Positions 1-64,000 of a DNA stretch of 64,000 nt are shown piece by piece. Source of the DNA: Lentzea albida (lineage in GTDB: Bacteria; Actinomycetota; Actinomycetes; Mycobacteriales; Pseudonocardiaceae); contig NZ_FOFV01000011.1 of the NCBI RefSeq assembly GCF_900111005.1, positions 1 to 64,000 of the forward strand, in the 5' to 3' direction. The notes beneath the pieces were generated by a model. The model worked only from the letters and a program-made list of their open reading frames with translations, did no database searches and was not told the origin of the DNA. Both the position numbers and the translations under genes were made by a program. Positions within the stretch are counted from its first letter, which is position 1; every line of letters begins with the position of its first letter.

Positions 1-345
1 GCCGCGGACCGCTGGACCTGGCTGCTGATCACCGCCTACACCCAGCTCCGCCTCGCCCGCGACCTCACCAAAGACCTGCGCCACCCCTGGGAGAAACCCC
101 GCCCAGCACACCGGCTCAGCCCAGCACGAGTCCGACGGGGGTTTCGGAACCTGCGCCCACAACTCGCTTGTCCAGCCCGTGTCCCGAAACCCTCAAGGCC
201 AGGCCCCGGACGGCCCGCCGGAACTCCCAACCACCGGCCTGCCACACGACACGATGTTCACACCGTCACCGGCACAAACACACACAAGACCAAGCACTGC
301 AACAAACCCAAGTCGAGCAATCCACGGCCCCGCCGAACAGGTTAA
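1..345 (+). CDS. Transposase of IS copy A, C-terminal part only
   Basis: An open frame from base 1 to the TAA at 343-345 encodes the last 114 residues of a DDE transposase. It aligns without gaps to the end of the complete transposase downstream: both share RWTWLLITAYTQLRLAR and end in NPRPRRTG. They differ at scattered positions, so this is a sister element and not a recent duplicate. The tail is basic and low-complexity, as in copy B. The catalytic residues are outside the window, so activity cannot be judged. Confidence 0.75.
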   Translation, partial: AADRWTWLLITAYTQLRLARDLTKDLRHPWEKPRPAHRLSPARVRRGFRNLRPQLACPARVPKPSRPGPGRPAGTPNHRPATRHDVHTVTGTNTHKTKHCNKPKSSNPRPRRTG

Positions 346-353
346 AACTCAAG
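1..353 (+). mobile_element. Right end of a first insertion sequence (IS copy A), truncated by window edge
   Basis: The right-hand 353 bases of an IS closely related to the complete copy that follows. It contains the transposase C-terminus and ends in the terminal repeat AGGTTAAAACTCAAG (339-353), identical to the right end of the second copy. Only the four bases CTAG (354-357) separate it from the left end of copy B. The left part lies outside the window. Confidence 0.8.
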
Positions 354-408
354 CTAGCTTGAGTTTTAACCTCTGAGCGGCCGGTGTGCACCCTCGTTGA
401 TCATGAGT

Positions 409-465
409 GAAGCCCTTGGTTGATCATTCTTCTTGCGACAGAAAGAAGATCGGACCAAGGGCTTC
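409..465 (+). promoter_or_regulatory. Inverted repeat in the transposase leader
   Basis: GAAGCCCTTGGT at 409-420 is complementary to ACCAAGGGCTTC at 454-465, with further partial pairing through flanking TGATC sequences. In RNA this would form a long hairpin just before the transposase start. Such leader hairpins limit transposase translation from read-through transcripts in several IS families. The role here is inference. Confidence 0.45.
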
Positions 466-476
466 AGTTGATCAGT

Positions 477-1937
477 GTGCACCATGCCCGGGACGCCGCT
501 GCGTTCGGGGAGTTGTCGGCGTTGCGGCAGGAGTTCTACCGGTGTGTGACGCGGCGGGCGGACGCGTTGTTCGAGCTGACCGACGCGGTGTTGTGCGCCG
601 ATGGTCCGGTCCGTTCGGTGGCGGAGCTGTCGCTGGCCGGTGAGCATCGGCGCGGGCATGGCAGCGGCTATGCCGCGCTGGCGAGGGGCCGGGTGGACGT
701 CGACCGGTTGCGGACCGCGCTGGCCGGGGTGTCGCTGCCGCGTGGTGCCGCGGACGGGCGGCTGGTGCTGGCGGTGGATGTGACGTGCTGGCTGCGCCCA
801 GAGGCACACACCTGTGCGCAGCGGATCCTGTGCCACACCTACGGCCGGGGCAAGGACCAGCACATGATGGTGCCGGGCTGGCCGTACTCGATCGTCGTCG
901 CCCTGGAAGCGGGGCGTCATTCGTGGACCGCGCCGCTGGACGCGATCCGGCTCGCACCGGATGACATCGCGGCGGACGTGACCGCCCGGCAGGTTCGTCA
1001 GGTGGTGGACCGCCTGGTCGCGGCCGGGCACTGGTCACCGGGAGATCCGGAGATCCTGCTGGTCGCCGACGCCGGCTACGACGGACCCCGCTTGGCTCAC
1101 GTGCTGGCCGACCTGCCGATCGCGGTGCTGGTGCGGATGCGCTCGGATCGGGTCCTGCGCCGCCCGGCCCCACCGCATCTGCCGGGCACGATGGGCAGGC
1201 CCTGCCGCCACGGCGGCGAGTTTGCCTTCGGCGACCCCGCCACCTGGGACACACCGGGCATCACCCTCGAGACCACCACCCGGCTCTACGGCCCGGCGTT
1301 GATCCGGGCCTGGGACCGGCTGCACCCCAGGCTGACCCACCGCATCGCCTGGGCCGCCCACGACGGGAAGTTGCCCATCCTCGACGGCACCGTGATCCGG
1401 CTCGAGGTCGAGCGTCTGCCGTCGGGGGCGATCCCGAAACCCGTGTGGCTCTGGCATTCCCGTACCGGACTCGATCAGGACCAGGTGGACGTTGCCTGGC
1501 AGGCGTTCCTGCGCCGCTTCGACATCGAGCACACCTTCCGCATGCTCAAACAAACCCTCGGCTGGACCACCCCGAAACTCCGCTCACCCGACGCCGCGGA
1601 CCGCTGGACCTGGCTGCTGATCACCGCCTACACCCAGCTCCGCCTCGCCCGCGAGCTCGCCATCGATCTGCGCCGCCCCTGGGAGAAACCCCGCCCAGCC
1701 CAGCGGCTGAGCCCTTCACGGATCCGCCGCGGGTTTCGGAACCTGCGTCCACAACTGGCCTGCCCAGCCAGTGTCCCGAAACCCTCACGCCCCGGACCAG
1801 GACGCCCCGCAGGACAGTCCAACCACCAGCCCGCACCACGCCACGACGTCCATACCGTCACCAGCACAAACAAGCAGAGCGCCAAGCGAGGCAGGAAGAC
1901 CAAGTCCAGCAACCCACGACCCCGCCGAACAGGTTAA
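477..1937 (+). CDS. DDE transposase of IS copy B (IS701/IS4-like)
   Basis: The enzyme catalyses cut-and-paste movement of the surrounding IS. It has an RNase H-like DDE core: candidate catalytic residues are the Asp in LAVDVTCW, the Asp in VADAGYD and the Glu in FDIEHTFR. A basic, Ser/Pro-rich tail ends in RPRRTG. The open frame reaches back to an ATG at 420, but that codon lies inside the leader hairpin. GTG 477, just after it and directly before HHARDAAAFGEL, is preferred; TTG 468 is also possible. The gene is intact with no frameshift, so the element may still be mobile. Confidence 0.8.
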   Translation: MHHARDAAAFGELSALRQEFYRCVTRRADALFELTDAVLCADGPVRSVAELSLAGEHRRGHGSGYAALARGRVDVDRLRTALAGVSLPRGAADGRLVLAVDVTCWLRPEAHTCAQRILCHTYGRGKDQHMMVPGWPYSIVVALEAGRHSWTAPLDAIRLAPDDIAADVTARQVRQVVDRLVAAGHWSPGDPEILLVADAGYDGPRLAHVLADLPIAVLVRMRSDRVLRRPAPPHLPGTMGRPCRHGGEFAFGDPATWDTPGITLETTTRLYGPALIRAWDRLHPRLTHRIAWAAHDGKLPILDGTVIRLEVERLPSGAIPKPVWLWHSRTGLDQDQVDVAWQAFLRRFDIEHTFRMLKQTLGWTTPKLRSPDAADRWTWLLITAYTQLRLARELAIDLRRPWEKPRPAQRLSPSRIRRGFRNLRPQLACPASVPKPSRPGPGRPAGQSNHQPAPRHDVHTVTSTNKQSAKRGRKTKSSNPRPRRTG

Positions 1938-1945
1938 AACTCAAG

Positions 1946-3091
1946 CTAGATCTTGTCGGCGACCTTGATCTTGCCCTCGATGATCTGGGCCTTGTAGGCC
2001 TCGAGGATGCCCTGCAGCTTCGCGTCGATCTTGCCGCCGGACGTCGCGTACCCCATGCCGTTCGACTTCAGGTCGAAGACCTTGGGCAGCGACGCGAGGT
2101 CGTTCGCGGCGGCCGCGTGGAAGAAGTCGTAGACGGCCACGTCCACGCGCTTGAGGCTCGACGCCACGATGACGTCGCGGTTGGCCGCGAGCGCCGGCTG
2201 GTTGTACTGGTCGGCGTCGCAGCCGATGCCGAGCACACCCGCCTCCTTGATCGCCGCGAACACGCCGATGCCGGACGCGCCCGCCGCCGGGTAGAGGACG
2301 TCGGCGCCCTTGTCGATCAGACCCTTCGCGGCCTCCTGGCCCTTGGGCGGGTCCTGGAAGCCGGTGAAGTCACCGGCCGGGGTGATGTACTTCTTGTCGA
2401 GCTTCACCTTGGGCGCCGCGGTCTGCGCGCCCTGGTTGTAGCCCGCCTCGAACTTCTGGATCAGCGGGATGTCCACGCCGCCGACGAAGCCCACGTGGCA
2501 GTTCTTGCTCTGGTAGGCGGCGACGACGCCCGCGAGGAACGCGCCCTCCTGCTCGGCGAAGACCAGCGGGGTCACGTTGGTGACACCCTCCACAGCGGAG
2601 TCCACGAGTCCGAACTGGACGTTCGGGAACTCCGGCGCCACGACCTTGAGCGACTCGGTGTAGGCGAAACCGACACCGACGATCGGGTTGAACCCCTCGG
2701 ACGCGAGCTGGCGCAGGCGTGTCTGCTTCGCGGACTCGTCCTCGTTCGGCGCCGCGGAGAGCTCGCGGGTGTTCTCCTTCTTCACGCCCATGTCCGCGAT
2801 GGCCTTGTCGAACCCGGCTGCGGCGAGGTCGTTGAACGACGCGTCGCCGCGGCCACCGATGTCGTAGGCCAGGCCGATCTTCAGCGCGCTGCCGTCGACC
2901 TTCCTGCCGGCGGCAGCGGTGGTGCTGCTGGACGAGGCGGGGGCGGTGGGCGGCGTCGAGAACTCGCAGGCGCTGCCCGAAGGGGCGGAGGTGTTGTCGC
3001 CGCCACCGGAGTCCTTCGCACAGGCGCTCACCACCATGAGGCTGGTCAGCGCGATCGCGGCCACGGCGGTGCCACGCATACGACGACGCAC
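1946..3091 (-). CDS. BMP-family ABC transporter substrate-binding lipoprotein
   Basis: This is an extracytoplasmic solute receptor of the basic membrane protein/PnrA family, which usually binds purine nucleosides for an ABC importer. A basic N-terminus, a hydrophobic stretch and the lipobox VVSAC put the lipid-anchored Cys at residue 24, followed by a Gly/Ser-rich linker. The body carries family features such as LKIGLAYDIGGRGDASFN near residue 72 and VGVGFAYTES. GTG 3091 is chosen because GAGGAG lies seven bases upstream. The TAG stop is formed by the CTAG flanking the IS. Importer ATPase and permease genes, usually adjacent, are not seen; they may lie beyond the IS copies. Confidence 0.85.
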   Translation of the reverse strand: MRRRMRGTAVAAIALTSLMVVSACAKDSGGGDNTSAPSGSACEFSTPPTAPASSSSTTAAAGRKVDGSALKIGLAYDIGGRGDASFNDLAAAGFDKAIADMGVKKENTRELSAAPNEDESAKQTRLRQLASEGFNPIVGVGFAYTESLKVVAPEFPNVQFGLVDSAVEGVTNVTPLVFAEQEGAFLAGVVAAYQSKNCHVGFVGGVDIPLIQKFEAGYNQGAQTAAPKVKLDKKYITPAGDFTGFQDPPKGQEAAKGLIDKGADVLYPAAGASGIGVFAAIKEAGVLGIGCDADQYNQPALAANRDVIVASSLKRVDVAVYDFFHAAAANDLASLPKVFDLKSNGMGYATSGGKIDAKLQGILEAYKAQIIEGKIKVADKI

Positions 3092-3187
3092 GGTTCGTCT
3101 CCTCTAACTCGGCTTAGGACGCGGACGGTACCTTCCGGCCCGATCAAACCGGTTGAGAGTTCACCCACTGGGAACGAGATCTTGACG

Positions 3188-4186
3188 TCACCACGGCGAC
3201 GGCTGGGTGGTCCGGGCCAGCTCGTCGGCGTGCTGGAGCACCCCGAGTTCGCGCAGCATCCGGTCGCGCTGCGCGGGGTCGTGCGCGACGTGCGAGGCGT
3301 GCAGCGCCTTGCGCAGCCGGGCCTTGCGGCGCGGCGTCCACCTTCCGGCGACGGCGAGCTTCGCGGCTCGCAACGCAGCCTTGTCCCGCGTGCGCGCCAG
3401 GGCGTCCCGGCCGTCGTCACCCAGACCGAACACCGAGAGCAGGCGCTCCCGCACCTCGCGGCCGACGCGCGCCCACGTCGTGGTGCGCTGCCGCGCCGCG
3501 CGGATCTCGATGCCCAGCGCGAGGTGCAGCATGACCAGCCCGAGGACCGGGCCGAGCAGGACGCGGGCGGTGCCGGCGACCGGTCCGGACAGGCTGAAGG
3601 CCGCGAACGCCGCGAACGCGGTCAGCGCCCACGCGACGAGACGGGCCGGTCCGGGGCGACCGTTCTGGCGCACGCCACCGCGCATCGCCCAGCCGCACGC
3701 GACCAGTGCCGCCTCCATGACGGAGAACAGGACGACCCGCTCGACCACGTCTGTGATGCCGAGGCGCTGCTCGAAGAACCGCCACGACGTGTCGACGCTG
3801 ACACCGATGCTCATCAGCGCGACGGCGTAGAAGCCCTTCGCACCTGCGGGCTCGGTGGTGCTCTCGGCCTTGGGTTCAGCTTCGGGCCCGGCTTCGGGAG
3901 CGGGGTTCTCCGCCGCGTCCAGCTGGGCGATCAGCTCCGGCGTCAACGGGATGTGACCGCTCGTGTCGGTCACGCCGTTGCGGGCGCGCCACTCGTTCAC
4001 GATCGGCGTGGCGTACGGCCGGGTGGGCACGGTCTGGCCCTGTTTGCTCAACCAGCGGCGGACGTCCTCCACCGAAGATTCACGCGGCAGGTGCTCCAGC
4101 GCGTACTGAATCTTCGCCTTCTGGGTCCTCAAGCGGGATAAAGCGGCGTCGTGGCCGGTCAGGCGGCCGGCCTCGTCCGTGATCAC
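3188..4186 (-). CDS. Predicted membrane protein, possibly Spd/DUF2637-like
   Basis: A 332-residue protein of unknown function. Residues 1-115 are soluble and charged, with a VEDVRRWL segment and a Pro/Glu-rich linker. About four hydrophobic helices follow between residues 117 and 230 (GFYAVALMSIGVSVD, VLFSVMEAALVACGWAM, LVAWALTAFAAFAAFSL, LLGPVLGLVMLHLAL). The C-terminal 100 residues are basic. The layout recalls membrane proteins encoded by actinobacterial conjugative elements (DUF2637/Spd type), but no other transfer genes are nearby, so that link is weak. The GTG start at 4186 faces the MerR gene divergently. Confidence 0.55.
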   Translation of the reverse strand: MITDEAGRLTGHDAALSRLRTQKAKIQYALEHLPRESSVEDVRRWLSKQGQTVPTRPYATPIVNEWRARNGVTDTSGHIPLTPELIAQLDAAENPAPEAGPEAEPKAESTTEPAGAKGFYAVALMSIGVSVDTSWRFFEQRLGITDVVERVVLFSVMEAALVACGWAMRGGVRQNGRPGPARLVAWALTAFAAFAAFSLSGPVAGTARVLLGPVLGLVMLHLALGIEIRAARQRTTTWARVGREVRERLLSVFGLGDDGRDALARTRDKAALRAAKLAVAGRWTPRRKARLRKALHASHVAHDPAQRDRMLRELGVLQHADELARTTQPSPW

Positions 4187-4283
4187 TCGTGCTCTCCGTC
4201 CTCATCGTGGGGTGTACAGGGGGCACGCGGACCCGCTGGACCCTACCCGGCTACTGGACGTGAACATCATCAGGTTTTGGACA

Positions 4284-4319
4284 TTGACACTGTCACGGTT
4301 GCAGTGTCACGATCGTGAG
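4284..4319 (+). promoter_or_regulatory. Promoter and dyad operator of the MerR-type gene; apparently leaderless
   Basis: A consensus -35 box TTGACA lies at 4284-4289 and a -10-like CACGAT at 4308-4313, 18 bases apart. An inverted repeat TGACACTG (4285-4292) / CAGTGTCA (4302-4309) fills the spacer, as MerR operators do. The GTG start at 4320 lies where transcription should begin, so the transcript is probably leaderless and autoregulated. Confidence 0.6.
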
Positions 4320-5030
4320 GTGTGGACGCTCGACGAGTTGCTGGACCGCGTCTCCGCCGCGCTGGCGGCGGAGTACTCGGGCGCGCCCAACGGCCGGGTG
4401 CGCGACGTGCCCGACAAGCGGGCCGTCCGCTGGTACGCGACGACGGGCCTGGTCGACAGGCCGTCGGCGATGCGCGGCCGCTCGGCGCTGTACGAGAAGC
4501 GCCACCTGCTCCAGCTGGTGGCGGTGAAGAGACTTCAGTCGGAGGGGAGGACGCTGGCGGACATCCAGGCCGAGTTGGCCGGTGCCACCGACACGACGCT
4601 GGCGGCGATCGCCCGCGTGCCTTCGCACCTGCTGGAGAGCGATGAGGCGGGGGTGCCGGCGGAGGAGGTGCGGCCGAGGTTCTGGGCGGCGCCCGCGGCA
4701 CCTCGACCGGCGGCCGCCGACGTGGGGACGGCGGCAGGTGTGCCGACCGCGCCACCTGCGGCCGCCGCACCACCTGTGCCTGCCGCACGGCCTGCGCCAG
4801 CCGCACCACCTTCGGCCGCCGCACCACCTGCGGCTCCCACCGGAACACCGCCCGCACCACCACATCCACCCGCGTTCGCCCTCAACGGCGTAGCCCTCCC
4901 CGGAGGCGCCGTCCTCCTGATCCCCGGCACCCCGTCCGCCGCCGACCGCGCGGAGATCGCCGCCGCCGCCCGCCCACTGCTCGACCTGCTCGCCGCCCGC
5001 GGCCTGCTCAACGAAAGGGACCAGTCATGA
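4320..5030 (+). CDS. MerR-family transcriptional regulator with long Pro/Ala-rich tail
   Basis: A DNA-binding regulator. The N-terminal MerR winged-helix region spans roughly residues 1-95 (WTLDELLDRV, RAVRWYATTGLV, YEKRHLLQLVAVKRLQSEG). A low-complexity Ala/Pro segment follows (about residues 120-185), then a short C-terminal domain ending near LLDLLAARGLL. The frame stays open back to 4179, but GTG 4320 starts the HTH domain and sits next to the promoter and dyad. The stop overlaps the ATG of the VIT/VWA gene (ATGA, 5027-5030), so the pair is translationally coupled. The signal sensed is unknown; a dedicated effector domain is not visible. Confidence 0.75.
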   Translation: MWTLDELLDRVSAALAAEYSGAPNGRVRDVPDKRAVRWYATTGLVDRPSAMRGRSALYEKRHLLQLVAVKRLQSEGRTLADIQAELAGATDTTLAAIARVPSHLLESDEAGVPAEEVRPRFWAAPAAPRPAAADVGTAAGVPTAPPAAAAPPVPAARPAPAAPPSAAAPPAAPTGTPPAPPHPPAFALNGVALPGGAVLLIPGTPSAADRAEIAAAARPLLDLLAARGLLNERDQS

Positions 5031-7372
5031 CCATCTCCGTCGCCCCGATGAAGGCCGCCGAAGCCGACCGCATCGGCCGGACGACCGAGGACGCGGGTCT
5101 CGGCGCGCTGCGCACCGAACGGGGCAACCTGCCCCTCGAGGCCCTGGACGTGAGAGCGCAGATAACAGGGCTGGTAGGCCGAGTCGTCTTGACCGCCGGG
5201 TTCGTCAACACCCACGACACCGCGCTCGAAGCGACGTACGTGTTCCCGTTGCCGGACCGGGCCGCCGTCACCGGCATGAAGATGACCGCCGGTGACCGGA
5301 CCGTCGAGGCCGACCTGCAGGAGCGGGCGCAGGCGCGGCAGACCTACGACGACGCGATCGCGGCGGGCAGGCGGGCGTCGATCGTCGAGGAGGAGCGGCC
5401 GGACGTCTTCACCATGCGGGTCGGCAACATCCCGCAGGGGGAGCGGGTGTCCGTCGAGCTGACGCTGGTGGGGCCGCTGGTGTTCGAGGACGGTGCGGCC
5501 ACGTTCCGGTTCCCGCTGGTGGTGGCGCCGCGGTACGTGCCGGGCTCGCCGTTGCCGGGGCCGTCGGTCGGGGACGGGCACGCCCAGGACACCGACGTGG
5601 TGCCGGACGCGTCCCGGATCACGCCGCCCGTGCTGCTGCCCGGGTTCCCGAACCCCGTGCGGCTCGGCATCGGCGTGGAGATCGACTCCGCCGGCCTCGA
5701 ACTCGGGGAGGTGCGGTCGAGCCTTCACACGGTGGTCACCGAGGGCACCACGGTGACGGTCACGCCCGGTGAGCGGGTCGACCGCGACTTCGTGCTGCGC
5801 CTGCAGTACCGGGGCAACAGCTCCGCGGTCGTGTGCGTGCCCGACGAGGACGACAGCGGCGAGGGCACCTACCAGCTGACGGTCCTGCCGCCCGAGCCCG
5901 AGACGGCCGTGCGGCCGCGGGACGTCGTGCTGCTGCTCGACCGGTCCGGCAGCATGTCCGGCTGGAAGATGGTGGCGGCCCGGCGGGCGGCCGCGCGCAT
6001 CGTCGACACGCTGACGAACGACGACACGTTCTCCGTCATCAGCTTCGACGACCGGCTCGAACGTCCCGAGGCGCTCGGACAGGGGCTTGTCTCGGGCACC
6101 GACCGCCACCGGTTCCGGGCCGTCGAGCACCTCGCGGCCGTGCAGGCGCGCGGGGGCACCGAGCTGTACGAGCCGCTGCGGCAGGGGCTCGGGTTGCTGG
6201 CGGACGCCCAGTCGGAGCGGGACCCCGTGCTCGTGCTCGTCACGGACGGCCAGGTCGGCAACGAGGACCAGGTGCTGCGCGACATCACGCCGCTGATCAG
6301 CCGGACGCGCGTGCACGCCGTGGGCATCGACACGGCCGTCAACGCGGGCTTCCTCGGCAGGCTCGCCGCCGCGGGAGCGGGCCGGTGCGAACTGGTCGAG
6401 AGCGAGGACCGGCTGGACGAGGCCATGACCCACATCCAGCGGCGGATCGGCGCGCCCGTCGTCACCGACGTGGTGGTGGAGCCGACGTCCGACCTGCCCA
6501 GGCAGGCCACCGCCATCTATCCGGGCGTGCCCCTGGTCTCGTTCGGCCGGTACCGCGGTGCGGCGCCGAAGGAGTTCACCGTGCGCGGCCGGACCCGCGA
6601 CGGCGCGGACTGGCAGGAGTCGGTGCCCGTGCGGGAGCACACGTCACCGGCCGTCCGGGCGCAGTGGGCCCGTGCCGCGCTGCGCGACCTGGAGGACCGG
6701 TACGCCGTCGGCGACCGGTCGCTCGAGTCGACGATCGTGGAGACGTCGTTGAAGTTCGGCGTGCTGTGCCGCTTCACCGCGTTCGTCGCGGTGGACGAGC
6801 GGGTCGTGTCCGACGGCACGGTCCACCGCGTGGTGCAGCCGGTCGAGCAGCCCGCGGGCTGGGAGATGCGCGCTCCGGGCGCTCCGATGCCGGCACCGAG
6901 CTTCGCCGGCGGGGCACGCGTCTTCGGCGGGGCCAGCCCGTTCGCCGGCGCACCCGCCTCGTTCGACGCGGCGATGCCCCTGCCGCCCGCCCCGCCGATG
7001 GCCGCGGCTCCCCAGCCGGGGAGCGCCCCCAAGCGGATGCGGGCGTCCGCACCGATGCCGGTGCCGATGCCGTTGCCCACCAGTGATCCGGCCGACCTGC
7101 ACGAGGTCGTCGCACGGGAGGTGCGGCGCCTGGAGCAGGACGCGGCACTGCCCGCGTGGGAGCGCCGCGACCTGCTCGCCGACCTGGCGAGCCGGCTCGG
7201 CACCCTGATCGCGGGCAGGCAGGGCCCCGCGTACGCGCCGGTGCACGGCCTCGTCGCCGAGATCACCGCCGGGGGAGACGTCGACGAGCTGTGGGCGCGG
7301 GCCCTGGAGGTCCTGCGGGAGTTCGGGGCGGGCGAGGCCGAGCCGCAGCGGCGCAGGAGGTTCTGGCGCTGA
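5027..7372 (+). CDS. VIT and von Willebrand factor A domain protein
   Basis: A 781-residue protein with the two-domain layout of inter-alpha-trypsin-inhibitor heavy-chain relatives. A VIT domain covers roughly residues 10-140 (including YVFPLPDRAAVTGM, then RQTYDDAI). A VWA domain begins near residue 295, with the MIDAS metal site DRSGSMSG. The C-terminal third has a Pro/Ala/Met-rich segment. No signal peptide or membrane helix is evident, so it is probably cytoplasmic. It is coupled to the upstream MerR gene by a 4-base overlap, suggesting it is a target or partner of that regulator. Its biochemical role in bacteria is not established. Confidence 0.8.
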   Translation: MTISVAPMKAAEADRIGRTTEDAGLGALRTERGNLPLEALDVRAQITGLVGRVVLTAGFVNTHDTALEATYVFPLPDRAAVTGMKMTAGDRTVEADLQERAQARQTYDDAIAAGRRASIVEEERPDVFTMRVGNIPQGERVSVELTLVGPLVFEDGAATFRFPLVVAPRYVPGSPLPGPSVGDGHAQDTDVVPDASRITPPVLLPGFPNPVRLGIGVEIDSAGLELGEVRSSLHTVVTEGTTVTVTPGERVDRDFVLRLQYRGNSSAVVCVPDEDDSGEGTYQLTVLPPEPETAVRPRDVVLLLDRSGSMSGWKMVAARRAAARIVDTLTNDDTFSVISFDDRLERPEALGQGLVSGTDRHRFRAVEHLAAVQARGGTELYEPLRQGLGLLADAQSERDPVLVLVTDGQVGNEDQVLRDITPLISRTRVHAVGIDTAVNAGFLGRLAAAGAGRCELVESEDRLDEAMTHIQRRIGAPVVTDVVVEPTSDLPRQATAIYPGVPLVSFGRYRGAAPKEFTVRGRTRDGADWQESVPVREHTSPAVRAQWARAALRDLEDRYAVGDRSLESTIVETSLKFGVLCRFTAFVAVDERVVSDGTVHRVVQPVEQPAGWEMRAPGAPMPAPSFAGGARVFGGASPFAGAPASFDAAMPLPPAPPMAAAPQPGSAPKRMRASAPMPVPMPLPTSDPADLHEVVAREVRRLEQDAALPAWERRDLLADLASRLGTLIAGRQGPAYAPVHGLVAEITAGGDVDELWARALEVLREFGAGEAEPQRRRRFWR

Positions 7373-7416
7373 TCGGACGATTGCCCGTGTGAGGGTTGTG
7401 CCGCAACGCTTTCCCC

Positions 7417-9318
7417 ATGAGCGCGTTCGGCGAGTGGACGACGGTCGAGGGCCTGCCCGCGTTCGAGTACCGGGCAGGCCCTCGGCCGTGGGACCCCATC
7501 CTCGACCCGCCGTCCTCGACGCACCGGGTGCACCTCGGCAACCGCCGGATCACCCTGGCCGCCGACAGCGACGGGCTCTTCGGCCTGTGGGACGAGCACC
7601 TCGGCTGCCGGTGGCTCGCCGAGCACACCGGCACCGGTCGATTCGGCGCGGTGGCAACGGAATCGGCGCCCGTGAAGGTGTTCGGACCCACCTTCGTCCG
7701 GCTCGCGGCCGGGGACGTCGAACGCACGGTGCTGTGCCCGGAGGGCGCCGTGCCGTGGGTGCTGATCAAGGTCGAGGTGGTGAACCGGGGCGACGGCGTG
7801 CTGCGCGGCGTGCTCACCGAGGAGTGGGAGGTGCGGCCGCGCGAGGTGAACCTGGAGTTCGGGCCGGTGCGAGGAGATCCTCCGCCGGACGCACCCGTCG
7901 TGGCGCTGGAGCACGCCGGAGGCGAGCGGGTGCGGACGACCGCAGGAACCCTGACCGTCGGGATCCCGCTGGAACTGGCGCCGGGGGAGCGGACCACCGC
8001 GTGGTTCCGGTTCGGGCTGCTCGACGGACTCGTGGACCCGGAGGCGGTCCACGGGACGAGCCTGGCCGCCCTCCGCCGGCGACTCCCGTCCGCGCCGGAC
8101 GAGATCCGCTGGCACGCGGCACTGCTGACCGGCGGCGCGTGCACCGACGGCGTTCTCGGCGGTCACACCCTGAACCAGGGCTCGGCCTACTCGTTCCGCC
8201 ACGGCTTCAACGGCGCCGCAAGGGATCCGCTGCAACACGCCCTGCCGCTCGTGCACCTCGAACCGGACCTCGCCCTGTCGGTGCTGCGCAACACCTGCGC
8301 CTGGGGCAGCCCGGACGGCGACCTCCCGTACGCGCTCGACGGCCGCAAACAGCCGTGGACGCAGCTGTTCCGCCCGTCCGACCAGAACCTCTGGGCGCTC
8401 TGGCTCGCCGCCGAGTACGCCGCCGCGACCGGTGACCTCGCCGCGTTCCACGAACCCGTGCCGTACCACCCGTGCCACGGCGCGCATCCCGTCCCGCTCG
8501 CCGAGAACCTGAGGCGCCAGTTCCGGTTCTTCGCCGACGAGGTGGGGGTGGGCGAGTACGGCCACGTCCGGATCCTCAACGCGGACTGGAACGACCTCGC
8601 CATCCGGGAGTCCGGAGTGGACCGTGAGCTGATGGTCGAGCGGGGCGAGTCGGTGCTGAACTCGGCCATGGCGGCCTGGGTGCTCCCCGTCTACGCCGAG
8701 CTCGCCGAACGGGTGGGTGACGCCGCAACGGCTTCCGAGGCACGCCACCGTGCCACCGCCCTCCGCGAGCTGGTCGCGCAGGAGTGGAACGGCCGCTGGT
8801 TCCGCCGCGCCCGCGGCCCGGGGAACGCGGTGGTCGGCGAGAACGACCTGTGGCTGGAGGTGCAGCCGTGGGCGATCCTCTGCGGCGCAGCGACTCCGGA
8901 CCAGGCACGCGCGTTGCTCACCACCATCGACGAGACGTGCCGCGCCGGGTCACCGCTGGGCGCCCGCCACCGCTGGCCCTCTCCCGCCGGCGCGCAGGGC
9001 CAGGTGTGGTTCTCGGTGAACATGACGCTGGTCTGGGCGGCGTCCCTGCACGACGAGGACCTGGCTTGGGACGAGTGGCGACGCATGACGCTGCACGCGC
9101 ACACGGCCGCGTATCCGGACGTGTGGACCGGCACGCTGTCCGGCCCCGACTGCTACCTCGCACCGGACAGCGACCGGCCCGGCGAGACGTGGGCGTTGCC
9201 GGAGTTCGGCACGGCGATGCAGGCGTACCCCGTCGCGAACCTGCACAGCCACTCCCAGCCGTTGCTCGCCTACCTGCGGCTGCGGGGCGTTGTACCCCGA
9301 TTCGGTGAACGTGCGTGA
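7417..9318 (+). CDS. GH94-like glycoside phosphorylase / glycosyl hydrolase
   Basis: A 633-residue carbohydrate-active enzyme related to cellobiose/chitobiose phosphorylases (GH94). An N-terminal beta-sandwich-like half is followed by an alpha/alpha barrel. The barrel carries NADWNDLAI near residue 395, matching the family's DWND catalytic-acid motif, and PVANLHSHSQPLLAYLRLRG near the C-terminus. It is shorter than typical GH94 enzymes (about 800), so substrate and reaction (phosphorolysis or hydrolysis) remain open. ATG 7417 is chosen because upstream in-frame residues look non-coding. It follows the VIT/VWA gene by 44 bases and may share its transcript. Confidence 0.65.
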   Translation: MSAFGEWTTVEGLPAFEYRAGPRPWDPILDPPSSTHRVHLGNRRITLAADSDGLFGLWDEHLGCRWLAEHTGTGRFGAVATESAPVKVFGPTFVRLAAGDVERTVLCPEGAVPWVLIKVEVVNRGDGVLRGVLTEEWEVRPREVNLEFGPVRGDPPPDAPVVALEHAGGERVRTTAGTLTVGIPLELAPGERTTAWFRFGLLDGLVDPEAVHGTSLAALRRRLPSAPDEIRWHAALLTGGACTDGVLGGHTLNQGSAYSFRHGFNGAARDPLQHALPLVHLEPDLALSVLRNTCAWGSPDGDLPYALDGRKQPWTQLFRPSDQNLWALWLAAEYAAATGDLAAFHEPVPYHPCHGAHPVPLAENLRRQFRFFADEVGVGEYGHVRILNADWNDLAIRESGVDRELMVERGESVLNSAMAAWVLPVYAELAERVGDAATASEARHRATALRELVAQEWNGRWFRRARGPGNAVVGENDLWLEVQPWAILCGAATPDQARALLTTIDETCRAGSPLGARHRWPSPAGAQGQVWFSVNMTLVWAASLHDEDLAWDEWRRMTLHAHTAAYPDVWTGTLSGPDCYLAPDSDRPGETWALPEFGTAMQAYPVANLHSHSQPLLAYLRLRGVVPRFGERA

Positions 9319-9378
9319 CATTTCCGGATCTCGCGTGCTCTTCGGACCGAAGCCGTCCGCGCTGATCGAGGAGTTCCG

Positions 9379-9672
9379 TTGTCCAGCTGCCGCCACCGAG
9401 TCGTCCAGTTGCGCACGCCGCTGTCCGAGGACGAACGGTTGTCGCTCGTCGAGCAGACCGTCCTGTGCCACCCGGCGGTGCACAGCGTCGAGCTGTTCGC
9501 CGACGAGGAGGTCCACGCCGAGGTCGTGGTGTGGCGCGGCAGTTCGCCGCAGCGGACCGTGCGCGACATCTCCGCGGCGCTGGAGGCCGTGCTCGGTGAC
9601 GTGGCCGTGACCCTGACCGTCGTGGCGGTCGCCCACCGCAGGCGCGACCGGGTCCTCTGGGTTTACATCTAG
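9379..9672 (+). CDS. Small hypothetical protein upstream of alkB
   Basis: A 97-residue soluble protein of unknown function. Codon usage is typical of the genome. TTG 9379 is preceded at good distance by GAGGAG (9368-9373), which decides the start. The sequence alternates strand and helix (VHSVELFADEEVHAEVVVW, TVRDISAALEAVLGD), suggesting a small alpha/beta ferredoxin-like fold. It lies 64 bases before alkB on the same strand, but no functional tie is demonstrated. Confidence 0.55.
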   Translation: MSSCRHRVVQLRTPLSEDERLSLVEQTVLCHPAVHSVELFADEEVHAEVVVWRGSSPQRTVRDISAALEAVLGDVAVTLTVVAVAHRRRDRVLWVYI

Positions 9673-9736
9673 GGGCCTATTGTCAAACGGGCTTTACATC
9701 CCCTACCTTTCTGTCAACCTCCCGGAGGAGAGCGAC

Positions 9737-11128
9737 ATGAAGGCAACGGTGCCCGTCGGCTCAACCGAGCAGTGGACGGACGGCAAGCGGTACCTGTGGC
9801 TGCTGGGACTGGTCGTGCCGTCCCTGGCGTTCCTGGCGATCGGGATGCACGCCGTCACGGGCTGGGGCGTGTGGTTCTGGATCGGCCCGGTCGTGGTCCT
9901 GCTGATCGTCCCGGCGATCGACCTGGTCGCGGGCCTCGACCGGAGCAACCCGCCCGACGACGTGATCGAACGGCTGGAGAACGACCGCTACTACCGCTGG
10001 ATCACCTACCTGTACCTGCCGATCCAGTACGTCGGGTTCGTGGTGGCGTTCTGGTTCATCGCCCGCGGTGACCTGTCCGTCGTGGACAAGATCGGCCTCG
10101 CGGTGTCGATCGGGTGCATCGGCGGCATCGGCATCAACACCGCGCACGAACTGGGGCACAAGAAGGAGAGCCACGAGCGGTGGCTGTCGAAGATCGCGCT
10201 CGCGCAGAGCTTCTACGGCCACTTCTACATCGAGCACAACCGCGGCCACCACGTGCGGGTCGCCACCCCGGAGGACCCGGCGAGCAGCCGCGTGGGCGAG
10301 AGCTTCTACCGCTTCTGGCCGCGCACGGTGTTCGGCTCGGTCAAGTCGGCGTGGCGGCTCGAACGCAAGCGGTACGGGCGTCGCGACCGGCACCCGTACC
10401 GGCTGGGCAACGACGTGCTCAACGCGTGGCTGATGTCGGCGGTGCTGTGGGCGGCGATGATCGTGTGGCTGGGCGTCGGCATCGTGCCGTACCTGCTCAT
10501 CCAGGCGGTCATCGGCTTCTCGCTCCTGGAGGTCGTCAACTACATGGAGCACTACGGGATGTTGCGGCAGATGGTCGGCGCTCCGGGCCGCAGGCGCTAC
10601 GAGCGCGTGGACCCGAGCCACAGCTGGAACTCCAACAACATCGCCACGAACGTGCTGCTCTACCACCTGCAGCGGCACAGCGACCACCACGCCAACCCGA
10701 CCCGGCGCTACCAGACGCTGCGCGACTTCGCCGAGTCCCCGGTGCTGCCGACCGGGTACGCGGGCATGATCCTGCTCGCCCTGGTGCCCCCGCTGTGGCG
10801 GCGCGTGATGGACCCGCGCGTGCAGGCGCACTTCGGCGGCGACATCGGCCGCGCCAACATCCAGCCGGGCAAGCGGGAAGACGTCCTCGCCCGCTACGGC
10901 GGCACCGACGCCGGTGAGGTCGTCGTCGCGGACAGCCGGGGTGACGCGACCGCGGGCGGCATGTGCCCGGGCTGCGGGTACGTCTACGACGAGAGCACCG
11001 GCGACCCGCGCGAGGGCTTCCCCGCCGGGACGCCGTGGTCGGCCATCCCGGACTCGTGGTGCTGCCCCGACTGCGGGGTGCGCGAGAAGATCGACTTCGT
11101 CGCGCCGGGCCGTGTGACGTCGGCGTAG
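9737..11128 (+). CDS. alkB: Alkane 1-monooxygenase fused to a C-terminal rubredoxin
   Basis: An integral-membrane non-haem di-iron enzyme that oxidises medium-chain alkanes to 1-alkanols. Hydrophobic helices occupy the first 130 residues. The histidine boxes HELGHK, HNRGHH and HSDHH and the NYMEHYG motif are all present. Residues from about 410 form a rubredoxin with two CxxC iron ligands (CPGCGYVYDE and CCPDCG), so the electron donor is built in. The 463-residue protein starts at ATG 9737, preceded by GGAGGAG. A TetR-type regulator gene follows 30 bases downstream. A separate rubredoxin reductase is not in the window. Confidence 0.92.
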   Translation: MKATVPVGSTEQWTDGKRYLWLLGLVVPSLAFLAIGMHAVTGWGVWFWIGPVVVLLIVPAIDLVAGLDRSNPPDDVIERLENDRYYRWITYLYLPIQYVGFVVAFWFIARGDLSVVDKIGLAVSIGCIGGIGINTAHELGHKKESHERWLSKIALAQSFYGHFYIEHNRGHHVRVATPEDPASSRVGESFYRFWPRTVFGSVKSAWRLERKRYGRRDRHPYRLGNDVLNAWLMSAVLWAAMIVWLGVGIVPYLLIQAVIGFSLLEVVNYMEHYGMLRQMVGAPGRRRYERVDPSHSWNSNNIATNVLLYHLQRHSDHHANPTRRYQTLRDFAESPVLPTGYAGMILLALVPPLWRRVMDPRVQAHFGGDIGRANIQPGKREDVLARYGGTDAGEVVVADSRGDATAGGMCPGCGYVYDESTGDPREGFPAGTPWSAIPDSWCCPDCGVREKIDFVAPGRVTSA

Positions 11129-11158
11129 GCGGCGTCGCGCACGACCTAGGATCAGGAC

Positions 11159-11767
11159 ATGGGCGGGACTTCTGCGGCAGCGGCCTCCGGCAGGCGGCCG
11201 ATCATCGACGTGGCGATCGAGATGACCGCCCGCGACGGCTGGGCCGCGGTCACCATGACGCGGCTCGCCGAGCAGGCCGGGGTCAGCCGCCAGACCGTCT
11301 ACAACGAGATCGGCTCCAAGAACTCCCTCGCCGACGCGATGCTCGCGCACGAGCTCGGCCGGTTCCTGACGGCCATCGGCACCGCCTTCGACCGCCACCC
11401 CGGTGACCTGGTCGAGGCGATCCACGACGCCGTCCGGGACGTCCTCGACCTCGCCCGCGGCAACCTCCTGGTCCGCGCGATCGCCTCCGCGACGCACGGC
11501 GCCGACACCGAACTCGTGCCGCTGCTGACCACCCAGGCCGAAACCCTGCTCACCGAGGTCAAGGCGATGCTCACGGCACGGGTCGAGGCCTACCGCACGG
11601 GCCTGAGCGGCGAGCAGGTCGAGGTGCTGATCGACCTCATGACCCGCACGGTCCTCAGCCACGTGGTCCAGCCGACGGGCACCCCGGCCGCCACGGCCGA
11701 CGGCCTGGCGTGGCTCGCGTCACGCGTGCTGGAGGAGCCCGCGAGGAAACCGCTGCGCTTCGGCTGA
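11159..11767 (+). CDS. TetR-family regulator, probable regulator of alkB
   Basis: A 202-residue repressor-type protein with an N-terminal TetR HTH (about residues 10-60, ending AGVSRQTVYNEIGSKNSLADA). The ligand-binding C-terminal domain is less conserved, as usual in the family. It lies directly downstream of alkB on the same strand; TetR genes in this position (alkX type) are known to control alkB in other actinobacteria. The assignment to alkB control rests on position. Confidence 0.8.
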   Translation: MGGTSAAAASGRRPIIDVAIEMTARDGWAAVTMTRLAEQAGVSRQTVYNEIGSKNSLADAMLAHELGRFLTAIGTAFDRHPGDLVEAIHDAVRDVLDLARGNLLVRAIASATHGADTELVPLLTTQAETLLTEVKAMLTARVEAYRTGLSGEQVEVLIDLMTRTVLSHVVQPTGTPAATADGLAWLASRVLEEPARKPLRFG

Positions 11768-11785
11768 CGAACACCGGAGGTGAGC

Positions 11786-12712
11786 GTGCTCGACACCATC
11801 GCGGACCGGCTCGTCGTTCCCGGCTACTCGAAGTGGGGCTACTGGCTGCGCGAGAAGAGTTGGACCGACCTGCCGTCCGGCGCACTGCGCGGCCGCACAG
11901 CCGTCGTGACCGGCGCCGGCAGCGGCATCGGCAAGGCGACGGCGCTGGGCCTCGCCCGTCTCGGCGCGGACGTCGTGCTGGCCGTGCGCGACGAACGCAA
12001 GGGCGAGACCGCGCGCCGGGAGATCGTGGCCGAGGTACCCGGTGCCACGGTCGAAGTCCGGCACTGCGACGTGTCGAGCCCGGAGTCCGTGCGGCGGTTC
12101 GCCGCGGAGATCGACCGACTGGACGTCCTGGTGCACAACGCCGGAGTCCTGCCGAAGGAACGCACGGTCACCCCGGACGGCCACGAGCTGACGTTCGCCA
12201 CGCACGTGCTGGGTCCGTTGCTGCTGACCGACCTGCTGCGCCCGCAGCTCGCAGCTTCCCCGGACGCGCGCGTCGTGTTCGTCTCCTCGGGAGGCATGTA
12301 CACGCAACGCCTGTACGCCGACGACCCCGAGTACCGCCAGGGCACCTATAAGGGCGCGACGGCCTACGCGCGCACGAAACGCATGCAGGTCACGCTCGTC
12401 CCGCTGCTGACCGAGCGCTACGCGTCCGACGGGATCGCGGTGCACGGCATGCACCCCGGCTGGGCCGACACACCGGGCGTCGCCGGCTCGCTACCGGGGT
12501 TCCACCGACTGACCAGGGCGTTCCTGCGCACACCGGAAGAGGGCGCGGACACCGTCGTCTGGCTCGCCGCGGCGACACCCGCTCCGCGCGCCGGACGCTT
12601 CTGGCACGACCGCCGGGAGCGTCCGGCGCACGTGCTGCCCACCACCGCGGAGAAGCCCGGGGACGTCGCCGCGTTCTGGCGGTACAGCACGTCCGCCGCG
12701 GGTCTCAGGTGA
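11786..12712 (+). CDS. Short-chain dehydrogenase/reductase (DHRS12-like)
   Basis: An NAD(P)-dependent oxidoreductase of about 308 residues. The Rossmann motif TGAGSGIG lies near residue 45, HNAG near 115, a Ser in FVSSGG, and the catalytic YARTK further on. The N-terminal SKWGYWLREKSW segment resembles DHRS12-type SDRs. GTG 11786 is preferred because GGAGG (11776-11780) lies five bases before it; GTG 11780 overlaps that site. It follows the TetR gene by about 18 bases. The substrate is unknown; an alcohol or lipid intermediate would fit the alkB neighbourhood. Confidence 0.8.
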   Translation: MLDTIADRLVVPGYSKWGYWLREKSWTDLPSGALRGRTAVVTGAGSGIGKATALGLARLGADVVLAVRDERKGETARREIVAEVPGATVEVRHCDVSSPESVRRFAAEIDRLDVLVHNAGVLPKERTVTPDGHELTFATHVLGPLLLTDLLRPQLAASPDARVVFVSSGGMYTQRLYADDPEYRQGTYKGATAYARTKRMQVTLVPLLTERYASDGIAVHGMHPGWADTPGVAGSLPGFHRLTRAFLRTPEEGADTVVWLAAATPAPRAGRFWHDRRERPAHVLPTTAEKPGDVAAFWRYSTSAAGLR

Positions 12713-12814
12713 CGTTCCCAGGTGGAGCATCGTGGGAGCACGGGTGATGAACACGTTCGCGATGCCTGGTTGATCCTCGTGGAAGGGCAGAGTCGCAGAT
12801 CCAGCCTGCGGGAT

Positions 12815-14038
12815 TCAGCCGAGCAGGTCCAGTTCGGCCTGCAGCGCCTCGGTGATCGCCGCCAGGTCGGGTGTGCGATCGGGGTCGGCGACCACGGTGA
12901 CGGTGAACGTGCCGGCGTAGGACAGGGCCGCGAACGCCACGGTCACGTTGCCCGTGGTGGCGGACAACGGGATCAGCCCGACGACAGGCACACCACCCAG
13001 CCGCACGGGACGATCAGGGCCGTGCACGTTGGTCACGACGGTGTTCACCATGTGCTGGTGGTTCATGAACCAGTCCGCGATCCCGAGGCCCTGCAACAGC
13101 CGGAAGACGGGCGTCACCGGGGTGGCCGTCTTCTTGTGCGACCTGGTCGTGGCAGCGATGCGGGTCAGCCGCGACCAGGTGTCGCCGCCGGTCGGCAGTG
13201 CGACGGGCATGACGCCAGTGCTGTTGCCGAGGTGCGCGGCCGTCGTGGATCGCCGCGTCGACACGGGGACGGAGACCACCAGGTCGTCGACGTGCTCCCC
13301 TCGCTCGGCCAGGACCGTGCCCAGGGCACCCGTGACCGAGCTGAGCAGGGCGTCGTTGACCGTGCCACCGCAGCGGTGTGCGGCGGTGCGCAAGCGGGAG
13401 ACGCTGGTCCGGGCGATGGTCTGCCGTCTGCGTGGCCCGATCGGCTGGTTCAGGGAACAGCGTGCGCCGCGTGAGGGCCACCGAAAACCCGCGAGCGAAA
13501 AGTGCGCGGGGGATGTGAGTCGGGCCGCCCATGCGTCCTTCACGAGATCGTGGCGGGACGGCGCGGGTGCTGGAAAGGGTTCGGCCTCGATGGCCGGTGA
13601 TCCGTCGACCAGGTTCGCCAGCACGGCGAGCCCGCCGATGCCGTCGGACAACACGTGGTGGAAGACCACGACCAACGCCGCTCGGTCCTCCGCCAGTCCG
13701 GTGACGATCGTCGCGGACCAGAGCGGAGCCGAGTGCGGGAGGGGACGAATCACGAGCGAGGAGGCGATGTCCAGCAGGGCGGCCTCGTCGCCGGGAGCCG
13801 GGCAGACCACGCGGTGCACGTGTCCGGTGATGTCGAACCCGGCGTCGTCGACCCAGATGGGGCGACCGCCTCCGAACGGAGTCGCGACCAGTCGTCGGCG
13901 CAGCCGGGGCACAGACGGGACGCGCTGGGCGAGCAGGGATTCGACGTCGCCGGGATCGCGTTGCAGCACCAGGACCGCGCCCACCTGCATGCCCGAGGCG
14001 AGCGACATCACGTCGGCGGGGCTGGTCCGGTCGATCAT
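12815..14038 (-). CDS. Wax ester synthase/diacylglycerol acyltransferase (WS/DGAT)
   Basis: It transfers acyl groups from acyl-CoA to diacylglycerol or fatty alcohols to make storage lipid. The active-site motif HHVLSDG (HHxxxDG) lies near residue 130, and the family's conserved GGTVNDALLSSVTGAL block near 245. At 407 residues it is slightly shorter than typical enzymes (450-470). ATG 14038 is preceded by GGAG. It starts 20 bases after pflA and most likely forms the last gene of a pfl-pflA-WS/DGAT operon. In mycobacteria tgs1, of this family, is DosR-controlled (established knowledge). Confidence 0.85.
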   Translation of the reverse strand: MIDRTSPADVMSLASGMQVGAVLVLQRDPGDVESLLAQRVPSVPRLRRRLVATPFGGGRPIWVDDAGFDITGHVHRVVCPAPGDEAALLDIASSLVIRPLPHSAPLWSATIVTGLAEDRAALVVVFHHVLSDGIGGLAVLANLVDGSPAIEAEPFPAPAPSRHDLVKDAWAARLTSPAHFSLAGFRWPSRGARCSLNQPIGPRRRQTIARTSVSRLRTAAHRCGGTVNDALLSSVTGALGTVLAERGEHVDDLVVSVPVSTRRSTTAAHLGNSTGVMPVALPTGGDTWSRLTRIAATTRSHKKTATPVTPVFRLLQGLGIADWFMNHQHMVNTVVTNVHGPDRPVRLGGVPVVGLIPLSATTGNVTVAFAALSYAGTFTVTVVADPDRTPDLAAITEALQAELDLLG

Positions 14039-14058
14039 CGAAACGCTCCTCGGCGGCG

Positions 14059-14790
14059 TCAGTGCGTGCGCAGCCCTCGGTCGGAGAACTGACGGCGAAC
14101 TCGCTCCAGCAGCACGGCATCGGGCGTGGGCACGTCGTCGAGCGGGAACGGGATTCCCAGCGCGGCGTACTTCGGCGCACCGAGCTTGTGGAAGGGGAGG
14201 ACCTCCACGCGCTCGACGGTGTCGAGGGTGCTCACGAAGGATGCGATGCCTTCGACGTTGTCCACCGCGTCTGTGTGTCCGGGAACGAGCACGAACCGGA
14301 TCCACATCGGCTTGCGCATCGCCGACAGCCTGCGTGCGAACTCCAGCGTCGGGGCGACCTCACCGCCGGTCACGCGCCGGTAGGTGACCGGGTCCCAGGA
14401 CTTGATGTCCAGCAGCACGAGGTCGGTGTCGGCGAGGAGCTCGTCGGTCGCTCGTGCACCCAGGAAGCCCGAGGTGTCGAGCGCGGTGTGCAGGCCGAGC
14501 TCCTTGGCACGGCGCAGGACAGACGCCGTGAAGTCCGGTTGCAGCAACGGTTCTCCGCCGCTGATGGTCATGCCGCCACCGGCCACCTCGATGAACCTGC
14601 GGAACTTCGCCATCTCGCCCGCCACCTCGTCGACGGTCGTGCGGTGGCCGTCGCGCATGTGCCAGGTGTCGGGGTTGTGGCAGTACAGGCACCGCAGCGG
14701 GCACCCGCTCAGGAAGAGCACGAAGCGGGTGCCAGGTCCGTCGACCGCGGTGGCGACGTCCCACGAGTGGACTGAACCGGTGGCGATCAC
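14059..14790 (-). CDS. pflA: Pyruvate formate-lyase activating enzyme
   Basis: A radical-SAM enzyme that installs the glycyl radical on pyruvate formate-lyase. The 4Fe-4S cluster motif [14 protein letters not shown] is near residue 30, and the SAM-binding GGEP follows in [11 protein letters not shown]. The length of 243 residues matches the family. Its ATG overlaps the pfl stop (ATGA, 14787-14790), so the two proteins are co-translated. Confidence 0.93.
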
Positions 14791-17048
14791 AGCGACTCGT
14801 GGAAGGTGCGGTTGATGACGTCGCGTTGCTGCTCGGGCGTGAGGCGGACGAAGTTCACCGCGTAACCCGAGACGCGGATGGTCAGCTGCGGGTGGTTCTC
14901 GGGGTGGGCCATGGCGTCGAGGAGCGTCTCCCGGTCGAGCACGTTGGCGTTGAGGTGGAACCCGCCCGCGTCGGTGTACGCGTCCAGCACACCGACCAGG
15001 TTGGTCACCTGTTCGTCGGGGGTGCGGCCGAGACCGGTGGGGGTGATGCTGGCGGTGAGCGAGATGCCGTCCTGCGCCTGGTCGTAGGGGAGTTTGGCGA
15101 CGGACAGGGCGGCGGCGACGAGGCCGTGCCTGTCCCGGCCGTTCATCGGGTTGGCGCCGGGGGCGAACGGTTCGCCGGCGCGGCGGCCGTCGGGGGTGTT
15201 GCCGGTGTGCTTGCCGTAGACCACGTTCGAGGTGATGGTCAGGACGGACTGGGTGTGCACGGCGCCCCGGTGGGCGGGGTGGCGGCGCACCTTGCTCATG
15301 AAGCTCTCGACGAGGTCGACGGCGATCGCGTCGGCCCGGTCGTCGTTGTTGCCGTACTTCGGGAAATCGCCCTCGACGACGTAGTCGACCGCCAGGCCGG
15401 ACTCGTCGCGGACCACCCGCACCCGCGCGTGCCGGATGGCGGAGAGGCTGTCGGCGACGACCGAGAGGCCGGCGATGCCGCAGCCCAGCAGGCGCTCGAC
15501 GGGGTGGTCGTGCAGCGCCATCTCGATGCGTTCGTAGGCGTACTTGTCGTGCATCGCGTGGATGATGTTCAGCGCCTCCACGTAGGTCTTCGCCAGCCAG
15601 TCGGTCGTCCTGTCGAACGCGGCGCGGACCTCGTCGTAGTCGAGGTACTCGGAGGTGATCGGCGGGAAGGGCGGTGTCACCTGGACGCCGGAGATCTCGT
15701 CCCGGCCGCCGTTGACGGCGTACAGCAGGGCCTTGGCCAGGTTGACGCGGGCACCGAACAGCTGCATCTGCTCGCCGACGCGCATCGCGGAGACGCAGCA
15801 GGCGATGGCGGTGTCGTCGCTGAACCTCGGCCGGATCAGTTCGTCGTTCTCGTACTGGATGGAGCTGGTGTCGATGGAGACCTTCGCGCAGAACCGCTTG
15901 AAGCCCTCCGGCAGGCGCGGCGACCAGAGCACGGTCAGGTTGGGCTCGGGAGCGGGACCCAGGTTGTACAGGGTCTGCAGGAACCGGAAGCTGGTGCGGG
16001 TGACGAGCGGGCGGCCGTCGGATCCCATGCCGCCGATGGACTCGGTGACCCAGGTGGGATCACCGGAGAACAGCTGGTCGTACTCGGGCGTGCGCAGGAA
16101 CCGGACGATGCGCAGCTTGATCACGAGGTCGTCGACGAGCTCCTGGGCCTCGCGCTCGGTGAGCCGGCCCTCGTCGAGGTCGCGCTGGAGGTACACGTCG
16201 AGGAACGTCGAGGTCCGGCCGAGCGACATCGCGGCGCCGTTCTGCTCCTTCACGGCGGCGAGGTAGGCGAAGTACAGCCACTGCAAGGCTTCGCGGCCGG
16301 TGCCGGCCGGTCCCGAGATGTCGTAACCGTAGGAGGCGGCCATCTGCCGCAGTTCCCCGAGTGCGCGGATCTGCTCGGCGAGTTCCTCGCGCTCCCGGAT
16401 GACGTCCTCGGTCGACCAGAGCTCGTCGAGCGCGGCGCGTTCGTCCCTCTTCGCCTCGATCAGCCTGTCGACGCCGTAGAGCGGGACGCGGCGGTAGTCG
16501 CCGATGATCCGGCCGCGGCCGTAGGCATCGGGGAGTCCGGTGATGATGCCGGCCTTCCTGGCGCGCAGGATCTCGGCGGTGTAGGCGTCGAACACGCCGT
16601 CGTTGTGCGTCTTGCGGTACCGGGTGAAGATCTCCCGGACCTGCGGGTCGAGCTCGTAGCCATACGTCTTGAGGCCCGACTCCACGATGCGCAGCCCGCC
16701 TTGGGGCATGATCGCGCGCTTGAGCGGCGCGTCGGTCTGCAACCCCACGACGAGCTCGTGCTCGCGGTCGATGTAGCCCGGTGCGTGGGCCGTGATGGAC
16801 GACGGGGTGTGCGCGTCGACGTCGTGGACGCCGCGGGCGCGTTCCTCGGCGAACATTCCGGTGAGCCGGTTCCACACCGCGGTCGTGCGCGGCGTCGGGC
16901 CGGTCAGGAACGCGGCGTCACCGTCGTAGGGCGAGTAGTTGGCCTGGATGAAGTCGCGGACGTCGATCGCGTCGCGCCAGTGTCCCGCGCGGAAGCCTCG
17001 CCAGGCGAAGTCTTGCGCGGGTGCCTCGATCACGGTGCCAGGTCTCAT
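14787..17048 (-). CDS. pflB: Formate C-acetyltransferase (pyruvate formate-lyase)
   Basis: It converts pyruvate and CoA to acetyl-CoA and formate without oxygen. At 753 residues it is full length. The catalytic cysteine pair is in [13 protein letters not shown], and the glycyl-radical loop [12 protein letters not shown] lies 25 residues from the C-terminus. The active form is destroyed by oxygen, so expression should be limited to hypoxia; a perfect DosR-like palindrome lies 59 bases upstream of the start. The operon continues with pflA and WS/DGAT. The enzyme is uncommon in aerobic filamentous actinomycetes. Confidence 0.95.
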
Positions 17049-17107
17049 ACCTCCACGGTCGTCCCGCCGGGACGCGGGGGACAGGGGCCGTGGGGGGTGA
17101 CGGGCCC

Positions 17108-17121
17108 GGGACCATGGTCCC
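17108..17121. promoter_or_regulatory. DosR-like box upstream of pflB
   Basis: GGGACCATGGTCCC, within the perfect 18-bp palindrome CCGGGACCATGGTCCCGG at 17106-17123. It fits the DosR core GGGAC-N4-GTCCC at all ten positions. It ends 59 bases before the pflB start and lies in the gap between pflB and the upstream membrane-protein gene. Confidence 0.75.
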
Positions 17122-17128
17122 GGCCCCG

Positions 17129-17731
17129 TCAGGGCTTGCCCAGCAGGTGCACGAGGGCGGCGCCGGTGATCGCGGACATCGTGGCGGCCATCAGCAGGCC
17201 TCCGGCGGCACCGACGAGCAGGACGAGCGCGGTGGGTTCACCGGGCTGCCACAGGGGAGTGGTGAAGGCGGTGAACACGACCAGCCCCGCGCACCACCCG
17301 ATCCCCGTGGCCCACACCCACCGGAACGCGTGGTCGGCGTGGCGGCGCAGCACGAACCACTGCCCGACACCGATCGACAGCAGGACCCCCATGCCCGCGA
17401 CCGCGGCCAGCGGAAGCAGCACGGCGAGGGGCAGTGTGCCGAGCGGCTGTCCATAATGGACGGCGAGCATCGCGACCGACCAGGCGAACACGGCGCCCAG
17501 CGCGGTGACCGCGATCCAGTCCCGCGAGCTCAGCCTGGGGATGATGCGGCGGAGGGCGAGACACTGCGCCGCACCGAGCACCGCGCCCTCGATCCCTCCC
17601 GCGAGAACCAGCACGGGTCCTGAGGACGTCAACGCGCCCGTGATGGCAGGCGCTAGGAAACCGGTGAACTCCCCGGCGGTGACCCAGACGAACCACGCCC
17701 GCCACACGCCGGTCGTCAGCTTGGTGCTCAT
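17129..17731 (-). CDS. Predicted multi-pass membrane protein
   Basis: A 200-residue protein with about five or six hydrophobic helices and short loops, of unknown function. A Leu/Ala-rich final helix ends in HLLGKP. Its stop lies just beyond the pflB promoter region, and a DosR-like box lies 35 bases before its ATG. No clear Shine-Dalgarno sequence precedes the start (only GGGG), so initiation may be leaderless. Membership in the hypoxia set is inferred from the box. Confidence 0.65.
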
Positions 17732-17766
17732 CGCCCCACGATGGTCGGGTGGCCGGGCCGGTCACA

Positions 17767-17780
17767 GGGACGAAGGTCCT
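17767..17780. promoter_or_regulatory. DosR-like box between membrane protein and lycopene cyclase genes
   Basis: GGGACGAAGGTCCT matches nine of ten core positions. It lies 35 bases before the minus-strand start at 17731 and 58 bases before the plus-strand ATG at 17839, so it could serve both genes. Confidence 0.65.
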
Positions 17781-17838
17781 CGGTTCCGGGGTCCCCAAGC
17801 CGTTCCCCCTGCCGCGCGGCGGTGGTGAGAGTGGGGGC

Positions 17839-18991
17839 ATGACGCGCATCGTGATCGCCGGCGGGGGGGATGAGCGGGCTGAGCCTCGCGGCGCACCTCG
17901 CCGTCGCGGACCACCGGCATCCCGTGGTCGTCGTCGACGACGGCTCCCGCCCGGTCGAGGACGGGGCGTGGGCGTCCTGGAGCGCGGGAGCCGGCATGCT
18001 CGACGCCGCCGCACACCGGTGGTTCGACAAGATCCGGGTGCACGCGGGCGGCCGGACCACCGTGCTGCCGCTGGGGCGGTACCGGTACCGCGTCGTGCGG
18101 GGACGGGACCTCGCCGAAGTCGTCCACCGGTACACCGATCCGCTGCCGGGCTTCACCCGTCAGCGCGGGCACGTCGACGGGTTCACCGACGGCGGCCTCG
18201 TCGTGGACGGCCGGTTCGTGCGCGCTCGCTGGGTGTTCGACAGCGTGGTCGGGCCCGGCGAGACGCCGCCCCTCGACGCCCAGCTCGTCTTCCGCGGCTG
18301 GCGGGTCTCGAGCGAACGGGGTGTGTTCGACGCGGAGATCCCCACGTTGTTCGACTTCCGCACGTCCCAGACGCACGGGGCGAGCTTCGTCTACGTGCTG
18401 CCCGAAGACACTCATCACGCGCTGGTCGAGCACACGGCGTTCGTCGCACCGGGAGCCGCGCAGGACGAGACGGCACAGCGGGAGGCGCTCGCCGAGTACC
18501 TCGCGGAGGTCGCGGGTGCCACCGGGTACGAGGTCGAGCGGGAGGAGCACGCGGTGCTGCCGCTGTGCGCGGCGCAGCCTCCCCGCGCACACGGGCACGT
18601 GCTCACGATCGGAGCGCGGGGCGGCATGCTGAAGGCGTCCACCGGATTCGCCTACCAGCGCGTGCAACGGGACAGCGCCGCGATCGCCTGGTCGATGAGC
18701 CGGCACGGCCATCCTTTCGACCTGCCGCGGGCGCCGGGGCGGTTCCCCCTGCTGGACTCCGTGCTGCTCGACGTCGTCACCCGCGAGCCGGTGCAGCTCG
18801 AACGCGCGTTCGCCGCCCTGTTCCGCTTTCGCACGGCGGAACCCGCGCTGCGGTTCCTCGACGAGGAAACCACGCTGTCGCAGGAGATGCGGCTCTTCGC
18901 GGGCATGCCGGCGGCGACGTACCTCGCGGCCGCGCGGCGCCGTCTTACCTCCAGTGCCGGTGGTGCGTCTCGTGCCACCACGTCACGATGA
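17839..18991 (+). CDS. crtY: Lycopene cyclase, apparent frameshift in the FAD-binding motif
   Basis: A flavoprotein that cyclises lycopene ends to beta-ionone rings. Family blocks visible are SFVYVLPEDTHHALVEHT, GGMLKASTGFAYQRVQRDS and a C-terminal MRLFAGMPAATYL. ATG 17839 opens MTRIVIAGGG, the first strand and glycines of the FAD Rossmann motif. A run of seven G (17863-17869) then shifts the frame. With six G the reading would be AGGGMSGLSLAAHL, the expected GxGxxG. The intact frame begins at ATG 17870 and lacks the fingerprint. This is either a real +1 mutation, homopolymer slippage or a sequencing error. Confidence 0.75.
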
Positions 18992-19082
18992 TCGTCGCCG
19001 CGGCGGTGAGGGCGGCCCACAGCAGCAGCATGAGCACGGCGGCCATGAAGCCCTCCCAGTCGGGCGTGTCGTACCAGCGCAT
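18945..19082 (-). CDS. Small single-span membrane protein (45 aa)
   Basis: A 45-residue protein beginning MRWYDTPDWEGF, with one long hydrophobic helix (AAVLMLLLWAALTAAATIIV) and a His-rich tail. ATG 19082 has a strong ribosome site, GAGGAG, six bases upstream; the longer frame reaching to 19265 lacks one. It overlaps the crtY 3' end on the opposite strand. A DosR-like box lies 63 bases upstream. Function unknown. Confidence 0.6.
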   Translation of the reverse strand: MRWYDTPDWEGFMAAVLMLLLWAALTAAATIIVTWWHETHHRHWR

Positions 19083-19145
19083 CGAACGCTCCTCGGGTCG
19101 CGAACTCGACACGCCGAGACTCGCGGTCGGCACGGGCGGGCAGGA

Positions 19146-19159
19146 GGGCCGAAGGGCCC
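19146..19159. promoter_or_regulatory. DosR-like box between small membrane protein and tandem USP gene
   Basis: GGGCCGAAGGGCCC is a symmetric variant of the box (GGGNC-N4-GNCCC). It lies 63 bases from the minus-strand start at 19082 and 87 bases from the plus-strand ATG at 19247. Confidence 0.5.
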
Positions 19160-19246
19160 GCGCGGCCTGGGCACGTCCGCCCTGCCGGGGCGTCGGCACA
19201 GGGGCGAATCGTGGACGGCATGCGAGGAACTTCCGCGGGTGACGAC

Positions 19247-20125
19247 ATGAGATCACCGTCCGCACCGGTCGTCGCGGGCGTCGACGGCTCCGCCTCGGCG
19301 CTCGCCGCCGTCAGCTGGGCCGCGGCCGAGTGCGCCCGGCACCACCTGCCGTTGCGGCTGGTGCACGGGTACATGCTGCCCACCAGCGGCTACCCGGAGA
19401 TGGTGATCACCGGCCCCGAGGCTCGCCATGCCGTCGAACAGCAGGCTCGCGACTGGCTGACCGAGGCCGCCGCGGCCGCGCGCGCGACAGCACCCGACGT
19501 GGAGATCACGACCGAGGTGTTCTGCTGCGGCGCGGGAGGTCTGCTCGTTGAGGAGTCGAAGGAGGCACGGCTCGTCGTGGTCGGGTCCCGCGGGCTCGGC
19601 ACCGTCACGGGGCTTCTCGTCGGCTCCACGGCGGTGGCGCTGGCGGCCCACGGGCACAGCCCGGTGGTCGTCGTGCGTGGCACGCAGACACCTGGAGGTC
19701 CCGTGGTCGTGGGTGTCGACGGGTCACCGACCAGCGAGGCGGCCGTGGCGTTCGCGTTCGAGGCGGCCTCCCTGCGCGGCGCGGTGCTGACGGCGGTCAT
19801 GACGACTCAGGACTTCACCCTCGACCGCGCCTACAACGTCTCCCGGATGGCGGTCGACTGGGCGCAGGTCGAGGAGGACGCACGCCGGTTGCTCGCACAG
19901 CGGCTCGCCGGCTGGCAGGACAGGTACCCCGACGTCGAGGTGCGTCGCGTCGTGGTGCGGGACCGGCCCGCACGAGCCCTCGTGCGCCACGGTTCCGAGG
20001 CGCAGCTCCTGGTCGTCGGCAGCCACGGGCACGGCGGATTCGCGGGCATGTTGATCGGCTCGACCAGCCAGGCGCTCGTTTACCACTCACCCTGTCCACT
20101 GGCGATCGTCCGCGCGGCGCGGTGA
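19247..20125 (+). CDS. Universal stress protein, tandem two-domain
   Basis: A 292-residue protein with two USP/UspA folds. The first opens with VVAGVDGSASALAAVSWAA and ends near GSTAVALAAHGHSPVVVVRG. The second opens with VVVGVDGSPTSEAAVAF. Both carry the ATP-binding pattern G-2x-G-9x-G(S/T): VVGSRGLGTVTGLLVGST and VVGSHGHGGFAGMLIGST. Two-domain USPs such as Rv2623 and Rv2005c are members of the mycobacterial DosR regulon. ATG 19247 is chosen over the earlier GTG 19211 because the USP fold begins a few residues later. Confidence 0.88.
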   Translation: MRSPSAPVVAGVDGSASALAAVSWAAAECARHHLPLRLVHGYMLPTSGYPEMVITGPEARHAVEQQARDWLTEAAAAARATAPDVEITTEVFCCGAGGLLVEESKEARLVVVGSRGLGTVTGLLVGSTAVALAAHGHSPVVVVRGTQTPGGPVVVGVDGSPTSEAAVAFAFEAASLRGAVLTAVMTTQDFTLDRAYNVSRMAVDWAQVEEDARRLLAQRLAGWQDRYPDVEVRRVVVRDRPARALVRHGSEAQLLVVGSHGHGGFAGMLIGSTSQALVYHSPCPLAIVRAAR

Positions 20126-20129
20126 GACA

Positions 20130-20143
20130 GGGTCCAACGTCAC
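20130..20143. promoter_or_regulatory. Weak DosR-like box upstream of CBS-BON gene
   Basis: GGGTCCAACGTCAC matches the GGGNC half fully and the right half in part (GTCaC). It ends 60 bases before the ATG at 20204, the same spacing as stronger boxes in the region, which is the main support for it. Confidence 0.4.
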
Positions 20144-20203
20144 TGCCCCCGCGTGGCCTCCCGCTCTGCCGGACAGCCGGAGCTGGGGCACACGCTCAAC
20201 GGC

Positions 20204-20764
20204 ATGAACGCTGCAGATGTGATGTCCAGCCCGGCGATCGCGGTGAGTCCCGGCACCACGGTCCGCGCGGCGAGCGCGATGCTGGGCGACCACGGGTTCT
20301 CCGCCCTGCCGGTGGTGGACGACGACGGCAGGCTGGTCGGGATCGTCTCCGGAGCCGACCTCCTGCTGGCGGGCATGTCCCCGGAGACGGCCCAGGCACC
20401 GGTGTCGAAGGTGATGCGCGGCTCCGTGGTCAGCGCGTCCGCGACGGCCTCGCCGGCGGAACTCACCGCGACGATGCTGGCGAAGCGGCTGCGGTGCCTG
20501 CCGATCGTGACGGAGGAGCAGGTGCTCGTCGGGGTCGTGAGCCGCAGTGACCTGCTCCGGATCCTCACCCCGGCGGACGCCGTGCTGGCGGCCAGGGTGG
20601 AGACGACGTTGCGGGCGTACAGCGGTGGTCCCAGGTGGACGGTCGCGGTGCGGGACGGGGAGGTCAGCGTGTCCGGCACGTTCGCCGACCAGGCGGAGCG
20701 CAAGGTGGTCGAAGCCTTAGTGCGCACGGTGCCCGGCGTGCGCGGCACACGGGTGGCCTGCTGA
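20204..20764 (+). CDS. CBS-domain pair protein with C-terminal BON domain
   Basis: A 186-residue protein. Two CBS motifs (residues 5-60 and 70-125, with MSSPAIAVSPG, GFSALPVVDDDGRLVGIVS and RCLPIVTEEQVLVGVVSRSDLLRI) form one Bateman module, which typically binds adenosyl ligands. A BON domain follows (WTVAVRDGEVSVSGTFAD), often linked to membrane or phospholipid contact. ATG 20204 begins the CBS fold; GTG 20153 is possible but adds a non-conserved leader. CBS proteins such as Rv2626c are prominent in the mycobacterial DosR regulon. The ligand is not known. Confidence 0.82.
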   Translation: MNAADVMSSPAIAVSPGTTVRAASAMLGDHGFSALPVVDDDGRLVGIVSGADLLLAGMSPETAQAPVSKVMRGSVVSASATASPAELTATMLAKRLRCLPIVTEEQVLVGVVSRSDLLRILTPADAVLAARVETTLRAYSGGPRWTVAVRDGEVSVSGTFADQAERKVVEALVRTVPGVRGTRVAC

Positions 20765-20778
20765 CGGACGAAGGTCCC
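20765..20778. promoter_or_regulatory. DosR-like box upstream of single-domain USP gene
   Basis: CGGACGAAGGTCCC matches nine of ten core positions and ends 58 bases before the ATG at 20837. A second GGACC/GGTCC palindrome follows at 20779-20793, but its spacer is five bases, so it is not counted as a box. Confidence 0.6.
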
Positions 20779-20836
20779 GGACCACCCAGGTCCCCGGGCA
20801 CTGACCGGAGCGTGCCCGGACCGAGACGCTGAGACC

Positions 20837-21271
20837 ATGAGCGACAACGAACTCCGCCCCATCGTGGTCGGCGTCGACGGGTCGGCGGCCGGTGCCGCCG
20901 CGTTCCGCTGGGCCGCCGCGGAAGCACGCCGGTGGGGGTGCTCCCTCGACGCCATCTCCGTGTGGCACATGGACTACGGCGTGATGACGAACCCCCGCGC
21001 GGTCGCCTCGGGTCTCGACCCCGCGAGCATGGAGGCCGAGAACCGGTCCGTGCTCGAAGCCGCGACGGCGGACGCGGAGGACGCGGACGTGCGCCGGATC
21101 CTCATCGAGGGCGACGCGAAGAAGCTCCTCGTCGAGATGTCCAGGGACGCGCGGATGCTCGTCGTGGGCAACCGCGGGCGCGGCACGGTCTCCGAACTGC
21201 TCCTGGGGTCGGTGAGCGCCTACTGCGTGCACCACGCCACCTGCCCCGTCGTGGTGGTCAAAACGCCGTAG
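20837..21271 (+). CDS. Universal stress protein, single domain
   Basis: A 144-residue UspA-fold protein. It starts with PIVVGVDGSAAGAAAFRWAA and has the nucleotide-binding pattern VVGNRGRGTVSELLLGSVS. The probable role is ATP-dependent signalling or dormancy control in the cytoplasm, as for mycobacterial USPs. It is preceded by a DosR-like box and followed 45 bases later by an OsmC-type gene on the same strand. Confidence 0.88.
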   Translation: MSDNELRPIVVGVDGSAAGAAAFRWAAAEARRWGCSLDAISVWHMDYGVMTNPRAVASGLDPASMEAENRSVLEAATADAEDADVRRILIEGDAKKLLVEMSRDARMLVVGNRGRGTVSELLLGSVSAYCVHHATCPVVVVKTP

Positions 21272-21316
21272 CGGACGCCGTCGCGAAAGATCCGTTCACC
21301 AGCGGAGGACCGAGTC

Positions 21317-21739
21317 ATGACACCAGCTCACCGCCAGCCCGTGCTGCACCGGCTGGTAGTCCGGCACGTCCGCGACGACGAGTTCGTCATCCGGCTGCGA
21401 GACCACGAACTGCACACCGACCAGCCTGACAGCGACCGGGCGTTGTCACCGGTCGAACTGTTCGTGGCGTCCCTCGCGACGTGCGTCGCTCACTACACCG
21501 GCACGTTCCTGCGCCGCCATGGACTCTCGCGAAAAGGCCACGTCGTGAAGGCCGAGTACGCGATGGCGATCGACCGGCCCGCGAGGGTGGCCAGGATCCA
21601 CCTCACCGTGCACGTCGACACCTCGCTCACCGCACCGCAGCAAGCCGCGCTGCAGGCGGTCGCCAACCACTGCACCGTCCACAACACGCTCCGGCATCCG
21701 CCGGAGATCCAGATCCGTGTCGAAGAGGAGTTGCCATGA
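21317..21739 (+). CDS. OsmC/Ohr-family protein
   Basis: A 140-residue protein of the family that reduces organic or lipid hydroperoxides using a pair of cysteines. Candidate cysteines lie in SLATCVAHYTG (near residue 56) and ANHCTVHNTL (near 117), the usual spacing. Peroxidase activity is inferred from the family. Its stop overlaps the ATG of the next USP gene (ATGA, 21736-21739), making an OsmC-USP unit. Confidence 0.85.
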   Translation: MTPAHRQPVLHRLVVRHVRDDEFVIRLRDHELHTDQPDSDRALSPVELFVASLATCVAHYTGTFLRRHGLSRKGHVVKAEYAMAIDRPARVARIHLTVHVDTSLTAPQQAALQAVANHCTVHNTLRHPPEIQIRVEEELP

Positions 21740-22188
21740 GCACCGAGAACGCGCCGATCGTCGTCGGTGTCGACGGAACGCCCGCATCCGACCAGGCGTT
21801 GCGCTGGGCGGTGGACGAGGCGACCTACCGCAAGCGTCCGCTGCACGTGGTGAACGCGTGGAACTTCGAGCCTCTGGTCGACTGGGACGAGACGAGTGCT
21901 CAGAAGCGCTTGCGCGAGTCCGAAGCGCTCGTGGCCGGTGCGGTGGAGAAGGCGTTGTCCGGACGGGTGGACCGGCCGGTGGTCGAACCGCGCAGCCTGC
22001 GCGGTGACGCGGCCGAGGTGCTGGAGGAGGCGTCGAAGGGCGCGGCGCTGCTGGTGGTCGCCTCGCACACCGGGCACCGGTTGCGCCAGATCGTGCTGGG
22101 GTCGACCAGCATGCACTGCGTGCGGCACTCGTCCGTGCCGGTGGTCGTGATCCCGGTGAACGAGCACTCGGCGAGCGACGAGACGTGA
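21736..22188 (+). CDS. Universal stress protein, single domain
   Basis: A 150-residue UspA-fold protein. It starts IVVGVDGTPASDQALRWAVDEA, quoted here as its first strand and helix, and carries VVASHTGHRLRQIVLGSTS as the nucleotide loop. It is translationally coupled to the OsmC gene. The next gene, a DUF4389 membrane protein, begins 10 bases downstream, so all three are probably co-transcribed. No separate box is seen in front of the unit. Confidence 0.87.
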   Translation: MSTENAPIVVGVDGTPASDQALRWAVDEATYRKRPLHVVNAWNFEPLVDWDETSAQKRLRESEALVAGAVEKALSGRVDRPVVEPRSLRGDAAEVLEEASKGAALLVVASHTGHRLRQIVLGSTSMHCVRHSSVPVVVIPVNEHSASDET

Positions 22189-22198
22189 GGTGATGACG

Positions 22199-23581
22199 AT
22201 GACCACGGCGGCGACCGGCTATCCGGTGCACGTGCACGCCCGGCTCGACCCCGGCCTGAGCCGGTGGTTGTGGCTGGTGAAGTGGTTCCTCGCGATCCCG
22301 CACTACCTGGTGCTCGCCTTCCTGTGGCTCGGGTTCGCCGTGTTCAGCCTCGTCGCGTTCTTCGCGATCCTGTTCACCGGCCGCTATCCGCGGGTGCTGT
22401 TCGACTTCAACGTCGGGGTGCTGCGCTGGTCCTGGCGCGTCGCGTACTACACCTACGGCGCCCTCGCGACCGACCGCTACCCGCCGTTCAGCCTGGGACC
22501 CGAGCCCGGCTACCCGGCCACGCTCGACATCGAGTACCCCGAGCACCTGTCGCGCGGCCTGGTGCTGGTGAAGTGGTGGTTGCTCGCGATCCCGCACTAC
22601 CTCGTCGTCGGGGTCTTCGTCAGCGGGGGCAGCTACATCGCCTACCAGACCGGGCAGATCATCTACAACTCCGGCGGGGGACTCGTCGGACTGATGGCCC
22701 TGTTCGCCGGCGTGGCCCTGCTGTTCACCGGCCGGTACCCCAAGGGGCTGTTCGACTTCGTGCTCGGCATGGACCGGTGGGCGCTGCGCGTGGCGGCGTA
22801 CGCCGGGCTGATGACCGACACCTATCCGCCGTTCAGGTTCGACTCCGGCGGTGACGAACCGGGCGCGACGACGATCGAACAGTCACCACCGCCCGATCCC
22901 GGGCACCGCGGCTGGTCAGCGGGACGCGTCATCGCGGTCGTGATCGGGGCGCTGTTGCTGCTGACCGGTGGCGCTGTCGCCGGCGCCGGTGGGTTCGGCC
23001 TGTGGGCGGATTCGACGCAGCGCGACCAGGCCGGCTTCCTCAGCACCGGCCGGGAGTCGTTCCGCGGTGAGGGGTACGCGCTGGAGTTCGGCACGCTCGA
23101 GCTGCGCTGGACCGACGCGGACTGGGCGCTCGCGGACGGCTGGCTCGGTGAGGTGCGGCTCAGGGCCGACGACGACGTGTTCATCGGCATCGGCAGGACC
23201 GACGACGTCAACCGCTACCTGTCGGGTGTGGAGCACGACGAGGTGACCACGACCGGGCCGGCGGCGACGTACCGGCACCGCGGTGGTGGCGCACCCGCGG
23301 ACCCGGCGGTCCAGACGTTCTGGGCGTCGTCCGGCACGGGACAGGTGACCTGGCGGGCGGAGCAGGGCAGCTGGAGCGCGGTGGTGCTGAACGCCGACCG
23401 CTCGCGGGTCGTGGACACCCGGCTCTCCGCGCAGGCCGAGGTGCCCGCGCTGCGCCCGGTGTCGATCGGGCTGCTCGTCGGCGGAGGCGTGCTGCTCCTG
23501 CTGGGTCTCGTCGTGATGCTGGTGGCCGCGTTGTCCGCCGGTCAGTCCCGGCGCAACGGGACCACCACCTCGGTGAGGTAG
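22199..23581 (+). CDS. DUF4389 membrane protein
   Basis: A 460-residue membrane protein with two tandem DUF4389 modules. Each has a KWFLAIPHYLV / KWWLLAIPHYLV helix, an FTGRYP loop and a WxxRV-YxxYxxxTDxYPPF segment. A fifth hydrophobic region near residue 240 leads to an extracytoplasmic domain of about 140 residues, closed by a C-terminal helix and a basic tail. ATG 22199 is chosen because GAGG lies eight bases before it; GTG 22190 and ATG 22193 are too close. The function of the family is unknown. Its 3' end overlaps the opposing gene by 40 bases. Confidence 0.8.
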   Translation: MTTAATGYPVHVHARLDPGLSRWLWLVKWFLAIPHYLVLAFLWLGFAVFSLVAFFAILFTGRYPRVLFDFNVGVLRWSWRVAYYTYGALATDRYPPFSLGPEPGYPATLDIEYPEHLSRGLVLVKWWLLAIPHYLVVGVFVSGGSYIAYQTGQIIYNSGGGLVGLMALFAGVALLFTGRYPKGLFDFVLGMDRWALRVAAYAGLMTDTYPPFRFDSGGDEPGATTIEQSPPPDPGHRGWSAGRVIAVVIGALLLLTGGAVAGAGGFGLWADSTQRDQAGFLSTGRESFRGEGYALEFGTLELRWTDADWALADGWLGEVRLRADDDVFIGIGRTDDVNRYLSGVEHDEVTTTGPAATYRHRGGGAPADPAVQTFWASSGTGQVTWRAEQGSWSAVVLNADRSRVVDTRLSAQAEVPALRPVSIGLLVGGGVLLLLGLVVMLVAALSAGQSRRNGTTTSVR

Positions 23582-24012
23582 TCGGCAGGGTTCGTCGCGG
23601 TGTCCGGCCCGGTGAGGTAGAGCTCCCGGGGCGGGCCCGCCTGGTGGCGGCCGTGTTCGCGGATCCACGCGAACACGGCCTCGTACGCGGCCGGGATGTC
23701 CTCGTAGCGGCCGTGGTGGAACGTCTGCGCCGCCGGGCCTTCCGGCAGGACCACGACGTCGATCGGCCCCCGCGCCGCGGGAGTGGCCGAGATCGGCAGG
23801 TAGAGGTCGAGCGTGACGTCGCCGTCGGTGAGGGGACCGGCAAGGGCGAGCTGCGGTGGCCCGGTCGGCGTCGCCGAGCAGTCCGCGGCGAACTCGTACA
23901 GCTCCTGCAGTCCTCTGCCGACCGCACCGGCGATTCCGGCCGCGGTGGTGTGGACCCGTTGGTGGCAGGTGGTCGTGGATGCCAGCTCCGTCAGCGTCAC
24001 GTCGTACGTCAT
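23542..24012 (-). CDS. GyrI-like effector-binding domain protein
   Basis: A 156-residue stand-alone SOUL/GyrI-like (AraC effector-binding) domain. Visible features are TYDVTLTELAS at the N-terminus, LYLPISATPAARG in the middle and a YLTGPDTATNPADYLTEV motif near the C-terminus, typical of the family. Such proteins bind small amphipathic ligands. No DNA-binding domain is present. It is convergent with the DUF4389 gene and shares 40 bases with it. Confidence 0.75.
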   Translation of the reverse strand: MTYDVTLTELASTTTCHQRVHTTAAGIAGAVGRGLQELYEFAADCSATPTGPPQLALAGPLTDGDVTLDLYLPISATPAARGPIDVVVLPEGPAAQTFHHGRYEDIPAAYEAVFAWIREHGRHQAGPPRELYLTGPDTATNPADYLTEVVVPLRRD

Positions 24013-24063
24013 GGCTCCGAGAATCGGTCGCGGGCAGGCGGCGGGGCAGAGTCGAACGTCTCG

Positions 24064-24077
24064 GGGACGAGGGCCAC
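24064..24077. promoter_or_regulatory. Weak DosR-like box upstream of second CBS gene
   Basis: GGGACGAGGGCCAC has a perfect left half and a partial right half (GCCaC). It ends 62 bases before GTG 24140, matching the spacing class of the strong boxes. Confidence 0.45.
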
Positions 24078-24139
24078 TCGACGGTGGAGGCACACCCGGT
24101 GAGGCGGGACGCTGGCCGCGGAGCCGAGGAGGTGGTCGC

Positions 24140-24649
24140 GTGCGGGCCTTCGACGTGACGTCCTCTCCCGCCCTGACGGTGACGAGGCGGACCAGGATCG
24201 AGGCGGCCGCGGCTCTTGTGGCGGCGCACGGCTTCGCCGCGCTGCCCGTGGTCGATGAGGACGGCGCTCTGGTCGGCCTGGTGTCCGGCGAGGGCCTGGT
24301 GCGCGAACAGCTGCGGGCCCGGCGGGTGGCGAGGCGGGTCGAGGACGCGATGACCCCGCTCGTGGTGGCGGTGGACACCGAGGCGCCGGTGGGCGAGGTC
24401 GCCCGGCAGTTGCTCGGCCACCACTACCGCTCGTTGCCGGTGGTGTGCGACGGCGTCGTGATCGGTGTGGTGAGCCGGGAGGACCTGCTGCGGGCGCTCA
24501 CCTCCCAGGACGAGGTCCTCGCCGCGAGGGCGAGCAGGTTGTTGTGCGACAACGTCGGGGCGCGTTCGTGGGACCGTGCTGGGGGTGCGGTCCGTCGTGG
24601 TGGAGCCCTGCGCGTTCCCGGGCTGACCCGCAAGCCGGACGGCGGCTGA
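24140..24649 (+). CDS. CBS-domain pair protein
   Basis: A 169-residue Bateman-module protein. It has two CBS motifs (GFAALPVVDEDGALVGLVSGE and YRSLPVVCDGVVIGVVSREDLLRAL are the second halves; each is quoted as its conserved core). GTG 24140 is preceded by GAGGAGG at seven bases and fixes the start. Compared with the CBS-BON protein at 20204 it keeps the VLAAR linker but lacks a recognisable BON domain, ending in an unrelated basic tail; this may be a truncated paralogue. Confidence 0.75.
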   Translation: MRAFDVTSSPALTVTRRTRIEAAAALVAAHGFAALPVVDEDGALVGLVSGEGLVREQLRARRVARRVEDAMTPLVVAVDTEAPVGEVARQLLGHHYRSLPVVCDGVVIGVVSREDLLRALTSQDEVLAARASRLLCDNVGARSWDRAGGAVRRGGALRVPGLTRKPDGG

Positions 24650-24895
24650 CGGCAGGTCGTGCCGGCAGCTCGGTGCGGGTGGAGTCAGGTGATGTCCTGA
24701 AGGGACACACCAGGCCTGTGCCGGCACGGGGAAGCGGCTCCGGCACCGGGTACCGTCCGGCGCCGAGGCGGGCGGCGACCTCGGCGAGCCGGTCGGTGAC
24801 GCGGGCGGACGGACCGGTGTTCGCCGGTGCCGCGACCACAGCGCCCCACCTGCCGCGCCGTCATCCGCGCGGTCGCCGCCTCCCCGGGGCGGCGG
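24650..24895. other. Convergent intergenic region, no gene recognised
   Basis: A 246-base gap between the CBS gene and the LiaF-like gene. It contains a short inverted repeat TGTCC/GGACA (24693-24707) with a five-base loop. A minus-strand frame from 24839 runs on into the CBS gene and shows no recognisable domain, so it is not called. Confidence 0.4.
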
Positions 24896-25549
24896 TCACG
24901 GTTTCGGCTGGTTCGAGACCACCACGGCGCCGAACAGCGCGGTGCCGTTCACCGTCAGCAGGGGCGCGTCCTCGGGCAGCTTGCGCTCGTCGTTGTCCGT
25001 CTTGTCGTCGATGCCGCCCATGAACGGCAGCCCGCCGACCGACACCCGCCAGCCGTGCGGGACCAGGACGTCGACGCCGCCGAAGAGCGCGAACGCCTCG
25101 ATGTCGGCGGTGGAGTCGATCTGCGCCTCGCGCAGGTCGAGCGTCGCGCCACCGAAGATGGCCGACACGTCGGCGTGCCGGAGGTGCTTCGAGCGGTCCT
25201 TGGTGCTGGCACCGCCGAACAGCGCGAACGGCGTGCGGGTGCCGTGGTGCCGGCGCAGGCCGACGAGCACGGCGACCCCGACGCCCGCGAGCACCGACGG
25301 CACCAGCAGGTCGCCGCTCGTCCAGTCGAGCGTGTTCGCGAGCAGCACGAGGCCGAGCACCGCGATCACGACGGGGCCGACGGACACGCGGCGCTGCGCG
25401 GCCATCGCCACGAGACCGAGGACCACCACGGCGACGGGCCACCAGGCCGCGATGACCTCACCCGACTCGAGCACGTCGACCGCGTCGAGGATGCCGAACA
25501 CGCCGAGCGCGAGCAGCACCAGCCCGACCCACAGCCGCACGGGTTTCAC
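24896..25549 (-). CDS. LiaF-like membrane protein
   Basis: A 217-residue protein. The first 95 residues hold about four hydrophobic helices (VGLVLLALGVFGILDAVDV first, then a DUF5668-like region). The cytoplasmic C-terminus is a LiaF-like beta-helix domain with repeats FALFGGA, SAIFGGATLDLREA, FALFGGVDVLVP and TALFGAVVV. LiaF proteins modulate cell-envelope stress kinases in Firmicutes; the actinobacterial role is not established. GTG 25549 is preceded by GGGAGA and overlaps the DUF4342 stop (GTGA). Confidence 0.8.
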   Translation of the reverse strand: MKPVRLWVGLVLLALGVFGILDAVDVLESGEVIAAWWPVAVVVLGLVAMAAQRRVSVGPVVIAVLGLVLLANTLDWTSGDLLVPSVLAGVGVAVLVGLRRHHGTRTPFALFGGASTKDRSKHLRHADVSAIFGGATLDLREAQIDSTADIEAFALFGGVDVLVPHGWRVSVGGLPFMGGIDDKTDNDERKLPEDAPLLTVNGTALFGAVVVSNQPKP

Positions 25550-25800
25550 GGCTGCTCTCCCTGCCGTTCCACGACGATCGACCACTCGCTCGCGAACGCG
25601 GCGATGGCGCCGATCGCCGTGACGACGGGCGCGGCGATCGCGGCGACCACACCCGCGGTCACCGGGATCTCCATCACGGTGTGCCCCTTGTCGTTCTTGA
25701 TGATCAGACGCCGGACGTTGCCCTCGTGGATGAGCTGCCTGACCTTCTCGGCGAGCGCCTCGCCCCGCAGGCGGACCTTGTCCTCGTGTTCGACAGTCAT
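25546..25800 (-). CDS. DUF4342 family small membrane protein
   Basis: An 84-residue protein with an N-terminal charged helix (KVRLRGEALAEKVRQLIHEG), a short strand pair (VRRLIIKNDKGHTVMEIPV) and a C-terminal hydrophobic helix (VVAAIAAPVVTAIGAIAAF). This matches the DUF4342 pattern. Function unknown. It is translationally coupled to the LiaF-like gene. ATG 25800 is preceded by GGGAGAA. Confidence 0.75.
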   Translation of the reverse strand: MTVEHEDKVRLRGEALAEKVRQLIHEGNVRRLIIKNDKGHTVMEIPVTAGVVAAIAAPVVTAIGAIAAFASEWSIVVERQGEQP

Positions 25801-25862
25801 GACGTTTCTCCCTTCCCCCACAACGATGTCCCGCGGCGCGTGCCGCGAGCAGTGTCCTTCGG

Positions 25863-26966
25863 TCATGTGTGCGGGGCCGTCGGCCACTGCCGCTCCGACG
25901 GCACGACGGCGAGGTGGTCGACGACGGCGCCCAGGTCGCCCCGTTCACCGAGGACCCGCCGTTGTCGCGTCGCGCCTCCGCCACACCTGCGCAGCCACGA
26001 CAGACGTCGTTCGACGAAGCCGAGGTCGCCGGCGTCCCGCAGCGCGAGCCGCACGTGCGCCACCAACCGGTCGACCAGGTCCCACCCCGTGCAGGGCCGG
26101 CCGGACGCGGGATCGAGGCACCGGCCCTTGAGGCCGGCCAGCGCCGCACGGGAGCAGGCGGCGCGCAGCACGGCATCCGGCGCCGGCTCCTCCGCGGAGG
26201 AGATCAGGGCGGTGCTGACGAGCGCCCGCGTGAGCGCCGCCTGCAGAAGCGCTTCGTCCACCGTCGGCGCGACGTCCGCGATCCGCACCTCGACGGTCGG
26301 GGCGTGGCGTGACGGGCGAACGTAGTAGTAGACCATTTCCGGATCGATGATCACCCCGGCGTCGACGAGCCGTCCGACGAGGTCCTCGTAGTGGGCGGCG
26401 CTGTGGAAGCGGGGCGGTACACCGCACACGGGCCACCGGGACCAGATGCTCGTGCGCCAGCTGGCGTGCCGGGTGTCCCTGCCGTCGGAGAACGGTGAGT
26501 TGGCGCTCAGCACGAGCAGGGCCGGGAGCCACGGGCGGATGTGGTTGCTCGCGCGGATGGCGTGGTCCGGGTCCGGCACGCCGACGTGCACGTGGCAGCC
26601 GCAGACACCCTGGTCCTCGACCAGCGCGCCGTACACCGCCGCCATGTGCCGATAACGGGCGTTGGAGGCCACTGGTGGTGGGCCGGGCCGGCCCAGCGGG
26701 GGTGTGCCGCTCGCGACGAGGAGTGCGCCGTGGTGCCGGGCCGCGAGCGCGAGCGAGGTGCGGCCTCGGTCGAGCTCGCGCCGCAGTGACCCGAGATCAA
26801 GGCACACCCTCGTCGAGAACTCGGCCTGCGTGGCCGAGAACTCGGGGTGGAAGTCCTCTTCGGACAGTCCCGCGAGGATCGAGGAGGCCGCGGCGACCGG
26901 GCGTCTGGTCACGGCGTCGACGACCAGGTACTCCTCCTCGACGCCCATCGACAGCGCGGCGATCAT
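25863..26966 (-). CDS. YbdK-like carboxylate-amine ligase (glutamate-cysteine ligase family 2)
   Basis: A 367-residue ATP-grasp-like ligase of the YbdK/GCS2 family. It starts with the hallmark MGVEEEYLVVDA. CGCHVHVGVPD supplies the metal/ATP-binding histidines, and PTVEVRIADV lies near residue 260. YbdK proteins have weak glutamate-cysteine ligase activity; the true substrate is uncertain. ATG 26966 overlaps the stop of the upstream phosphoribosyltransferase gene (ATGA). It is the last gene of a three-gene operon beginning with the M50 protease. Confidence 0.8.
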   Translation of the reverse strand: MIAALSMGVEEEYLVVDAVTRRPVAAASSILAGLSEEDFHPEFSATQAEFSTRVCLDLGSLRRELDRGRTSLALAARHHGALLVASGTPPLGRPGPPPVASNARYRHMAAVYGALVEDQGVCGCHVHVGVPDPDHAIRASNHIRPWLPALLVLSANSPFSDGRDTRHASWRTSIWSRWPVCGVPPRFHSAAHYEDLVGRLVDAGVIIDPEMVYYYVRPSRHAPTVEVRIADVAPTVDEALLQAALTRALVSTALISSAEEPAPDAVLRAACSRAALAGLKGRCLDPASGRPCTGWDLVDRLVAHVRLALRDAGDLGFVERRLSWLRRCGGGATRQRRVLGERGDLGAVVDHLAVVPSERQWPTAPHT

Positions 26967-28270
26967 GCGCTCGGCCGTGCGGACGAGGTGAGGTGGGCGG
27001 TGAACCAGTCGTGGGCGAGGCGGGAGACGGTGTCGAGCGCCTCCGGTTCGTCGAACCGCCCGTTCGCCCGGTGCACCACCACGAACCGGTGTTCGCACCG
27101 AAGTCGTGGAACCAGGCGTTCGTGCACCGCGATGCCGGCCGCGTCACCGCTGCCGACGACGAGCAGGGTCGGTGGCCGGACACGACCGAGCCACGGCTCG
27201 GCGAGGTCGAGGTGACCGCTCAGGCCGAGCACGGCGGCGAGCCCGCCCCGCGGATCCGCTCCCGCCCGCAGAGCCGCAGCCGCTCCGAACCCCGTGCCGA
27301 AGCACCCGACGGGCAGTGATCGGTGGCCGGGCTCGCTCCTCGCCCACCTCGTCACGGCGGTCAGCCGGTGACCGAGCAGGGTGACGTCGGTCACCGCGGC
27401 GCGGTCGAGCTCCTCCTCCTGGGTCAGCAGGCCCGCCAGCACCGTCGCCACTCCGGCCCGGTTGAGCTCGGCGGCGAGGTACCGGACGCGCGAACTGTGC
27501 CTCGCGCTGGACCCGGCCTGGGCGAACACCACGACCGAGACGGGGTGCTGGGGCACCGCCAGGTCCGCCTGGAGCCGGATCCTGCCGACGGGTATCTCGA
27601 TCGAGCGTTGCCGGGTCACGCGCCGCCGGGGAGGAGGTCCCTCGGCGGCCGGGGTGAGGGCGTGGACGATCTCCGCGTCGCCGACCTGGCGGAAGTCGTC
27701 GTAGTGCCGGCCGACCGCGTCGAAGTCCGGAGGCGTCGTGAGCGCCACGACCTCGTCGGCGTCCTGAAGCAGGAGACCGACCACGTCCGCCGGGCACACC
27801 GGTGTCGCGAGGACCACCCGCGCCGCCCCGTGGGCACGGGCGACCCGGCAGGCTGCGCGCGCCGACGCGCCAGTGGCGACACCGTCGTCGACGATGACCG
27901 CGACGCGTCCTTTCAAGGGCGCCGGGCGGAGTCGGCGGAAGCGGCGGAGCCGGCGCAGCAGCTCCCGGCGCTGGTCGTGTTCGACGGCGGCGAGCTCGGA
28001 CCTGGTCAGGCCGGACAGCCGCGACACGCGCTGGTCGAGCACCCGCACCCCGCCTTCAGCGATGGCGCCGGCGGCCACGTCGGGCTGGAACGGCAGCCCC
28101 AGCTTGCGGACGACGACGACGTCCAGCGGAGCTTCGAGGGCGATCGCCACCTCCACCGCGACCGGGACACCGCCGCGCGGTACCGCGAGCACGACGGCGT
28201 TCTGGTCGCGGAGGTGGTCGAGCCGGCCACCGAGCAGGCGGCCCGCCTGGCTGCGGTCGGTGAACCTCAT
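26963..28270 (-). CDS. Phosphoribosyltransferase fused to alpha/beta hydrolase
   Basis: A 435-residue bifunctional protein. Residues 1-215 are a type I phosphoribosyltransferase domain with the PRPP-binding loop VAVIVDDGVATGASARAA and an N-terminal VLAVPRGGVPVAVEVA block. Residues 240-435 form a dienelactone-hydrolase-like domain with nucleophile-region GCFGTGFGAAAAL, in which the usual G-x-S/C-x-G is altered (CFGTG). The same fusion occurs in Rv0571c and related mycobacterial DosR-regulon proteins (established knowledge). It overlaps by four bases with genes on both sides. Confidence 0.8.
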   Translation of the reverse strand: MRFTDRSQAGRLLGGRLDHLRDQNAVVLAVPRGGVPVAVEVAIALEAPLDVVVVRKLGLPFQPDVAAGAIAEGGVRVLDQRVSRLSGLTRSELAAVEHDQRRELLRRLRRFRRLRPAPLKGRVAVIVDDGVATGASARAACRVARAHGAARVVLATPVCPADVVGLLLQDADEVVALTTPPDFDAVGRHYDDFRQVGDAEIVHALTPAAEGPPPRRRVTRQRSIEIPVGRIRLQADLAVPQHPVSVVVFAQAGSSARHSSRVRYLAAELNRAGVATVLAGLLTQEEELDRAAVTDVTLLGHRLTAVTRWARSEPGHRSLPVGCFGTGFGAAAALRAGADPRGGLAAVLGLSGHLDLAEPWLGRVRPPTLLVVGSGDAAGIAVHERLVPRLRCEHRFVVVHRANGRFDEPEALDTVSRLAHDWFTAHLTSSARPSA

Positions 28271-29418
28271 GACGTCACCTCGTGGTGTTCGATCGGCACG
28301 CTCCGGGACAGCTCCAGCGCCCAGGCCACGTCCTCGGGTCCCACGACGCCGGCGAGGTTCGGGCCGCGCAGCACCAGCACGACGTCGCGACCCCGCCCGA
28401 GCGGTGTCCGGGCGAGCAGGTCGACCAGCGGCTCCTCCGGGGAGGCGACCGGTACGTCCGGCAGTGCCCTGCACGCGTCCGAGATCCGCGTGGTGAGCGG
28501 GTCGTCCACTCGCGCGAGCTCCGCGAGGCTGACCACGCCGAGGACCGTTCCGTCGAACGACACGACGGGGAAGACCCGCCGGTGCGGCCCGGAGACGAGA
28601 CCGCGCAGGAAGCCCCGCACGGTCCACCACCCCGGCGCGATCATCGGATCCGCCGTCATGACGTCGCGCACCAGCAGACCACCGAGGCGGTGCCGAACCT
28701 CGCCGGCGGACTGCTCCGCCGCTCCGCTGACCACCAGGTAGGCGCCGAGCAGCACCAGCCAGAGGCCGGACACCGCGCCGGCGAACACCTGCGCGAGACC
28801 GGCCGCGGCGAGCACCAGTCCGAAGGCCTTGCCCGCCACGGCCGCCACCGCGGTGCCGCGGCGCTCGTCACCCGTGCGCCACCACACCGCGGCGGCGAGC
28901 ACCCGCCCGCCGTCCAGCGGCGCCGCGGGCACCAGGTTGAACACGGCCAGGACGCCGTTGGTGACGGCCAGCCACAGCACGGGCGAGACGACCAGGGCGG
29001 GGGCGCCCCACGCGGCGAGGACGGTGCCCGCGGCACCGGCCAGCACCCCGACGACCACGCTGGTGGCCGGACCCGCGACGGCGATCAGGAACTCGGCGCG
29101 CGGTGCACGCGGGGGCGAGGACAACCGGGACACGCCGCCGAGCAGCCACAGGTCGATGCGCGTCACGGTGATGTCGAAGCGTTGCGCGGTCAGCGCGTGC
29201 GCGAGCTCGTGGGCCAGCAGCGACAGCATGAACGCGAGCGAGGCCAGCACACCCGCGACCCAGTAGGCGGAGGCCGGGTGTCCCGGTGCCGCCCGGGGCA
29301 GCACGGAGACCGCGACGACCTGCGCCATCACCAGCACCGCGACGATCGTCGACCAGTGGGCGCCCACGCCGATCCCGCGCACGCGCCCCAGCGGCACCGA
29401 GGGCAGTCCGGTTCTCAT
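28267..29418 (-). CDS. Site-2-type M50 metalloprotease with CBS domains (Rip3-like)
   Basis: A 383-residue intramembrane zinc protease. The catalytic HELAH is near residue 70 in SLLAHELAHALTA, and the second metal motif is LVPAAPLDGGRVL near 165. About six helices are followed by a cytoplasmic CBS pair (VRDVMTADPMIAPG, RRVFPVVSFDGTVLGVVS). Layout and length match Rv2625c/Rip3 of the DosR regulon. ATG 29418 gives the conserved N-terminus; it has GAGG only two bases upstream, and a DosR-like box 36 bases upstream, so initiation may be leaderless. First gene of the operon. Confidence 0.88.
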   Translation of the reverse strand: MRTGLPSVPLGRVRGIGVGAHWSTIVAVLVMAQVVAVSVLPRAAPGHPASAYWVAGVLASLAFMLSLLAHELAHALTAQRFDITVTRIDLWLLGGVSRLSSPPRAPRAEFLIAVAGPATSVVVGVLAGAAGTVLAAWGAPALVVSPVLWLAVTNGVLAVFNLVPAAPLDGGRVLAAAVWWRTGDERRGTAVAAVAGKAFGLVLAAAGLAQVFAGAVSGLWLVLLGAYLVVSGAAEQSAGEVRHRLGGLLVRDVMTADPMIAPGWWTVRGFLRGLVSGPHRRVFPVVSFDGTVLGVVSLAELARVDDPLTTRISDACRALPDVPVASPEEPLVDLLARTPLGRGRDVVLVLRGPNLAGVVGPEDVAWALELSRSVPIEHHEVTS

Positions 29419-29454
29419 GACCTCAGCGTCCCGACCCCGCGGGTCGCGGGAGCA

Positions 29455-29468
29455 GGGCCCGAGGTCCG
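29455..29468. promoter_or_regulatory. DosR-like box upstream of the M50 protease operon
   Basis: GGGCCCGAGGTCCG fits GGGNC-N4-GNCC(C) at nine positions. It lies 36 bases before ATG 29418, the short spacing class also seen at 17767, 54300 and 57054. Confidence 0.55.
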
Positions 29469-29580
29469 TCGCGCGCACGGCAATGGTCCCTCGCCGATAC
29501 CCACCTTGTGTTCTGCGTCACGCCCGCGGTGAAGGGCAGGCTCGGCTCAGTCGCCGGAAACGCGGAGGAAGGGGAGCGAC

Positions 29581-29832
29581 ATGACCATCAACGGCTACAC
29601 GGCGAGGCACCGGGCGATGCTGCAGGCGATCGCTGACGGACGTGGCGAGCTGGTGTGCGGGCGCACCCCCAGCCTGAGCGTCGACGGTCTGTGGTGCGAC
29701 TTCACCGCCACGGTCGAGCTGTTCTCCGGCGGACTCTTCCGCCCGGCGCGGCAGGCGGCCGCCGGCGCGTCCGCGCCTGCCGTCCTCACCACCTCCGGTG
29801 TCCGCGTTCTGCGGTCGTTCGCGGCGGCGTGA
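29581..29832 (+). CDS. Small hypothetical protein (83 aa)
   Basis: An 83-residue protein with no domain I recognise. It starts MTINGYTARHRAMLQAIADG, has a central CGRTPSLSVDGLWCDFT segment with two cysteines 15 residues apart, and ends in a helix-like Ala/Val-rich tail. ATG 29581 is preceded by GAAGGGGAGCG. It lies divergently from the M50 operon and one base before the GerMN gene. Coding is supported by the ribosome site and codon use. Confidence 0.6.
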   Translation: MTINGYTARHRAMLQAIADGRGELVCGRTPSLSVDGLWCDFTATVELFSGGLFRPARQAAAGASAPAVLTTSGVRVLRSFAAA

Positions 29833-29833
29833 C

Positions 29834-30958
29834 GTGACACGCCGGACCCGGATCGTCATCGCGGCCACCGCGGCCGTTCTCGTGGTCGCGGCCCTCGTGG
29901 CCGTGGTGATCACGACGCGGCGCGACAGGAGCGAGCCCGCCGCCCCGACCTCCACCACCGCGACGCCGGCGCCTTCCTCGCCGAGCCGGGAGACCACGAA
30001 CCTGGTCGTCTACTTCCACCGCGGCGCACCGGGTGATCCGCGCGAGGTGGTCGCGGTACCGCGCTCGGTGCCGAAGACGGCGGCCGTCGCCACGGCGGCG
30101 CTGAACGCGCTGCTGCCGGGCCCGACCGAGGCCGAACGGGGCACCGGGCACTGGTCGATGTTCGGACCGGGGACGGCACGGAGCCTCCGGAGCGTCCGGG
30201 TCGCGGACGGTGTCGCCTACGCGGACTTCCAGGACTTCCGCGCCGCCGTCCCCAACGCGAGCTCCAGCTTCGGCTCCGCGGCTCTGCTCGCCGAGCTCGA
30301 CACCACGCTGAAGCAGTTCCCCACCGTCAAGTCCACTGTGTACTCCTTCGGCGGAGACGTGCCGGCGTTCTACCACTGGCTGCAGCTGCCCGCCCCCGGA
30401 CTGGGCGACGAGGCGGACGCGGTGGCACAGGCGAGGCTGTTCCTGGTCCAGGTCGCCGGCATGGGGGTGGTGTTCGGCGGCCCGTTCCGCCGCACCGGCA
30501 ACGGCCAGGCGGAACTCACGTGCTACCCCGCGCACCCGGACGACGACACCAGACCGGTCACTACCTTGCCGACCGTTGTGTCGTTGCAGCGGTCGGGCGA
30601 CCGATGGGTGGTGACCGGCACCCGTGCGGAGGCGATCCAGGTCGACGCGCCCAAGGGCGGTGACGTGGTCCGCTCCCCGGTAGCTGTGAGCGGCAAGGCG
30701 CACGTGTTCGAGGGAACCGTGTCGGTCCGGGTGCTCACCGGCAAGGGCGCGGTGGAGATCGGTCGCGGGTTCGTCACCGGCGGGGGTGATGTGCCGCGTC
30801 CGTTCAGCGGCCGGATCGGTTTCGCGCAGCCGAACGGCGGTGACGGCTGGGTCCTGTTCCAGGAGGAGTCCGCCGCGAACGGCGACATCGTCCTGACCAC
30901 GGCGGTGCCGGTGAGGTTCGCGGGCGTGCCGGAGCCGTCGGCGACCGTGCAGAGCTGA
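29834..30958 (+). CDS. GerMN domain and Gmad2 domain protein, membrane-anchored
   Basis: A 374-residue predicted cell-surface protein. An N-terminal hydrophobic helix (IVIAATAAVLVVAALVAVVI) is followed by a Thr/Pro/Ser linker. A GerMN domain covers roughly residues 55-175 (TNLVVYFHRGAP, VRVADGVAYADFQDF), and a Gmad2 immunoglobulin-like domain the C-terminal 100 residues (DVVRSPVAVSGKAHVFEGTVSVRV is the first part, quoted in two strands). These domains were named from spore germination but are widespread in non-sporulating actinobacteria. GTG 29834 overlaps no upstream gene and gives the expected basic N-terminus. Confidence 0.8.
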   Translation: MTRRTRIVIAATAAVLVVAALVAVVITTRRDRSEPAAPTSTTATPAPSSPSRETTNLVVYFHRGAPGDPREVVAVPRSVPKTAAVATAALNALLPGPTEAERGTGHWSMFGPGTARSLRSVRVADGVAYADFQDFRAAVPNASSSFGSAALLAELDTTLKQFPTVKSTVYSFGGDVPAFYHWLQLPAPGLGDEADAVAQARLFLVQVAGMGVVFGGPFRRTGNGQAELTCYPAHPDDDTRPVTTLPTVVSLQRSGDRWVVTGTRAEAIQVDAPKGGDVVRSPVAVSGKAHVFEGTVSVRVLTGKGAVEIGRGFVTGGGDVPRPFSGRIGFAQPNGGDGWVLFQEESAANGDIVLTTAVPVRFAGVPEPSATVQS

Positions 30959-31090
30959 ACCGCGCGGCGTCAGGGACCTCCGCCACCCCTGATGAGCTTT
31001 CGCAGTCCGAAGTGGACGATCTCTGGCGGTGTGACAGCAGAGGCGTGACGACGCGAGCCGGCGCCATTCCGGTGCCGACCACCGGGCGGG

Positions 31091-31430
31091 TCACGACGGC
31101 GAACCGATCTGGAACACCAGCAGCGCCACGACGACGAACGTCGGCGGGCCGGCGTCGGACAGCCGGTCACCGGGCACACCGATCACGGAAGCGAGGTGGA
31201 GTCCGGAGAACACGAGCGCGGCCGGCCGGCAGAGGAGCAACACCCACCCGCTGCGGCGGGTCACCCGGTGGTGGAAGAAGCCGGCCTGGTGGGCGAGCCA
31301 CCAGACGACGAGCACGGTCACCCAGCCGATCCACGGCAGGTCGTAGCTGAACCGCGCACGTCCACCGCCCGAGCACGACCCACGGGAGCACGAGCCCGAC
31401 TGCGGGAACCAGCAGATGCCGGACCTGCTG
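31091..31430 (-). pseudogene. Remnant of an acyltransferase-3 family membrane protein
   Basis: On the minus strand the frame ending at 31091 reads DLPWIGWVTVLVVWWLAHQ, then a helix and VIGVPGDRLSDAGPPTFVVV, then stops soon after VFQIG. This matches the late part of actinobacterial acyltransferase-3 membrane proteins. Upstream of about 31350 the matching sequence continues in another frame (HLLVPAVGLVLPWVVLGRW). The N-terminal catalytic part and the last residues are missing. It appears to be a frameshifted, truncated relic. Confidence 0.45.
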
Positions 31431-31762
31431 AGGCGTTCGCCACCGCTGCCGGACCGCGTCCGTCGTGCCGGTCCGGGCGGTGCCTGCGCTGGCGTTGAGG
31501 TCTTCTCCTCCAGGACGGCCGGTTGCCGGACCTCGCGGTGATCTCGCTGCTCGGCGGTGGTGAGCGCCGGGAGCGGGTGTTCGGGGCGTTCGCGCCCGTC
31601 GGGCTGCGGCACGTGCTCACCTCACTCCCGTTGACGCGGAACGCCGCAGTGCGTTGTCCTCAGGGTGAACGTCGAGGTCCTGCCGAAGCGGGGTCGAAAG
31701 GCTCCGGTGAAGCGGGCCGCCGGGCGCTGGGCAACCGAGACCGCCGGTGCTGGACTCGACGC
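31431..31762. other. Intergenic stretch upstream of second WS/DGAT gene
   Basis: About 330 bases between the acyltransferase relic and the WS/DGAT start. Open frames here have no recognisable domain. The only feature noted is the weak DosR-like box at 31691-31704. Confidence 0.4.
31691..31704. promoter_or_regulatory. Weak DosR-like box upstream of second WS/DGAT
   Basis: GGGTCGAAAGGCTC has a full GGGNC left half but a poor right half. It ends 58 bases before ATG 31763, the same distance as the strong boxes, which is the only reason to list it. Confidence 0.3.
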
Positions 31763-33073
31763 ATGGACCGACTCAGCCCGTTGGACGCCGCGTTCCTGGA
31801 AGTCGAGGACGCCGACCCGCACGCCTCGCTCGCGATCGCCTCGGTCGCCGTCGTCGAAGGTCCGGCGCCGGGTCACGACGAGTTCCTCGGGCTGATGCGC
31901 TCGAAACTTCCCGTGCTGCCGCGTGCACGGCAGAAACTCGTTCGCCGGCCGTTGGACCTCGCCACGCCGGTGTGGGAGGACGACCCGTCGTTCGACCTCG
32001 ACTACCACGTGCGGCGCACGGCCCTGCCCGCACCGGGCGGCGACGCGGAGCTGTGCGCGCTCGTCGCGCGGGTCATGGGGCAACGGCTCGACCGCGATCG
32101 ACCCCTGTGGGAGTACTGGGTCGTGGAGGGCCTGGCGGACGGGCGTTGGGCGATCCTGGCCAAGGTGCACCACTGCATGGCGGACGGCGTGAGCGGCACC
32201 ATGCTGTACGACGTGATGTACGGCGACGCCCCTGCGCCGGAGCCTCCGGGCGCCGCGCGCCCGGAGAGCCTGATGTCGTTGCTGGCCAGCGTGGTTCGCG
32301 CGCCGCTCGACCTCCTCGGCGGGATGCTCTCGCTGGTGTGGTCGTTGCTGCCGGTGCGGGCGACGTCGCTCTTCGGGCAGATCGGCTCACCGCGGCTGTA
32401 CCGCGTCGTGCGGGCCTCGTTGCCCGAGGTGAAGGAGATCGGCCGGTCTTTCGGCGTCACGGTGAACGACGTCGTGCTGGCCGCGATCTCCCAGGCGTAC
32501 CGGGCGCTGCTGCTGGAGCGCGGTGAAGAGCCGTCGCCGCACAGCGTCCGGGCCATGGTGCCGGTGTCCGTGCGCGGCGACCGGAGGCTGGACAACCAGG
32601 TGAGCCTGCGGCTCGCGTTCCTCCCGGTCGAGGCGGACCACGCGGTGGACGCGCTGGACCTGGTGCACCAGCGCTTCACGGAGGCGAAGGGCGGGCACCA
32701 GGCCGAGTCCGGCCAGACCCTGGCTCAGCTGGCGCGGCACGAGCCGTTCGCGCCGCTGGCCTGGAGCGTGCGGCTCGGCGGCATGATGCCGCAGCGCAGC
32801 ATCGTCACGGTGACCACGAACGTGCCGGGCCCGCGCAGGCCGCTGAGGGTGCTGGGGCGCGCGATCGTCGAGATCCTGCCGTACGTGCCGATCGCGATCC
32901 GCATCCGGACCGGGATCGCCGTGCTGTCCTACACCGACAGAGTCGCGGTGGGCATCACCGCCGACCGCGACAGCACCGCGGACGTCGACGTGCTGGCCGA
33001 GGCCCTGGACAGGGCGATCGCCGAGCTGCTCACCGCGTCACGGCGCGACGCAGCCGCCAGGCGCCCAGGCTGA
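31763..33073 (+). CDS. Wax ester synthase/diacylglycerol acyltransferase (WS/DGAT)
   Basis: A 436-residue neutral-lipid synthase. The active-site HHCMADG (HHxxxDG) is near residue 138, and the GVTVNDVVLAAISQAYR block near 230. ATG 31763 opens MDRLSPLDAAFLEVED, the classic family N-terminus. It is the second family member in the window and more canonical than the one at 12815. The 3' end overlaps the opposing ABC permease gene by 44 bases. Confidence 0.9.
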   Translation: MDRLSPLDAAFLEVEDADPHASLAIASVAVVEGPAPGHDEFLGLMRSKLPVLPRARQKLVRRPLDLATPVWEDDPSFDLDYHVRRTALPAPGGDAELCALVARVMGQRLDRDRPLWEYWVVEGLADGRWAILAKVHHCMADGVSGTMLYDVMYGDAPAPEPPGAARPESLMSLLASVVRAPLDLLGGMLSLVWSLLPVRATSLFGQIGSPRLYRVVRASLPEVKEIGRSFGVTVNDVVLAAISQAYRALLLERGEEPSPHSVRAMVPVSVRGDRRLDNQVSLRLAFLPVEADHAVDALDLVHQRFTEAKGGHQAESGQTLAQLARHEPFAPLAWSVRLGGMMPQRSIVTVTTNVPGPRRPLRVLGRAIVEILPYVPIAIRIRTGIAVLSYTDRVAVGITADRDSTADVDVLAEALDRAIAELLTASRRDAAARRPG

Positions 33074-34127
33074 ACAGCACGGCCGCGAACCCGAGCAGCA
33101 CACCCAGGTGCGGTGCGACGGCGACCACGTCGCCGCCGTGCCTGCTCAGCACGGAGAACCCGTCATTGGCCCAGCCGTGCGGAGTCGCGAACGCCACTTT
33201 TCGCAGCGTGGGACCGAAGAACTCGAGCGGCACCATGCACCCGCCGAACGCGGCGAGGCCCAGGCCGAGCAGGATGCCGGCGCCCGCGGTCTGCTGCTGC
33301 GTGCGGCAGACGGCCCCGAGGAGCAGGCCGGCGGCTCCGGAGACGAGCGCGAACGCGCACAGCAGGGCCGCCGCCGCCCAGGGATCTCCCCAGCGGACAC
33401 CGAACAGCAACGCGGAGCCCACGAGCACGACCAGGCCCTGCAGCAGAGCGATCGACACCCGCCCGAACGCCTCGCCGGCCACGATGACCGACGAGGGGGT
33501 GGGAGTGGCGAGCATGCGGCGGGTGACGCCCAGCGACCGCGTCTCGACGAGGAACGCGGCGGTCGTCAGGGAGTTCAGGAAGGTGAAGACGATCAGCTGG
33601 TTCGCCGCGCCGAGGTCGAAGCCCGAGTACCCCTGGGGGAAGAGCGCCTCGCCGGTGGTGCCGGCCCGCACCTCGACCGGTTCCACCCGCGTCGAGTCCA
33701 CAACGGACAGTGCGGCGTCACGGTCCGTGCCGGTCCGCTCCGCCACGAAACCGGCTGCCGCGACGCGGTTCGCCTCGCGGGTCAGCGAGGTGGTCACGAG
33801 CATCCTGAGCTGCTGACCGGTTCGATCGGCGCGGAGGAGGAGCCGCGGCGTCGCGCCGCCGGCCCGCACCAGTCCGGCGCTGATCTCACCGCGCTCCACC
33901 GCCGTGCGCAACGCGGGTTCGTCCGGGAAGTGGCGCACGCGGACCGCGGGTTCGGCGCTCAGCGCACCGGCGCCGCCCACCACGCCGACCACCGGCGTCG
34001 TCGCGCCGCCGAACGCCGCACCGATGATGAAGACCAGCATCAGCGGCAGGGCCACGACGAAGAAGAGGCCTGTGCGGTCGCGCATCGCGCGGCGCACGCT
34101 GGTCCAGCCGATCGACAGCACCTTCAC
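33030..34127 (-). CDS. ABC-2 type exporter permease
   Basis: A 365-residue permease with an N-terminal helix (LFFVVALPLMLVFIIGAAFG), a large extracytoplasmic loop (residues 45-165) and five more C-terminal helices, including LLLGAVCRTQQQTAGAGI. This is the YhgE/DrrB-type ABC-2 layout. GTG 34127 overlaps the stop of the companion permease (GTGA). With it and the ATPase it should form a heterodimeric exporter; the cargo is unknown. Confidence 0.83.
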   Translation of the reverse strand: MKVLSIGWTSVRRAMRDRTGLFFVVALPLMLVFIIGAAFGGATTPVVGVVGGAGALSAEPAVRVRHFPDEPALRTAVERGEISAGLVRAGGATPRLLLRADRTGQQLRMLVTTSLTREANRVAAAGFVAERTGTDRDAALSVVDSTRVEPVEVRAGTTGEALFPQGYSGFDLGAANQLIVFTFLNSLTTAAFLVETRSLGVTRRMLATPTPSSVIVAGEAFGRVSIALLQGLVVLVGSALLFGVRWGDPWAAAALLCAFALVSGAAGLLLGAVCRTQQQTAGAGILLGLGLAAFGGCMVPLEFFGPTLRKVAFATPHGWANDGFSVLSRHGGDVVAVAPHLGVLLGFAAVLFSLGAWRLRRAVTR

Positions 34128-35293
34128 GGTCGCACGACCTTCCGGAAGAGCAGGAGTGCGAGCCCGCCCGTCAGGGCCGCGAAGAACGACAGGACGGCGA
34201 CCGGGGGCAGCACCGCCGCGACGTCACCACCGGCGAGGTCGGCGAGTCCCCGCAGGAACCAGCGGTGAGGTGAGACGAGGCTGATCGCGTCCAGCACCCC
34301 GCCCGCCTGCGACACCGGGAAGAACGCTCCTCCCAGCGCCCCGAGGACGATCGCCGTGATGGCCTGCCAGCCGCCCGCCTGCTCCGAGGTCCTCGCGATC
34401 GCCGCGACCACGGCCATCGCGCCGGTCGCGGCGAGCACACCCGCCACCACCAGCAGCGCGACACCGGCCGGGTGGCCCCACCGCGCACCCATCAGCACCG
34501 AACTGGCCACGACCAGCAACGCCGTGCTCACCAGCCCGACGACCACACCGGTCAGCAGCTTGCCGGCCAGGATCGACGTCCGCCGCACGGGCGCCGCGAG
34601 CAGGCGGGCCAGCGTGCCGTCGCGGCGTTCGTCCAGCAGGCCCGTGACGCCCGGTTGCACGGCGAAGAACAGGAAGAAGACGGCCATGCCCGCCGCGTAC
34701 TGCGTCTTCGCGTCGAGCTGACGGCGTCCGGTCGTGTCCTCCACGACGGCCGCCTGCGGCAACGCGGCCGCCGCCGCCGACGCGAGTTCCGCGGGGGGCG
34801 TCGGCACGCCCGAACGGACGGTCGCGGCCACCGCCGTGCGGATCGCGAGGAGCCGGTCCGCGTAAGCCTGCGCGAGCGATCGGGCGATGTCGGTGCCGGT
34901 CGGCGCGTCGACGTTGCCGACGACCTCGATCCGTGCGGCGCCACCGGTCCGGACGGCCTCGGTCAGCCCCTCGGGCAGCAGGAACGCCGCGGTGGCCGTT
35001 CCGTCGCCGACCAGCGTCCTGGCCTCCTGCTCCGACGCCGCGGTGCGCAACCGGATCGCGCCCGAGGCCGCTGCCCGTTCCAGGACCTCTCCGGTGAAGG
35101 TCGTCGCGACGACTCCTCCGTCCGAGTCGGCGACGGCGAAGGTGAACATCGGGCTGTCCCCGCTGATGTCGCCGAGGATGAGCGTGAAGATCCCGGCGAG
35201 ACCGAGCGGGAGCACGATCGCGAGCACGTGGAGGGTGCGGTCGCGGGCCCGCTCGCGCAGGTCGCGCGCGGCGATCAGCAGTGCGTGGCGCAT
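34124..35293 (-). CDS. ABC-2 type exporter permease
   Basis: A 389-residue permease with the same layout as its downstream partner: a first helix near residues 25-42 (VLAIVLPLGLAGIFTLILG), a large extracytoplasmic domain and a helix bundle after residue 195. It starts four bases after the ATPase gene ends and is coupled by GTGA overlap to the second permease. Confidence 0.83.
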   Translation of the reverse strand: MRHALLIAARDLRERARDRTLHVLAIVLPLGLAGIFTLILGDISGDSPMFTFAVADSDGGVVATTFTGEVLERAAASGAIRLRTAASEQEARTLVGDGTATAAFLLPEGLTEAVRTGGAARIEVVGNVDAPTGTDIARSLAQAYADRLLAIRTAVAATVRSGVPTPPAELASAAAAALPQAAVVEDTTGRRQLDAKTQYAAGMAVFFLFFAVQPGVTGLLDERRDGTLARLLAAPVRRTSILAGKLLTGVVVGLVSTALLVVASSVLMGARWGHPAGVALLVVAGVLAATGAMAVVAAIARTSEQAGGWQAITAIVLGALGGAFFPVSQAGGVLDAISLVSPHRWFLRGLADLAGGDVAAVLPPVAVLSFFAALTGGLALLLFRKVVRP

Positions 35294-35297
35294 GGAC

Positions 35298-36221
35298 TCA
35301 CTCCCGCAGCGCTTTGCCGGTGAGGTGCAGGAAAACGGTCTCCAGGTCGGGTTCGGTCACCTCGACCGACCGCACGACGTTGCCGGCGGCGGAGATCGCC
35401 GACAGCACGGCCGGCAGGCACTCGCTCGCATCGCCGACCACGAGTTCCAGACCTGTCCCGTGCGCCGCGACCGCCTGGACGTCGCGCATCGCGCCGAGAG
35501 CGGACGTGGCGTGCGCCAGGTCGCCGTCCAGCCGCAACGAGATCCTGTCGCGTTCGCCCAGCCGCTCCACGAGCTCGCGGCGGGCGCCTTCGGCGACGAG
35601 GCGGCCGGAGTCGATGATGCCGACGCGGTCGCACAACCTCTCGGCTTCCTCCATGTAGTGCGTGGTGTAGAGGATCGCCACGCCCTGGGCGGCGAGGGCG
35701 CGCACGTTCTCGATGATCTGGTTGCGGCTCTGCGGATCGACCCCGGCGGTGGGCTCGTCCAGCACGAGCAACCGGGGTTCGTGCAGAAGGCCGATCGCCA
35801 CGTTGAGGCGTCGCTTCATCCCGCCGGAGTACTCGCGGGCGAGGTCGTCGGCGCGTTCGGCGAGCCCGACCACGTCGAGGACGTGGTCCACCCGCTTCCG
35901 CCCGGCGCCGTAGAGGCTCGCGAAGAAGCGGAGGTTCTCCCGGCCGGTCAGGTCGGGGTACAGCGCGAGCTCCTGTGGCACGTACCCGACGAGCCGCTTC
36001 GCGGCGGTGGCGCGGGTCGACATGGCGATCCCCTCCACGACGACCTCGCCCGCGTCGCGTTCCAGCACACCGGTGACCATCGAGATCGTGGTCGTCTTGC
36101 CGGCGCCGTTGGGACCGAGCAGGCCGTAGGTCTCACCTTCCGCGATCGTGAACGACACGTCGTCCACGGCCGGCACGTCACCGAACCGGCGTTTCAGGCC
36201 GGAGCATGAGAGGACCGCCAT
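35298..36221 (-). CDS. ABC transporter ATP-binding protein (DrrA-like)
   Basis: A 307-residue ATPase of the DrrA/CcmA export class. Walker A is GPNGAGKTT near residue 40, the signature YSGGMKRRL near 135, and Walker [14 protein letters not shown] near 155. The C-terminal DUF4162-like extension ends LTGKALRE. Its first 44 bases overlap the 3' end of the universal stress protein gene, so the exporter is probably expressed from the USP promoter with its DosR-like box. Confidence 0.9.
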
Positions 36222-36630
36222 GGTGTGCTCCTTCCAGCGGCACGACGACCACGGGACACCGGGCGTGGCGCAGGCAGAAACTCGTGACCGAGCTCATCAC
36301 CAGCACGCCCGCCCGGTGGTAGCCGTGATCGCCGACGACCAGGAGGTCCGCGTCCGCCGAACGCTCGACGAGCACCGGTCCCGCCTGGCCGTGCGGCACC
36401 TCCTGGTCGACGTGCACACCGCTCGCGGAGTCACCGAGGGCCTCGATCGCCGCCGCGAGCTCGTGGCGGTGCGCGTCGCCGAACGGACTGGCGGAACTGC
36501 TCAGCTGACACACGGACACCGCCAGCACGGACGCGCCGGTCCGCCTGGCCTCCTCGACCGCCCAGGCCAGTGCGTTCCTGGCGGAAGGCGATCCGTCGAC
36601 GCCGACGACGATGCGGGACGGGGAGTTCAT
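36178..36630 (-). CDS. Universal stress protein, single domain
   Basis: A 150-residue UspA-fold protein. It begins RIVVGVDGSPSARNALAWAV and has the loop VVGDHGYHRAGVLVMSSVTS, where the usual GST is replaced by MSS, so ATP binding may be altered. ATG 36630 is preceded by GAGGAG. The gene overlaps the ABC ATPase gene by 44 bases and heads that operon. Confidence 0.86.
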   Translation of the reverse strand: MNSPSRIVVGVDGSPSARNALAWAVEEARRTGASVLAVSVCQLSSSASPFGDAHRHELAAAIEALGDSASGVHVDQEVPHGQAGPVLVERSADADLLVVGDHGYHRAGVLVMSSVTSFCLRHARCPVVVVPLEGAHHGGPLMLRPETPVR

Positions 36631-36689
36631 GAGCAGCTCCTCTGGTGGGTGTGTCACCCAGCGTGCCCGGTTCAGCGGGTCGTGCCGCA

Positions 36690-36703
36690 GGGTCTTTCGT
36701 CCC
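36690..36703. promoter_or_regulatory. DosR-like box upstream of USP-ABC operon
   Basis: GGGTCTTTCGTCCC, within CAGGGTCTTTCGTCCCTG (36688-36705). It matches nine of ten core positions and lies 59 bases before ATG 36630. Confidence 0.65.
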
Positions 36704-36731
36704 TGGCACGGGTGAGGAAAGCACCGTCCAC

Positions 36732-37055
36732 TCAGGACGCCGAACCGGCGGAGGCCTTCTTCCGCCGGTTCGAGACGTGCCGGTGCGAGCCGAAGACCGT
36801 GTGCACCAGCCCGATCCCGACGACGAAGCCGAAGTCGTACCAGTTGCCGTTGTTGCGGACCTCGTAGATGCTCACGTCGTCGGTGAAGAGCGAGATGAAG
36901 AACGTGACGGGGTAGATGAAACCCTGCCACACGCCCTTCCAGAACCCGGCGAGCTGCACACCGTCCACAGCGGACGCGGTGTTCGGACCGGCCGCGCACG
37001 CCGTGACCACCAGCAGCACGGTGGCGAGGAGAAGCCACAGCCGCGTGCTCCTCAT
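36732..37055 (-). CDS. Small predicted lipoprotein
   Basis: A 107-residue protein with a hydrophobic signal ([18 protein letters not shown]) whose VTAC is a lipobox (Cys near residue 20). The mature part includes a second hydrophobic stretch ([12 protein letters not shown]), a [19 protein letters not shown] region and a basic tail. Its ATG overlaps the stop of the GerW-like gene (ATGA). The sequence resembles small actinobacterial proteins found beside GerW homologues. Function unknown. Confidence 0.65.
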
Positions 37056-37390
37056 TGCGAGGCCTTCGCCCTGATGATGCGCAGCGCCACGAAGAGGGCG
37101 GCGATGGCGACCGCGCCGGCCGTGGCGACCAGCCGGTTCAGGTCGACCGCCGGGACCCAGCGGACCTGGCCGCCGGTGATCACGTAGGCGCCGGTGGGTT
37201 TGGCGTTCAGCCCGAAACCGCCGCCCTCGCCCTCCTGACCCTTGTCGTCGCGGCCCGTTCCCCCGCCGGAGCCACCGGCGATGGTGGCGGCCGCGATCAC
37301 AGTGATCCCGTCCTTCTCGTAGGGCTCGGCGTAGACGCGCTTCGCCTCGAGCGAGTCCTTCGTCCTCGTCATGAGTTCGTCGAGCTTCAT
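37052..37390 (-). CDS. GerW/YtfJ-like protein
   Basis: A 112-residue protein of the GerW (YtfJ) family. It has an N-terminal amphipathic segment ([20 protein letters not shown]), the glycine-rich core [20 protein letters not shown], a [12 protein letters not shown] strand and a C-terminal membrane helix. In Bacillus GerW is needed for spore germination; here, with no endospores, a stress or envelope role is more likely (inference). ATG 37390 is preceded at five bases by GGGAG and preferred to GTG 37396. Confidence 0.75.
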
Positions 37391-37451
37391 CACCACTCCC
37401 TGAGGTCGTGTTCCTCCCGCCAGCCTCGAACCGGACCGCGGTGGCGGGACA

Positions 37452-37465
37452 GGGCCTCAGGTCCT
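37452..37465. promoter_or_regulatory. DosR-like box between GerW-like operon and ABC exporter
   Basis: GGGCCTCAGGTCCT fits GGGNC-N4-GNCCC at nine positions. It ends 61 bases before the GerW-like start (37390) and 81 bases before the divergent ABC ATPase start (37547). Confidence 0.55.
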
Positions 37466-37546
37466 CGTCCGGCAGGGACAAGGCCCGGTCCACGCCGATG
37501 CCCGAAGGCACTCCGGGGAGCGTCGGCGACTCCCTACCGTCGAGTC

Positions 37547-38434
37547 ATGACAGCAGTGATCTCCGTGTCCGGCCTGCGCAAGGCGTTCGGCCGGACGACC
37601 GCACTCGACGGTCTCGACCTGACCGTCCGCGCCGGCGAGGTGCACGGGTTCCTCGGTCCCAACGGCGCGGGCAAGACCACGACGCTGCGCATCCTCCTGG
37701 GGCTGCTGCACGCCGATTCCGGGGAGGTCACCGTGCTGGACGGTGATCCCTGGAAGGACCTGGCCACGTTGCACCGCCGCATGGCGTACGTGCCCGGTGA
37801 CATCACGCTCTGGCCGAACCTCACCGGAGGCGAGGTGATCGACCTGATCGGCCGGTTGCGCGGTGGCCTCGATCTGAGGCGCCGTGCCGAACTGCTCGAC
37901 CGCTTCGAGCTGGACCCCACGAAGAAGGGCAGGGCCTACTCGTCGGGCAACCGGCAGAAGGTCGCACTGGTGGCGGCACTCGCCTCCCACGCCGACCTGC
38001 TCGTCCTCGACGAACCGACCGCGGGCCTCGACCCGTTGATGCAGGCGGTGTTCGAGGACTGCGTCCGCGAGGAGAAGGGGGAGGGCCGGACCGTGCTGCT
38101 CAGCAGCCACGTGCTCGCCGAGGTCGAGAAGGTGTGCGACCGGGTGAGCATCATCCGGCAGGGCAGGACGGTCGAGGCCGGGACCCTGGACGAACTGCGG
38201 CACCTCACCCGCACCTCGATCACCGCGGACCTCACTCGGTCGCCCGACGGCCTCGCGTCCCTGCCCGGGGTGCACGAGTTCCGCGCCGAAGGCACCCGGC
38301 TGCACTGCCACGTGGACACGGACCACCTCGACGAGGTCCTGCGCGCCCTGACCTCCCTGGGGGTGCGCAACCTCGTCTGCCGGCCGCCCACGCTGGAGGA
38401 GCTGTTCCTGCGGCACTACGAGGTGACGGCGTGA
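37547..38434 (+). CDS. ABC transporter ATP-binding protein
   Basis: A 295-residue export-type ATPase. Walker A is [11 protein letters not shown] near residue 40, the signature YSSGNRQKV (an altered LSGGQ) near 135, and Walker [14 protein letters not shown] near 155, then H-loop [11 protein letters not shown]. The C-terminal 70 residues resemble the extension of polyketide-antibiotic exporters. ATG 37547 begins the conserved fold; its stop overlaps the permease GTG (GTGA). Confidence 0.9.
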
Positions 38435-40011
38435 ACGGCACCGGCGAGCTGATCCGGCTGGCACTGCGCAGGGATCGCGTGCTGTTGCCCGCGTGGCTGA
38501 GCGTCTTCGTGCTGCTCGCCGTGGGCTCTGCCGCAGCCACCGAGGGCATGTTCCCCACCGCGGACTCCGTCGTCGCGGCGGCGACGACCATGAACGGGAC
38601 GCCGGCGCTCGTCGCGGTGTACGGGAGGATCTACGACCCGACGTCGATCGGCGCGCTCGCGATGCTGAAGGCGCTGGCGACCGGTGCGATGTTCCTGGCG
38701 GTGTTCTCGATCGTCGTCGTCGTGCGCCACACGCGTTCGGACGAGGAGACCGGTCGCCGCGAGCTCCTGGGAGCGGGCGCGGTCGGCAGGCACGCCCCGC
38801 TCGCGGCCGCGATGGCGGTGGCCGCCGGCGCCAACGTCCTGCTCGGCCTGGTGACCGCGGCGGGTCTGGTCGGCGCGGGTCTGCCCGTGGCCGGGTCGCT
38901 CGTCTTCGGACTGGCGTGGGCGAGCGTGGGTCTCGCCTTCACCGCGATCGCCGGGATCACCGCGCAGGTGGCGACGACGTCTCGCGGCGCCGTCGGTCTC
39001 GCCGTCGCGACGCTCGGCGTCGTGTTCCTGTTCCGGGCGATCGGGGACACCGCCGACGTGGCGGGACCGCGCTGGTTGTCGTGGCTGTCCCCACTCGGCT
39101 GGGGGCAGCAGTTCCGCCCGTACGCGGGCAACCGGTGGTGGGTGCTGCTGATCACCGCCGGCTTCGCGGTGATCGCCGCCGGCGTCGCGCACCTGGTGGT
39201 GGCCAGGCGTGATCTGGGCGCGGGCGTGCTGCCCGACCGCCCCGGCCCCGCGACCGGAACACTGAACGGTGTCTTCGGGCTGGCGTGGAGGTTGCACCGC
39301 GGCGCGCTGCTGGCGTGGACCGCCGGATTCGTGGCCTACGGCGTTCTGGTCGGCAGCGTCGCGGGCACCATCGGGGACGCGCTCAGCAGCCCGCAGACCG
39401 CGGAGCTGTTCAGGAGACTCGGAGGCGAGAACGCGCTGACCGACGCGGTGTTCGCGGCCATGTTCGGCTTCCTCGGGGTGATCGCCGCCGCGTACGGGCT
39501 CCAGACGGCGATGCGCCTGCACGGCGAGGAGGTGGAGCTGCGGGCCGAGTCCCTGCTCGCCACGCCGGTCGGCAGGGTGCGCTGGGCGTCGAGCCACGTC
39601 GTCGTCGCGCTGGCGGGAGTCGTGGTGCTGCTCGTCAGCGCGGGTCTGGCGGCCGGAACGGTGCACGCCGCGCGGACCGGGGACCTGTCCGCCGTGGGAG
39701 AGGTGCTCGCGGGTGCGCTCGTGCAGATCCCGGCCGCCTGGGTGCTCGTCGGCATCGTCGTCGCCGCGTACGGTCTCGCGCCCCGCCTCGTCGTGGCCGG
39801 CTGGTCCGCGCTCGCGGTGTTCCTGGTGCTGGGCGAGCTCGGTCCGCTGTTCGGCTTCGACCAGTGGCTGATGGACCTGTCGCCCTGGGCACACCTGCCG
39901 AAGGTGCCCGGATCCGCGATCACCACGACGCCGTTGCTGTGGCTGCTGGCCGTCGTCGTCGCGGGACTCGCGGCGGGGTTCGCCGGGCTGCGGCGACGTG
40001 ACATCGCCTAA
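38431..40011 (+). CDS. ABC exporter permease, large (antibiotic-exporter type)
   Basis: A 526-residue membrane protein with about twelve helices in two similar halves, the pattern of actinobacterial 'exporter of polyketide antibiotics' permeases. Features include [18 protein letters not shown] in the first half and [18 protein letters not shown] in the second, the two matching coupling segments. GTG 38431 overlaps the ATPase stop. The gene ends convergently with acetate kinase, sharing bases 40008-40011. Cargo unknown. Confidence 0.85.
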
Positions 40012-41033
40012 CCGGCCAGCGCGGCGCGGGTCTGACTCGCGATCTCGAGGTCCTCGCGGGCTCTCACCACGTGCACGTGCTCGATGCCGAGGAACGACAG
40101 GCCGTTCACGACGTCGTCGCGCAACACGGCGTCGTGCTCGCCGACGCCGCCGGTGAACACCAACACGTCGATCCCGCCCAGCGACGTGGTCATGGCGCTG
40201 ATCGCCTGGCGGAGGCGGTGCGCGTACACCTCCAGCGCCAGGACCGCGTCCTGGTCGCCGCCGTCGGCGGCCCGGCGCACGTCGCGCATGTCACCGGTAC
40301 CGGCCAGACCCGCGAGGCCGGACCGGTGTTCGAGGCCGTCCTCGAGCTCGTCGAGCGACACCCCGGCCCTGAGCAGCCACACCAGCAGGCCGGGGTCGAC
40401 GTCGCCGCTCCTGGTCGCCATCACCAGTCCCGCCAGCGGGGTGAAGCCCATGGTGGTGTCGACCGAGCGGCCTCCGCGCACGGCCGCGAGCGAGGCGCCG
40501 GCGCCCAGGTGGCAGCTGACCACCCGCGCGTCCGCCATCCCGGCCAGCTCCGCGGCCTTGCGGGACGCGTACGCGTGGGACAGCCCGTGGAAGCCGTACC
40601 GCCTCAGGCCCCACTCCCGCCGCCACTGCGCGGGAAGGGCGTAGGTGGCGGCGAACGCGGGCATGGTCGCGTGGAAGGCCGTGTCGAAGCACGCGACCTG
40701 GGGAACGCGGGGGAGCACCGCGGTGACGGCGTCGATCCCGGCGAGTGCCCGTGGCTGGTGCAGCGGTGCCAGGCCGGTCAGCTGTTCCAGAGCGGCTCGA
40801 ACACCCGCATCGATGCGTTGCGCTCCGGTGAAGCCGGGACCGCCGTGCACGACGCGGTGGCCGACGGCCCGGATCCCGGGGGCTCGGGTGAGGAACCGCT
40901 CGAGAGGGTCGGTCTCGCCGTGCCACCGCTCGGCGTGGTGCTCGGCGAGGACGCTGTCGTCCTCGCCGAGCACGGTGAGCTTCAGGCTGGAGGAGCCCGC
41001 GTTCACGACGAGCACGTGTCCGGAGCTGCTCAC
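40008..41033 (-). CDS. ackA: Acetate kinase, short form
   Basis: It makes ATP and acetate from acetyl phosphate. Motifs seen are [13 protein letters not shown] (N-terminal phosphate loop), [31 protein letters not shown] and [10 protein letters not shown]. At 341 residues it lacks about 50 residues compared with typical enzymes (about 400), mainly in the first 80. Active-site regions are kept. GTG 41033 overlaps the phosphoketolase stop (GTGA), so the two steps from sugar phosphate to acetate are co-translated. Confidence 0.92.
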
Positions 41034-43348
41034 TGCCAGGTCCAGTCGCGGACCTCGGGCAGGTCCTCGCCGTGCTCGCGGATCCAGGCGTGGTGCCGCG
41101 TCCGCTGGTCCTGCATGAGCTGGCGCAGCCGGGCGGCCTTCGGGCCGAGCCCGGGGACCCGGTCGATGACGTCGATGACGAGCCGGTAGCGGTCCATGTC
41201 GTTGAGCACGAGCATGTCGAACGGCGTCGTCGTGGTGCCTTCCTCCTTGTAGCCGCGGACGTGGATGTTGTGGTGGTTGGTGCGGCGGTAGGTCAGGCGG
41301 TGGATGAGCCACGGGTAGCCGTGGTACGCGAAGATCACCGGGCGGTCCGCGGTGAACAGGGCGTCGAACTCGCGGTCGGGCATGCCGTGCGGGTGCTCGG
41401 TGTCGGGCTGCAGGCGCATCAGGTCCACCACGTTCACCACGCGCACCCGCAGCGAGGGCAGGTGTTCGCGCAACAGCTTCACGGCCGCCATCACCTCGAC
41501 GGTCGGGGCGTCGCCCGCGCAGGCCATCACGACGTCCGGCTCGTCCTCGTCGTTGCTCGCCCACTCCCAGATTCCGGCGCCGCGGGTGCAGTGCAGGACG
41601 GCCTCGTCGATGTCGAGCCAGTCCGGCGTCTCGTTCTTGCCGGCCACGACGACGTTGACGTAGTCCTTGCTGCGCAGGCAGTGGTCCGCGACCGAGAGCA
41701 GGGTGTTGGTGTCCGGCGGCAGGTAGACGCGGACCACCTCGGCCTTCTTGTTCATCACGTGGTCGATGAATCCCGGGTCCTGGTGCGAGAAGCCGTTGTG
41801 GTCCTGGCGCCACACGTGCGAGCTCAGCAGGTAGTTGAGCGACGCGATCGGCCTGCGCCAGTCCAGCCTCTTGTGCGTCTTGAGCCACTTCGCGTGCTGG
41901 TTGAACATCGAGTCGACGATGTGGATGAAGGCCTCGTAGCAGTTGAACAGCCCGTGCCTGCCGGTCAGCAGGTAGCCCTCCAGCATGCCCTGGCAGAGGT
42001 GCTCGGACAGCACCTCGACCACCCGGCCGTCGCGGACCAGGTGCTCGTCGACGGGCAACGTCTCGGCCTGCCACTGCTTGCCGGTCACCTCGAAGACCGC
42101 GTCCAGCCGGTTCGAGGCGGTCTCGTCCGGTCCGAAGATCCGGAAGTCGGCCTGGTTCAGCGTGATCACGTCGCGCAGCAGCCTGCCGAGCACCCTGGTC
42201 GGCTCGGAGTGGGTGCTGCCCTGCTTCACGACCTCGACGGCGTGCGCGCGGATGCCCGGCATCTTCAGCTCGCGCAACAACAGGCCGCCGTTGGCGTGCG
42301 GCGTGGCACCCATCCTCCGGTCGCCGCGGGGCACCAGTTCGGACAGCTCGGCGCGTGGCCGGCCGTCGCCGTCGAACAGCTCTCCCGGGAGGTAGCTGCG
42401 CAGCCACGACTCCAGCTGCCGCAGGTGCTCCGGGTTCTCCCGCACGCCGGCGAGAGGGACCTGGTGCGCGCGCCAGGTGTTCTCGATCGGCACGCCGTCC
42501 ACTTCGGACGGTCCGGTCCAGCCCTTGGGGCTGCGCAGCACGATCATCGGCCACCTCGGCCGGTCGGTGCGCTGCTTGACGCGGTGGATCTCGTCGACTA
42601 CCTGGTCCAGCACCTCGGCCATGCGGGCGTGCATGTCGTCCGGGTCGTCGCCCTGGACGTAGAACGGCGCGTAACCGTAGCCGCGCAGCAACGAGTCCAG
42701 CTCGTCGTGGGGGATGCGGGCCAGCAGGCTGGGGTTGGCGATCTTGTAGCCGTTGAGGTGCAGGATCGGCAGCACCGCGCCGTCGCTGATCGGGTCGAGG
42801 AACTTGTTGACGTGCCAGCTGGCGGCGAGCGGCCCGGTCTCCGCCTCGCCGTCGCCCACGACGCACGCCACGATCAGGCCGGGGTTGTCGAACGCGGCGC
42901 CGAACGCATGCGCCAGCGAGTACCCGAGCTCGCCGCCCTCGTGGATCGAGCCGGGCACCTCGGGGGCCACGTGGCTCGGCACCCCGCCGGGGAAGGAGAA
43001 CTGCCGGAACAGCTTCCGCATCCCCTCGCCGTCACGCGGGACGTCCGGGTAGGTCTCGCTGTAGGTGCCCTCCAGCCACGTGTTCGCGAGCAGCGCGGGT
43101 CCGCCGTGCCCGGGACCGGTGAGGAACAGCACGTCGAGGTCGCGTTCGCGGATGATCCGGTTGAGGTGGGCGTAGACGAAGTTCAGGCCGGGCGTGGTGC
43201 CCCAGTGCCCCAGCAGCCGGGGCTTGATGTGTTCGGGTGCCAGCGGTTCGGTCAGCAGCGGGTTGTCCATCAGGTAGATCTGGCCCGCCGACAGGTAGTT
43301 GGCGGCCCGCCAGTACGCGTCGACCAGCGACAGGTCGGCGTGGGACAT
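41030..43348 (-). CDS. xfp: Phosphoketolase (xylulose-5-phosphate/fructose-6-phosphate)
   Basis: A thiamine-diphosphate enzyme that splits sugar phosphates to acetyl phosphate without oxidation. At 772 residues it is near full length. Motifs are [31 protein letters not shown] and the ThDP/metal motif [18 protein letters not shown] 43348 is preceded by GGAG. A perfect DosR-like box lies 58 bases upstream. With AckA it forms an oxygen-independent ATP-yielding bypass. Confidence 0.95.
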
Positions 43349-43406
43349 GACGCACTCCTCAGCTCGGTGTGCCCTCCACGGTGCTGACTGAACGGATCCA
43401 GCGACA

Positions 43407-43420
43407 GGGACCCAGGTCCC
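43407..43420. promoter_or_regulatory. DosR-like box between phosphoketolase and HPF-like genes
   Basis: GGGACCCAGGTCCC matches all ten core positions and is a palindrome apart from its centre. It lies 58 bases before the xfp start and 80 bases before the divergent HPF-like start at 43501. Confidence 0.75.
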
Positions 43421-43500
43421 GGAGCACCCGGCTCCTTCGGACCTGTCGGTGCCGTCCGGCGCGCGCGAGAGTGCGGTCATCACTTCGCATGGAGGTTCAG

Positions 43501-43803
43501 ATGAAGCACGCAGGCGCGGCGGAGATCGGCAACGTCGCGGTCGAGCTGGACGACCGGATCGCGGCGAGGGCCAGGCGGTACGCCCACGACAGGATCGCTC
43601 CTCTGGCCCGGTACGCGCCCGAACCGACCGATTTCGCACACGTGCGCCTCACCGCGGTGGGGCCCCGCACGATCGCCGCCCACGTGAACCTCGACGTCAA
43701 CGGCACGCCGGTGGTCGCGAAGGCGGAGGCCGCCACCTTCGAGGAGGCGCTGGACGCCGTGCGGGACCAGTTGCACGGCCGTCTGCTCAGGATGCACAAC
43801 TGA
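43501..43803 (+). CDS. Ribosome hibernation factor (HPF/RaiA)-like protein
   Basis: A 100-residue protein resembling the N-terminal ribosome-binding domain of HPF/RaiA: a strand-helix start ([20 protein letters not shown]), then strands [10 protein letters not shown] and [19 protein letters not shown], and a final helix ([18 protein letters not shown]). It lacks the C-terminal dimerisation domain of long HPF. ATG 43501 is preceded at five bases by GGAGG. Ribosome stabilisation by DosR-controlled HPF-like proteins is known in mycobacteria; the assignment here is by sequence pattern. Confidence 0.7.
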
Positions 43804-43809
43804 GCGGGT

Positions 43810-44265
43810 TCACGAATCGGGGGTCAGGGGCACCGGGGTGGAGGTGATCTCGTCGCGCACGGCCCTGGCCAGGGGGCCGACGGCGCGTGCCACCGCCGGG
43901 GTCATCCGGGTCCCGAACCCGGTGTCCGCGACCTCGACCGCGTAGACCACGAGGCGTTCCGGCCTGCGGTCGAGCGCCTCGGCGAGGGCCACGGCCTCCG
44001 GCACGCCGAAACCGTGGGAACTGGCGGCGGGGATGGTGTGCGGCAACGCCGTGCGGTACCACCGGCCAGGCGCGGTCGCCTTCGTGCGCACGGCGTCCAC
44101 GACCACGACGAGGGCAGCGTCCTCCCAGACCTCCATCAGCCGGACGGGGTCGCCGTCGCTGATCTCGGCGCGGACACCCGAGGCGGAGAGGAGGCGGGCC
44201 ACGGCGGGGCCGACACCGTCGTCGCGGCGGAACTCGTTGCCGACCCCGACCACCACGTGCTTCAC
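43810..44265 (-). CDS. Hydrogenase maturation protease
   Basis: A 151-residue HycI/HyaD-family endopeptidase that trims the C-terminus of the [NiFe] large subunit after nickel insertion. It has GVGNEFRRDDGVGPAVA at the N-terminus (the Asp serves as nickel-probing ligand), VVVVDAV with the second acidic ligand, and SSHGFGVPEAVALAEAL with the third-ligand His. GTG 44265 overlaps the large-subunit stop (GTGA). Confidence 0.88.
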   Translation of the reverse strand: MKHVVVGVGNEFRRDDGVGPAVARLLSASGVRAEISDGDPVRLMEVWEDAALVVVVDAVRTKATAPGRWYRTALPHTIPAASSHGFGVPEAVALAEALDRRPERLVVYAVEVADTGFGTRMTPAVARAVGPLARAVRDEITSTPVPLTPDS

Positions 44266-45557
44266 GTGCCCTCCCGGCTGAAGTCGAGGAAGTGCGCCGA
44301 GCACGAGATGCACGGGTCGTGGTTGCGGATGGTCTGCTCGCACAGCGACTGCAACGCGTGGTCGTCCAGGTGCTGGTGGGCGCGGACCACCCTGGTGACG
44401 TCGTCCTCGATCGCCGTCTGGTTCTGCGCCGTGGGCGGCACGATGTCCGCGGCGAGGACCCGTCCGTCCGCTCCGAGGTCGTAGCGGTGGTAGAGCAGCC
44501 CACGTGGTGCTTCCGTGGCGCCGTGTCCCGTGCCCGCTCGCGGGTGCACCTCGACGCAGGGCACCTCCGGGCGTTCGTACGAGTCGATGATGCTCAGCGC
44601 CTCCTCGATCGCGTACACGATCTCGACGGCGCGCACGACGATGCTCTTGAACGGGTTGCGGCACACCGTTCCCAGGCCCACCGCGGCGGCGGCCTCCCGT
44701 GCGATCAGGGACAGGCGGTCGGAGTTGAGGCTGTACCGGGCGAGCGGGCCGACGAGGAAGACCCGGTCGTCCAGCCGTGCGTGCAGCGCGGTGGAGTGCG
44801 GAACCTGGTGTTCGACGACGTGGTCGCCGAACTCGGACACCGGGAAGTCGATCCCGGTGCTGACGTGCGGGGTGCCGCGGTCGAGCGGGTACCCGTCGTC
44901 CTCGCGCAGCGCCAGCAGGTCGTGCGGTACGTCGAGGTCGGGGAACTCGAACCCCGCGACCCATTCCGCGGTCGCCAGCGCGTCGTACAGGGCTTCGCGC
45001 AGCGTTCCGGTGAGGCCACGCAGTTCCTCCGGTGCGGGAACGCGGTAGAAGCCGCCGACCCGCACGTTCACCGGGTGGATCGCGCGGCCGCCGACCAGGT
45101 CCATGATCCGGTTGCCCGCCTTCTTGAGCCGGAGCCCGCGCTCGACGGTGGCCCGGTCGGCGGCGGCGAGCGCGATCCCGTCGGGGAACCCGAGGAAGTC
45201 CGGTGCGTGCAGCAGGTAGACGTGCAACGCGTGACTGGAGATCCACTCGCCGCAGTACAGCAGTCTGCGCAGTGCCCGCAGCTGCCCGCCGACCCGGACC
45301 CCGCACGCGTCCTCGATCGCCTGGCAGGCGCTCATCTGGTAGGCGACGGGGCAGATGCCGCAGATGCGGGCGGTGATGTCGGGCGGTTCGCGGAAGTTCC
45401 GCCCGCGCAGGAACGCCTCGAAGAACCGCGGGGGCTCGTAGATGTCCAGCCGGACCTCGTCGACCCGGCCGCCGGTGGTGCGCACGTGCAACGCGCCCTC
45501 GCCCTCGACCCTGGCGAGGCCGGCGACCTGCAGCGTGCGGTTCGCGCGATGCGTCAT
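44262..45557 (-). CDS. hyhL: [NiFe] hydrogenase large subunit, group 3b-like
   Basis: The catalytic subunit that activates H2 in the cytoplasm. The nickel ligands are in [10 protein letters not shown] (near residue 65) and DPCISCSAH at the C-terminus; nine residues follow the final His and would be removed by the protease encoded next. The 431-residue length and gene context (diaphorase gamma and beta subunits) fit the NADP-linked sulfhydrogenase class 3b. In Mycobacterium smegmatis the homologous Hyh enzyme is hypoxia-induced through DosR. It is coupled to the small subunit by ATGA. Confidence 0.93.
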
Positions 45558-46291
45558 GTCCACTCCGCGTTGGCGTTGAAGGTGCGGAACACGAGTTCCA
45601 GCTCGTCGTCGCTCATCCCGGTGCGTTTCAGCAGTGGCACGAGCGCGGGTGCGTTGGGCCGGGTCATCGGACCGAAGCAGCCGTAGCAGCCGCGGTCGAC
45701 GGCCGGGCACAGCGCACCGCAGCCGGCGTGGGTGACCGGTCCGAGGCACGGGGTGCCGCGGGAGACCATCACGCAGGTGAGGCCGCGGCGTTTGCAGTCG
45801 GTGCACACGCTGGTGTCCGGCAGGTCGGGTGCCCGGCCGGCGAGCAACGCCGTGATCACCTCCAGCAGCTGGCCCCTGTCGATCGGGCAGCCGCGCAGTT
45901 CGTGGTCCACGGCGACGTGCGCGGAGATCGGGGTGGAGGTGTCCAGCGCCGAGATGTGCTCGGGACTCGCGTAGACGATCGAGCGGAACTCGTCGACGTC
46001 CGCGAAGTTCCGCAGGGCCTGGACGCCGCCGGAGGTGGCGCACGCGCCGACGACGACCAGCATGGCCGACTGCTCTCTGATCCACCGGATCCGTTCGGCC
46101 TCCTCGGGCGTGGTGACGGATCCCTCGACGATCGAGATGTCGTACGGGCCGGGTTCGCTCGCACCGGTCACCTCGAGGAAGTGCGCGATGTGCACCTGAT
46201 CCGCCAGCGGCAGCAGTTCGTCCTCGCAGTCGAGCAACGTGAGCTGACAACCGTCGCACGAGGTGAACTTCCACACCGCGATCGTGGGCAT
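45554..46291 (-). CDS. hyhS: [NiFe] hydrogenase small subunit, group 3b-like
   Basis: The electron-transfer subunit of 245 residues. The proximal cluster ligands start with [15 protein letters not shown] and continue with VGACATSGG and [26 protein letters not shown] lies near the end. No Tat signal peptide is present, as expected for a cytoplasmic group 3 enzyme. Confidence 0.93.
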
Positions 46292-47076
46292 CACAACTCC
46301 TTCGCCAGCAGCAGCGGTTCCGCCTCCGGGTAACCGGTGACAGGTCCGTCTCGGCACACCAGCAGCGGCCCGAGCTGGCAGTGCCCGCACAGGCCGATGC
46401 CGCACTGCATGCTGCGTTCCAGCGACACCTGGATGTTCCCGGCGGGCACGCCGCGTCCGAGCAACGTCCTGGCGCAGAAGCGCATCATCGGCTCCGGACC
46501 GCACAACAGCGCTGTGGTGCGCTCGGGGTCGAGCGGGATCGAGGCGAGCGGCTCGGTGACGAACCCGACGCGGCCGTGCCAGTCGTGGCCCCCGCGGTCG
46601 ACGGTCAGCACCACGTCCACATCGGACAGGGCGAGCAGGTCGCCGGCGTACAACAGGTCCTCCGGCGTCCGGGCCCCCGCGACGAGCACCGTGCGCCTGC
46701 TCGGGTGCCCGAGCACGGGCCGCAGGGGAGCGAGGCCGATCCCGCCCGCCACCACGAGCAGGTCCTCGACCCCGTCGAGCCGCCACGCCGTGCCGAACGG
46801 CCCCCGCACCCCGATCACCGTGCCGGGTGCGGCGTCGTGCAGCGCTCTGCTCACCGCACCGACCGCGCGCACGGTGTGCACGAGCGTGCCGTCGGCGGGT
46901 ATGCCGCTCACCGAGATCGGGATCTCGCCCACGCCGTGCGCGTAGAGCATCGCGAACTGACCCGGGCGGAACGCGGGCAGCGATCCGGTGACCGGCCGCA
47001 GCGTCAACGTCACGCAGTCGTGCGTCTCGACGGTGCGCTCCACCACCCGGCACGGAGTCGGGACCCAGGAAGTCAC
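46291..47076 (-). CDS. hyhG: Hydrogenase gamma subunit, FAD/NAD(P)-binding diaphorase
   Basis: A 261-residue ferredoxin-NADP reductase-type subunit linking the hydrogenase to NAD(P). FRPGQFAML is the flavin-binding part, [14 protein letters not shown] the nucleotide-binding loop, and [11 protein letters not shown] the NAD(P) motif. A 2Fe-2S motif closes it: [20 protein letters not shown], residues 220-240. GTG 47076 overlaps the stop of the cyclic-nucleotide-binding gene (GTGA). Confidence 0.92.
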
Positions 47077-47534
47077 GACGGGTTCCGGTACAGGTCGAGC
47101 AGGCGGATCCTGGTGGCCTGCAACCGGTTCAGCAGCGCGTCCAGCAGGATCAGCGACAGCTGGTAACCCAGTGCCGGGTCGTCGTCAGCGAGCCGGCGCA
47201 ACTCCGCTGTGTCCACGACCGCGGCCCTGGTCGGTGTCACGACCGTCGCGCCGAAGTGCCACCGGTAGGGCGGCACGAGCCACGACCAGCCGACCAGTTC
47301 TCCCGCGCCGACGCTCTGCAGCACCATCCGGCCGTTCTGGGGCACCGCGGTGTCGATCGTGACGCACCCGGACAGCACGACCCAGCACTGGTCGGCGAGC
47401 CCGCCCTCGTCGAACAGCCGGACGCCCTGGTCGTAGGTCTCGATTCGGCTCACACCGGCGATCGCCGCACGTTGGGTGTGCGAGAGGCGGGCGAGCAGCG
47501 GCAGCGCGTCGAGCTCCGTCATGGGGATCGTCAT
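47073..47534 (-). CDS. Stand-alone cyclic-nucleotide-binding (Crp-like sensor) domain protein
   Basis: A 153-residue cNMP-binding domain without a helix-turn-helix. The beta-roll is visible ([21 protein letters not shown] near 35-55, [20 protein letters not shown] near 70-90). The phosphate cassette Glu/Arg are not clearly conserved, so the ligand may not be cAMP. The gene is embedded between the beta and gamma hydrogenase genes with 4-base overlaps on both sides, implying a fixed role in or on the complex. Its ATG 47534 is inside the hyhB stop. Confidence 0.8.
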
Positions 47535-48595
47535 GGTCGTCCACCGCCTGTCCTGGCCAGGGCCGCTGCTTCCTCGGTGATGTCGATGCCGGCCGGGCAC
47601 CAGGCGATGCACCGGCCGCAACCGACGCATCCCGAGGTGCCGAACTGGTCGTGCCACGTACCGAGCTTGTGCGTCATCCACTGGCGGTAGCGAGAGGCAC
47701 CGGACGTGCGCACCGCGCCGCCGTGGAGGTAGGAGAAGTCGATCTCGAAGCAGGAGGCCCACCGCTGCGCGCGCTCGGCGTTGCCGTCGAGGTCCGTCCG
47801 GTCCTCGACGGAGACGCAGAAGCAGGTGGGGCACACCATCGTGCAGTTGCCGCAGGTGAGGCACCGCTCGGCGACCGCCTCCCAGTGGGCCGAGTCCCGG
47901 TTGGCGGCGAGCAGGTCGCGCAGGTCGACCTCGGGCATGGACCGGCCCATCCGGCCCGCCGCCGCGGCGACGTCCCTGTCCGCCAGTTCGACGTCGTGCC
48001 GTGCCGCCGGACGGGACGGCACGCGCGTCAGCACCGCGGCACCTTCCTCCGTGCCGGACGTGGCGAGGAATCGGTGGCCGTCGCCGTCGACGCGTTCGGT
48101 CAGGGCGATGTCGTACCCGGAGCCGGCGCCGGGCCCGCAGCCCATGGACGAGCAGAAGCACACCTCGCCGGGTTCGGTGCACTGCGCGGCGACGACGAAG
48201 GGCGCCGGGCCGCCGACGACCTGCCGCAGCTTCGTGATCGCGGCGAGGTCGCACGGGCGCACGCCGAAGAACGCGTAGGAGACCGGGCTTTCGGGCGCGG
48301 CGTGGAATCCGGTGCCGTCGCTGGAGAGCAGGGCGCGCCGCGGCGGGTGGAGGAACCGCTTCCACGACTGCGGACCGGCGGAATGGCCGAACACGGCCTC
48401 GTCCTCCCGCCGGCGCACCCGGTAGTGGCCGGGCCCCGTCTCCACCCCCCACCCGCCCGGCAGGTCGTCCGCGGAGCCGAGCTCGGCGAGGGTGATCGCG
48501 TCGTCCCGCAGCACCGGGCCGACGACGACCCTCCCGTCCTGGGCGAGCACGCGGATGAGCGCGTCGAGGCCTCGCAGGTCGAGCACGACGTCCAT
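47531..48595 (-). CDS. hyhB: Hydrogenase beta subunit, 4Fe-4S protein
   Basis: A 354-residue sulfhydrogenase beta-type iron-sulfur protein. Conserved cysteine clusters are GVRPCDL, CTEPGEVCFCSSMGCGPG, CLTCGNCTMVCPTCFC and CVGCGRCIAWCPAGID, the last two binding 4Fe-4S clusters. ATG 48595 is preceded by GGAGG. It heads the operon hyhB-cNMP-hyhG-hyhS-hyhL-protease and faces hsp20 across two DosR-like boxes. Confidence 0.9.
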   Translation of the reverse strand: MDVVLDLRGLDALIRVLAQDGRVVVGPVLRDDAITLAELGSADDLPGGWGVETGPGHYRVRRREDEAVFGHSAGPQSWKRFLHPPRRALLSSDGTGFHAAPESPVSYAFFGVRPCDLAAITKLRQVVGGPAPFVVAAQCTEPGEVCFCSSMGCGPGAGSGYDIALTERVDGDGHRFLATSGTEEGAAVLTRVPSRPAARHDVELADRDVAAAAGRMGRSMPEVDLRDLLAANRDSAHWEAVAERCLTCGNCTMVCPTCFCVSVEDRTDLDGNAERAQRWASCFEIDFSYLHGGAVRTSGASRYRQWMTHKLGTWHDQFGTSGCVGCGRCIAWCPAGIDITEEAAALARTGGGRP

Positions 48596-48649
48596 GTCCA
48601 CCACCTCCAGGTCAGAACCGATGGTCACCGGTTCTCCGAGGTGTCCCCA

Positions 48650-48663
48650 GTGACGAAAGACCT
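48650..48663. promoter_or_regulatory. DosR-like box 1 between hydrogenase operon and hsp20
   Basis: GTGACGAAAGACCT is a degenerate match (GkGAC-N4-GaCCt). It lies 54 bases before hyhB and centres 22 bases (two helical turns) from the second box. Confidence 0.45.
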
Positions 48664-48671
48664 CCGGGCGA

Positions 48672-48685
48672 GGCTCTTCCGTCCC
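48672..48685. promoter_or_regulatory. DosR-like box 2 between hydrogenase operon and hsp20
   Basis: GGCTCTTCCGTCCC has a perfect right half and a partial left half. It lies 62 bases before the hsp20 ATG at 48748, the standard spacing of the region. Confidence 0.5.
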
Positions 48686-48747
48686 TGTCCCGCGGGTAGG
48701 CCGGGTGATGGGCTGGAACCGTTGGAGCGCAGAGGAAAGGAGACGAC

Positions 48748-49158
48748 ATGTCAACGTTGGCCCGCCGTCCGGCGAGCTCTCTGCTGCCGGACCTGTGGGA
48801 GGTCTTCGACGCCACGTGGCCGTTCGGCACCCGGCACCCGATGCACATCGAGGACTTCGTCGAGGAGGGCGCCTACGTCGTTCGCGCCGAGTTGCCCGGC
48901 CTGGACGCGGCGAAGGACATCGACGTGAGCGCGACGGGCGGCATGCTGACCATCACGGCTCAGCGCGAGGAGGCGAGGAAGGAGCAGCACCGCTCCGAGT
49001 TCCGGTACGGGTCGTTCACCCGCACCGTGTCGCTGCCGGCGGGAGCGGACACCACGAAGATCTCCGCCAAGTACGAGAAGGGCATCCTCGAGGTGCGCGT
49101 GCCGGTCGCGGTGCCGCCGGAGGAACGCAAGATCGAGATCGACGTCCAGCAGGACTGA
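48748..49158 (+). CDS. Hsp20/alpha-crystallin small heat-shock protein
   Basis: A 136-residue ATP-independent chaperone. The alpha-crystallin domain runs from about residue 30 to 120 (YVVRAELPGLDAAKDIDVSA, then FTRTVSLPAGADTTKISAKY and the closing GILEVRVPV). HspX of this family is the signature DosR-regulon product in M. tuberculosis. ATG 48748 is preceded by AAAGGAG. It ends at a hairpin shared with hypE. Confidence 0.92.
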   Translation: MSTLARRPASSLLPDLWEVFDATWPFGTRHPMHIEDFVEEGAYVVRAELPGLDAAKDIDVSATGGMLTITAQREEARKEQHRSEFRYGSFTRTVSLPAGADTTKISAKYEKGILEVRVPVAVPPEERKIEIDVQQD

Positions 49159-49162
49159 ACGC

Positions 49163-49210
49163 GGGTGAGCAGCTGCCCCGGATCAGCAGATCCGGGGCAG
49201 CTGCTCACCC
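49163..49210. terminator. Bidirectional hairpin between hsp20 and hypE
   Basis: A perfect 22-bp inverted repeat (49163-49184 with 49189-49210) with loop AGCA. One arm contains the last eight codons of hypE and its stop. It lies right after hsp20. The stem is GC-rich with no T run, as common in actinomycetes. Confidence 0.75.
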
Positions 49211-50208
49211 ACGAGCACGTCCACCACACGCGAGGAACCGACGAGGGTGCGGGCCAGCACGCGTCCGGCCACACCCTCCACCACCTCACCGACGACCGCC
49301 GTCCCCGCGCCTTCCGGCAGGGCCCGCATCGCCGCCACGACGGCGTCGGCGGAGCCGGGTGCCACGAAGGCGACCAGACATCCCTCGTTGGCCACGTGCC
49401 ACGGGTCCAGTCCGAGCAGGTCGCACGCGGCTGCCACGGGGACGGGCACCGGGACGGCCGACTCGACCACCTCGACGCACACGCCGGACGCGGCCGCGAT
49501 CTCGTTGAGCGACCCGGCCAACCCCCCGCGCGTGGGGTCGCGCAGCGCGTGGACGTCCGCGCCGCCGGCCGCGATCATCGCGGCGACCAGGTCGTTCAGC
49601 GGCCGGCTGTCGGAGGAGACGTCGGCGTCGAAGCCGAGGCCCTCGCGTGCGCTGAGGATCGCGATCCCGTGCAGCCCGACCGGTCCCGAGACGAGGACGA
49701 CGTCGCCCGGCTCGGCGCCCGCCGCGGACGGCCGTGCGTCCCGCAACCGCATCCCGACACCGGTCGTGGTGACGTACAGGCCGTCGGCGGCGCCCCGGCC
49801 GACGACCTTGGTGTCGCCGGTGACGATCGGGACGCCGGCCGCGCGGGCCGCGGCCGCCGCCGACCGCGTGATGTCGCGCAGCTCGGAGAGGGGCAGGCCC
49901 TCCTCGACGATGTAGGCGAGGCTGAGCGCGAGCGGGCGGGCCCCGCGCATGGCGAGGTCGTTCACGGTGCCGTGCACGGCGAGCGACCCGATGTCGCCAC
50001 CGGGGAAGAACCGCGGCGTGACGACGTAGCTGTCGGTGCTGAACACCTGGTTCAGGCCTATCAGCGCGGCGTCCTCCAGCGGCGCGGTGAGCCCCAGCTC
50101 CGGCGTGATGACGTCGGTGAGCAGTTCGGCCATCAGCTGACCGCCGGAGCCGTGGCCGAGCAGGACGCGCTCGGTCTCCGGGTGGGGCACGGGGCAGGAG
50201 GACGTCAT
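49183..50208 (-). CDS. hypE: Hydrogenase maturation protein HypE
   Basis: A 341-residue ATP-dependent dehydratase that turns a carbamoyl group on its C-terminal cysteine into the cyanide ligand of the active-site iron. The C-terminus is the diagnostic PRIC. Other motifs are [15 protein letters not shown] and [16 protein letters not shown], plus DPTRGGLA. It is coupled to hypD by ATGA (50205-50208). Confidence 0.95.
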
Positions 50209-51302
50209 CGGTGCTCCGGGGTTCGGCCGGCGTTGAAGAACGCCGCGCAGGTTCCTTCGCTGGACACCATCGGTGCGCCCAGCGGTGTGCGGGGAGTGCA
50301 GGTGCGCCCGTAGGCGGAGCAGTCGGTCGGCAGCCGGGTGCCGCGCAGGACGTCGCCCGCGATGCAGTCCGGTGACTCCCGCGTCACGAGGTCGCCGACC
50401 TCGAACCGGACGGCGGCGTCGTGACGGGCGAACTCGGGTCTGAGCGCGAGGCCGCTCGCGGGGATGGGACCGATGCCGCGCCAGGTCCGGTCGGTCACCT
50501 GGAAGACGCGCCGGATCGCGTCCTGGGCGGCCGTGTTGCCGGACCTGCGCACGGCGCGCGCGTACTGGTTCTCGACCTCGGCCCGGCCCTGTTCGAGCTG
50601 CCGCACGGCCATCAGCACTCCTTCGAGCAGGTCCAGCGGTTCGAACCCGGTCACCACGACCGGTACCCCGTACGCCCGCGCGATCGGCTCGTACTCCGTC
50701 CACCCCATCACCGCGCAGACGTGCCCGGCCGCGAGGAACGCCTGCACCTGCGCGTCCGGGTCGTCCATGAGGGCGGTGATGGCGGGCGGCACGAGCACTT
50801 GGCTGACCAGCGCGCTGAAGTTCGTCACGCCGGTCGCCGCGGCGTGCAGCACCGCCATCGCGTTGGCGGGAGCGGTGGTCTCGAACCCGACCGCCAGGAA
50901 CACGACCTCGCGGCCGGGGTTCTCCGCGGCTGTGCGGACGGCGTCGAGAGGCGTGTAGACGACCCGCACGTCCGCCCCGCGGGCCTTGAGCGACAGCAGG
51001 TCACCGGACGTCCCCGGTACCCGGAGCATGTCGCCGTAGCTGGTGAGGATCACATCCGGGCGCGCGGCGATGGCGAGTGCCCTGTCGATGGTCTCGAGCG
51101 GTGTCACGCAGACCGGGCAGCCGGGGCCGTGGATCATCCGCATCCCGGCGGGCAGCAGGCGGTCGATGCCCTGCCGCACGATCGTGTGCGTCTGGCCGCC
51201 GCAGACCTCCATGATCGTCCACGGCGCCGTGGCGGTGGTCCGCAGCTCGGCCAGCAGGCGGCGGGCGAGCACGGGATCCCGGTACTCCTGCAGGTGCTTC
51301 AC
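50205..51302 (-). CDS. hypD: Hydrogenase maturation protein HypD
   Basis: A 365-residue 4Fe-4S scaffold protein on which the Fe(CN)2CO unit is assembled with HypC. Motifs are [30 protein letters not shown] and a C-terminal cysteine region including [13 protein letters not shown] and [20 protein letters not shown]. Start overlaps the hypC stop (ATGA-type overlap, 51299-51302). Confidence 0.95.
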
Positions 51303-51544
51303 GGTCCCAGCTCCGTCTCGATCGCGTCCGGCATCGCGCGGAGCACCGCGAGCGTCCTGGCCGCCTCCTCCTCGTCGACCAGCGCGATGGCGAAGCCGAC
51401 GTGCACGATCACGTGGTCACCGACCTCCGCCTCGGGGGTGTAGACGAGGCAGACCGGTCTGCGCAGCCCGTCGAAGTCGACGGTCCCCGACCGCGGCTCG
51501 GTGTCGTCCACGGTCACGATCCGTCCCGGGATCCCCAGGCACAT
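51299..51544 (-). CDS. hypC: Hydrogenase maturation chaperone HypC
   Basis: An 81-residue chaperone. It begins [10 protein letters not shown], with the essential Cys2, and has [21 protein letters not shown], quoted as its conserved core. It partners HypD and delivers the iron centre to the large subunit. ATG 51544 overlaps the hypF stop by one base. Confidence 0.94.
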
Positions 51545-53736
51545 CAGCAGTCCCTCCCCGCCAGCCGGGCGGCGGCCACGACGGCCTGCCCGTAGCTGAT
51601 CCCACCGTCGTTGACCGGTACCCGTTCGCCCGCGAGCACCGCGAACTCGCCCAGCTCACGGCGGAGGGCGTCGACGAGCCCGCGGTTCTGGAACACCCCA
51701 CCGCCCACGCAGACCGTGCGGACGGTGCCCGCCGTCTCCCGCACGAGTGCCGCCGTGACCTCCGCGATCGTCGTGTGGAACCGCGCGGCGGCCACGCCGG
51801 CCGGGTCGCCGCACGTGACCAGGTCGCGCAGGGTCGGCAGCGGGTCGTACACCCACAACCCGTCGCGCCTGTGCAGCGTCCAGTCGAGCGCCGGCCCGCT
51901 GTGCGCGGCGGCCGCGGCCTCCAGCAGGACGGCCGCCTCGCCCTCGTACGAGTTCTCGTCGCAGAGGCCGAGCAACGCGGAGGCCGCGTCGAACAACCTG
52001 CCCGCACTCGACGTCAGGGGGCTGTTCATCCGCCGTTCGACCATGCGCCGCACGAGCGCCGATTCCGCCGTGGGACGGAGGTCCGGAATGGACGGTCCGC
52101 CGAAGTCCTCCGCGCCGTGGAGGTAGGCGAGCACCATCCTGGACGGCCGCCGGACCGCGACCTCGCCGCCGGGCAGCGGCACCAGGCCGAACCGCGCGAC
52201 CCGCCGGTACCCGCGGTAGGTCGCGAGCAGGACCTCACCGCCCCACAGCGTGCCGTCGTCGCCCAGCCCCAGGCCGTCGTAGGCGACTCCGACGAACGGG
52301 CCGCGGACGCCGTGCTCCGCCGCGGTCGCCGCGACGTGTGCGTGGTGGTGCTGAACGGGAATCCGGCGGTCGCGCGGCCACCGCCGGGCGTGCCGGGACG
52401 AGAGGTAACGGGGGTGCAGGTCGTGCGCGCAGTGCTCCGGGGCCACACCCTGCCACCGGCACAGGGTCTCGGCGGTGTGCTCGAAGGCGGCGAGCGTGTC
52501 GGCGTTCTCCAGGTCACCGGTGTGCGGGCCGAGGATCGCGCGATCACCGACGGCGAGCGCCGCGGTGTGCTTGAGCTGAGCGCCCAGCGCGAGCACGGGG
52601 ACCGGTGACGCGGCGGGCAGCGGCATCGGTGCGGGGGCGAATCCCCTTGCCCTGCGCACCACGCGCCCGGCGCGCACGACCGAGTCGTCGTAGCGGGCGA
52701 GGATCGGCCGGTCGTGCGAGAGGACGCCGTCGACCAGGGGGCCGAGCACCGCGTGCGCGTGCTCGTCGAGGATGGTGATGGGCTCGCCGGACCGGTTGCC
52801 GCTGGTCACCACGAGCGGCTGCGCCAGGTCGTGCAGGAGCAGGTGGTGCAGGGGGCTGTACGGCAGGAACAGGCCGACGTCCAGGTCCGCCGTGCGGGAC
52901 GGCAGCACGACGATCGGAGCGGCGGGCGACCGCAGCAGAGCCGCCGCCTCGGCGTCCACAACGGACAGTTCGCGTGCTTGGCCGAGGTCGCGCACCATCA
53001 CCGCCAGTGGTTTGCGCGGCCGGTGCTTGAGCTCGCGGAGCCGGATGACGGCGTCCTCGTCCGCCGCGGCGCACACCAGCTGGTAGCCACCGACGCCCTT
53101 GACCGCGACCACGCCACCCCGCCGGACCGCCGCCACGGCCAGTTCCAGCGCCTCCTCACCGGTCGCGTCACCCCAGCGCAGCCGGGGTCCGCAGGCCGGG
53201 CAGGCCACCGGCTCGGCGTGGAACCTGCGGTCTGCCGGATCGCGGTACTCGGCCGCGCACGAGGGGCACAGCGGAAAGGCCGCCATCGTCGTGCGCGTCC
53301 GGTCGTAGGGCAGCGACGCCACGATCGTGGCACGCGGGCCGCAGTCGGTGCAGTTGACGAACGGGTACCGGTAGCGCCGGTCCCCGGGGTCGAACAGCTC
53401 GGCCACGCAGGCGTCGCACGTCGCCAGGTCGGGCACGACCGTGCGCGGTCCGGCCTCGAACCCGCTGTCCAGCACCGCGAACCCGTCCTGCGCGGTGGTC
53501 CCGCCCGGTGTGACGGTGATGCGTTCGACCCGCGCGTTCCGGGGCGCCCTGTCGTGCAGCGCGCGCCGGAACTCCGCGAGCGCCTCCGCCGGTCCGCACG
53601 CGGTGATCACGACATGTCCGCCGGCGTTGCGCACGTCGCCGCTGATGCCGAGTTCCGTCGCCAGCCGGTGGACGTGCGGCCGGAACCCGACGCCCTGCAC
53701 GGCGCCGTGCACCTCGATGCGTTCGGTCGTGCTCAC
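51544..53736 (-). CDS. hypF: Carbamoyltransferase HypF
   Basis: A 730-residue protein that makes the carbamoyl group for HypE. An acylphosphatase domain comes first (GAVQGVGFRPHVHRLA), then two zinc-finger modules (CDACVAELF, NCTDCGPR, CPSCAAEY, CPACGPRL), a YrdC-like domain (KGVGGYQLVCAAAD) and a Kae1-like domain with HHAHVAA and VGVAYDGLGLGDDGTLWGGE. GTG 53736 opens the operon hypF-hypC-hypD-hypE. hypA and hypB are not in the window. A DosR-like box lies 66 bases upstream. Confidence 0.95.
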   Translation of the reverse strand: MSTTERIEVHGAVQGVGFRPHVHRLATELGISGDVRNAGGHVVITACGPAEALAEFRRALHDRAPRNARVERITVTPGGTTAQDGFAVLDSGFEAGPRTVVPDLATCDACVAELFDPGDRRYRYPFVNCTDCGPRATIVASLPYDRTRTTMAAFPLCPSCAAEYRDPADRRFHAEPVACPACGPRLRWGDATGEEALELAVAAVRRGGVVAVKGVGGYQLVCAAADEDAVIRLRELKHRPRKPLAVMVRDLGQARELSVVDAEAAALLRSPAAPIVVLPSRTADLDVGLFLPYSPLHHLLLHDLAQPLVVTSGNRSGEPITILDEHAHAVLGPLVDGVLSHDRPILARYDDSVVRAGRVVRRARGFAPAPMPLPAASPVPVLALGAQLKHTAALAVGDRAILGPHTGDLENADTLAAFEHTAETLCRWQGVAPEHCAHDLHPRYLSSRHARRWPRDRRIPVQHHHAHVAATAAEHGVRGPFVGVAYDGLGLGDDGTLWGGEVLLATYRGYRRVARFGLVPLPGGEVAVRRPSRMVLAYLHGAEDFGGPSIPDLRPTAESALVRRMVERRMNSPLTSSAGRLFDAASALLGLCDENSYEGEAAVLLEAAAAAHSGPALDWTLHRRDGLWVYDPLPTLRDLVTCGDPAGVAAARFHTTIAEVTAALVRETAGTVRTVCVGGGVFQNRGLVDALRRELGEFAVLAGERVPVNDGGISYGQAVVAAARLAGRDC

Positions 53737-53802
53737 CTCGTCGCTCCCGCCTGCCGCGGTACCCGGTCCGACGAACTTCGCACCCGCGGCGGGCGGTCAT
53801 GA

Positions 53803-53816
53803 GGGTCCTTGGTCCC
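53803..53816. promoter_or_regulatory. DosR-like box upstream of hypF operon
   Basis: GGGTCCTTGGTCCC matches nine of ten core positions. It lies 66 bases before the hypF GTG, slightly longer than the usual spacing. Confidence 0.65.
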
Positions 53817-53838
53817 GAGGGCGCCGGGACCGTGCCGC

Positions 53839-54264
53839 TCACATCGCCGAATACGGTTCGTCACGCTCGATCGAACGCGTCACCGAGGGCTTCCTGGCGT
53901 GGCCCCGGCGTTCTTCTGCCAGCTCGTCGACGAGGTGCTCCTGGCGCTCCTCGCCGCGGTAGCGGGTCAGCACCGACATCGTGATGGCGTGGGCGACGGC
54001 CAGCAGCAGCAACACGATGCCGAGCTTGGTCACGGTCTTCTGGAGCACACCGTCGATCGGCAGGTCGAGGGTGGAGATCAGGGCGACCAGGCCGAGCACG
54101 ATCAACGTGAACAACGTGGTCGTGAGCCAGCTCGCGGCCAGGCTCGCGCCGGGGTGGTCGTCGTCGCTGAGGTACTTGCGGCCGCTGATCGTGATGATCA
54201 CCGCGTCGATCACCACCAGCAGTGCGCTGACCACGAGGAAGGCGATGTAGCTGTCGGTGTCCAT
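53839..54264 (-). CDS. Predicted membrane protein with charged tail
   Basis: A 141-residue protein of unknown function with three hydrophobic helices (FLVVSALLVVIDAVIITI, TLFTLIVLGLVALIST, LGIVLLLLAVAHAITMSVL) and a charged C-terminal tail (RGEERQEHLVDELAEERRG). A DosR-like box lies 35 bases before ATG 54264, and GGAGG lies only one base before the ATG, too close to act as a ribosome site. The box is shared with the divergent P-type ATPase gene. Confidence 0.7.
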   Translation of the reverse strand: MDTDSYIAFLVVSALLVVIDAVIITISGRKYLSDDDHPGASLAASWLTTTLFTLIVLGLVALISTLDLPIDGVLQKTVTKLGIVLLLLAVAHAITMSVLTRYRGEERQEHLVDELAEERRGHARKPSVTRSIERDEPYSAM

Positions 54265-54299
54265 GCCTCCAGCGTCGGGGCGGTGCGGACGCCGGCCCA

Positions 54300-54313
54300 G
54301 GGGCCATCGTCCC
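54300..54313. promoter_or_regulatory. DosR-like box between membrane protein and P-type ATPase genes
   Basis: GGGGCCATCGTCCC fits GGGNC-N4-GNCCC fully. It lies 35 bases from the minus-strand ATG at 54264 and 58 bases from the plus-strand ATG at 54372, so both spacing classes meet at one box. Confidence 0.65.
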
Positions 54314-54371
54314 CGGTCCGCCGGGACGTCACGCCCTGTCCGCGGGTCCCGGGCTTCGCTGGACTGCCCCC

Positions 54372-56948
54372 ATGACTGTCGCGACAACCGGCCTCTCGTC
54401 GGCCGAAGCCGCCAGACGGCTGCACCGGGACGGACCGAACGCATTGCCGGCCGCACGACGGCGGCATCCACTTCTGCTGCTGGTGGAACAGCTGGTGCAC
54501 TTCTTCGCGCTGATGCTGTGGGCGGCGGCGGTGCTGGCGCTGGTCGCGGGCATGCCCGCGCTCGCGGTGGCCATCGCGGTGGTCGTCGTGCTGAACGGGC
54601 TCTTCGCGTTCGCCCAGGAGTACCGCGCCGACCGGGCCGCCCAGCGCCTCGGCGACCTCATGCCGCTGCGGGCCACCGTGCGCCGGGACGGTCACCTGCG
54701 GCAGGTGGACGCGGCGGAGCTGGTCGTCGGTGACGAGTTGGTGCTGGAAGCGGGCGCACGGGTCTGCGCGGACGGCGAGGTGCTGGCCGAGGCGGGACTC
54801 GCCGTCGACGAGTCGATGCTGACCGGCGAGAGCGTGCCGGTGAGACCCGTTGCGGGACAACAGGTCCACGCGGGCACCTACGTCGCCGAGGGCGAGGCTT
54901 CGGTGCTCGTGACCGCTATCGGTGCGCACACGGCGCTCGCGGGCATCGCGGCGCTGACCCAGGAGGCGAAGCCACCGCGCAGTCCGCTGGCGGCTCAGCT
55001 GCACAGGGTCGTGGTGGTGGTCGCGGTGATCGCGGTCGCCGTGGGCACCGCGTTCTTCGGCGTCGCGGTCCTGCTCGGGCTGCCCGTCGCCGAAGGGTTC
55101 CTGTTCGCGATCGGGGTCACGGTGGCGCTCGTGCCGGAAGGGCTGTTGCCGACCGTCACGTTGTCGCTGGCCCGTGCGGCGCAGGGCATGGCGGCCAGGA
55201 ACGCGCTGGTGCGCAGGCTCGACGCGGTCGAGACGCTGGGCGCGACCACGTTCATCTGCACCGACAAGACCGGCACCCTGACCCGCAACGAGATGGCGGT
55301 CGTCCGGGTGTGGACACCCCGGGGTGCGGTGACCGTGCACGGCAACGGGTACGAACCGACCGGCAGCGTGGACGGCCCCGCCGAGGCGGTCGACCAGGTG
55401 CGCGCACTGGCTTCGAGCGCCAAGCGGTGTTCTCCCACCGCCCACGCGCGCCACCACGACGACCGGTGGCTCCCCGTCGGTGATCCGATGGAGGTCGCGC
55501 TGCACGTCCTCGCCGCACGCCTGGGCGTGGACGGCCCCTCGGCGGAAGCCGTGCGGTTCCCGTTCGACCCGAGGCGCCGCCGTTCGTCCGTCGTGGACCT
55601 CGACGGTGTGCACGTGACCGGTGCCCCGGACTCGGTCCTGCCCCTGTGCGGCGCGACGCCGGGCGCGCAGGAGGCACTGGCCGGCCTGGCCGAACGCGGG
55701 CTGCGGGTGCTGGCGGTGGCGCGGCGGGAGGGCAGAGCGGGTGACGGGGAGTCCTGGCAGCACGCGGAACGTGACCTGGAACTGCTCGGTCTGGTGGGCC
55801 TGCAGGACCCGCCGCGCGACGACGTGGCCGAGGCCATCGCCTCGTGCAGGTCCGCCGGCATCCGCATCGCCATGATCACCGGGGACCACCCCGCCACGGC
55901 GCGGGCCATCGCGCGGCAGGTGGGCCTGCTCGGTCCCGACGCCCTCGTCCTGGAAGGCGCGGACCTGCCCGCCGGGCAGGATGAGCTGGGGTCGCTGCTG
56001 GACCGCGACGGCGTCGTGGTCGCCCGCGTCACCCCGGAGGACAAGCTGCGGATCGCGACGGCCCTGCAGCGCAGGGGACACGTCGTCGCCATGACCGGTG
56101 ACGGGGTCAACGACGGTCCGGCCCTGCGCGCCGCCGACATCGGCGTCGCGATGGGCGCCTCCGGCACCGACGTGGCCCGGGAGGCCGCCGACCTGGTGCT
56201 GCTGGACGACCACTTCGGCACGATCGTCGCCGCGGTCGAACTGGGCCGTGCCACGTTCGCCAACATCCGCCGCTTCCTGACCTACCACCTCACCGACAAC
56301 GTCGCCGAGCTGACGCCGTTCGTGGTGTGGGCGCTGTCCGGCGGGTCGATCCCACTGGCCATCAGCGTGCTGCAGGTGCTCGCGCTGGACATCGGCACCG
56401 ACCTCCTGCCCGCACTCGCACTGGGAGCCGAACCGCCCACGAAGCGCACCATGCGCGGACGGCTGCACACCGGGTCGCTCATCGACGGAGGACTGCTGCG
56501 CCGGGTGTTCCTGGTGCTCGGTCCCGCCGAGGCGGTGATGTCGATGCTGGCGTTCCTCGCGGTGCTGGTCGCGGGTGGGTGGAGTCCCGGTGGTACGGCG
56601 AGTGCGGCGTTGCTCGCCACGGCGTCCGGCACCGCGTTCACCGCGATCGTCCTCGGTCAGCTCGCGAACGCCTACGCGTGCCGCAGCGCCAGTCGGTCGG
56701 GCTTCCGCGTCGGGTTGCGCGGCAACAGGTTGCTGCTGTGGGCGGTGGCGTTCGAGCTGGCCGTGCTGGCGGTCTTCCTGTTCCTGCCGCCACTTCCGGA
56801 ACTGCTCGGAGGACACGCCCCCTCGGCACTGGGCTGGGGCCTGGCACTGGCAGCCGTCCCGGTCGTGCTGCTGGCCGACGCCGCCGCGAAGGCCTTCCTC
56901 GCCAGGAAGGTCGGTCTCACGCGGACCGATCGGTCCGCCACGACCTGA
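54372..56948 (+). CDS. Cation-transporting P-type ATPase (P2A type, CtpF-like)
   Basis: An 858-residue ion pump. The N-terminal cation ATPase motif ([19 protein letters not shown]) precedes the helices; TGES lies in MLTGESVPV, the phosphorylated Asp in [12 protein letters not shown] near residue 298, and the hinge motif in [17 protein letters not shown] near 580. The helix [20 protein letters not shown] carries the PEGL motif of calcium-type pumps. CtpF is the DosR-regulon P-type ATPase of M. tuberculosis. The ion is not determined here. No clear ribosome site precedes ATG 54372. Confidence 0.92.
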
Positions 56949-57053
56949 ACCCCGCGCCGGGTACGGAACGGATCGATCCGGGACGAAGGCCTCTCTAGGA
57001 GGACGGTCGTCCGCGCGCCCCGGAACGGCAGCGTGCCAACGGCGGTCACATCG

Positions 57054-57067
57054 GGGACCTTCGTCCC
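57054..57067. promoter_or_regulatory. DosR-like box upstream of acsA-dehydrogenase-ACP operon
   Basis: GGGACCTTCGTCCC matches all ten core positions. It ends 35 bases before ATG 57103 (short spacing class). Confidence 0.75.
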
Positions 57068-57102
57068 TGCTGTTCAGGCCCCGGTCGGCACAGCCTGGAG
57101 GC

Positions 57103-58841
<1,739 letters not shown>

Positions 58842-58845
<4 letters not shown>

Positions 58846-59795
58846 AGGAGGAGCTGGAGCTGTTGCGGCAGATGGTGCGCATCCGGCGCTTCGAGGAGCG
58901 GTGCGCCGAGCTGTACAGCTCCGCGCAGATCCGCGGGTTCCTGCACCTGTACGTGGGTGAGGAGGCGGTGGCCACCGGTGTGCTGTCCGAACTGGATCCG
59001 CAGGACTCGGTGGTGTCGACCTACCGCGACCACGGGCACGCGCTCGCCCGCGGCGTGCCGATGGACGCGGTGATGGCCGAGATGTTCGGCAAGGTGACCG
59101 GGTGCAGCCGCGGCCGGGGCGGCTCGATGCACCTGTTCGACGCGAGCCACCGGCTCTTCGGTGGCAACGCGATCGTGGGTGGCGGTCTGCCGATCGCCGC
59201 GGGACTCGCGCTGGGACATCTGATGCGCGGCGAACCCCGTGTCGTGGCGTGCTTCTTCGGCGAGGGCGCGGCCGCGGAGGGCGAGTTCCACGAGGTGCTG
59301 AACCTCTCCGCGTTGTGGAGGCTGCCCGTGCTGTTCTGCTGCGAGAACAACCAGTACGCGATGGGCACGGCGTTCGCCAAGGAACACGCTGCCGCCGATC
59401 TGGCGTTGCGCGCCGGCTCGTACGGGCTCGCGGCCTGGTCGGTGGACGGGATGGACGTGCTGGCGGTGAAGGAGTCCGCCCGCCGTGCGGCGGAGGAGAT
59501 CCGGGCGGGCGGGGGACCGTGCCTGCTCGAACTGCGGACCTACCGGTTTCGCGCCCACTCCATGTACGACCCCGAACGCTACCGGGACAAGGAGGAGGTC
59601 GCGCACTGGCGTGACCTCGACCCGATCGACCGGCTCAGGAACGCGATGCGGCCCGAGTTCACCGACGACGACCTCGCGGCGCTGGAGGCGGAGGTGGCGG
59701 CCGAGATCGACCTCGCCGTCGCGACCGCGGAGGCCGCCGACGTCGAACCGGTCGCCGACCTGACCCGGTTCGTCACCTCGGAGGTGACGCCGTGA
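58842..59795 (+). CDS. 2-oxoacid (pyruvate/acetoin-type) dehydrogenase E1 alpha subunit
   Basis: The thiamine-diphosphate decarboxylase alpha chain, 317 residues. [12 protein letters not shown] and [10 protein letters not shown] lie in the first half; the ThDP/metal motif is [17 protein letters not shown], then [11 protein letters not shown]; a phosphorylation-loop-like [14 protein letters not shown] lies near 250. The short length and sequence are closer to acetoin/pyruvate PdhA types than to branched-chain E1. The substrate is unproven. GTG 58842 overlaps the acsA stop. Confidence 0.88.
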
Positions 59796-60769
59796 AGACC
59801 ACCTACCGGGAGGCGTTGCGCGAGGCCATCCGCGACGCGATGCGCCGTGACGACCGCGTGTTCCTGATGGGCGAGGACGTCGGCAGCTACGGCGGCTGCT
59901 ATGCGGTGAGCCTCGGGTTGCTGGAGGAGTTCGGGCCGGAGCGCGTCCGCGACACCCCGCTGTCCGAGTCGGCCTTCGTCGGCGCCGGGATCGGAGCGGC
60001 GCTCAACGGCATGCGCCCGATCGTCGAGATCATGACCGTGAACTTCAGCCTGCTCGCGCTCGACCAGATCCTGAACAACGCCGCGACGCTGCTGCACATG
60101 TCCGGAGGCCAGTTCGCGGTTCCGGTGGTGATCAGGATGACCACCGGGGCCGGCCGGCAGCTGGCGGCGCAGCACTCGCACAGCCTGGAGGGGTGGTACG
60201 CGCACATCCCCGGTCTGCGGGTGCTGGCGCCCGCGACGCTGGAGGACGCGCGGGGCATGGTGTGGCCGGCGTTGTGCGACCCCGACCCGGTGCTGATCTT
60301 CGAGCACAACGGCCTCTACAACCTCGCGGGCGAACTGGCCGACGACGCGGGGCCGGTGGACATCACCCGCGCCGCGGTCCGCCGGCCGGGCCGGGACGTC
60401 ACCCTCATCACGTACGGGGGCAGCCTGACCAAGACCCTGGCCGCTGCGGACGACCTCGCGGCCGGGGGCATCGAGGCGGAGGTGGTCGACCTCCGCACCC
60501 TGCGCCCCCTGGATTCCGACACGGTCCTCGAGTGCGTGCGGAAGACCCACCGCGCGGTGGTCGTGGACGAGGGGTGGCGCAGCGGCGGCCTGTCCGCCGA
60601 GATCGCCGCGCGCATCGGCGAGGAGGCGCTGTACGACCTCGACGCACCGGTCCGCAGGGTGTGCAGCGCGGAGGTGCCGATCCCGTACGCGAGACACCTG
60701 GAGGAGGCGGCGCTGCCTCAGACGGCGTCGATCGCCGCCGCGGCACGGGAGGTGGTGCGCGGTGGCTGA
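59792..60769 (+). CDS. 2-oxoacid dehydrogenase E1 beta subunit
   Basis: The beta chain of the E1 heterotetramer, 325 residues. It starts [35 protein letters not shown] and [20 protein letters not shown] follow, with the C-terminal transketolase-like half including [18 protein letters not shown]... the GTG/ATG junction at 59792 overlaps the E1 alpha stop by four bases, and its own stop overlaps the E2 start by eight bases. Confidence 0.9.
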
Positions 60770-62540
60770 GGCCGGGCCGAGCCAGTTCCGGATGCCGTCG
60801 CTGGGCGCGGACATGGACGAGGGCACCGTGCTCGAGTGGCTGGTGAAACCGGGGGACACCGTCGCACGAGGCGATGTCGTCGCGGTGGTGGACACCTCCA
60901 AGGCCGCGATCGACGTCGAGTGCTTCGACAGCGGCGTGATCGAGGAGATCCTGGTGCCGCCCGGCAGGACGGTGCCCGTCGGCACCCCGCTCGCGACGAT
61001 CGGGACGGCGGACGGCGCGCGACCGGGGCCCGCACCACAGGAACCGGTGGTGCCCGCCGCGGAGGCGCCGTCCGCACCCGGGGCTGTGGTGGAGGAGGCG
61101 CGCGGTCGACGCGCCGGGGGACTGCCGCCCACTCCGCCGGCCGCGCCGGAGGAGCGGCTCGGCGCACCTGCCGTGGCCGCTGGGGTGCCGTCCACTCCAC
61201 CGGCGGCGCATGCGGAGCCGTTCGGCGCACCTGCTGTGGCCGCTGGGGTCCCGTCCACTCCGCCGGCGGCGCATGCGGGGCCGTTCGGCGCACCTGCCGT
61301 GGCCGCTGGGGTGCCGTCCACTCCGCCGGCGGCGCATGCGGAGCCGTTCGGCGCACCTGCTGTGCCTGCCGCGGGGCCGCCACCCGCGCCGCCGGCCGCG
61401 GTGGAGCGGCCCGGTGCGCCCGCTGTCCCCGCCACGGGAACACCGCCCGCACCGACACCCGCGCAAGAGCGCAAGTCCGCCGCACCCCCGGCACCCGGCG
61501 AGAGCCACGTACCTCCCGCACCGGTGCCGAAACCCCGCCCCGTGGTGGTGGGGCCCCTCGTGCGCAAGCTGGCGGCGGAACTCGGTGTGGACCTGGAGGC
61601 CGTCCGCGGTACGGGCAGGAGCGGTGCCATCACGCGGTCCGACGTGCACCGCGCCGCCGGGCCGCGAAAGGCGCCGGCACCGGCCGTGCGGGTCGAGCAC
61701 CCGTCGGCCCGGAGGAAGGTGACGCCCTACGCCCGGCGGCTCGCCGGGGAGCTCGGTGTCGACCTGTCCTCGCTGTCCGGGTCCGGCTCCGGCGGCGTCG
61801 TGCGGGCGGCTGACGTCCGTGCCGCGAGGCCGGCCCCGGTGGTGACCGGGAAGACCGTCGCACCCGCCGTCGACAGGGCCGCGATCGCACGCAGGGTCAC
61901 GGCGAAGCTGATGGCCCGCTCCAAGCGGGAGATCCCGCACTACTACCTGAGCACCACCGTCGACATGTCCGCCGCGATGGCGCGCCTGACCGCGTTGAAC
62001 CGCGACCTGCCGATCGAACGCCACGTGCTGCCCATCGCCCTGGTCCTCGGCGCGTGTGCGCGGGCCGCGGCGAAGGTCCCGCAGCTCAACGGTTTCTGGA
62101 CCGTCGACCGGTTCGAGGCGGGGGACGGCGTGCACCTCGGGATGGCGGTGTCGTTGCGCGGTGGCGGCCTGATCGTCCCGGTGATCGCGAACGCGGCGGA
62201 CCTCGGGCCGGTCGACGTGATGGACCGCGTGCGCGACCTGGTCACCCGCGCGCGGAGCGGGCGGTTGCGGGGCAGCGAGCTGACCGGCGCCACGATCACG
62301 GTCACGAACCTCGGGGACAGAGGCGTCGAGTCCGTGTTCGGCGTGATCCACCCGCCCCAGGTCGCCCTCGTCGGCGTCGGCAAGGTGGTGGAGCGCCCGT
62401 GGGCGGTCGGCGGCCTGCTCGGCGTCCGCCCGGTGGTCACCGTGACGCTGTCGGCGGACCACCGGGCGACCGACGGGCGCACCGGCGCCCGCTTCCTGGA
62501 GATCGTGGAGAGACTGCTGACCGCACAGGAGGAGTCATGA
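60762..62540 (+). CDS. 2-oxoacid dehydrogenase E2 (dihydrolipoamide acyltransferase), two binding domains
   Basis: A 592-residue acyltransferase core subunit. One N-terminal lipoyl domain has its lipoylated Lys in [12 protein letters not shown] (near residue 47). A 160-residue Ala/Pro linker with 21-residue tandem repeats follows. Two peripheral-subunit-binding domains come next ([19 protein letters not shown] and [19 protein letters not shown]). The catalytic domain ends with [12 protein letters not shown] and the active-site DHRATDG. Most E2 proteins have one such binding domain, so the pair is unusual. No E3 gene lies in the window. Confidence 0.9.
61161..61349 (+). repeat. 63-bp tandem repeat in the E2 linker
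   Basis: Three consecutive, nearly identical 63-base units (61161-61223, 61224-61286, 61287-61349), followed by a partial fourth. Each encodes a 21-residue unit built around [18 protein letters not shown]. They extend the flexible swinging arm of E2 and are prone to length change by recombination. Confidence 0.85.
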
Positions 62541-62788
62541 CACCCGACGAAGCTCGCGAGATGATCCGGGCCGCTCTGGTGACCGTCGCGCCCGACGTGG
62601 TGCTGGACGAGGTGGATCCGGACGCGGACCTGCGCGAGGAGCTCGACCTCGACTCGATCGACTTCCAGGCCTACACGGCGGAACTGGCCAGGCGCAGCGG
62701 CCTGGCGGTGACCGAGGACGACCAGCGCCGGCTCACCACGCTGGCGGCCGGAGTGGACTTCCTGACACGTGCCCGGACACACTGCTGA
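62537..62788 (+). CDS. Acyl carrier protein
   Basis: An 83-residue phosphopantetheine carrier. The prosthetic-group Ser lies in ELDLDSIDFQAYTAEL near residue 40, in the classic DSxxF context, with an acidic helix II. ATG 62537 is preceded by AGGAGG and overlaps the E2 stop (ATGA). Its place as last gene of an acsA-E1 alpha-E1 beta-E2 operon is unusual and suggests acyl transfer from the dehydrogenase to a carrier protein. No ketosynthase is nearby. Confidence 0.82.
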   Translation: MTPDEAREMIRAALVTVAPDVVLDEVDPDADLREELDLDSIDFQAYTAELARRSGLAVTEDDQRRLTTLAAGVDFLTRARTHC

Positions 62789-62791
62789 ACG

Positions 62792-62843
62792 CGAACCGCG
62801 GCCGGGTGGGCGTTCCGCGGAACGCCCACCCGGCCGCGGTTCG
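62792..62843. terminator. 52-nt perfect palindrome, bidirectional terminator
   Basis: Bases 62792-62843 read the same on both strands. It can fold as a stem of about 24 bp with a minimal loop. It lies between the converging ACP gene and the ABC permease gene, four bases after the ACP stop. No T run follows. Confidence 0.8.
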
Positions 62844-62851
62844 GGACGGCG

Positions 62852-63652
62852 TCAGCTCCTGATGTCACGGCGCTCGAACGCGGCCGCCGCGCCCGCCACG
62901 AGGCAGGCGGTGAGCACGACCAGGCCGGCGAGGCCCAGCCAGTTCGGATCGCCGGTCAGCGCGTCGTTCACCGCGGCGTGGTGGAAGGGGGACAGCACCC
63001 GCCAGGACCGCAGTCCCCCGGCCAGCGGGGACAGGGCGTCGAGCAGGTACGTCAGCAGCCCCAGGCCGACGGGCACGGCCACGGCCAGGCCCGGCCTGCC
63101 GGTGAGCGCGCCGAGCAGCAGTGCCAATGCGCCGAACGGCAGCGCCACCACGGCACTCGCCAGCACCGCGAAGACCAGGTGCGGCCAGGGGACCCCCAGC
63201 CCCGCCACCGAGTCGCCCACCAGCAGCACGACACCGAACGCGACGGTGACGGCCGTGAGCGAGCCCAGCACCGCGACCCCCTTGTCCAGCACCAGGCGGG
63301 TGCGGGAGATCGGGTTCGCCAGCAACAGGTCCATCGTGTGGGCCTTCTCCTCGCCGGCGGTCGCCCTGGCGGCCTGGCCGATCGCGACGCCCAGCAGGAC
63401 CAGGGGCGCCAGGAAACCGAACACCTCGCCCTGCAGGTAACCGACACCGCTGGCGAGCGACTGCTCGACGTTGAACAGGGCCTTGAACGCCTCGGGGTAC
63501 GAGTCGAGCAGCTTCTCGAAGTCGCCGGCCGCGTCGCGCACCGCGGGGTAGACGGCGAGCTGCAACAGCACGCTCGCCACCAGGGCGATGCCCCAGCCGA
63601 CCGTGCTGCCCCGGTTGTCGCGCAACGACTTCGTCACCAGTTCAGCGGACAT
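62852..63652 (-). CDS. ABC-2 type transporter permease
   Basis: A 266-residue membrane protein with six hydrophobic helices, of the ABC-2/NosY-like class. A cytoplasmic N-terminus (MSAELVTKSLRDNRG) precedes the first helix. The coupling segment near residue 115 is LLANPISRTRLVLDKG, typical of these permeases. ATG 63652 overlaps the ATPase 3' end by 11 bases. The substrate is unknown. No DosR-like box is associated. Confidence 0.83.
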   Translation of the reverse strand: MSAELVTKSLRDNRGSTVGWGIALVASVLLQLAVYPAVRDAAGDFEKLLDSYPEAFKALFNVEQSLASGVGYLQGEVFGFLAPLVLLGVAIGQAARATAGEEKAHTMDLLLANPISRTRLVLDKGVAVLGSLTAVTVAFGVVLLVGDSVAGLGVPWPHLVFAVLASAVVALPFGALALLLGALTGRPGLAVAVPVGLGLLTYLLDALSPLAGGLRSWRVLSPFHHAAVNDALTGDPNWLGLAGLVVLTACLVAGAAAAFERRDIRS

Positions 63653-64000
63653 CGGAGAGCCCCTCGGTGTAGTGGACGAAGATGTCCTCGAGGTCGGGTT
63701 CGTGGCTCGTGACGTTCACCAGCGGGAACCGGGCCGCGGTGCGCACCAGTTCGCCGACGGCGCCGCTCACCCGGCAGCGGACCTCGGTGCCGCTCACCTG
63801 GACCGCCTCCCGCACCCCCGGAACACCGCTGAAGGTCGCGGCCGCCACCTCCTCGGCGAAGGCGAAGGTGAGCTCCCGCACCGCGTTCGCCTTCAACGAC
63901 GCCACGGCGTCCTCCACGACCAGCCTGCCGTCGAGCAGGATGCCGACCCGGTCCGCCACGTGCTCGACCTCGGACAGCACGTGCGAGGAGAACAGCACCG
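63642..64000 (-). CDS. ABC transporter ATP-binding protein, C-terminal part
   Basis: The right window edge cuts this gene. The visible 119 residues begin in the H-loop region (LFSSHVLSEVEHVADRVGIL) and continue through the DUF4162-like C-terminal extension, ending HYTEGLSDVR. Walker motifs lie outside. It pairs with the permease at 62852. Confidence 0.85.
   Translation of the reverse strand, partial: VLFSSHVLSEVEHVADRVGILLDGRLVVEDAVASLKANAVRELTFAFAEEVAAATFSGVPGVREAVQVSGTEVRCRVSGAVGELVRTAARFPLVNVTSHEPDLEDIFVHYTEGLSDVR

Follow-up and report, generated by a model that had tools for sequence, protein, structure and literature searches.

Predicted DosR-type boxes at the promoters of a fermentation and hydrogenase island in Lentzea albida

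DosR and OsdR are the closest described counterparts of the regulator considered here, and the account below follows the excerpted text of the papers cited. The published DosR box has the consensus GGGHCNWWNGNCCC (PMC2947987). In Streptomyces coelicolor, predicted sites of the OsdR (SCO0204)/OsdK system, with the box AGGGCCGATCGGCCCT, are bound in gel shift; the region SCO0167-SCO0219 is dense in boxes around the regulator and kinase, and the targets include universal stress proteins (USPs), alcohol dehydrogenase, nitroreductase and pyruvate phosphate dikinase (PPDK) (PMC5069765). In Streptomyces lividans, a putative pyruvate formate-lyase (PFL; SCO0206 orthologue) rises with osdR, as do PPDK, USPs, alcohol dehydrogenase and cydA; the annotation gives its activase as a putative pseudogene fragment, and the authors do not decide whether the cytochrome bd operon is targeted directly (PMC6302529). 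Mycobacterium smegmatis has a third NiFe hydrogenase, Hyh, which mediates fermentation in hypoxia under DosST/DosR (PMC13098282).

The window analyzed here is the first 64,000 nt of Lentzea albida contig C29, in which an original prediction had quoted 16 palindromes as DosR-like boxes of a hypoxia island. The locus represents the Streptomyces OsdR/mycobacterial DosR system in another genus. Judged from sequence comparison, the palindromes are very probably (roughly 0.88) binding sites of a DosR/DevR/OsdR-type regulator that would switch on an oxygen-loss program in the island. All 16 quoted 14-mers lie at the coordinates given for them (Table 1), and, as claimed, three of them (17108, 43407 and 57054) agree with GGGAC/GTCCC at all ten positions. 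Eleven had been described as GGGNC-N4-GNCCC; seven fit that pattern strictly, and 17767, 20765, 29455 and 37452 are each off by one end base. The strict pattern has eight matches in the window, these seven and a coding one at 27421. By our gene calls, fifteen of the 16 boxes lie between genes, as stated, and the closest start codon follows the box at a distance of 22 to 79 nt; 29455 instead overlaps the first codons of the called M50 protease gene. The spacer center is 83% A/T in 15 own sites, in line with the published consensus GGGHCNWWNGNCCC, and the fourth base is A in 0.80 of these sites, whose selection was based on their match to GGGAC. For a second box, the top-scoring spacing is 23 bp (4.5 versus a mean of 3.1), and spacings of 14, 15 and 22 are also high (4.0, 3.9 and 3.9).

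The reported lack of boxes in the first 12.7 kb holds, with no intergenic site at positions 1-14000 even at 8/10. The proposed extent of 50 kb is too small. Promoter sites continue to ~118.6 kb of the contig, and the island appears to span about 17 to 119 kb (~100 kb), with the regulator and sensor genes mid-island.

Table 1. Boxes and genes of the island. Box scores are matches to GGGAC/GTCCC; fractions give the relatives that keep the box at the same place.
Feature	Positions	Strand	Details
PFL-activating radical-SAM protein	14059..14790	-	TIGR02493 over cut-off
Pyruvate formate-lyase (glycyl radical enzyme)	14787..17033	-	TIGR01255 over cut-off; PF02901, PF01228
Box, 10/10	17108..17121		74 nt before PFL start; 0/5
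Box, 9/10	17767..17780		between divergent 17129-17731 (-) and 17870-18991 (+); 4/5 and 4/4 orthologous promoters
Box, 8/10, weak	19146..19159		before double-USP gene 19247-20125; 1/7
Box, 8/10	20130..20143		before CBS-BON gene 20222-20764; 3/3
Box, 9/10	20765..20778		before USP gene 20837-21271; 5/6, two at 10/10
Box, 8/10, weak	24064..24077		before CBS gene; 0/2, both with a different 8/10 box 98-100 nt before CBS gene
Box, 8/10	29455..29468		overlaps called M50/CBS protease start; 1/3; in G015, a 10/10 box lies ~38 nt away
Box, 7/10, weak	31691..31704		before WS/DGAT; 0/3
Box, 9/10	36690..36703		before USP gene 36178-36630 (-); 5/5
Box, 8/10	37452..37465		between YtfJ-like gene 37052-37390 (-), 4/6, and ABC transporter 37556-38434 (+), 1/2
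Acetate kinase	40008..41015	-	PF00871
Phosphoketolase (XFP)	41030..43348	-	PF09364, PF03894, PF09363
Box, 10/10	43407..43420		common to divergent phosphoketolase (segments of 3/4) and short HPF-like (5/7) genes
Short ribosome-hibernation-factor-like protein	43501..43803	+	PF02482 over cut-off; TIGR00741 below cut-off
NiFe hydrogenase operon, group 3b/Hyh-like	43810..48628	-	PF01750, PF00374, PF01058, PF00175, PF00027, PF17179
Box, 7/10, weak	48650..48663		before hydrogenase operon; 8/10 in 4/5 for hydrogenase head, 2/4 for Hsp20
Box, 8/10, second weak one	48672..48685		before hydrogenase operon and Hsp20; at least 8/10 in 3/5 for hydrogenase head, 1/4 for Hsp20
Hsp20-family protein	48748..49158	+	PF00011
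Hydrogenase maturation: AIRS-domain HypE-like, HypD, HypC, HypF	49183..53736	-	PF00586/PF02769, PF01924, PF01455, PF17788/PF22521
Box, 9/10	53803..53816		before hypF operon; 8/10 at same place in G017, the only relative compared
Box, 9/10	54300..54313		between 141-aa gene (-), 4/5, and P-type ATPase (+), 3/4
Cation P-type ATPase (CtpF-like in the original prediction)	54483..56948	+	PF00122, PF00689
Box, 10/10	57054..57067		before acetate-CoA ligase operon; 9/10 at same place in G017, the only relative compared
Acetate-CoA ligase, E1 alpha, E1 beta, E2, PP-binding operon	57103..62788	+	NF003313 over cut-off; PF00676, PF02779, PF00198, PF00364, PF00550
DosS/DosT-type kinase	C29:68435-70114		convergent with DosR gene
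DosR orthologue	C29:70127-70780		6.1 kb past window end

The signal is the position of the boxes and not the raw motif count, which equals chance: the whole window holds 8 strict motifs against 7.8 expected from dinucleotide shuffling, and 10 sites with one mismatch to GGGACN4GTCCC against 9.7. Such totals are what a high-GC genome (window ~72%) would yield if the boxes were chance GC-rich palindromes from which a reader had picked the intergenic ones. This origin is barely credible given where the sites lie. Eight of the ten sites matching at 9/10 or better in the window are intergenic, while intergenic DNA makes up 8.6% of it. Between 14001 and 64000, eight such sites fall in 3,512 intergenic positions (2.28 per kb), versus three in 76,338 (0.039 per kb) in 37 control stretches totaling 740 kb, a 58-fold difference (Fisher p 2e-9). 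The control excludes ten stretches centered on the genome's other perfect sites, and its density is still ~0.12 per kb once these (9 intergenic sites, ~21 kb) are added. Coding DNA carries 0.043 per kb between 14001 and 64000 and 0.023 in controls. Enrichment was scored by match to GGGAC/GTCCC, not by the exact string GGGHCNWWNGNCCC. Also against chance, the 9.44-Mb genome has 17 perfect sites versus 3 for the reversed pattern; three of the 17 lie in the window (Poisson P 2.3e-4) and six in the first 141 kb of C29 (Poisson P 3e-7). Across the genus, AGGGACN4GTCCC has 69 matches versus 33 for the reversed control in 14 genomes with a copy of the island DosR, a modest genome-wide excess, and 30 versus 29 in nine genomes without one.

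Box placement is also conserved between species. For genes with a strong box, the place is kept in 52/60 orthologous promoters, versus 25/89 for other genes; seven other palindromes used as controls give 3-20 of 137-149 for genes without a strong match and 1/19 in all for genes with one. The box core has an identity of 0.82 across relatives, versus 0.54 and 0.61 in the flanks. Among the quoted sites, 19146, 24064, 29455 and 31691 are weakly or not conserved; 24064 and 31691 are unsupported as functional boxes.

As the original prediction noted, no DosR orthologue is encoded in the window, and the dosR/kinase pair that it suggested seeking elsewhere lies just beyond the window end. The best solved match of the regulator is DevR (3c3w, E 5.8e-88), and the LAEKTVKNYVS recognition segment is identical in their alignment. 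The adjoining kinase is a putative heme sensor: its GAF domain matches the heme domains of DosT (2vzw, 2.3e-59) and DevS, and the HPPM segment is conserved. The dosR promoter itself has a box of only 8/10, 63 nt before the gene; in 5/6 relatives a box of 8/10 or better lies no more than 5 nt from this place, and the sixth has one of 7/10. An unrelated regulator reading a similar G+C-rich palindrome, with the nearness of DosR a coincidence, seems very unlikely, as the motif fits the published DosR and OsdR consensus sequences, DevR is the closest solved relative of the island regulator, and USPs, alcohol dehydrogenase, nitroreductase and PPDK are shared with the OsdR core region as excerpted (PMC5069765). 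Control by the DosR orthologue, which had been proposed without sight of the gene, is probable, being supported by box density, box-place conservation and co-occurrence with PFL and hydrogenase.

Known target classes of mycobacterial DosR are USP, Hsp20, CBS, P-type ATPase and hydrogenase, and the island has the same classes. Less expected are PFL, phosphoketolase, NiFe hydrogenase and ribosome-hibernation genes; we know of no glycyl-radical PFL or phosphoketolase among DosR targets in M. tuberculosis, where this switch serves survival under oxygen loss. The hydrogenase operon encodes a protease, large and small subunits, and NAD-binding, cNMP-binding and Fe-S proteins. Its best NCBIfam models are sulfhydrogenase subunits, with scores below curated cut-offs, and the subunit set is present. 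The proteins submitted to Pfam, which are part of the island genes, included no nitrate reductase, a point of difference from the OsdR regulon.

PFL boxes recur beyond this species: among the loci fetched, a strong box is present at 14/36 actinobacterial formate-lyase loci versus 0/44 others. Within the genus, G013 has a box identical to 17108 upstream of PFL, G008, G001 and G022 have one before the PFL operon head, and G006 and G004 have 8/10 boxes; in G011 and G017, no PFL box of 8/10 was found in the 1.5 kb read. Cellulomonas septica has a 9/10 PFL box, and Jonesia a perfect cydA box, with no DosR at E 1e-60 in either.

The genome encodes four DosR-like regulators, all with the recognition segment FLAEKTVKNYV, and because they share it, we infer which one acts at each box. 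The boxes could be read mainly by the second DosR (C19:319784-320434), which is 79% identical to the island DosR and has its own heme-GAF-type kinase, or by those on C22 and C30. Each of the 24 genus genomes has a 78-81% identity match, taken as the second DosR, and every one of the 20 genus loci read carries a perfect cydA box, even in species that lack the island DosR. The C22 regulator lies ~7 kb from the cydA box pair. We nevertheless regard this alternative as unlikely. PFL occurs in 9/14 genus genomes with the island DosR copy and hydrogenase in 7/14, versus 0/9 for each without it (tests that ignore shared ancestry); the 20 kb read around the second DosR, like that around the C30 one, contains no intergenic box at 9/10 or above; and neither the C22 nor the C30 kinase, as called, has the NHPPMH segment.

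With the island DosR as the main reader, we infer the following chain from oxygen signal to metabolic outcome. As oxygen drops, the heme-GAF kinase would give up O2 from its heme and then phosphorylate DosR. Phospho-DosR dimers would bind boxes at ~20 promoter regions by our own tally, between ~17 and 119 kb of the contig, and at a few boxes elsewhere, such as cydA, switching on a program for life without oxygen. PFL with its activase and phosphoketolase with acetate kinase would yield ATP by substrate-level phosphorylation, and the group-3b-like NiFe hydrogenase would dispose of electrons as H2. The program would also turn on alcohol dehydrogenase, universal stress and CBS proteins, and ribosome-hibernation factors.

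To our knowledge, how actinomycetes taken for strict aerobes survive without oxygen is an open question. The island suggests a direct answer: the dormancy regulator of mycobacteria and Streptomyces would activate the genes for formate-lyase, phosphoketolase-acetate kinase and hydrogenase and, if so, Lentzea would have substrate-level ATP synthesis and electron disposal without oxygen. It offers testable promoters, and species that have the island DosR can readily be compared with those that lack it. More tentatively, DosR-type regulators may be a phylum-wide switch for PFL fermentation in Actinobacteria usually regarded as strict aerobes, and Lentzea may carry an extra DosR/kinase pair along with a variable fermentation-hydrogenase-ribosome-hibernation island. 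The operons of this island would be reshuffled between species, mostly with a DosR box retained at the operon head, so that DosR dormancy there might include fermentative energy conservation and not arrest alone.

Like OsdR/OsdK of S. coelicolor in the excerpted account, the Lentzea regulator adjoins its kinase within a box-dense region; the two genes differ in being convergent, the genome has a second DosR/kinase pair, and the boxes, unlike those of OsdR/OsdK, fit the GGGAC form, by which they were chosen (PMC5069765). Beyond the OsdR regulon as excerpted there, the island has boxes at genes for phosphoketolase/acetate kinase, NiFe hydrogenase, acetate-CoA ligase and ribosome hibernation (PMC5069765). 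Like mycobacterial DosR/DevR-DosS-DosT, the system has an orthologous regulator and GAF kinase and the box GGGHCNWWNGNCCC (PMC2947987). In contrast to the S. lividans fragment, the Lentzea PFL activase matches the TIGR02493 model end to end, and the two conserved boxes at cydA bear on the point that the excerpted Streptomyces study leaves open (PMC6302529). Whereas the excerpted M. smegmatis study concerns Hyh, the Lentzea hydrogenase shares its island with PFL, phosphoketolase and acetate kinase (PMC13098282).

The original prediction described a family of DosR-like palindromes in the intergenic DNA of this stretch. Scoring each box by its matches to the ten bases of GGGAC-N4-GTCCC places all 16 quoted boxes in the sequence, 15 of them between called genes (genes were called with a codon-usage script). 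The boxes are sound as a promoter family; the pattern was slightly mis-stated and its extent under-stated. GGGNC-N4-GNCCC strictly fits 7 of the 11 main sites and fails at the other four, with one additional match in coding sequence. Motif frequency across the whole window is no higher than in shuffled sequence, so total counts were rejected as evidence, and the unusual feature of the motif is its placement. Between positions 14001 and 64000, boxes of at least 9/10 occur 8 times in 3,512 intergenic positions and twice in 46,475 coding positions. The comparison of intergenic with coding density was extended to 37 control stretches (740 kb), taken at round rather than random positions on seven other contigs with ten stretches holding perfect sites excluded; these contain 3 intergenic boxes in 76,338 positions and 15 coding boxes in 663,181, giving an intergenic enrichment with p = 2e-9. 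Boxes of 8/10 occur about once per kb of control intergenic DNA and are therefore weak evidence when taken alone. The first 14 kb has no box between genes, in agreement with the original remark on the first 12.7 kb; a DDE-type transposase gene lies there at the contig start, outside the box-bearing island.

The genome comprises 9.44 Mb in 40 contigs (completeness 99.85%), and the contig studied here, C29, has 318,919 bases; GC content is mostly 70-75% across the window. Enrichment of boxes of at least 9/10 runs past the window, with 1 site at 64-84 kb (p 0.05), 4 at 84-104 kb (p 4e-5), 2 at 104-124 kb (p 0.007) and 2 at 124-144 kb (p 0.02), and is not clear on C29 beyond 144 kb, each p value being uncorrected for the number of segments. 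The genome holds 17 perfect sites: 3 in the window, 3 more on C29 at 95064, 97858 and 140822, and 11 on other contigs (6 intergenic, 5 inside called genes). Two convergent genes flank site 140822, which is not a promoter site. Genome-wide counts of AGGGACN4GTCCC, which show only a modest excess in genomes with the island DosR, were not retained as evidence.

Genes behind the boxes were named with Pfam (50 window proteins, 20 site-flanking proteins outside it and a few more) and, for 10 proteins, NCBIfam. Boxes precede pyruvate formate-lyase (PFL) with its activase, phosphoketolase with acetate kinase, a short ribosome-hibernation-like gene, hypF-hypC-hypD-hypE, a P-type ATPase, an acetate-CoA ligase/E1/E2 operon, and several USP and CBS genes, and weak boxes precede the NiFe hydrogenase operon and Hsp20. 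Outside the window on C29, they precede a USP, a nitroreductase, a CBS-BON protein, an alcohol dehydrogenase, an aminotransferase, a second ribosome-hibernation protein and others. The hydrogenase operon also includes a 153-aa cyclic-nucleotide-binding protein. Elsewhere in the island, a P-type ATPase with a C-terminal hemerythrin domain (PF00122 + PF01814) is possibly an oxygen- or iron-responsive pump, and the domains of a neighboring fusion protein resemble those of an ADP-forming acyl-CoA synthetase or a protein acetyltransferase.

The regulator, which could not be seen from the window, lies 6 kb past the window end, in the middle of the island and convergent with its kinase. A GerE search of the genome returned 112 LuxR-type domains, one of them at C29:70166-70333. 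The DevR segments for phosphorylation and DNA recognition are conserved in the island DosR. NCBIfam was set aside for naming the regulator, as the best 25 of 86 families include no DosR model and the best models fall below cut-off.

Coordinates of regulators, boxes and genes in and around the box-bearing island
Feature	Coordinates	Position in fetched stretch	Strand or orientation	Remarks
DDE-type transposase	window 546-1937			
Cyclic-nucleotide-binding protein	window 47073-47534			153 aa
Acetate-CoA ligase, E1 alpha, E1 beta, lipoyl E2, 83-aa PP-binding (acyl-carrier-like) operon	window 57103-62788			behind perfect box
Haem-GAF-type kinase	C29:68435-70114		convergent with dosR	559 aa; its first GAF domain matches the haem domains of DosT and DevS
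DosR orthologue (island DosR)	C29:70127-70780		-	217 aa; best solved match DevR 3c3w, 5.8e-88
P-type ATPase with hemerythrin domain	C29:76482-78743	L001:12482-14743		
Acetyltransferase domain fused to CoA-binding, succinyl-CoA-ligase-like and ATP-grasp domains	C29:78756-81353	L001:14756-17353		
Second ribosome-hibernation-type protein	C29:117777-118538	L003:13777-14538		S30AE C-terminal domain matched twice; behind 9/10 box
Two DosR-type boxes before cydA	C22:86838-86875	L011:10001-10038		
Second DosR	C19:319784-320434	L240:9784-10434		79% identical regulator, own kinase

Conservation was assessed in the island segments of six same-genus genomes, a box counting as kept if it scored at least 8/10 and its distance from the start codon differed by no more than 5 nt. 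The place was kept in 52 of 60 promoters of genes with a strong box of their own, versus 25 of 89 without (p 6e-13), these promoters being pooled from related species and hence not independent. Seven control palindromes were kept in 3-20 of 137-149 promoters of genes without a strong match and, overall, in 1 of 19 of genes with one. A comparison of 36 promoter pairs drawn from 14 sites gives an identity of 0.82 for the ten core bases and 0.71 for the spacer; the two flanks reach 0.54 and 0.61. Five of the eight misses fall in a single genome, G001, where phosphoketolase and a 200-aa gene belong to another operon and the 9/10 box of the nitroreductase/CBS-BON pair lies at a different distance. 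Conservation is good at 17767, 20130, 20765, 36690, 43407 and 54300; 37452 recurs in 4 of 6 relatives for one of its two genes, and 53803 and 57054 in the sole relative compared. The hydrogenase pair is also kept (48650 in 4 of 5 relatives, 48672 in 3 of 5), which lends unexpected support to two sites originally graded weak. Poorly kept or not kept in the relatives compared are 19146 (1/7), 29455 (1/3), 24064 (0/2) and 31691 (0/3). The PFL box at 17108 was rejected as a conserved orthologous site, being absent from the same place in 5 of 5 relatives, where the PFL gene sits in differing operons.

In 122 promoters with a box of at least 9/10, likewise pooled from the island and related species and thus not independent, the distance from best box to start codon peaks at 35, 58-59 and ~81 nt, in steps of 23. 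A second box scores highest at 23 bp spacing (mean 4.5 versus an average of 3.1), with spacings of 14, 15 and 22 reaching 3.9-4.0. Twin boxes 23-24 bp apart occur at cydA and upstream of the nitroreductase/CBS-BON pair. Leaderless promoters, suggested by the 35-nt distance, were dropped from consideration, since none of 15 promoters has TANNNT where it would be expected.

PFL and hydrogenase were also sought in 23 genus genomes, 14 of which have the island DosR. PFL occurs in 9 of these 14 versus 0 of 9 without it (p 0.003), and hydrogenase in 7 of 14 versus 0 of 9 (p 0.02), both tests ignoring shared ancestry. PFL neighbors vary by species: the gene directly follows a perfect box in L. albida and G013, has 8/10 boxes ahead of it in G006 and G004, and is third in an operon headed by a 9/10 box in G008. 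In G001 and G022 it follows an alcohol dehydrogenase and the head box scores 8/10, with phosphoketolase and acetate kinase next in G001; in G011 and G017 it lies behind a nitroreductase with no box visible. A box thus marks the PFL gene or operon head in 7 of 9 genomes at 8/10 or better and in 3 of 9 at 9/10 or better.

Beyond the genus, 80 PFL loci among the matches listed, a non-exhaustive set, include 36 from actinobacteria. A box of at least 9/10 lies within 170 nt upstream of the called PFL start in 14 of these 36. The remaining gene starts of those loci have one in 31 of 298 cases (p 4e-5), and shuffles in 42 of 1,800. None of the 44 non-actinobacterial loci has one in the 200 nt before the match start, a control made without gene calling; most are lower in GC, and of the 10 with at least 60% GC upstream none reaches 9/10. 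For 7 of the 36 actinobacterial loci, the segment fetched also contains DosR and its kinase, and DosR is found at E 1e-60 in 19 of the 23 actinobacterial PFL genomes searched. Of the four genomes lacking a match, Microbacterium and Agromyces score only 6 and 7 for the PFL box, yet Jonesia (8/10) and Cellulomonas septica (9/10) carry PFL boxes. Streptomyces lividans transcript data in PMC6302529, the sole paper found on OsdR together with PFL, already show PFL in the OsdR cluster. The PFL-OsdR link is therefore not new in itself; the contribution of the present counts is its breadth.

Two further boxes precede cydA on another contig, with a GAF-type kinase and a DosR-like regulator downstream. 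Across the 20 genus loci read, which include members without the island DosR, every upstream box is perfect and 19 of the second boxes score at least 8/10. A universal role for cydA as a DosR target was rejected: outside the genus, a score of 9/10 is reached in only 5 of 28 loci (21 genomes), and in 0 of 8 Streptomyces loci. Matches of 78-81% identity, taken as the second DosR, are listed in 24 of 24 genus genomes, and the island type (at least 88% identity) in 15 of 24, source genome included; the 20 kb read around the second DosR contains no intergenic box of at least 9/10. Four DosR-like regulators in the genome have one common recognition segment, which, together with the cydA boxes kept without the island DosR, makes cross-talk or division of labor between the two DosR systems likely.

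Standard DosR logic is the most likely reading of the boxes. Loss of oxygen at the haem kinase would lead to phosphorylation of the regulator, whose phosphorylated dimer would bind single or 23-bp-spaced boxes and activate the island genes. The finding is sound: the boxes most probably belong to a DosR/OsdR-type system whose predicted targets are unusually fermentative, and the gene list of the L. albida island overlaps that of the S. coelicolor OsdR core.
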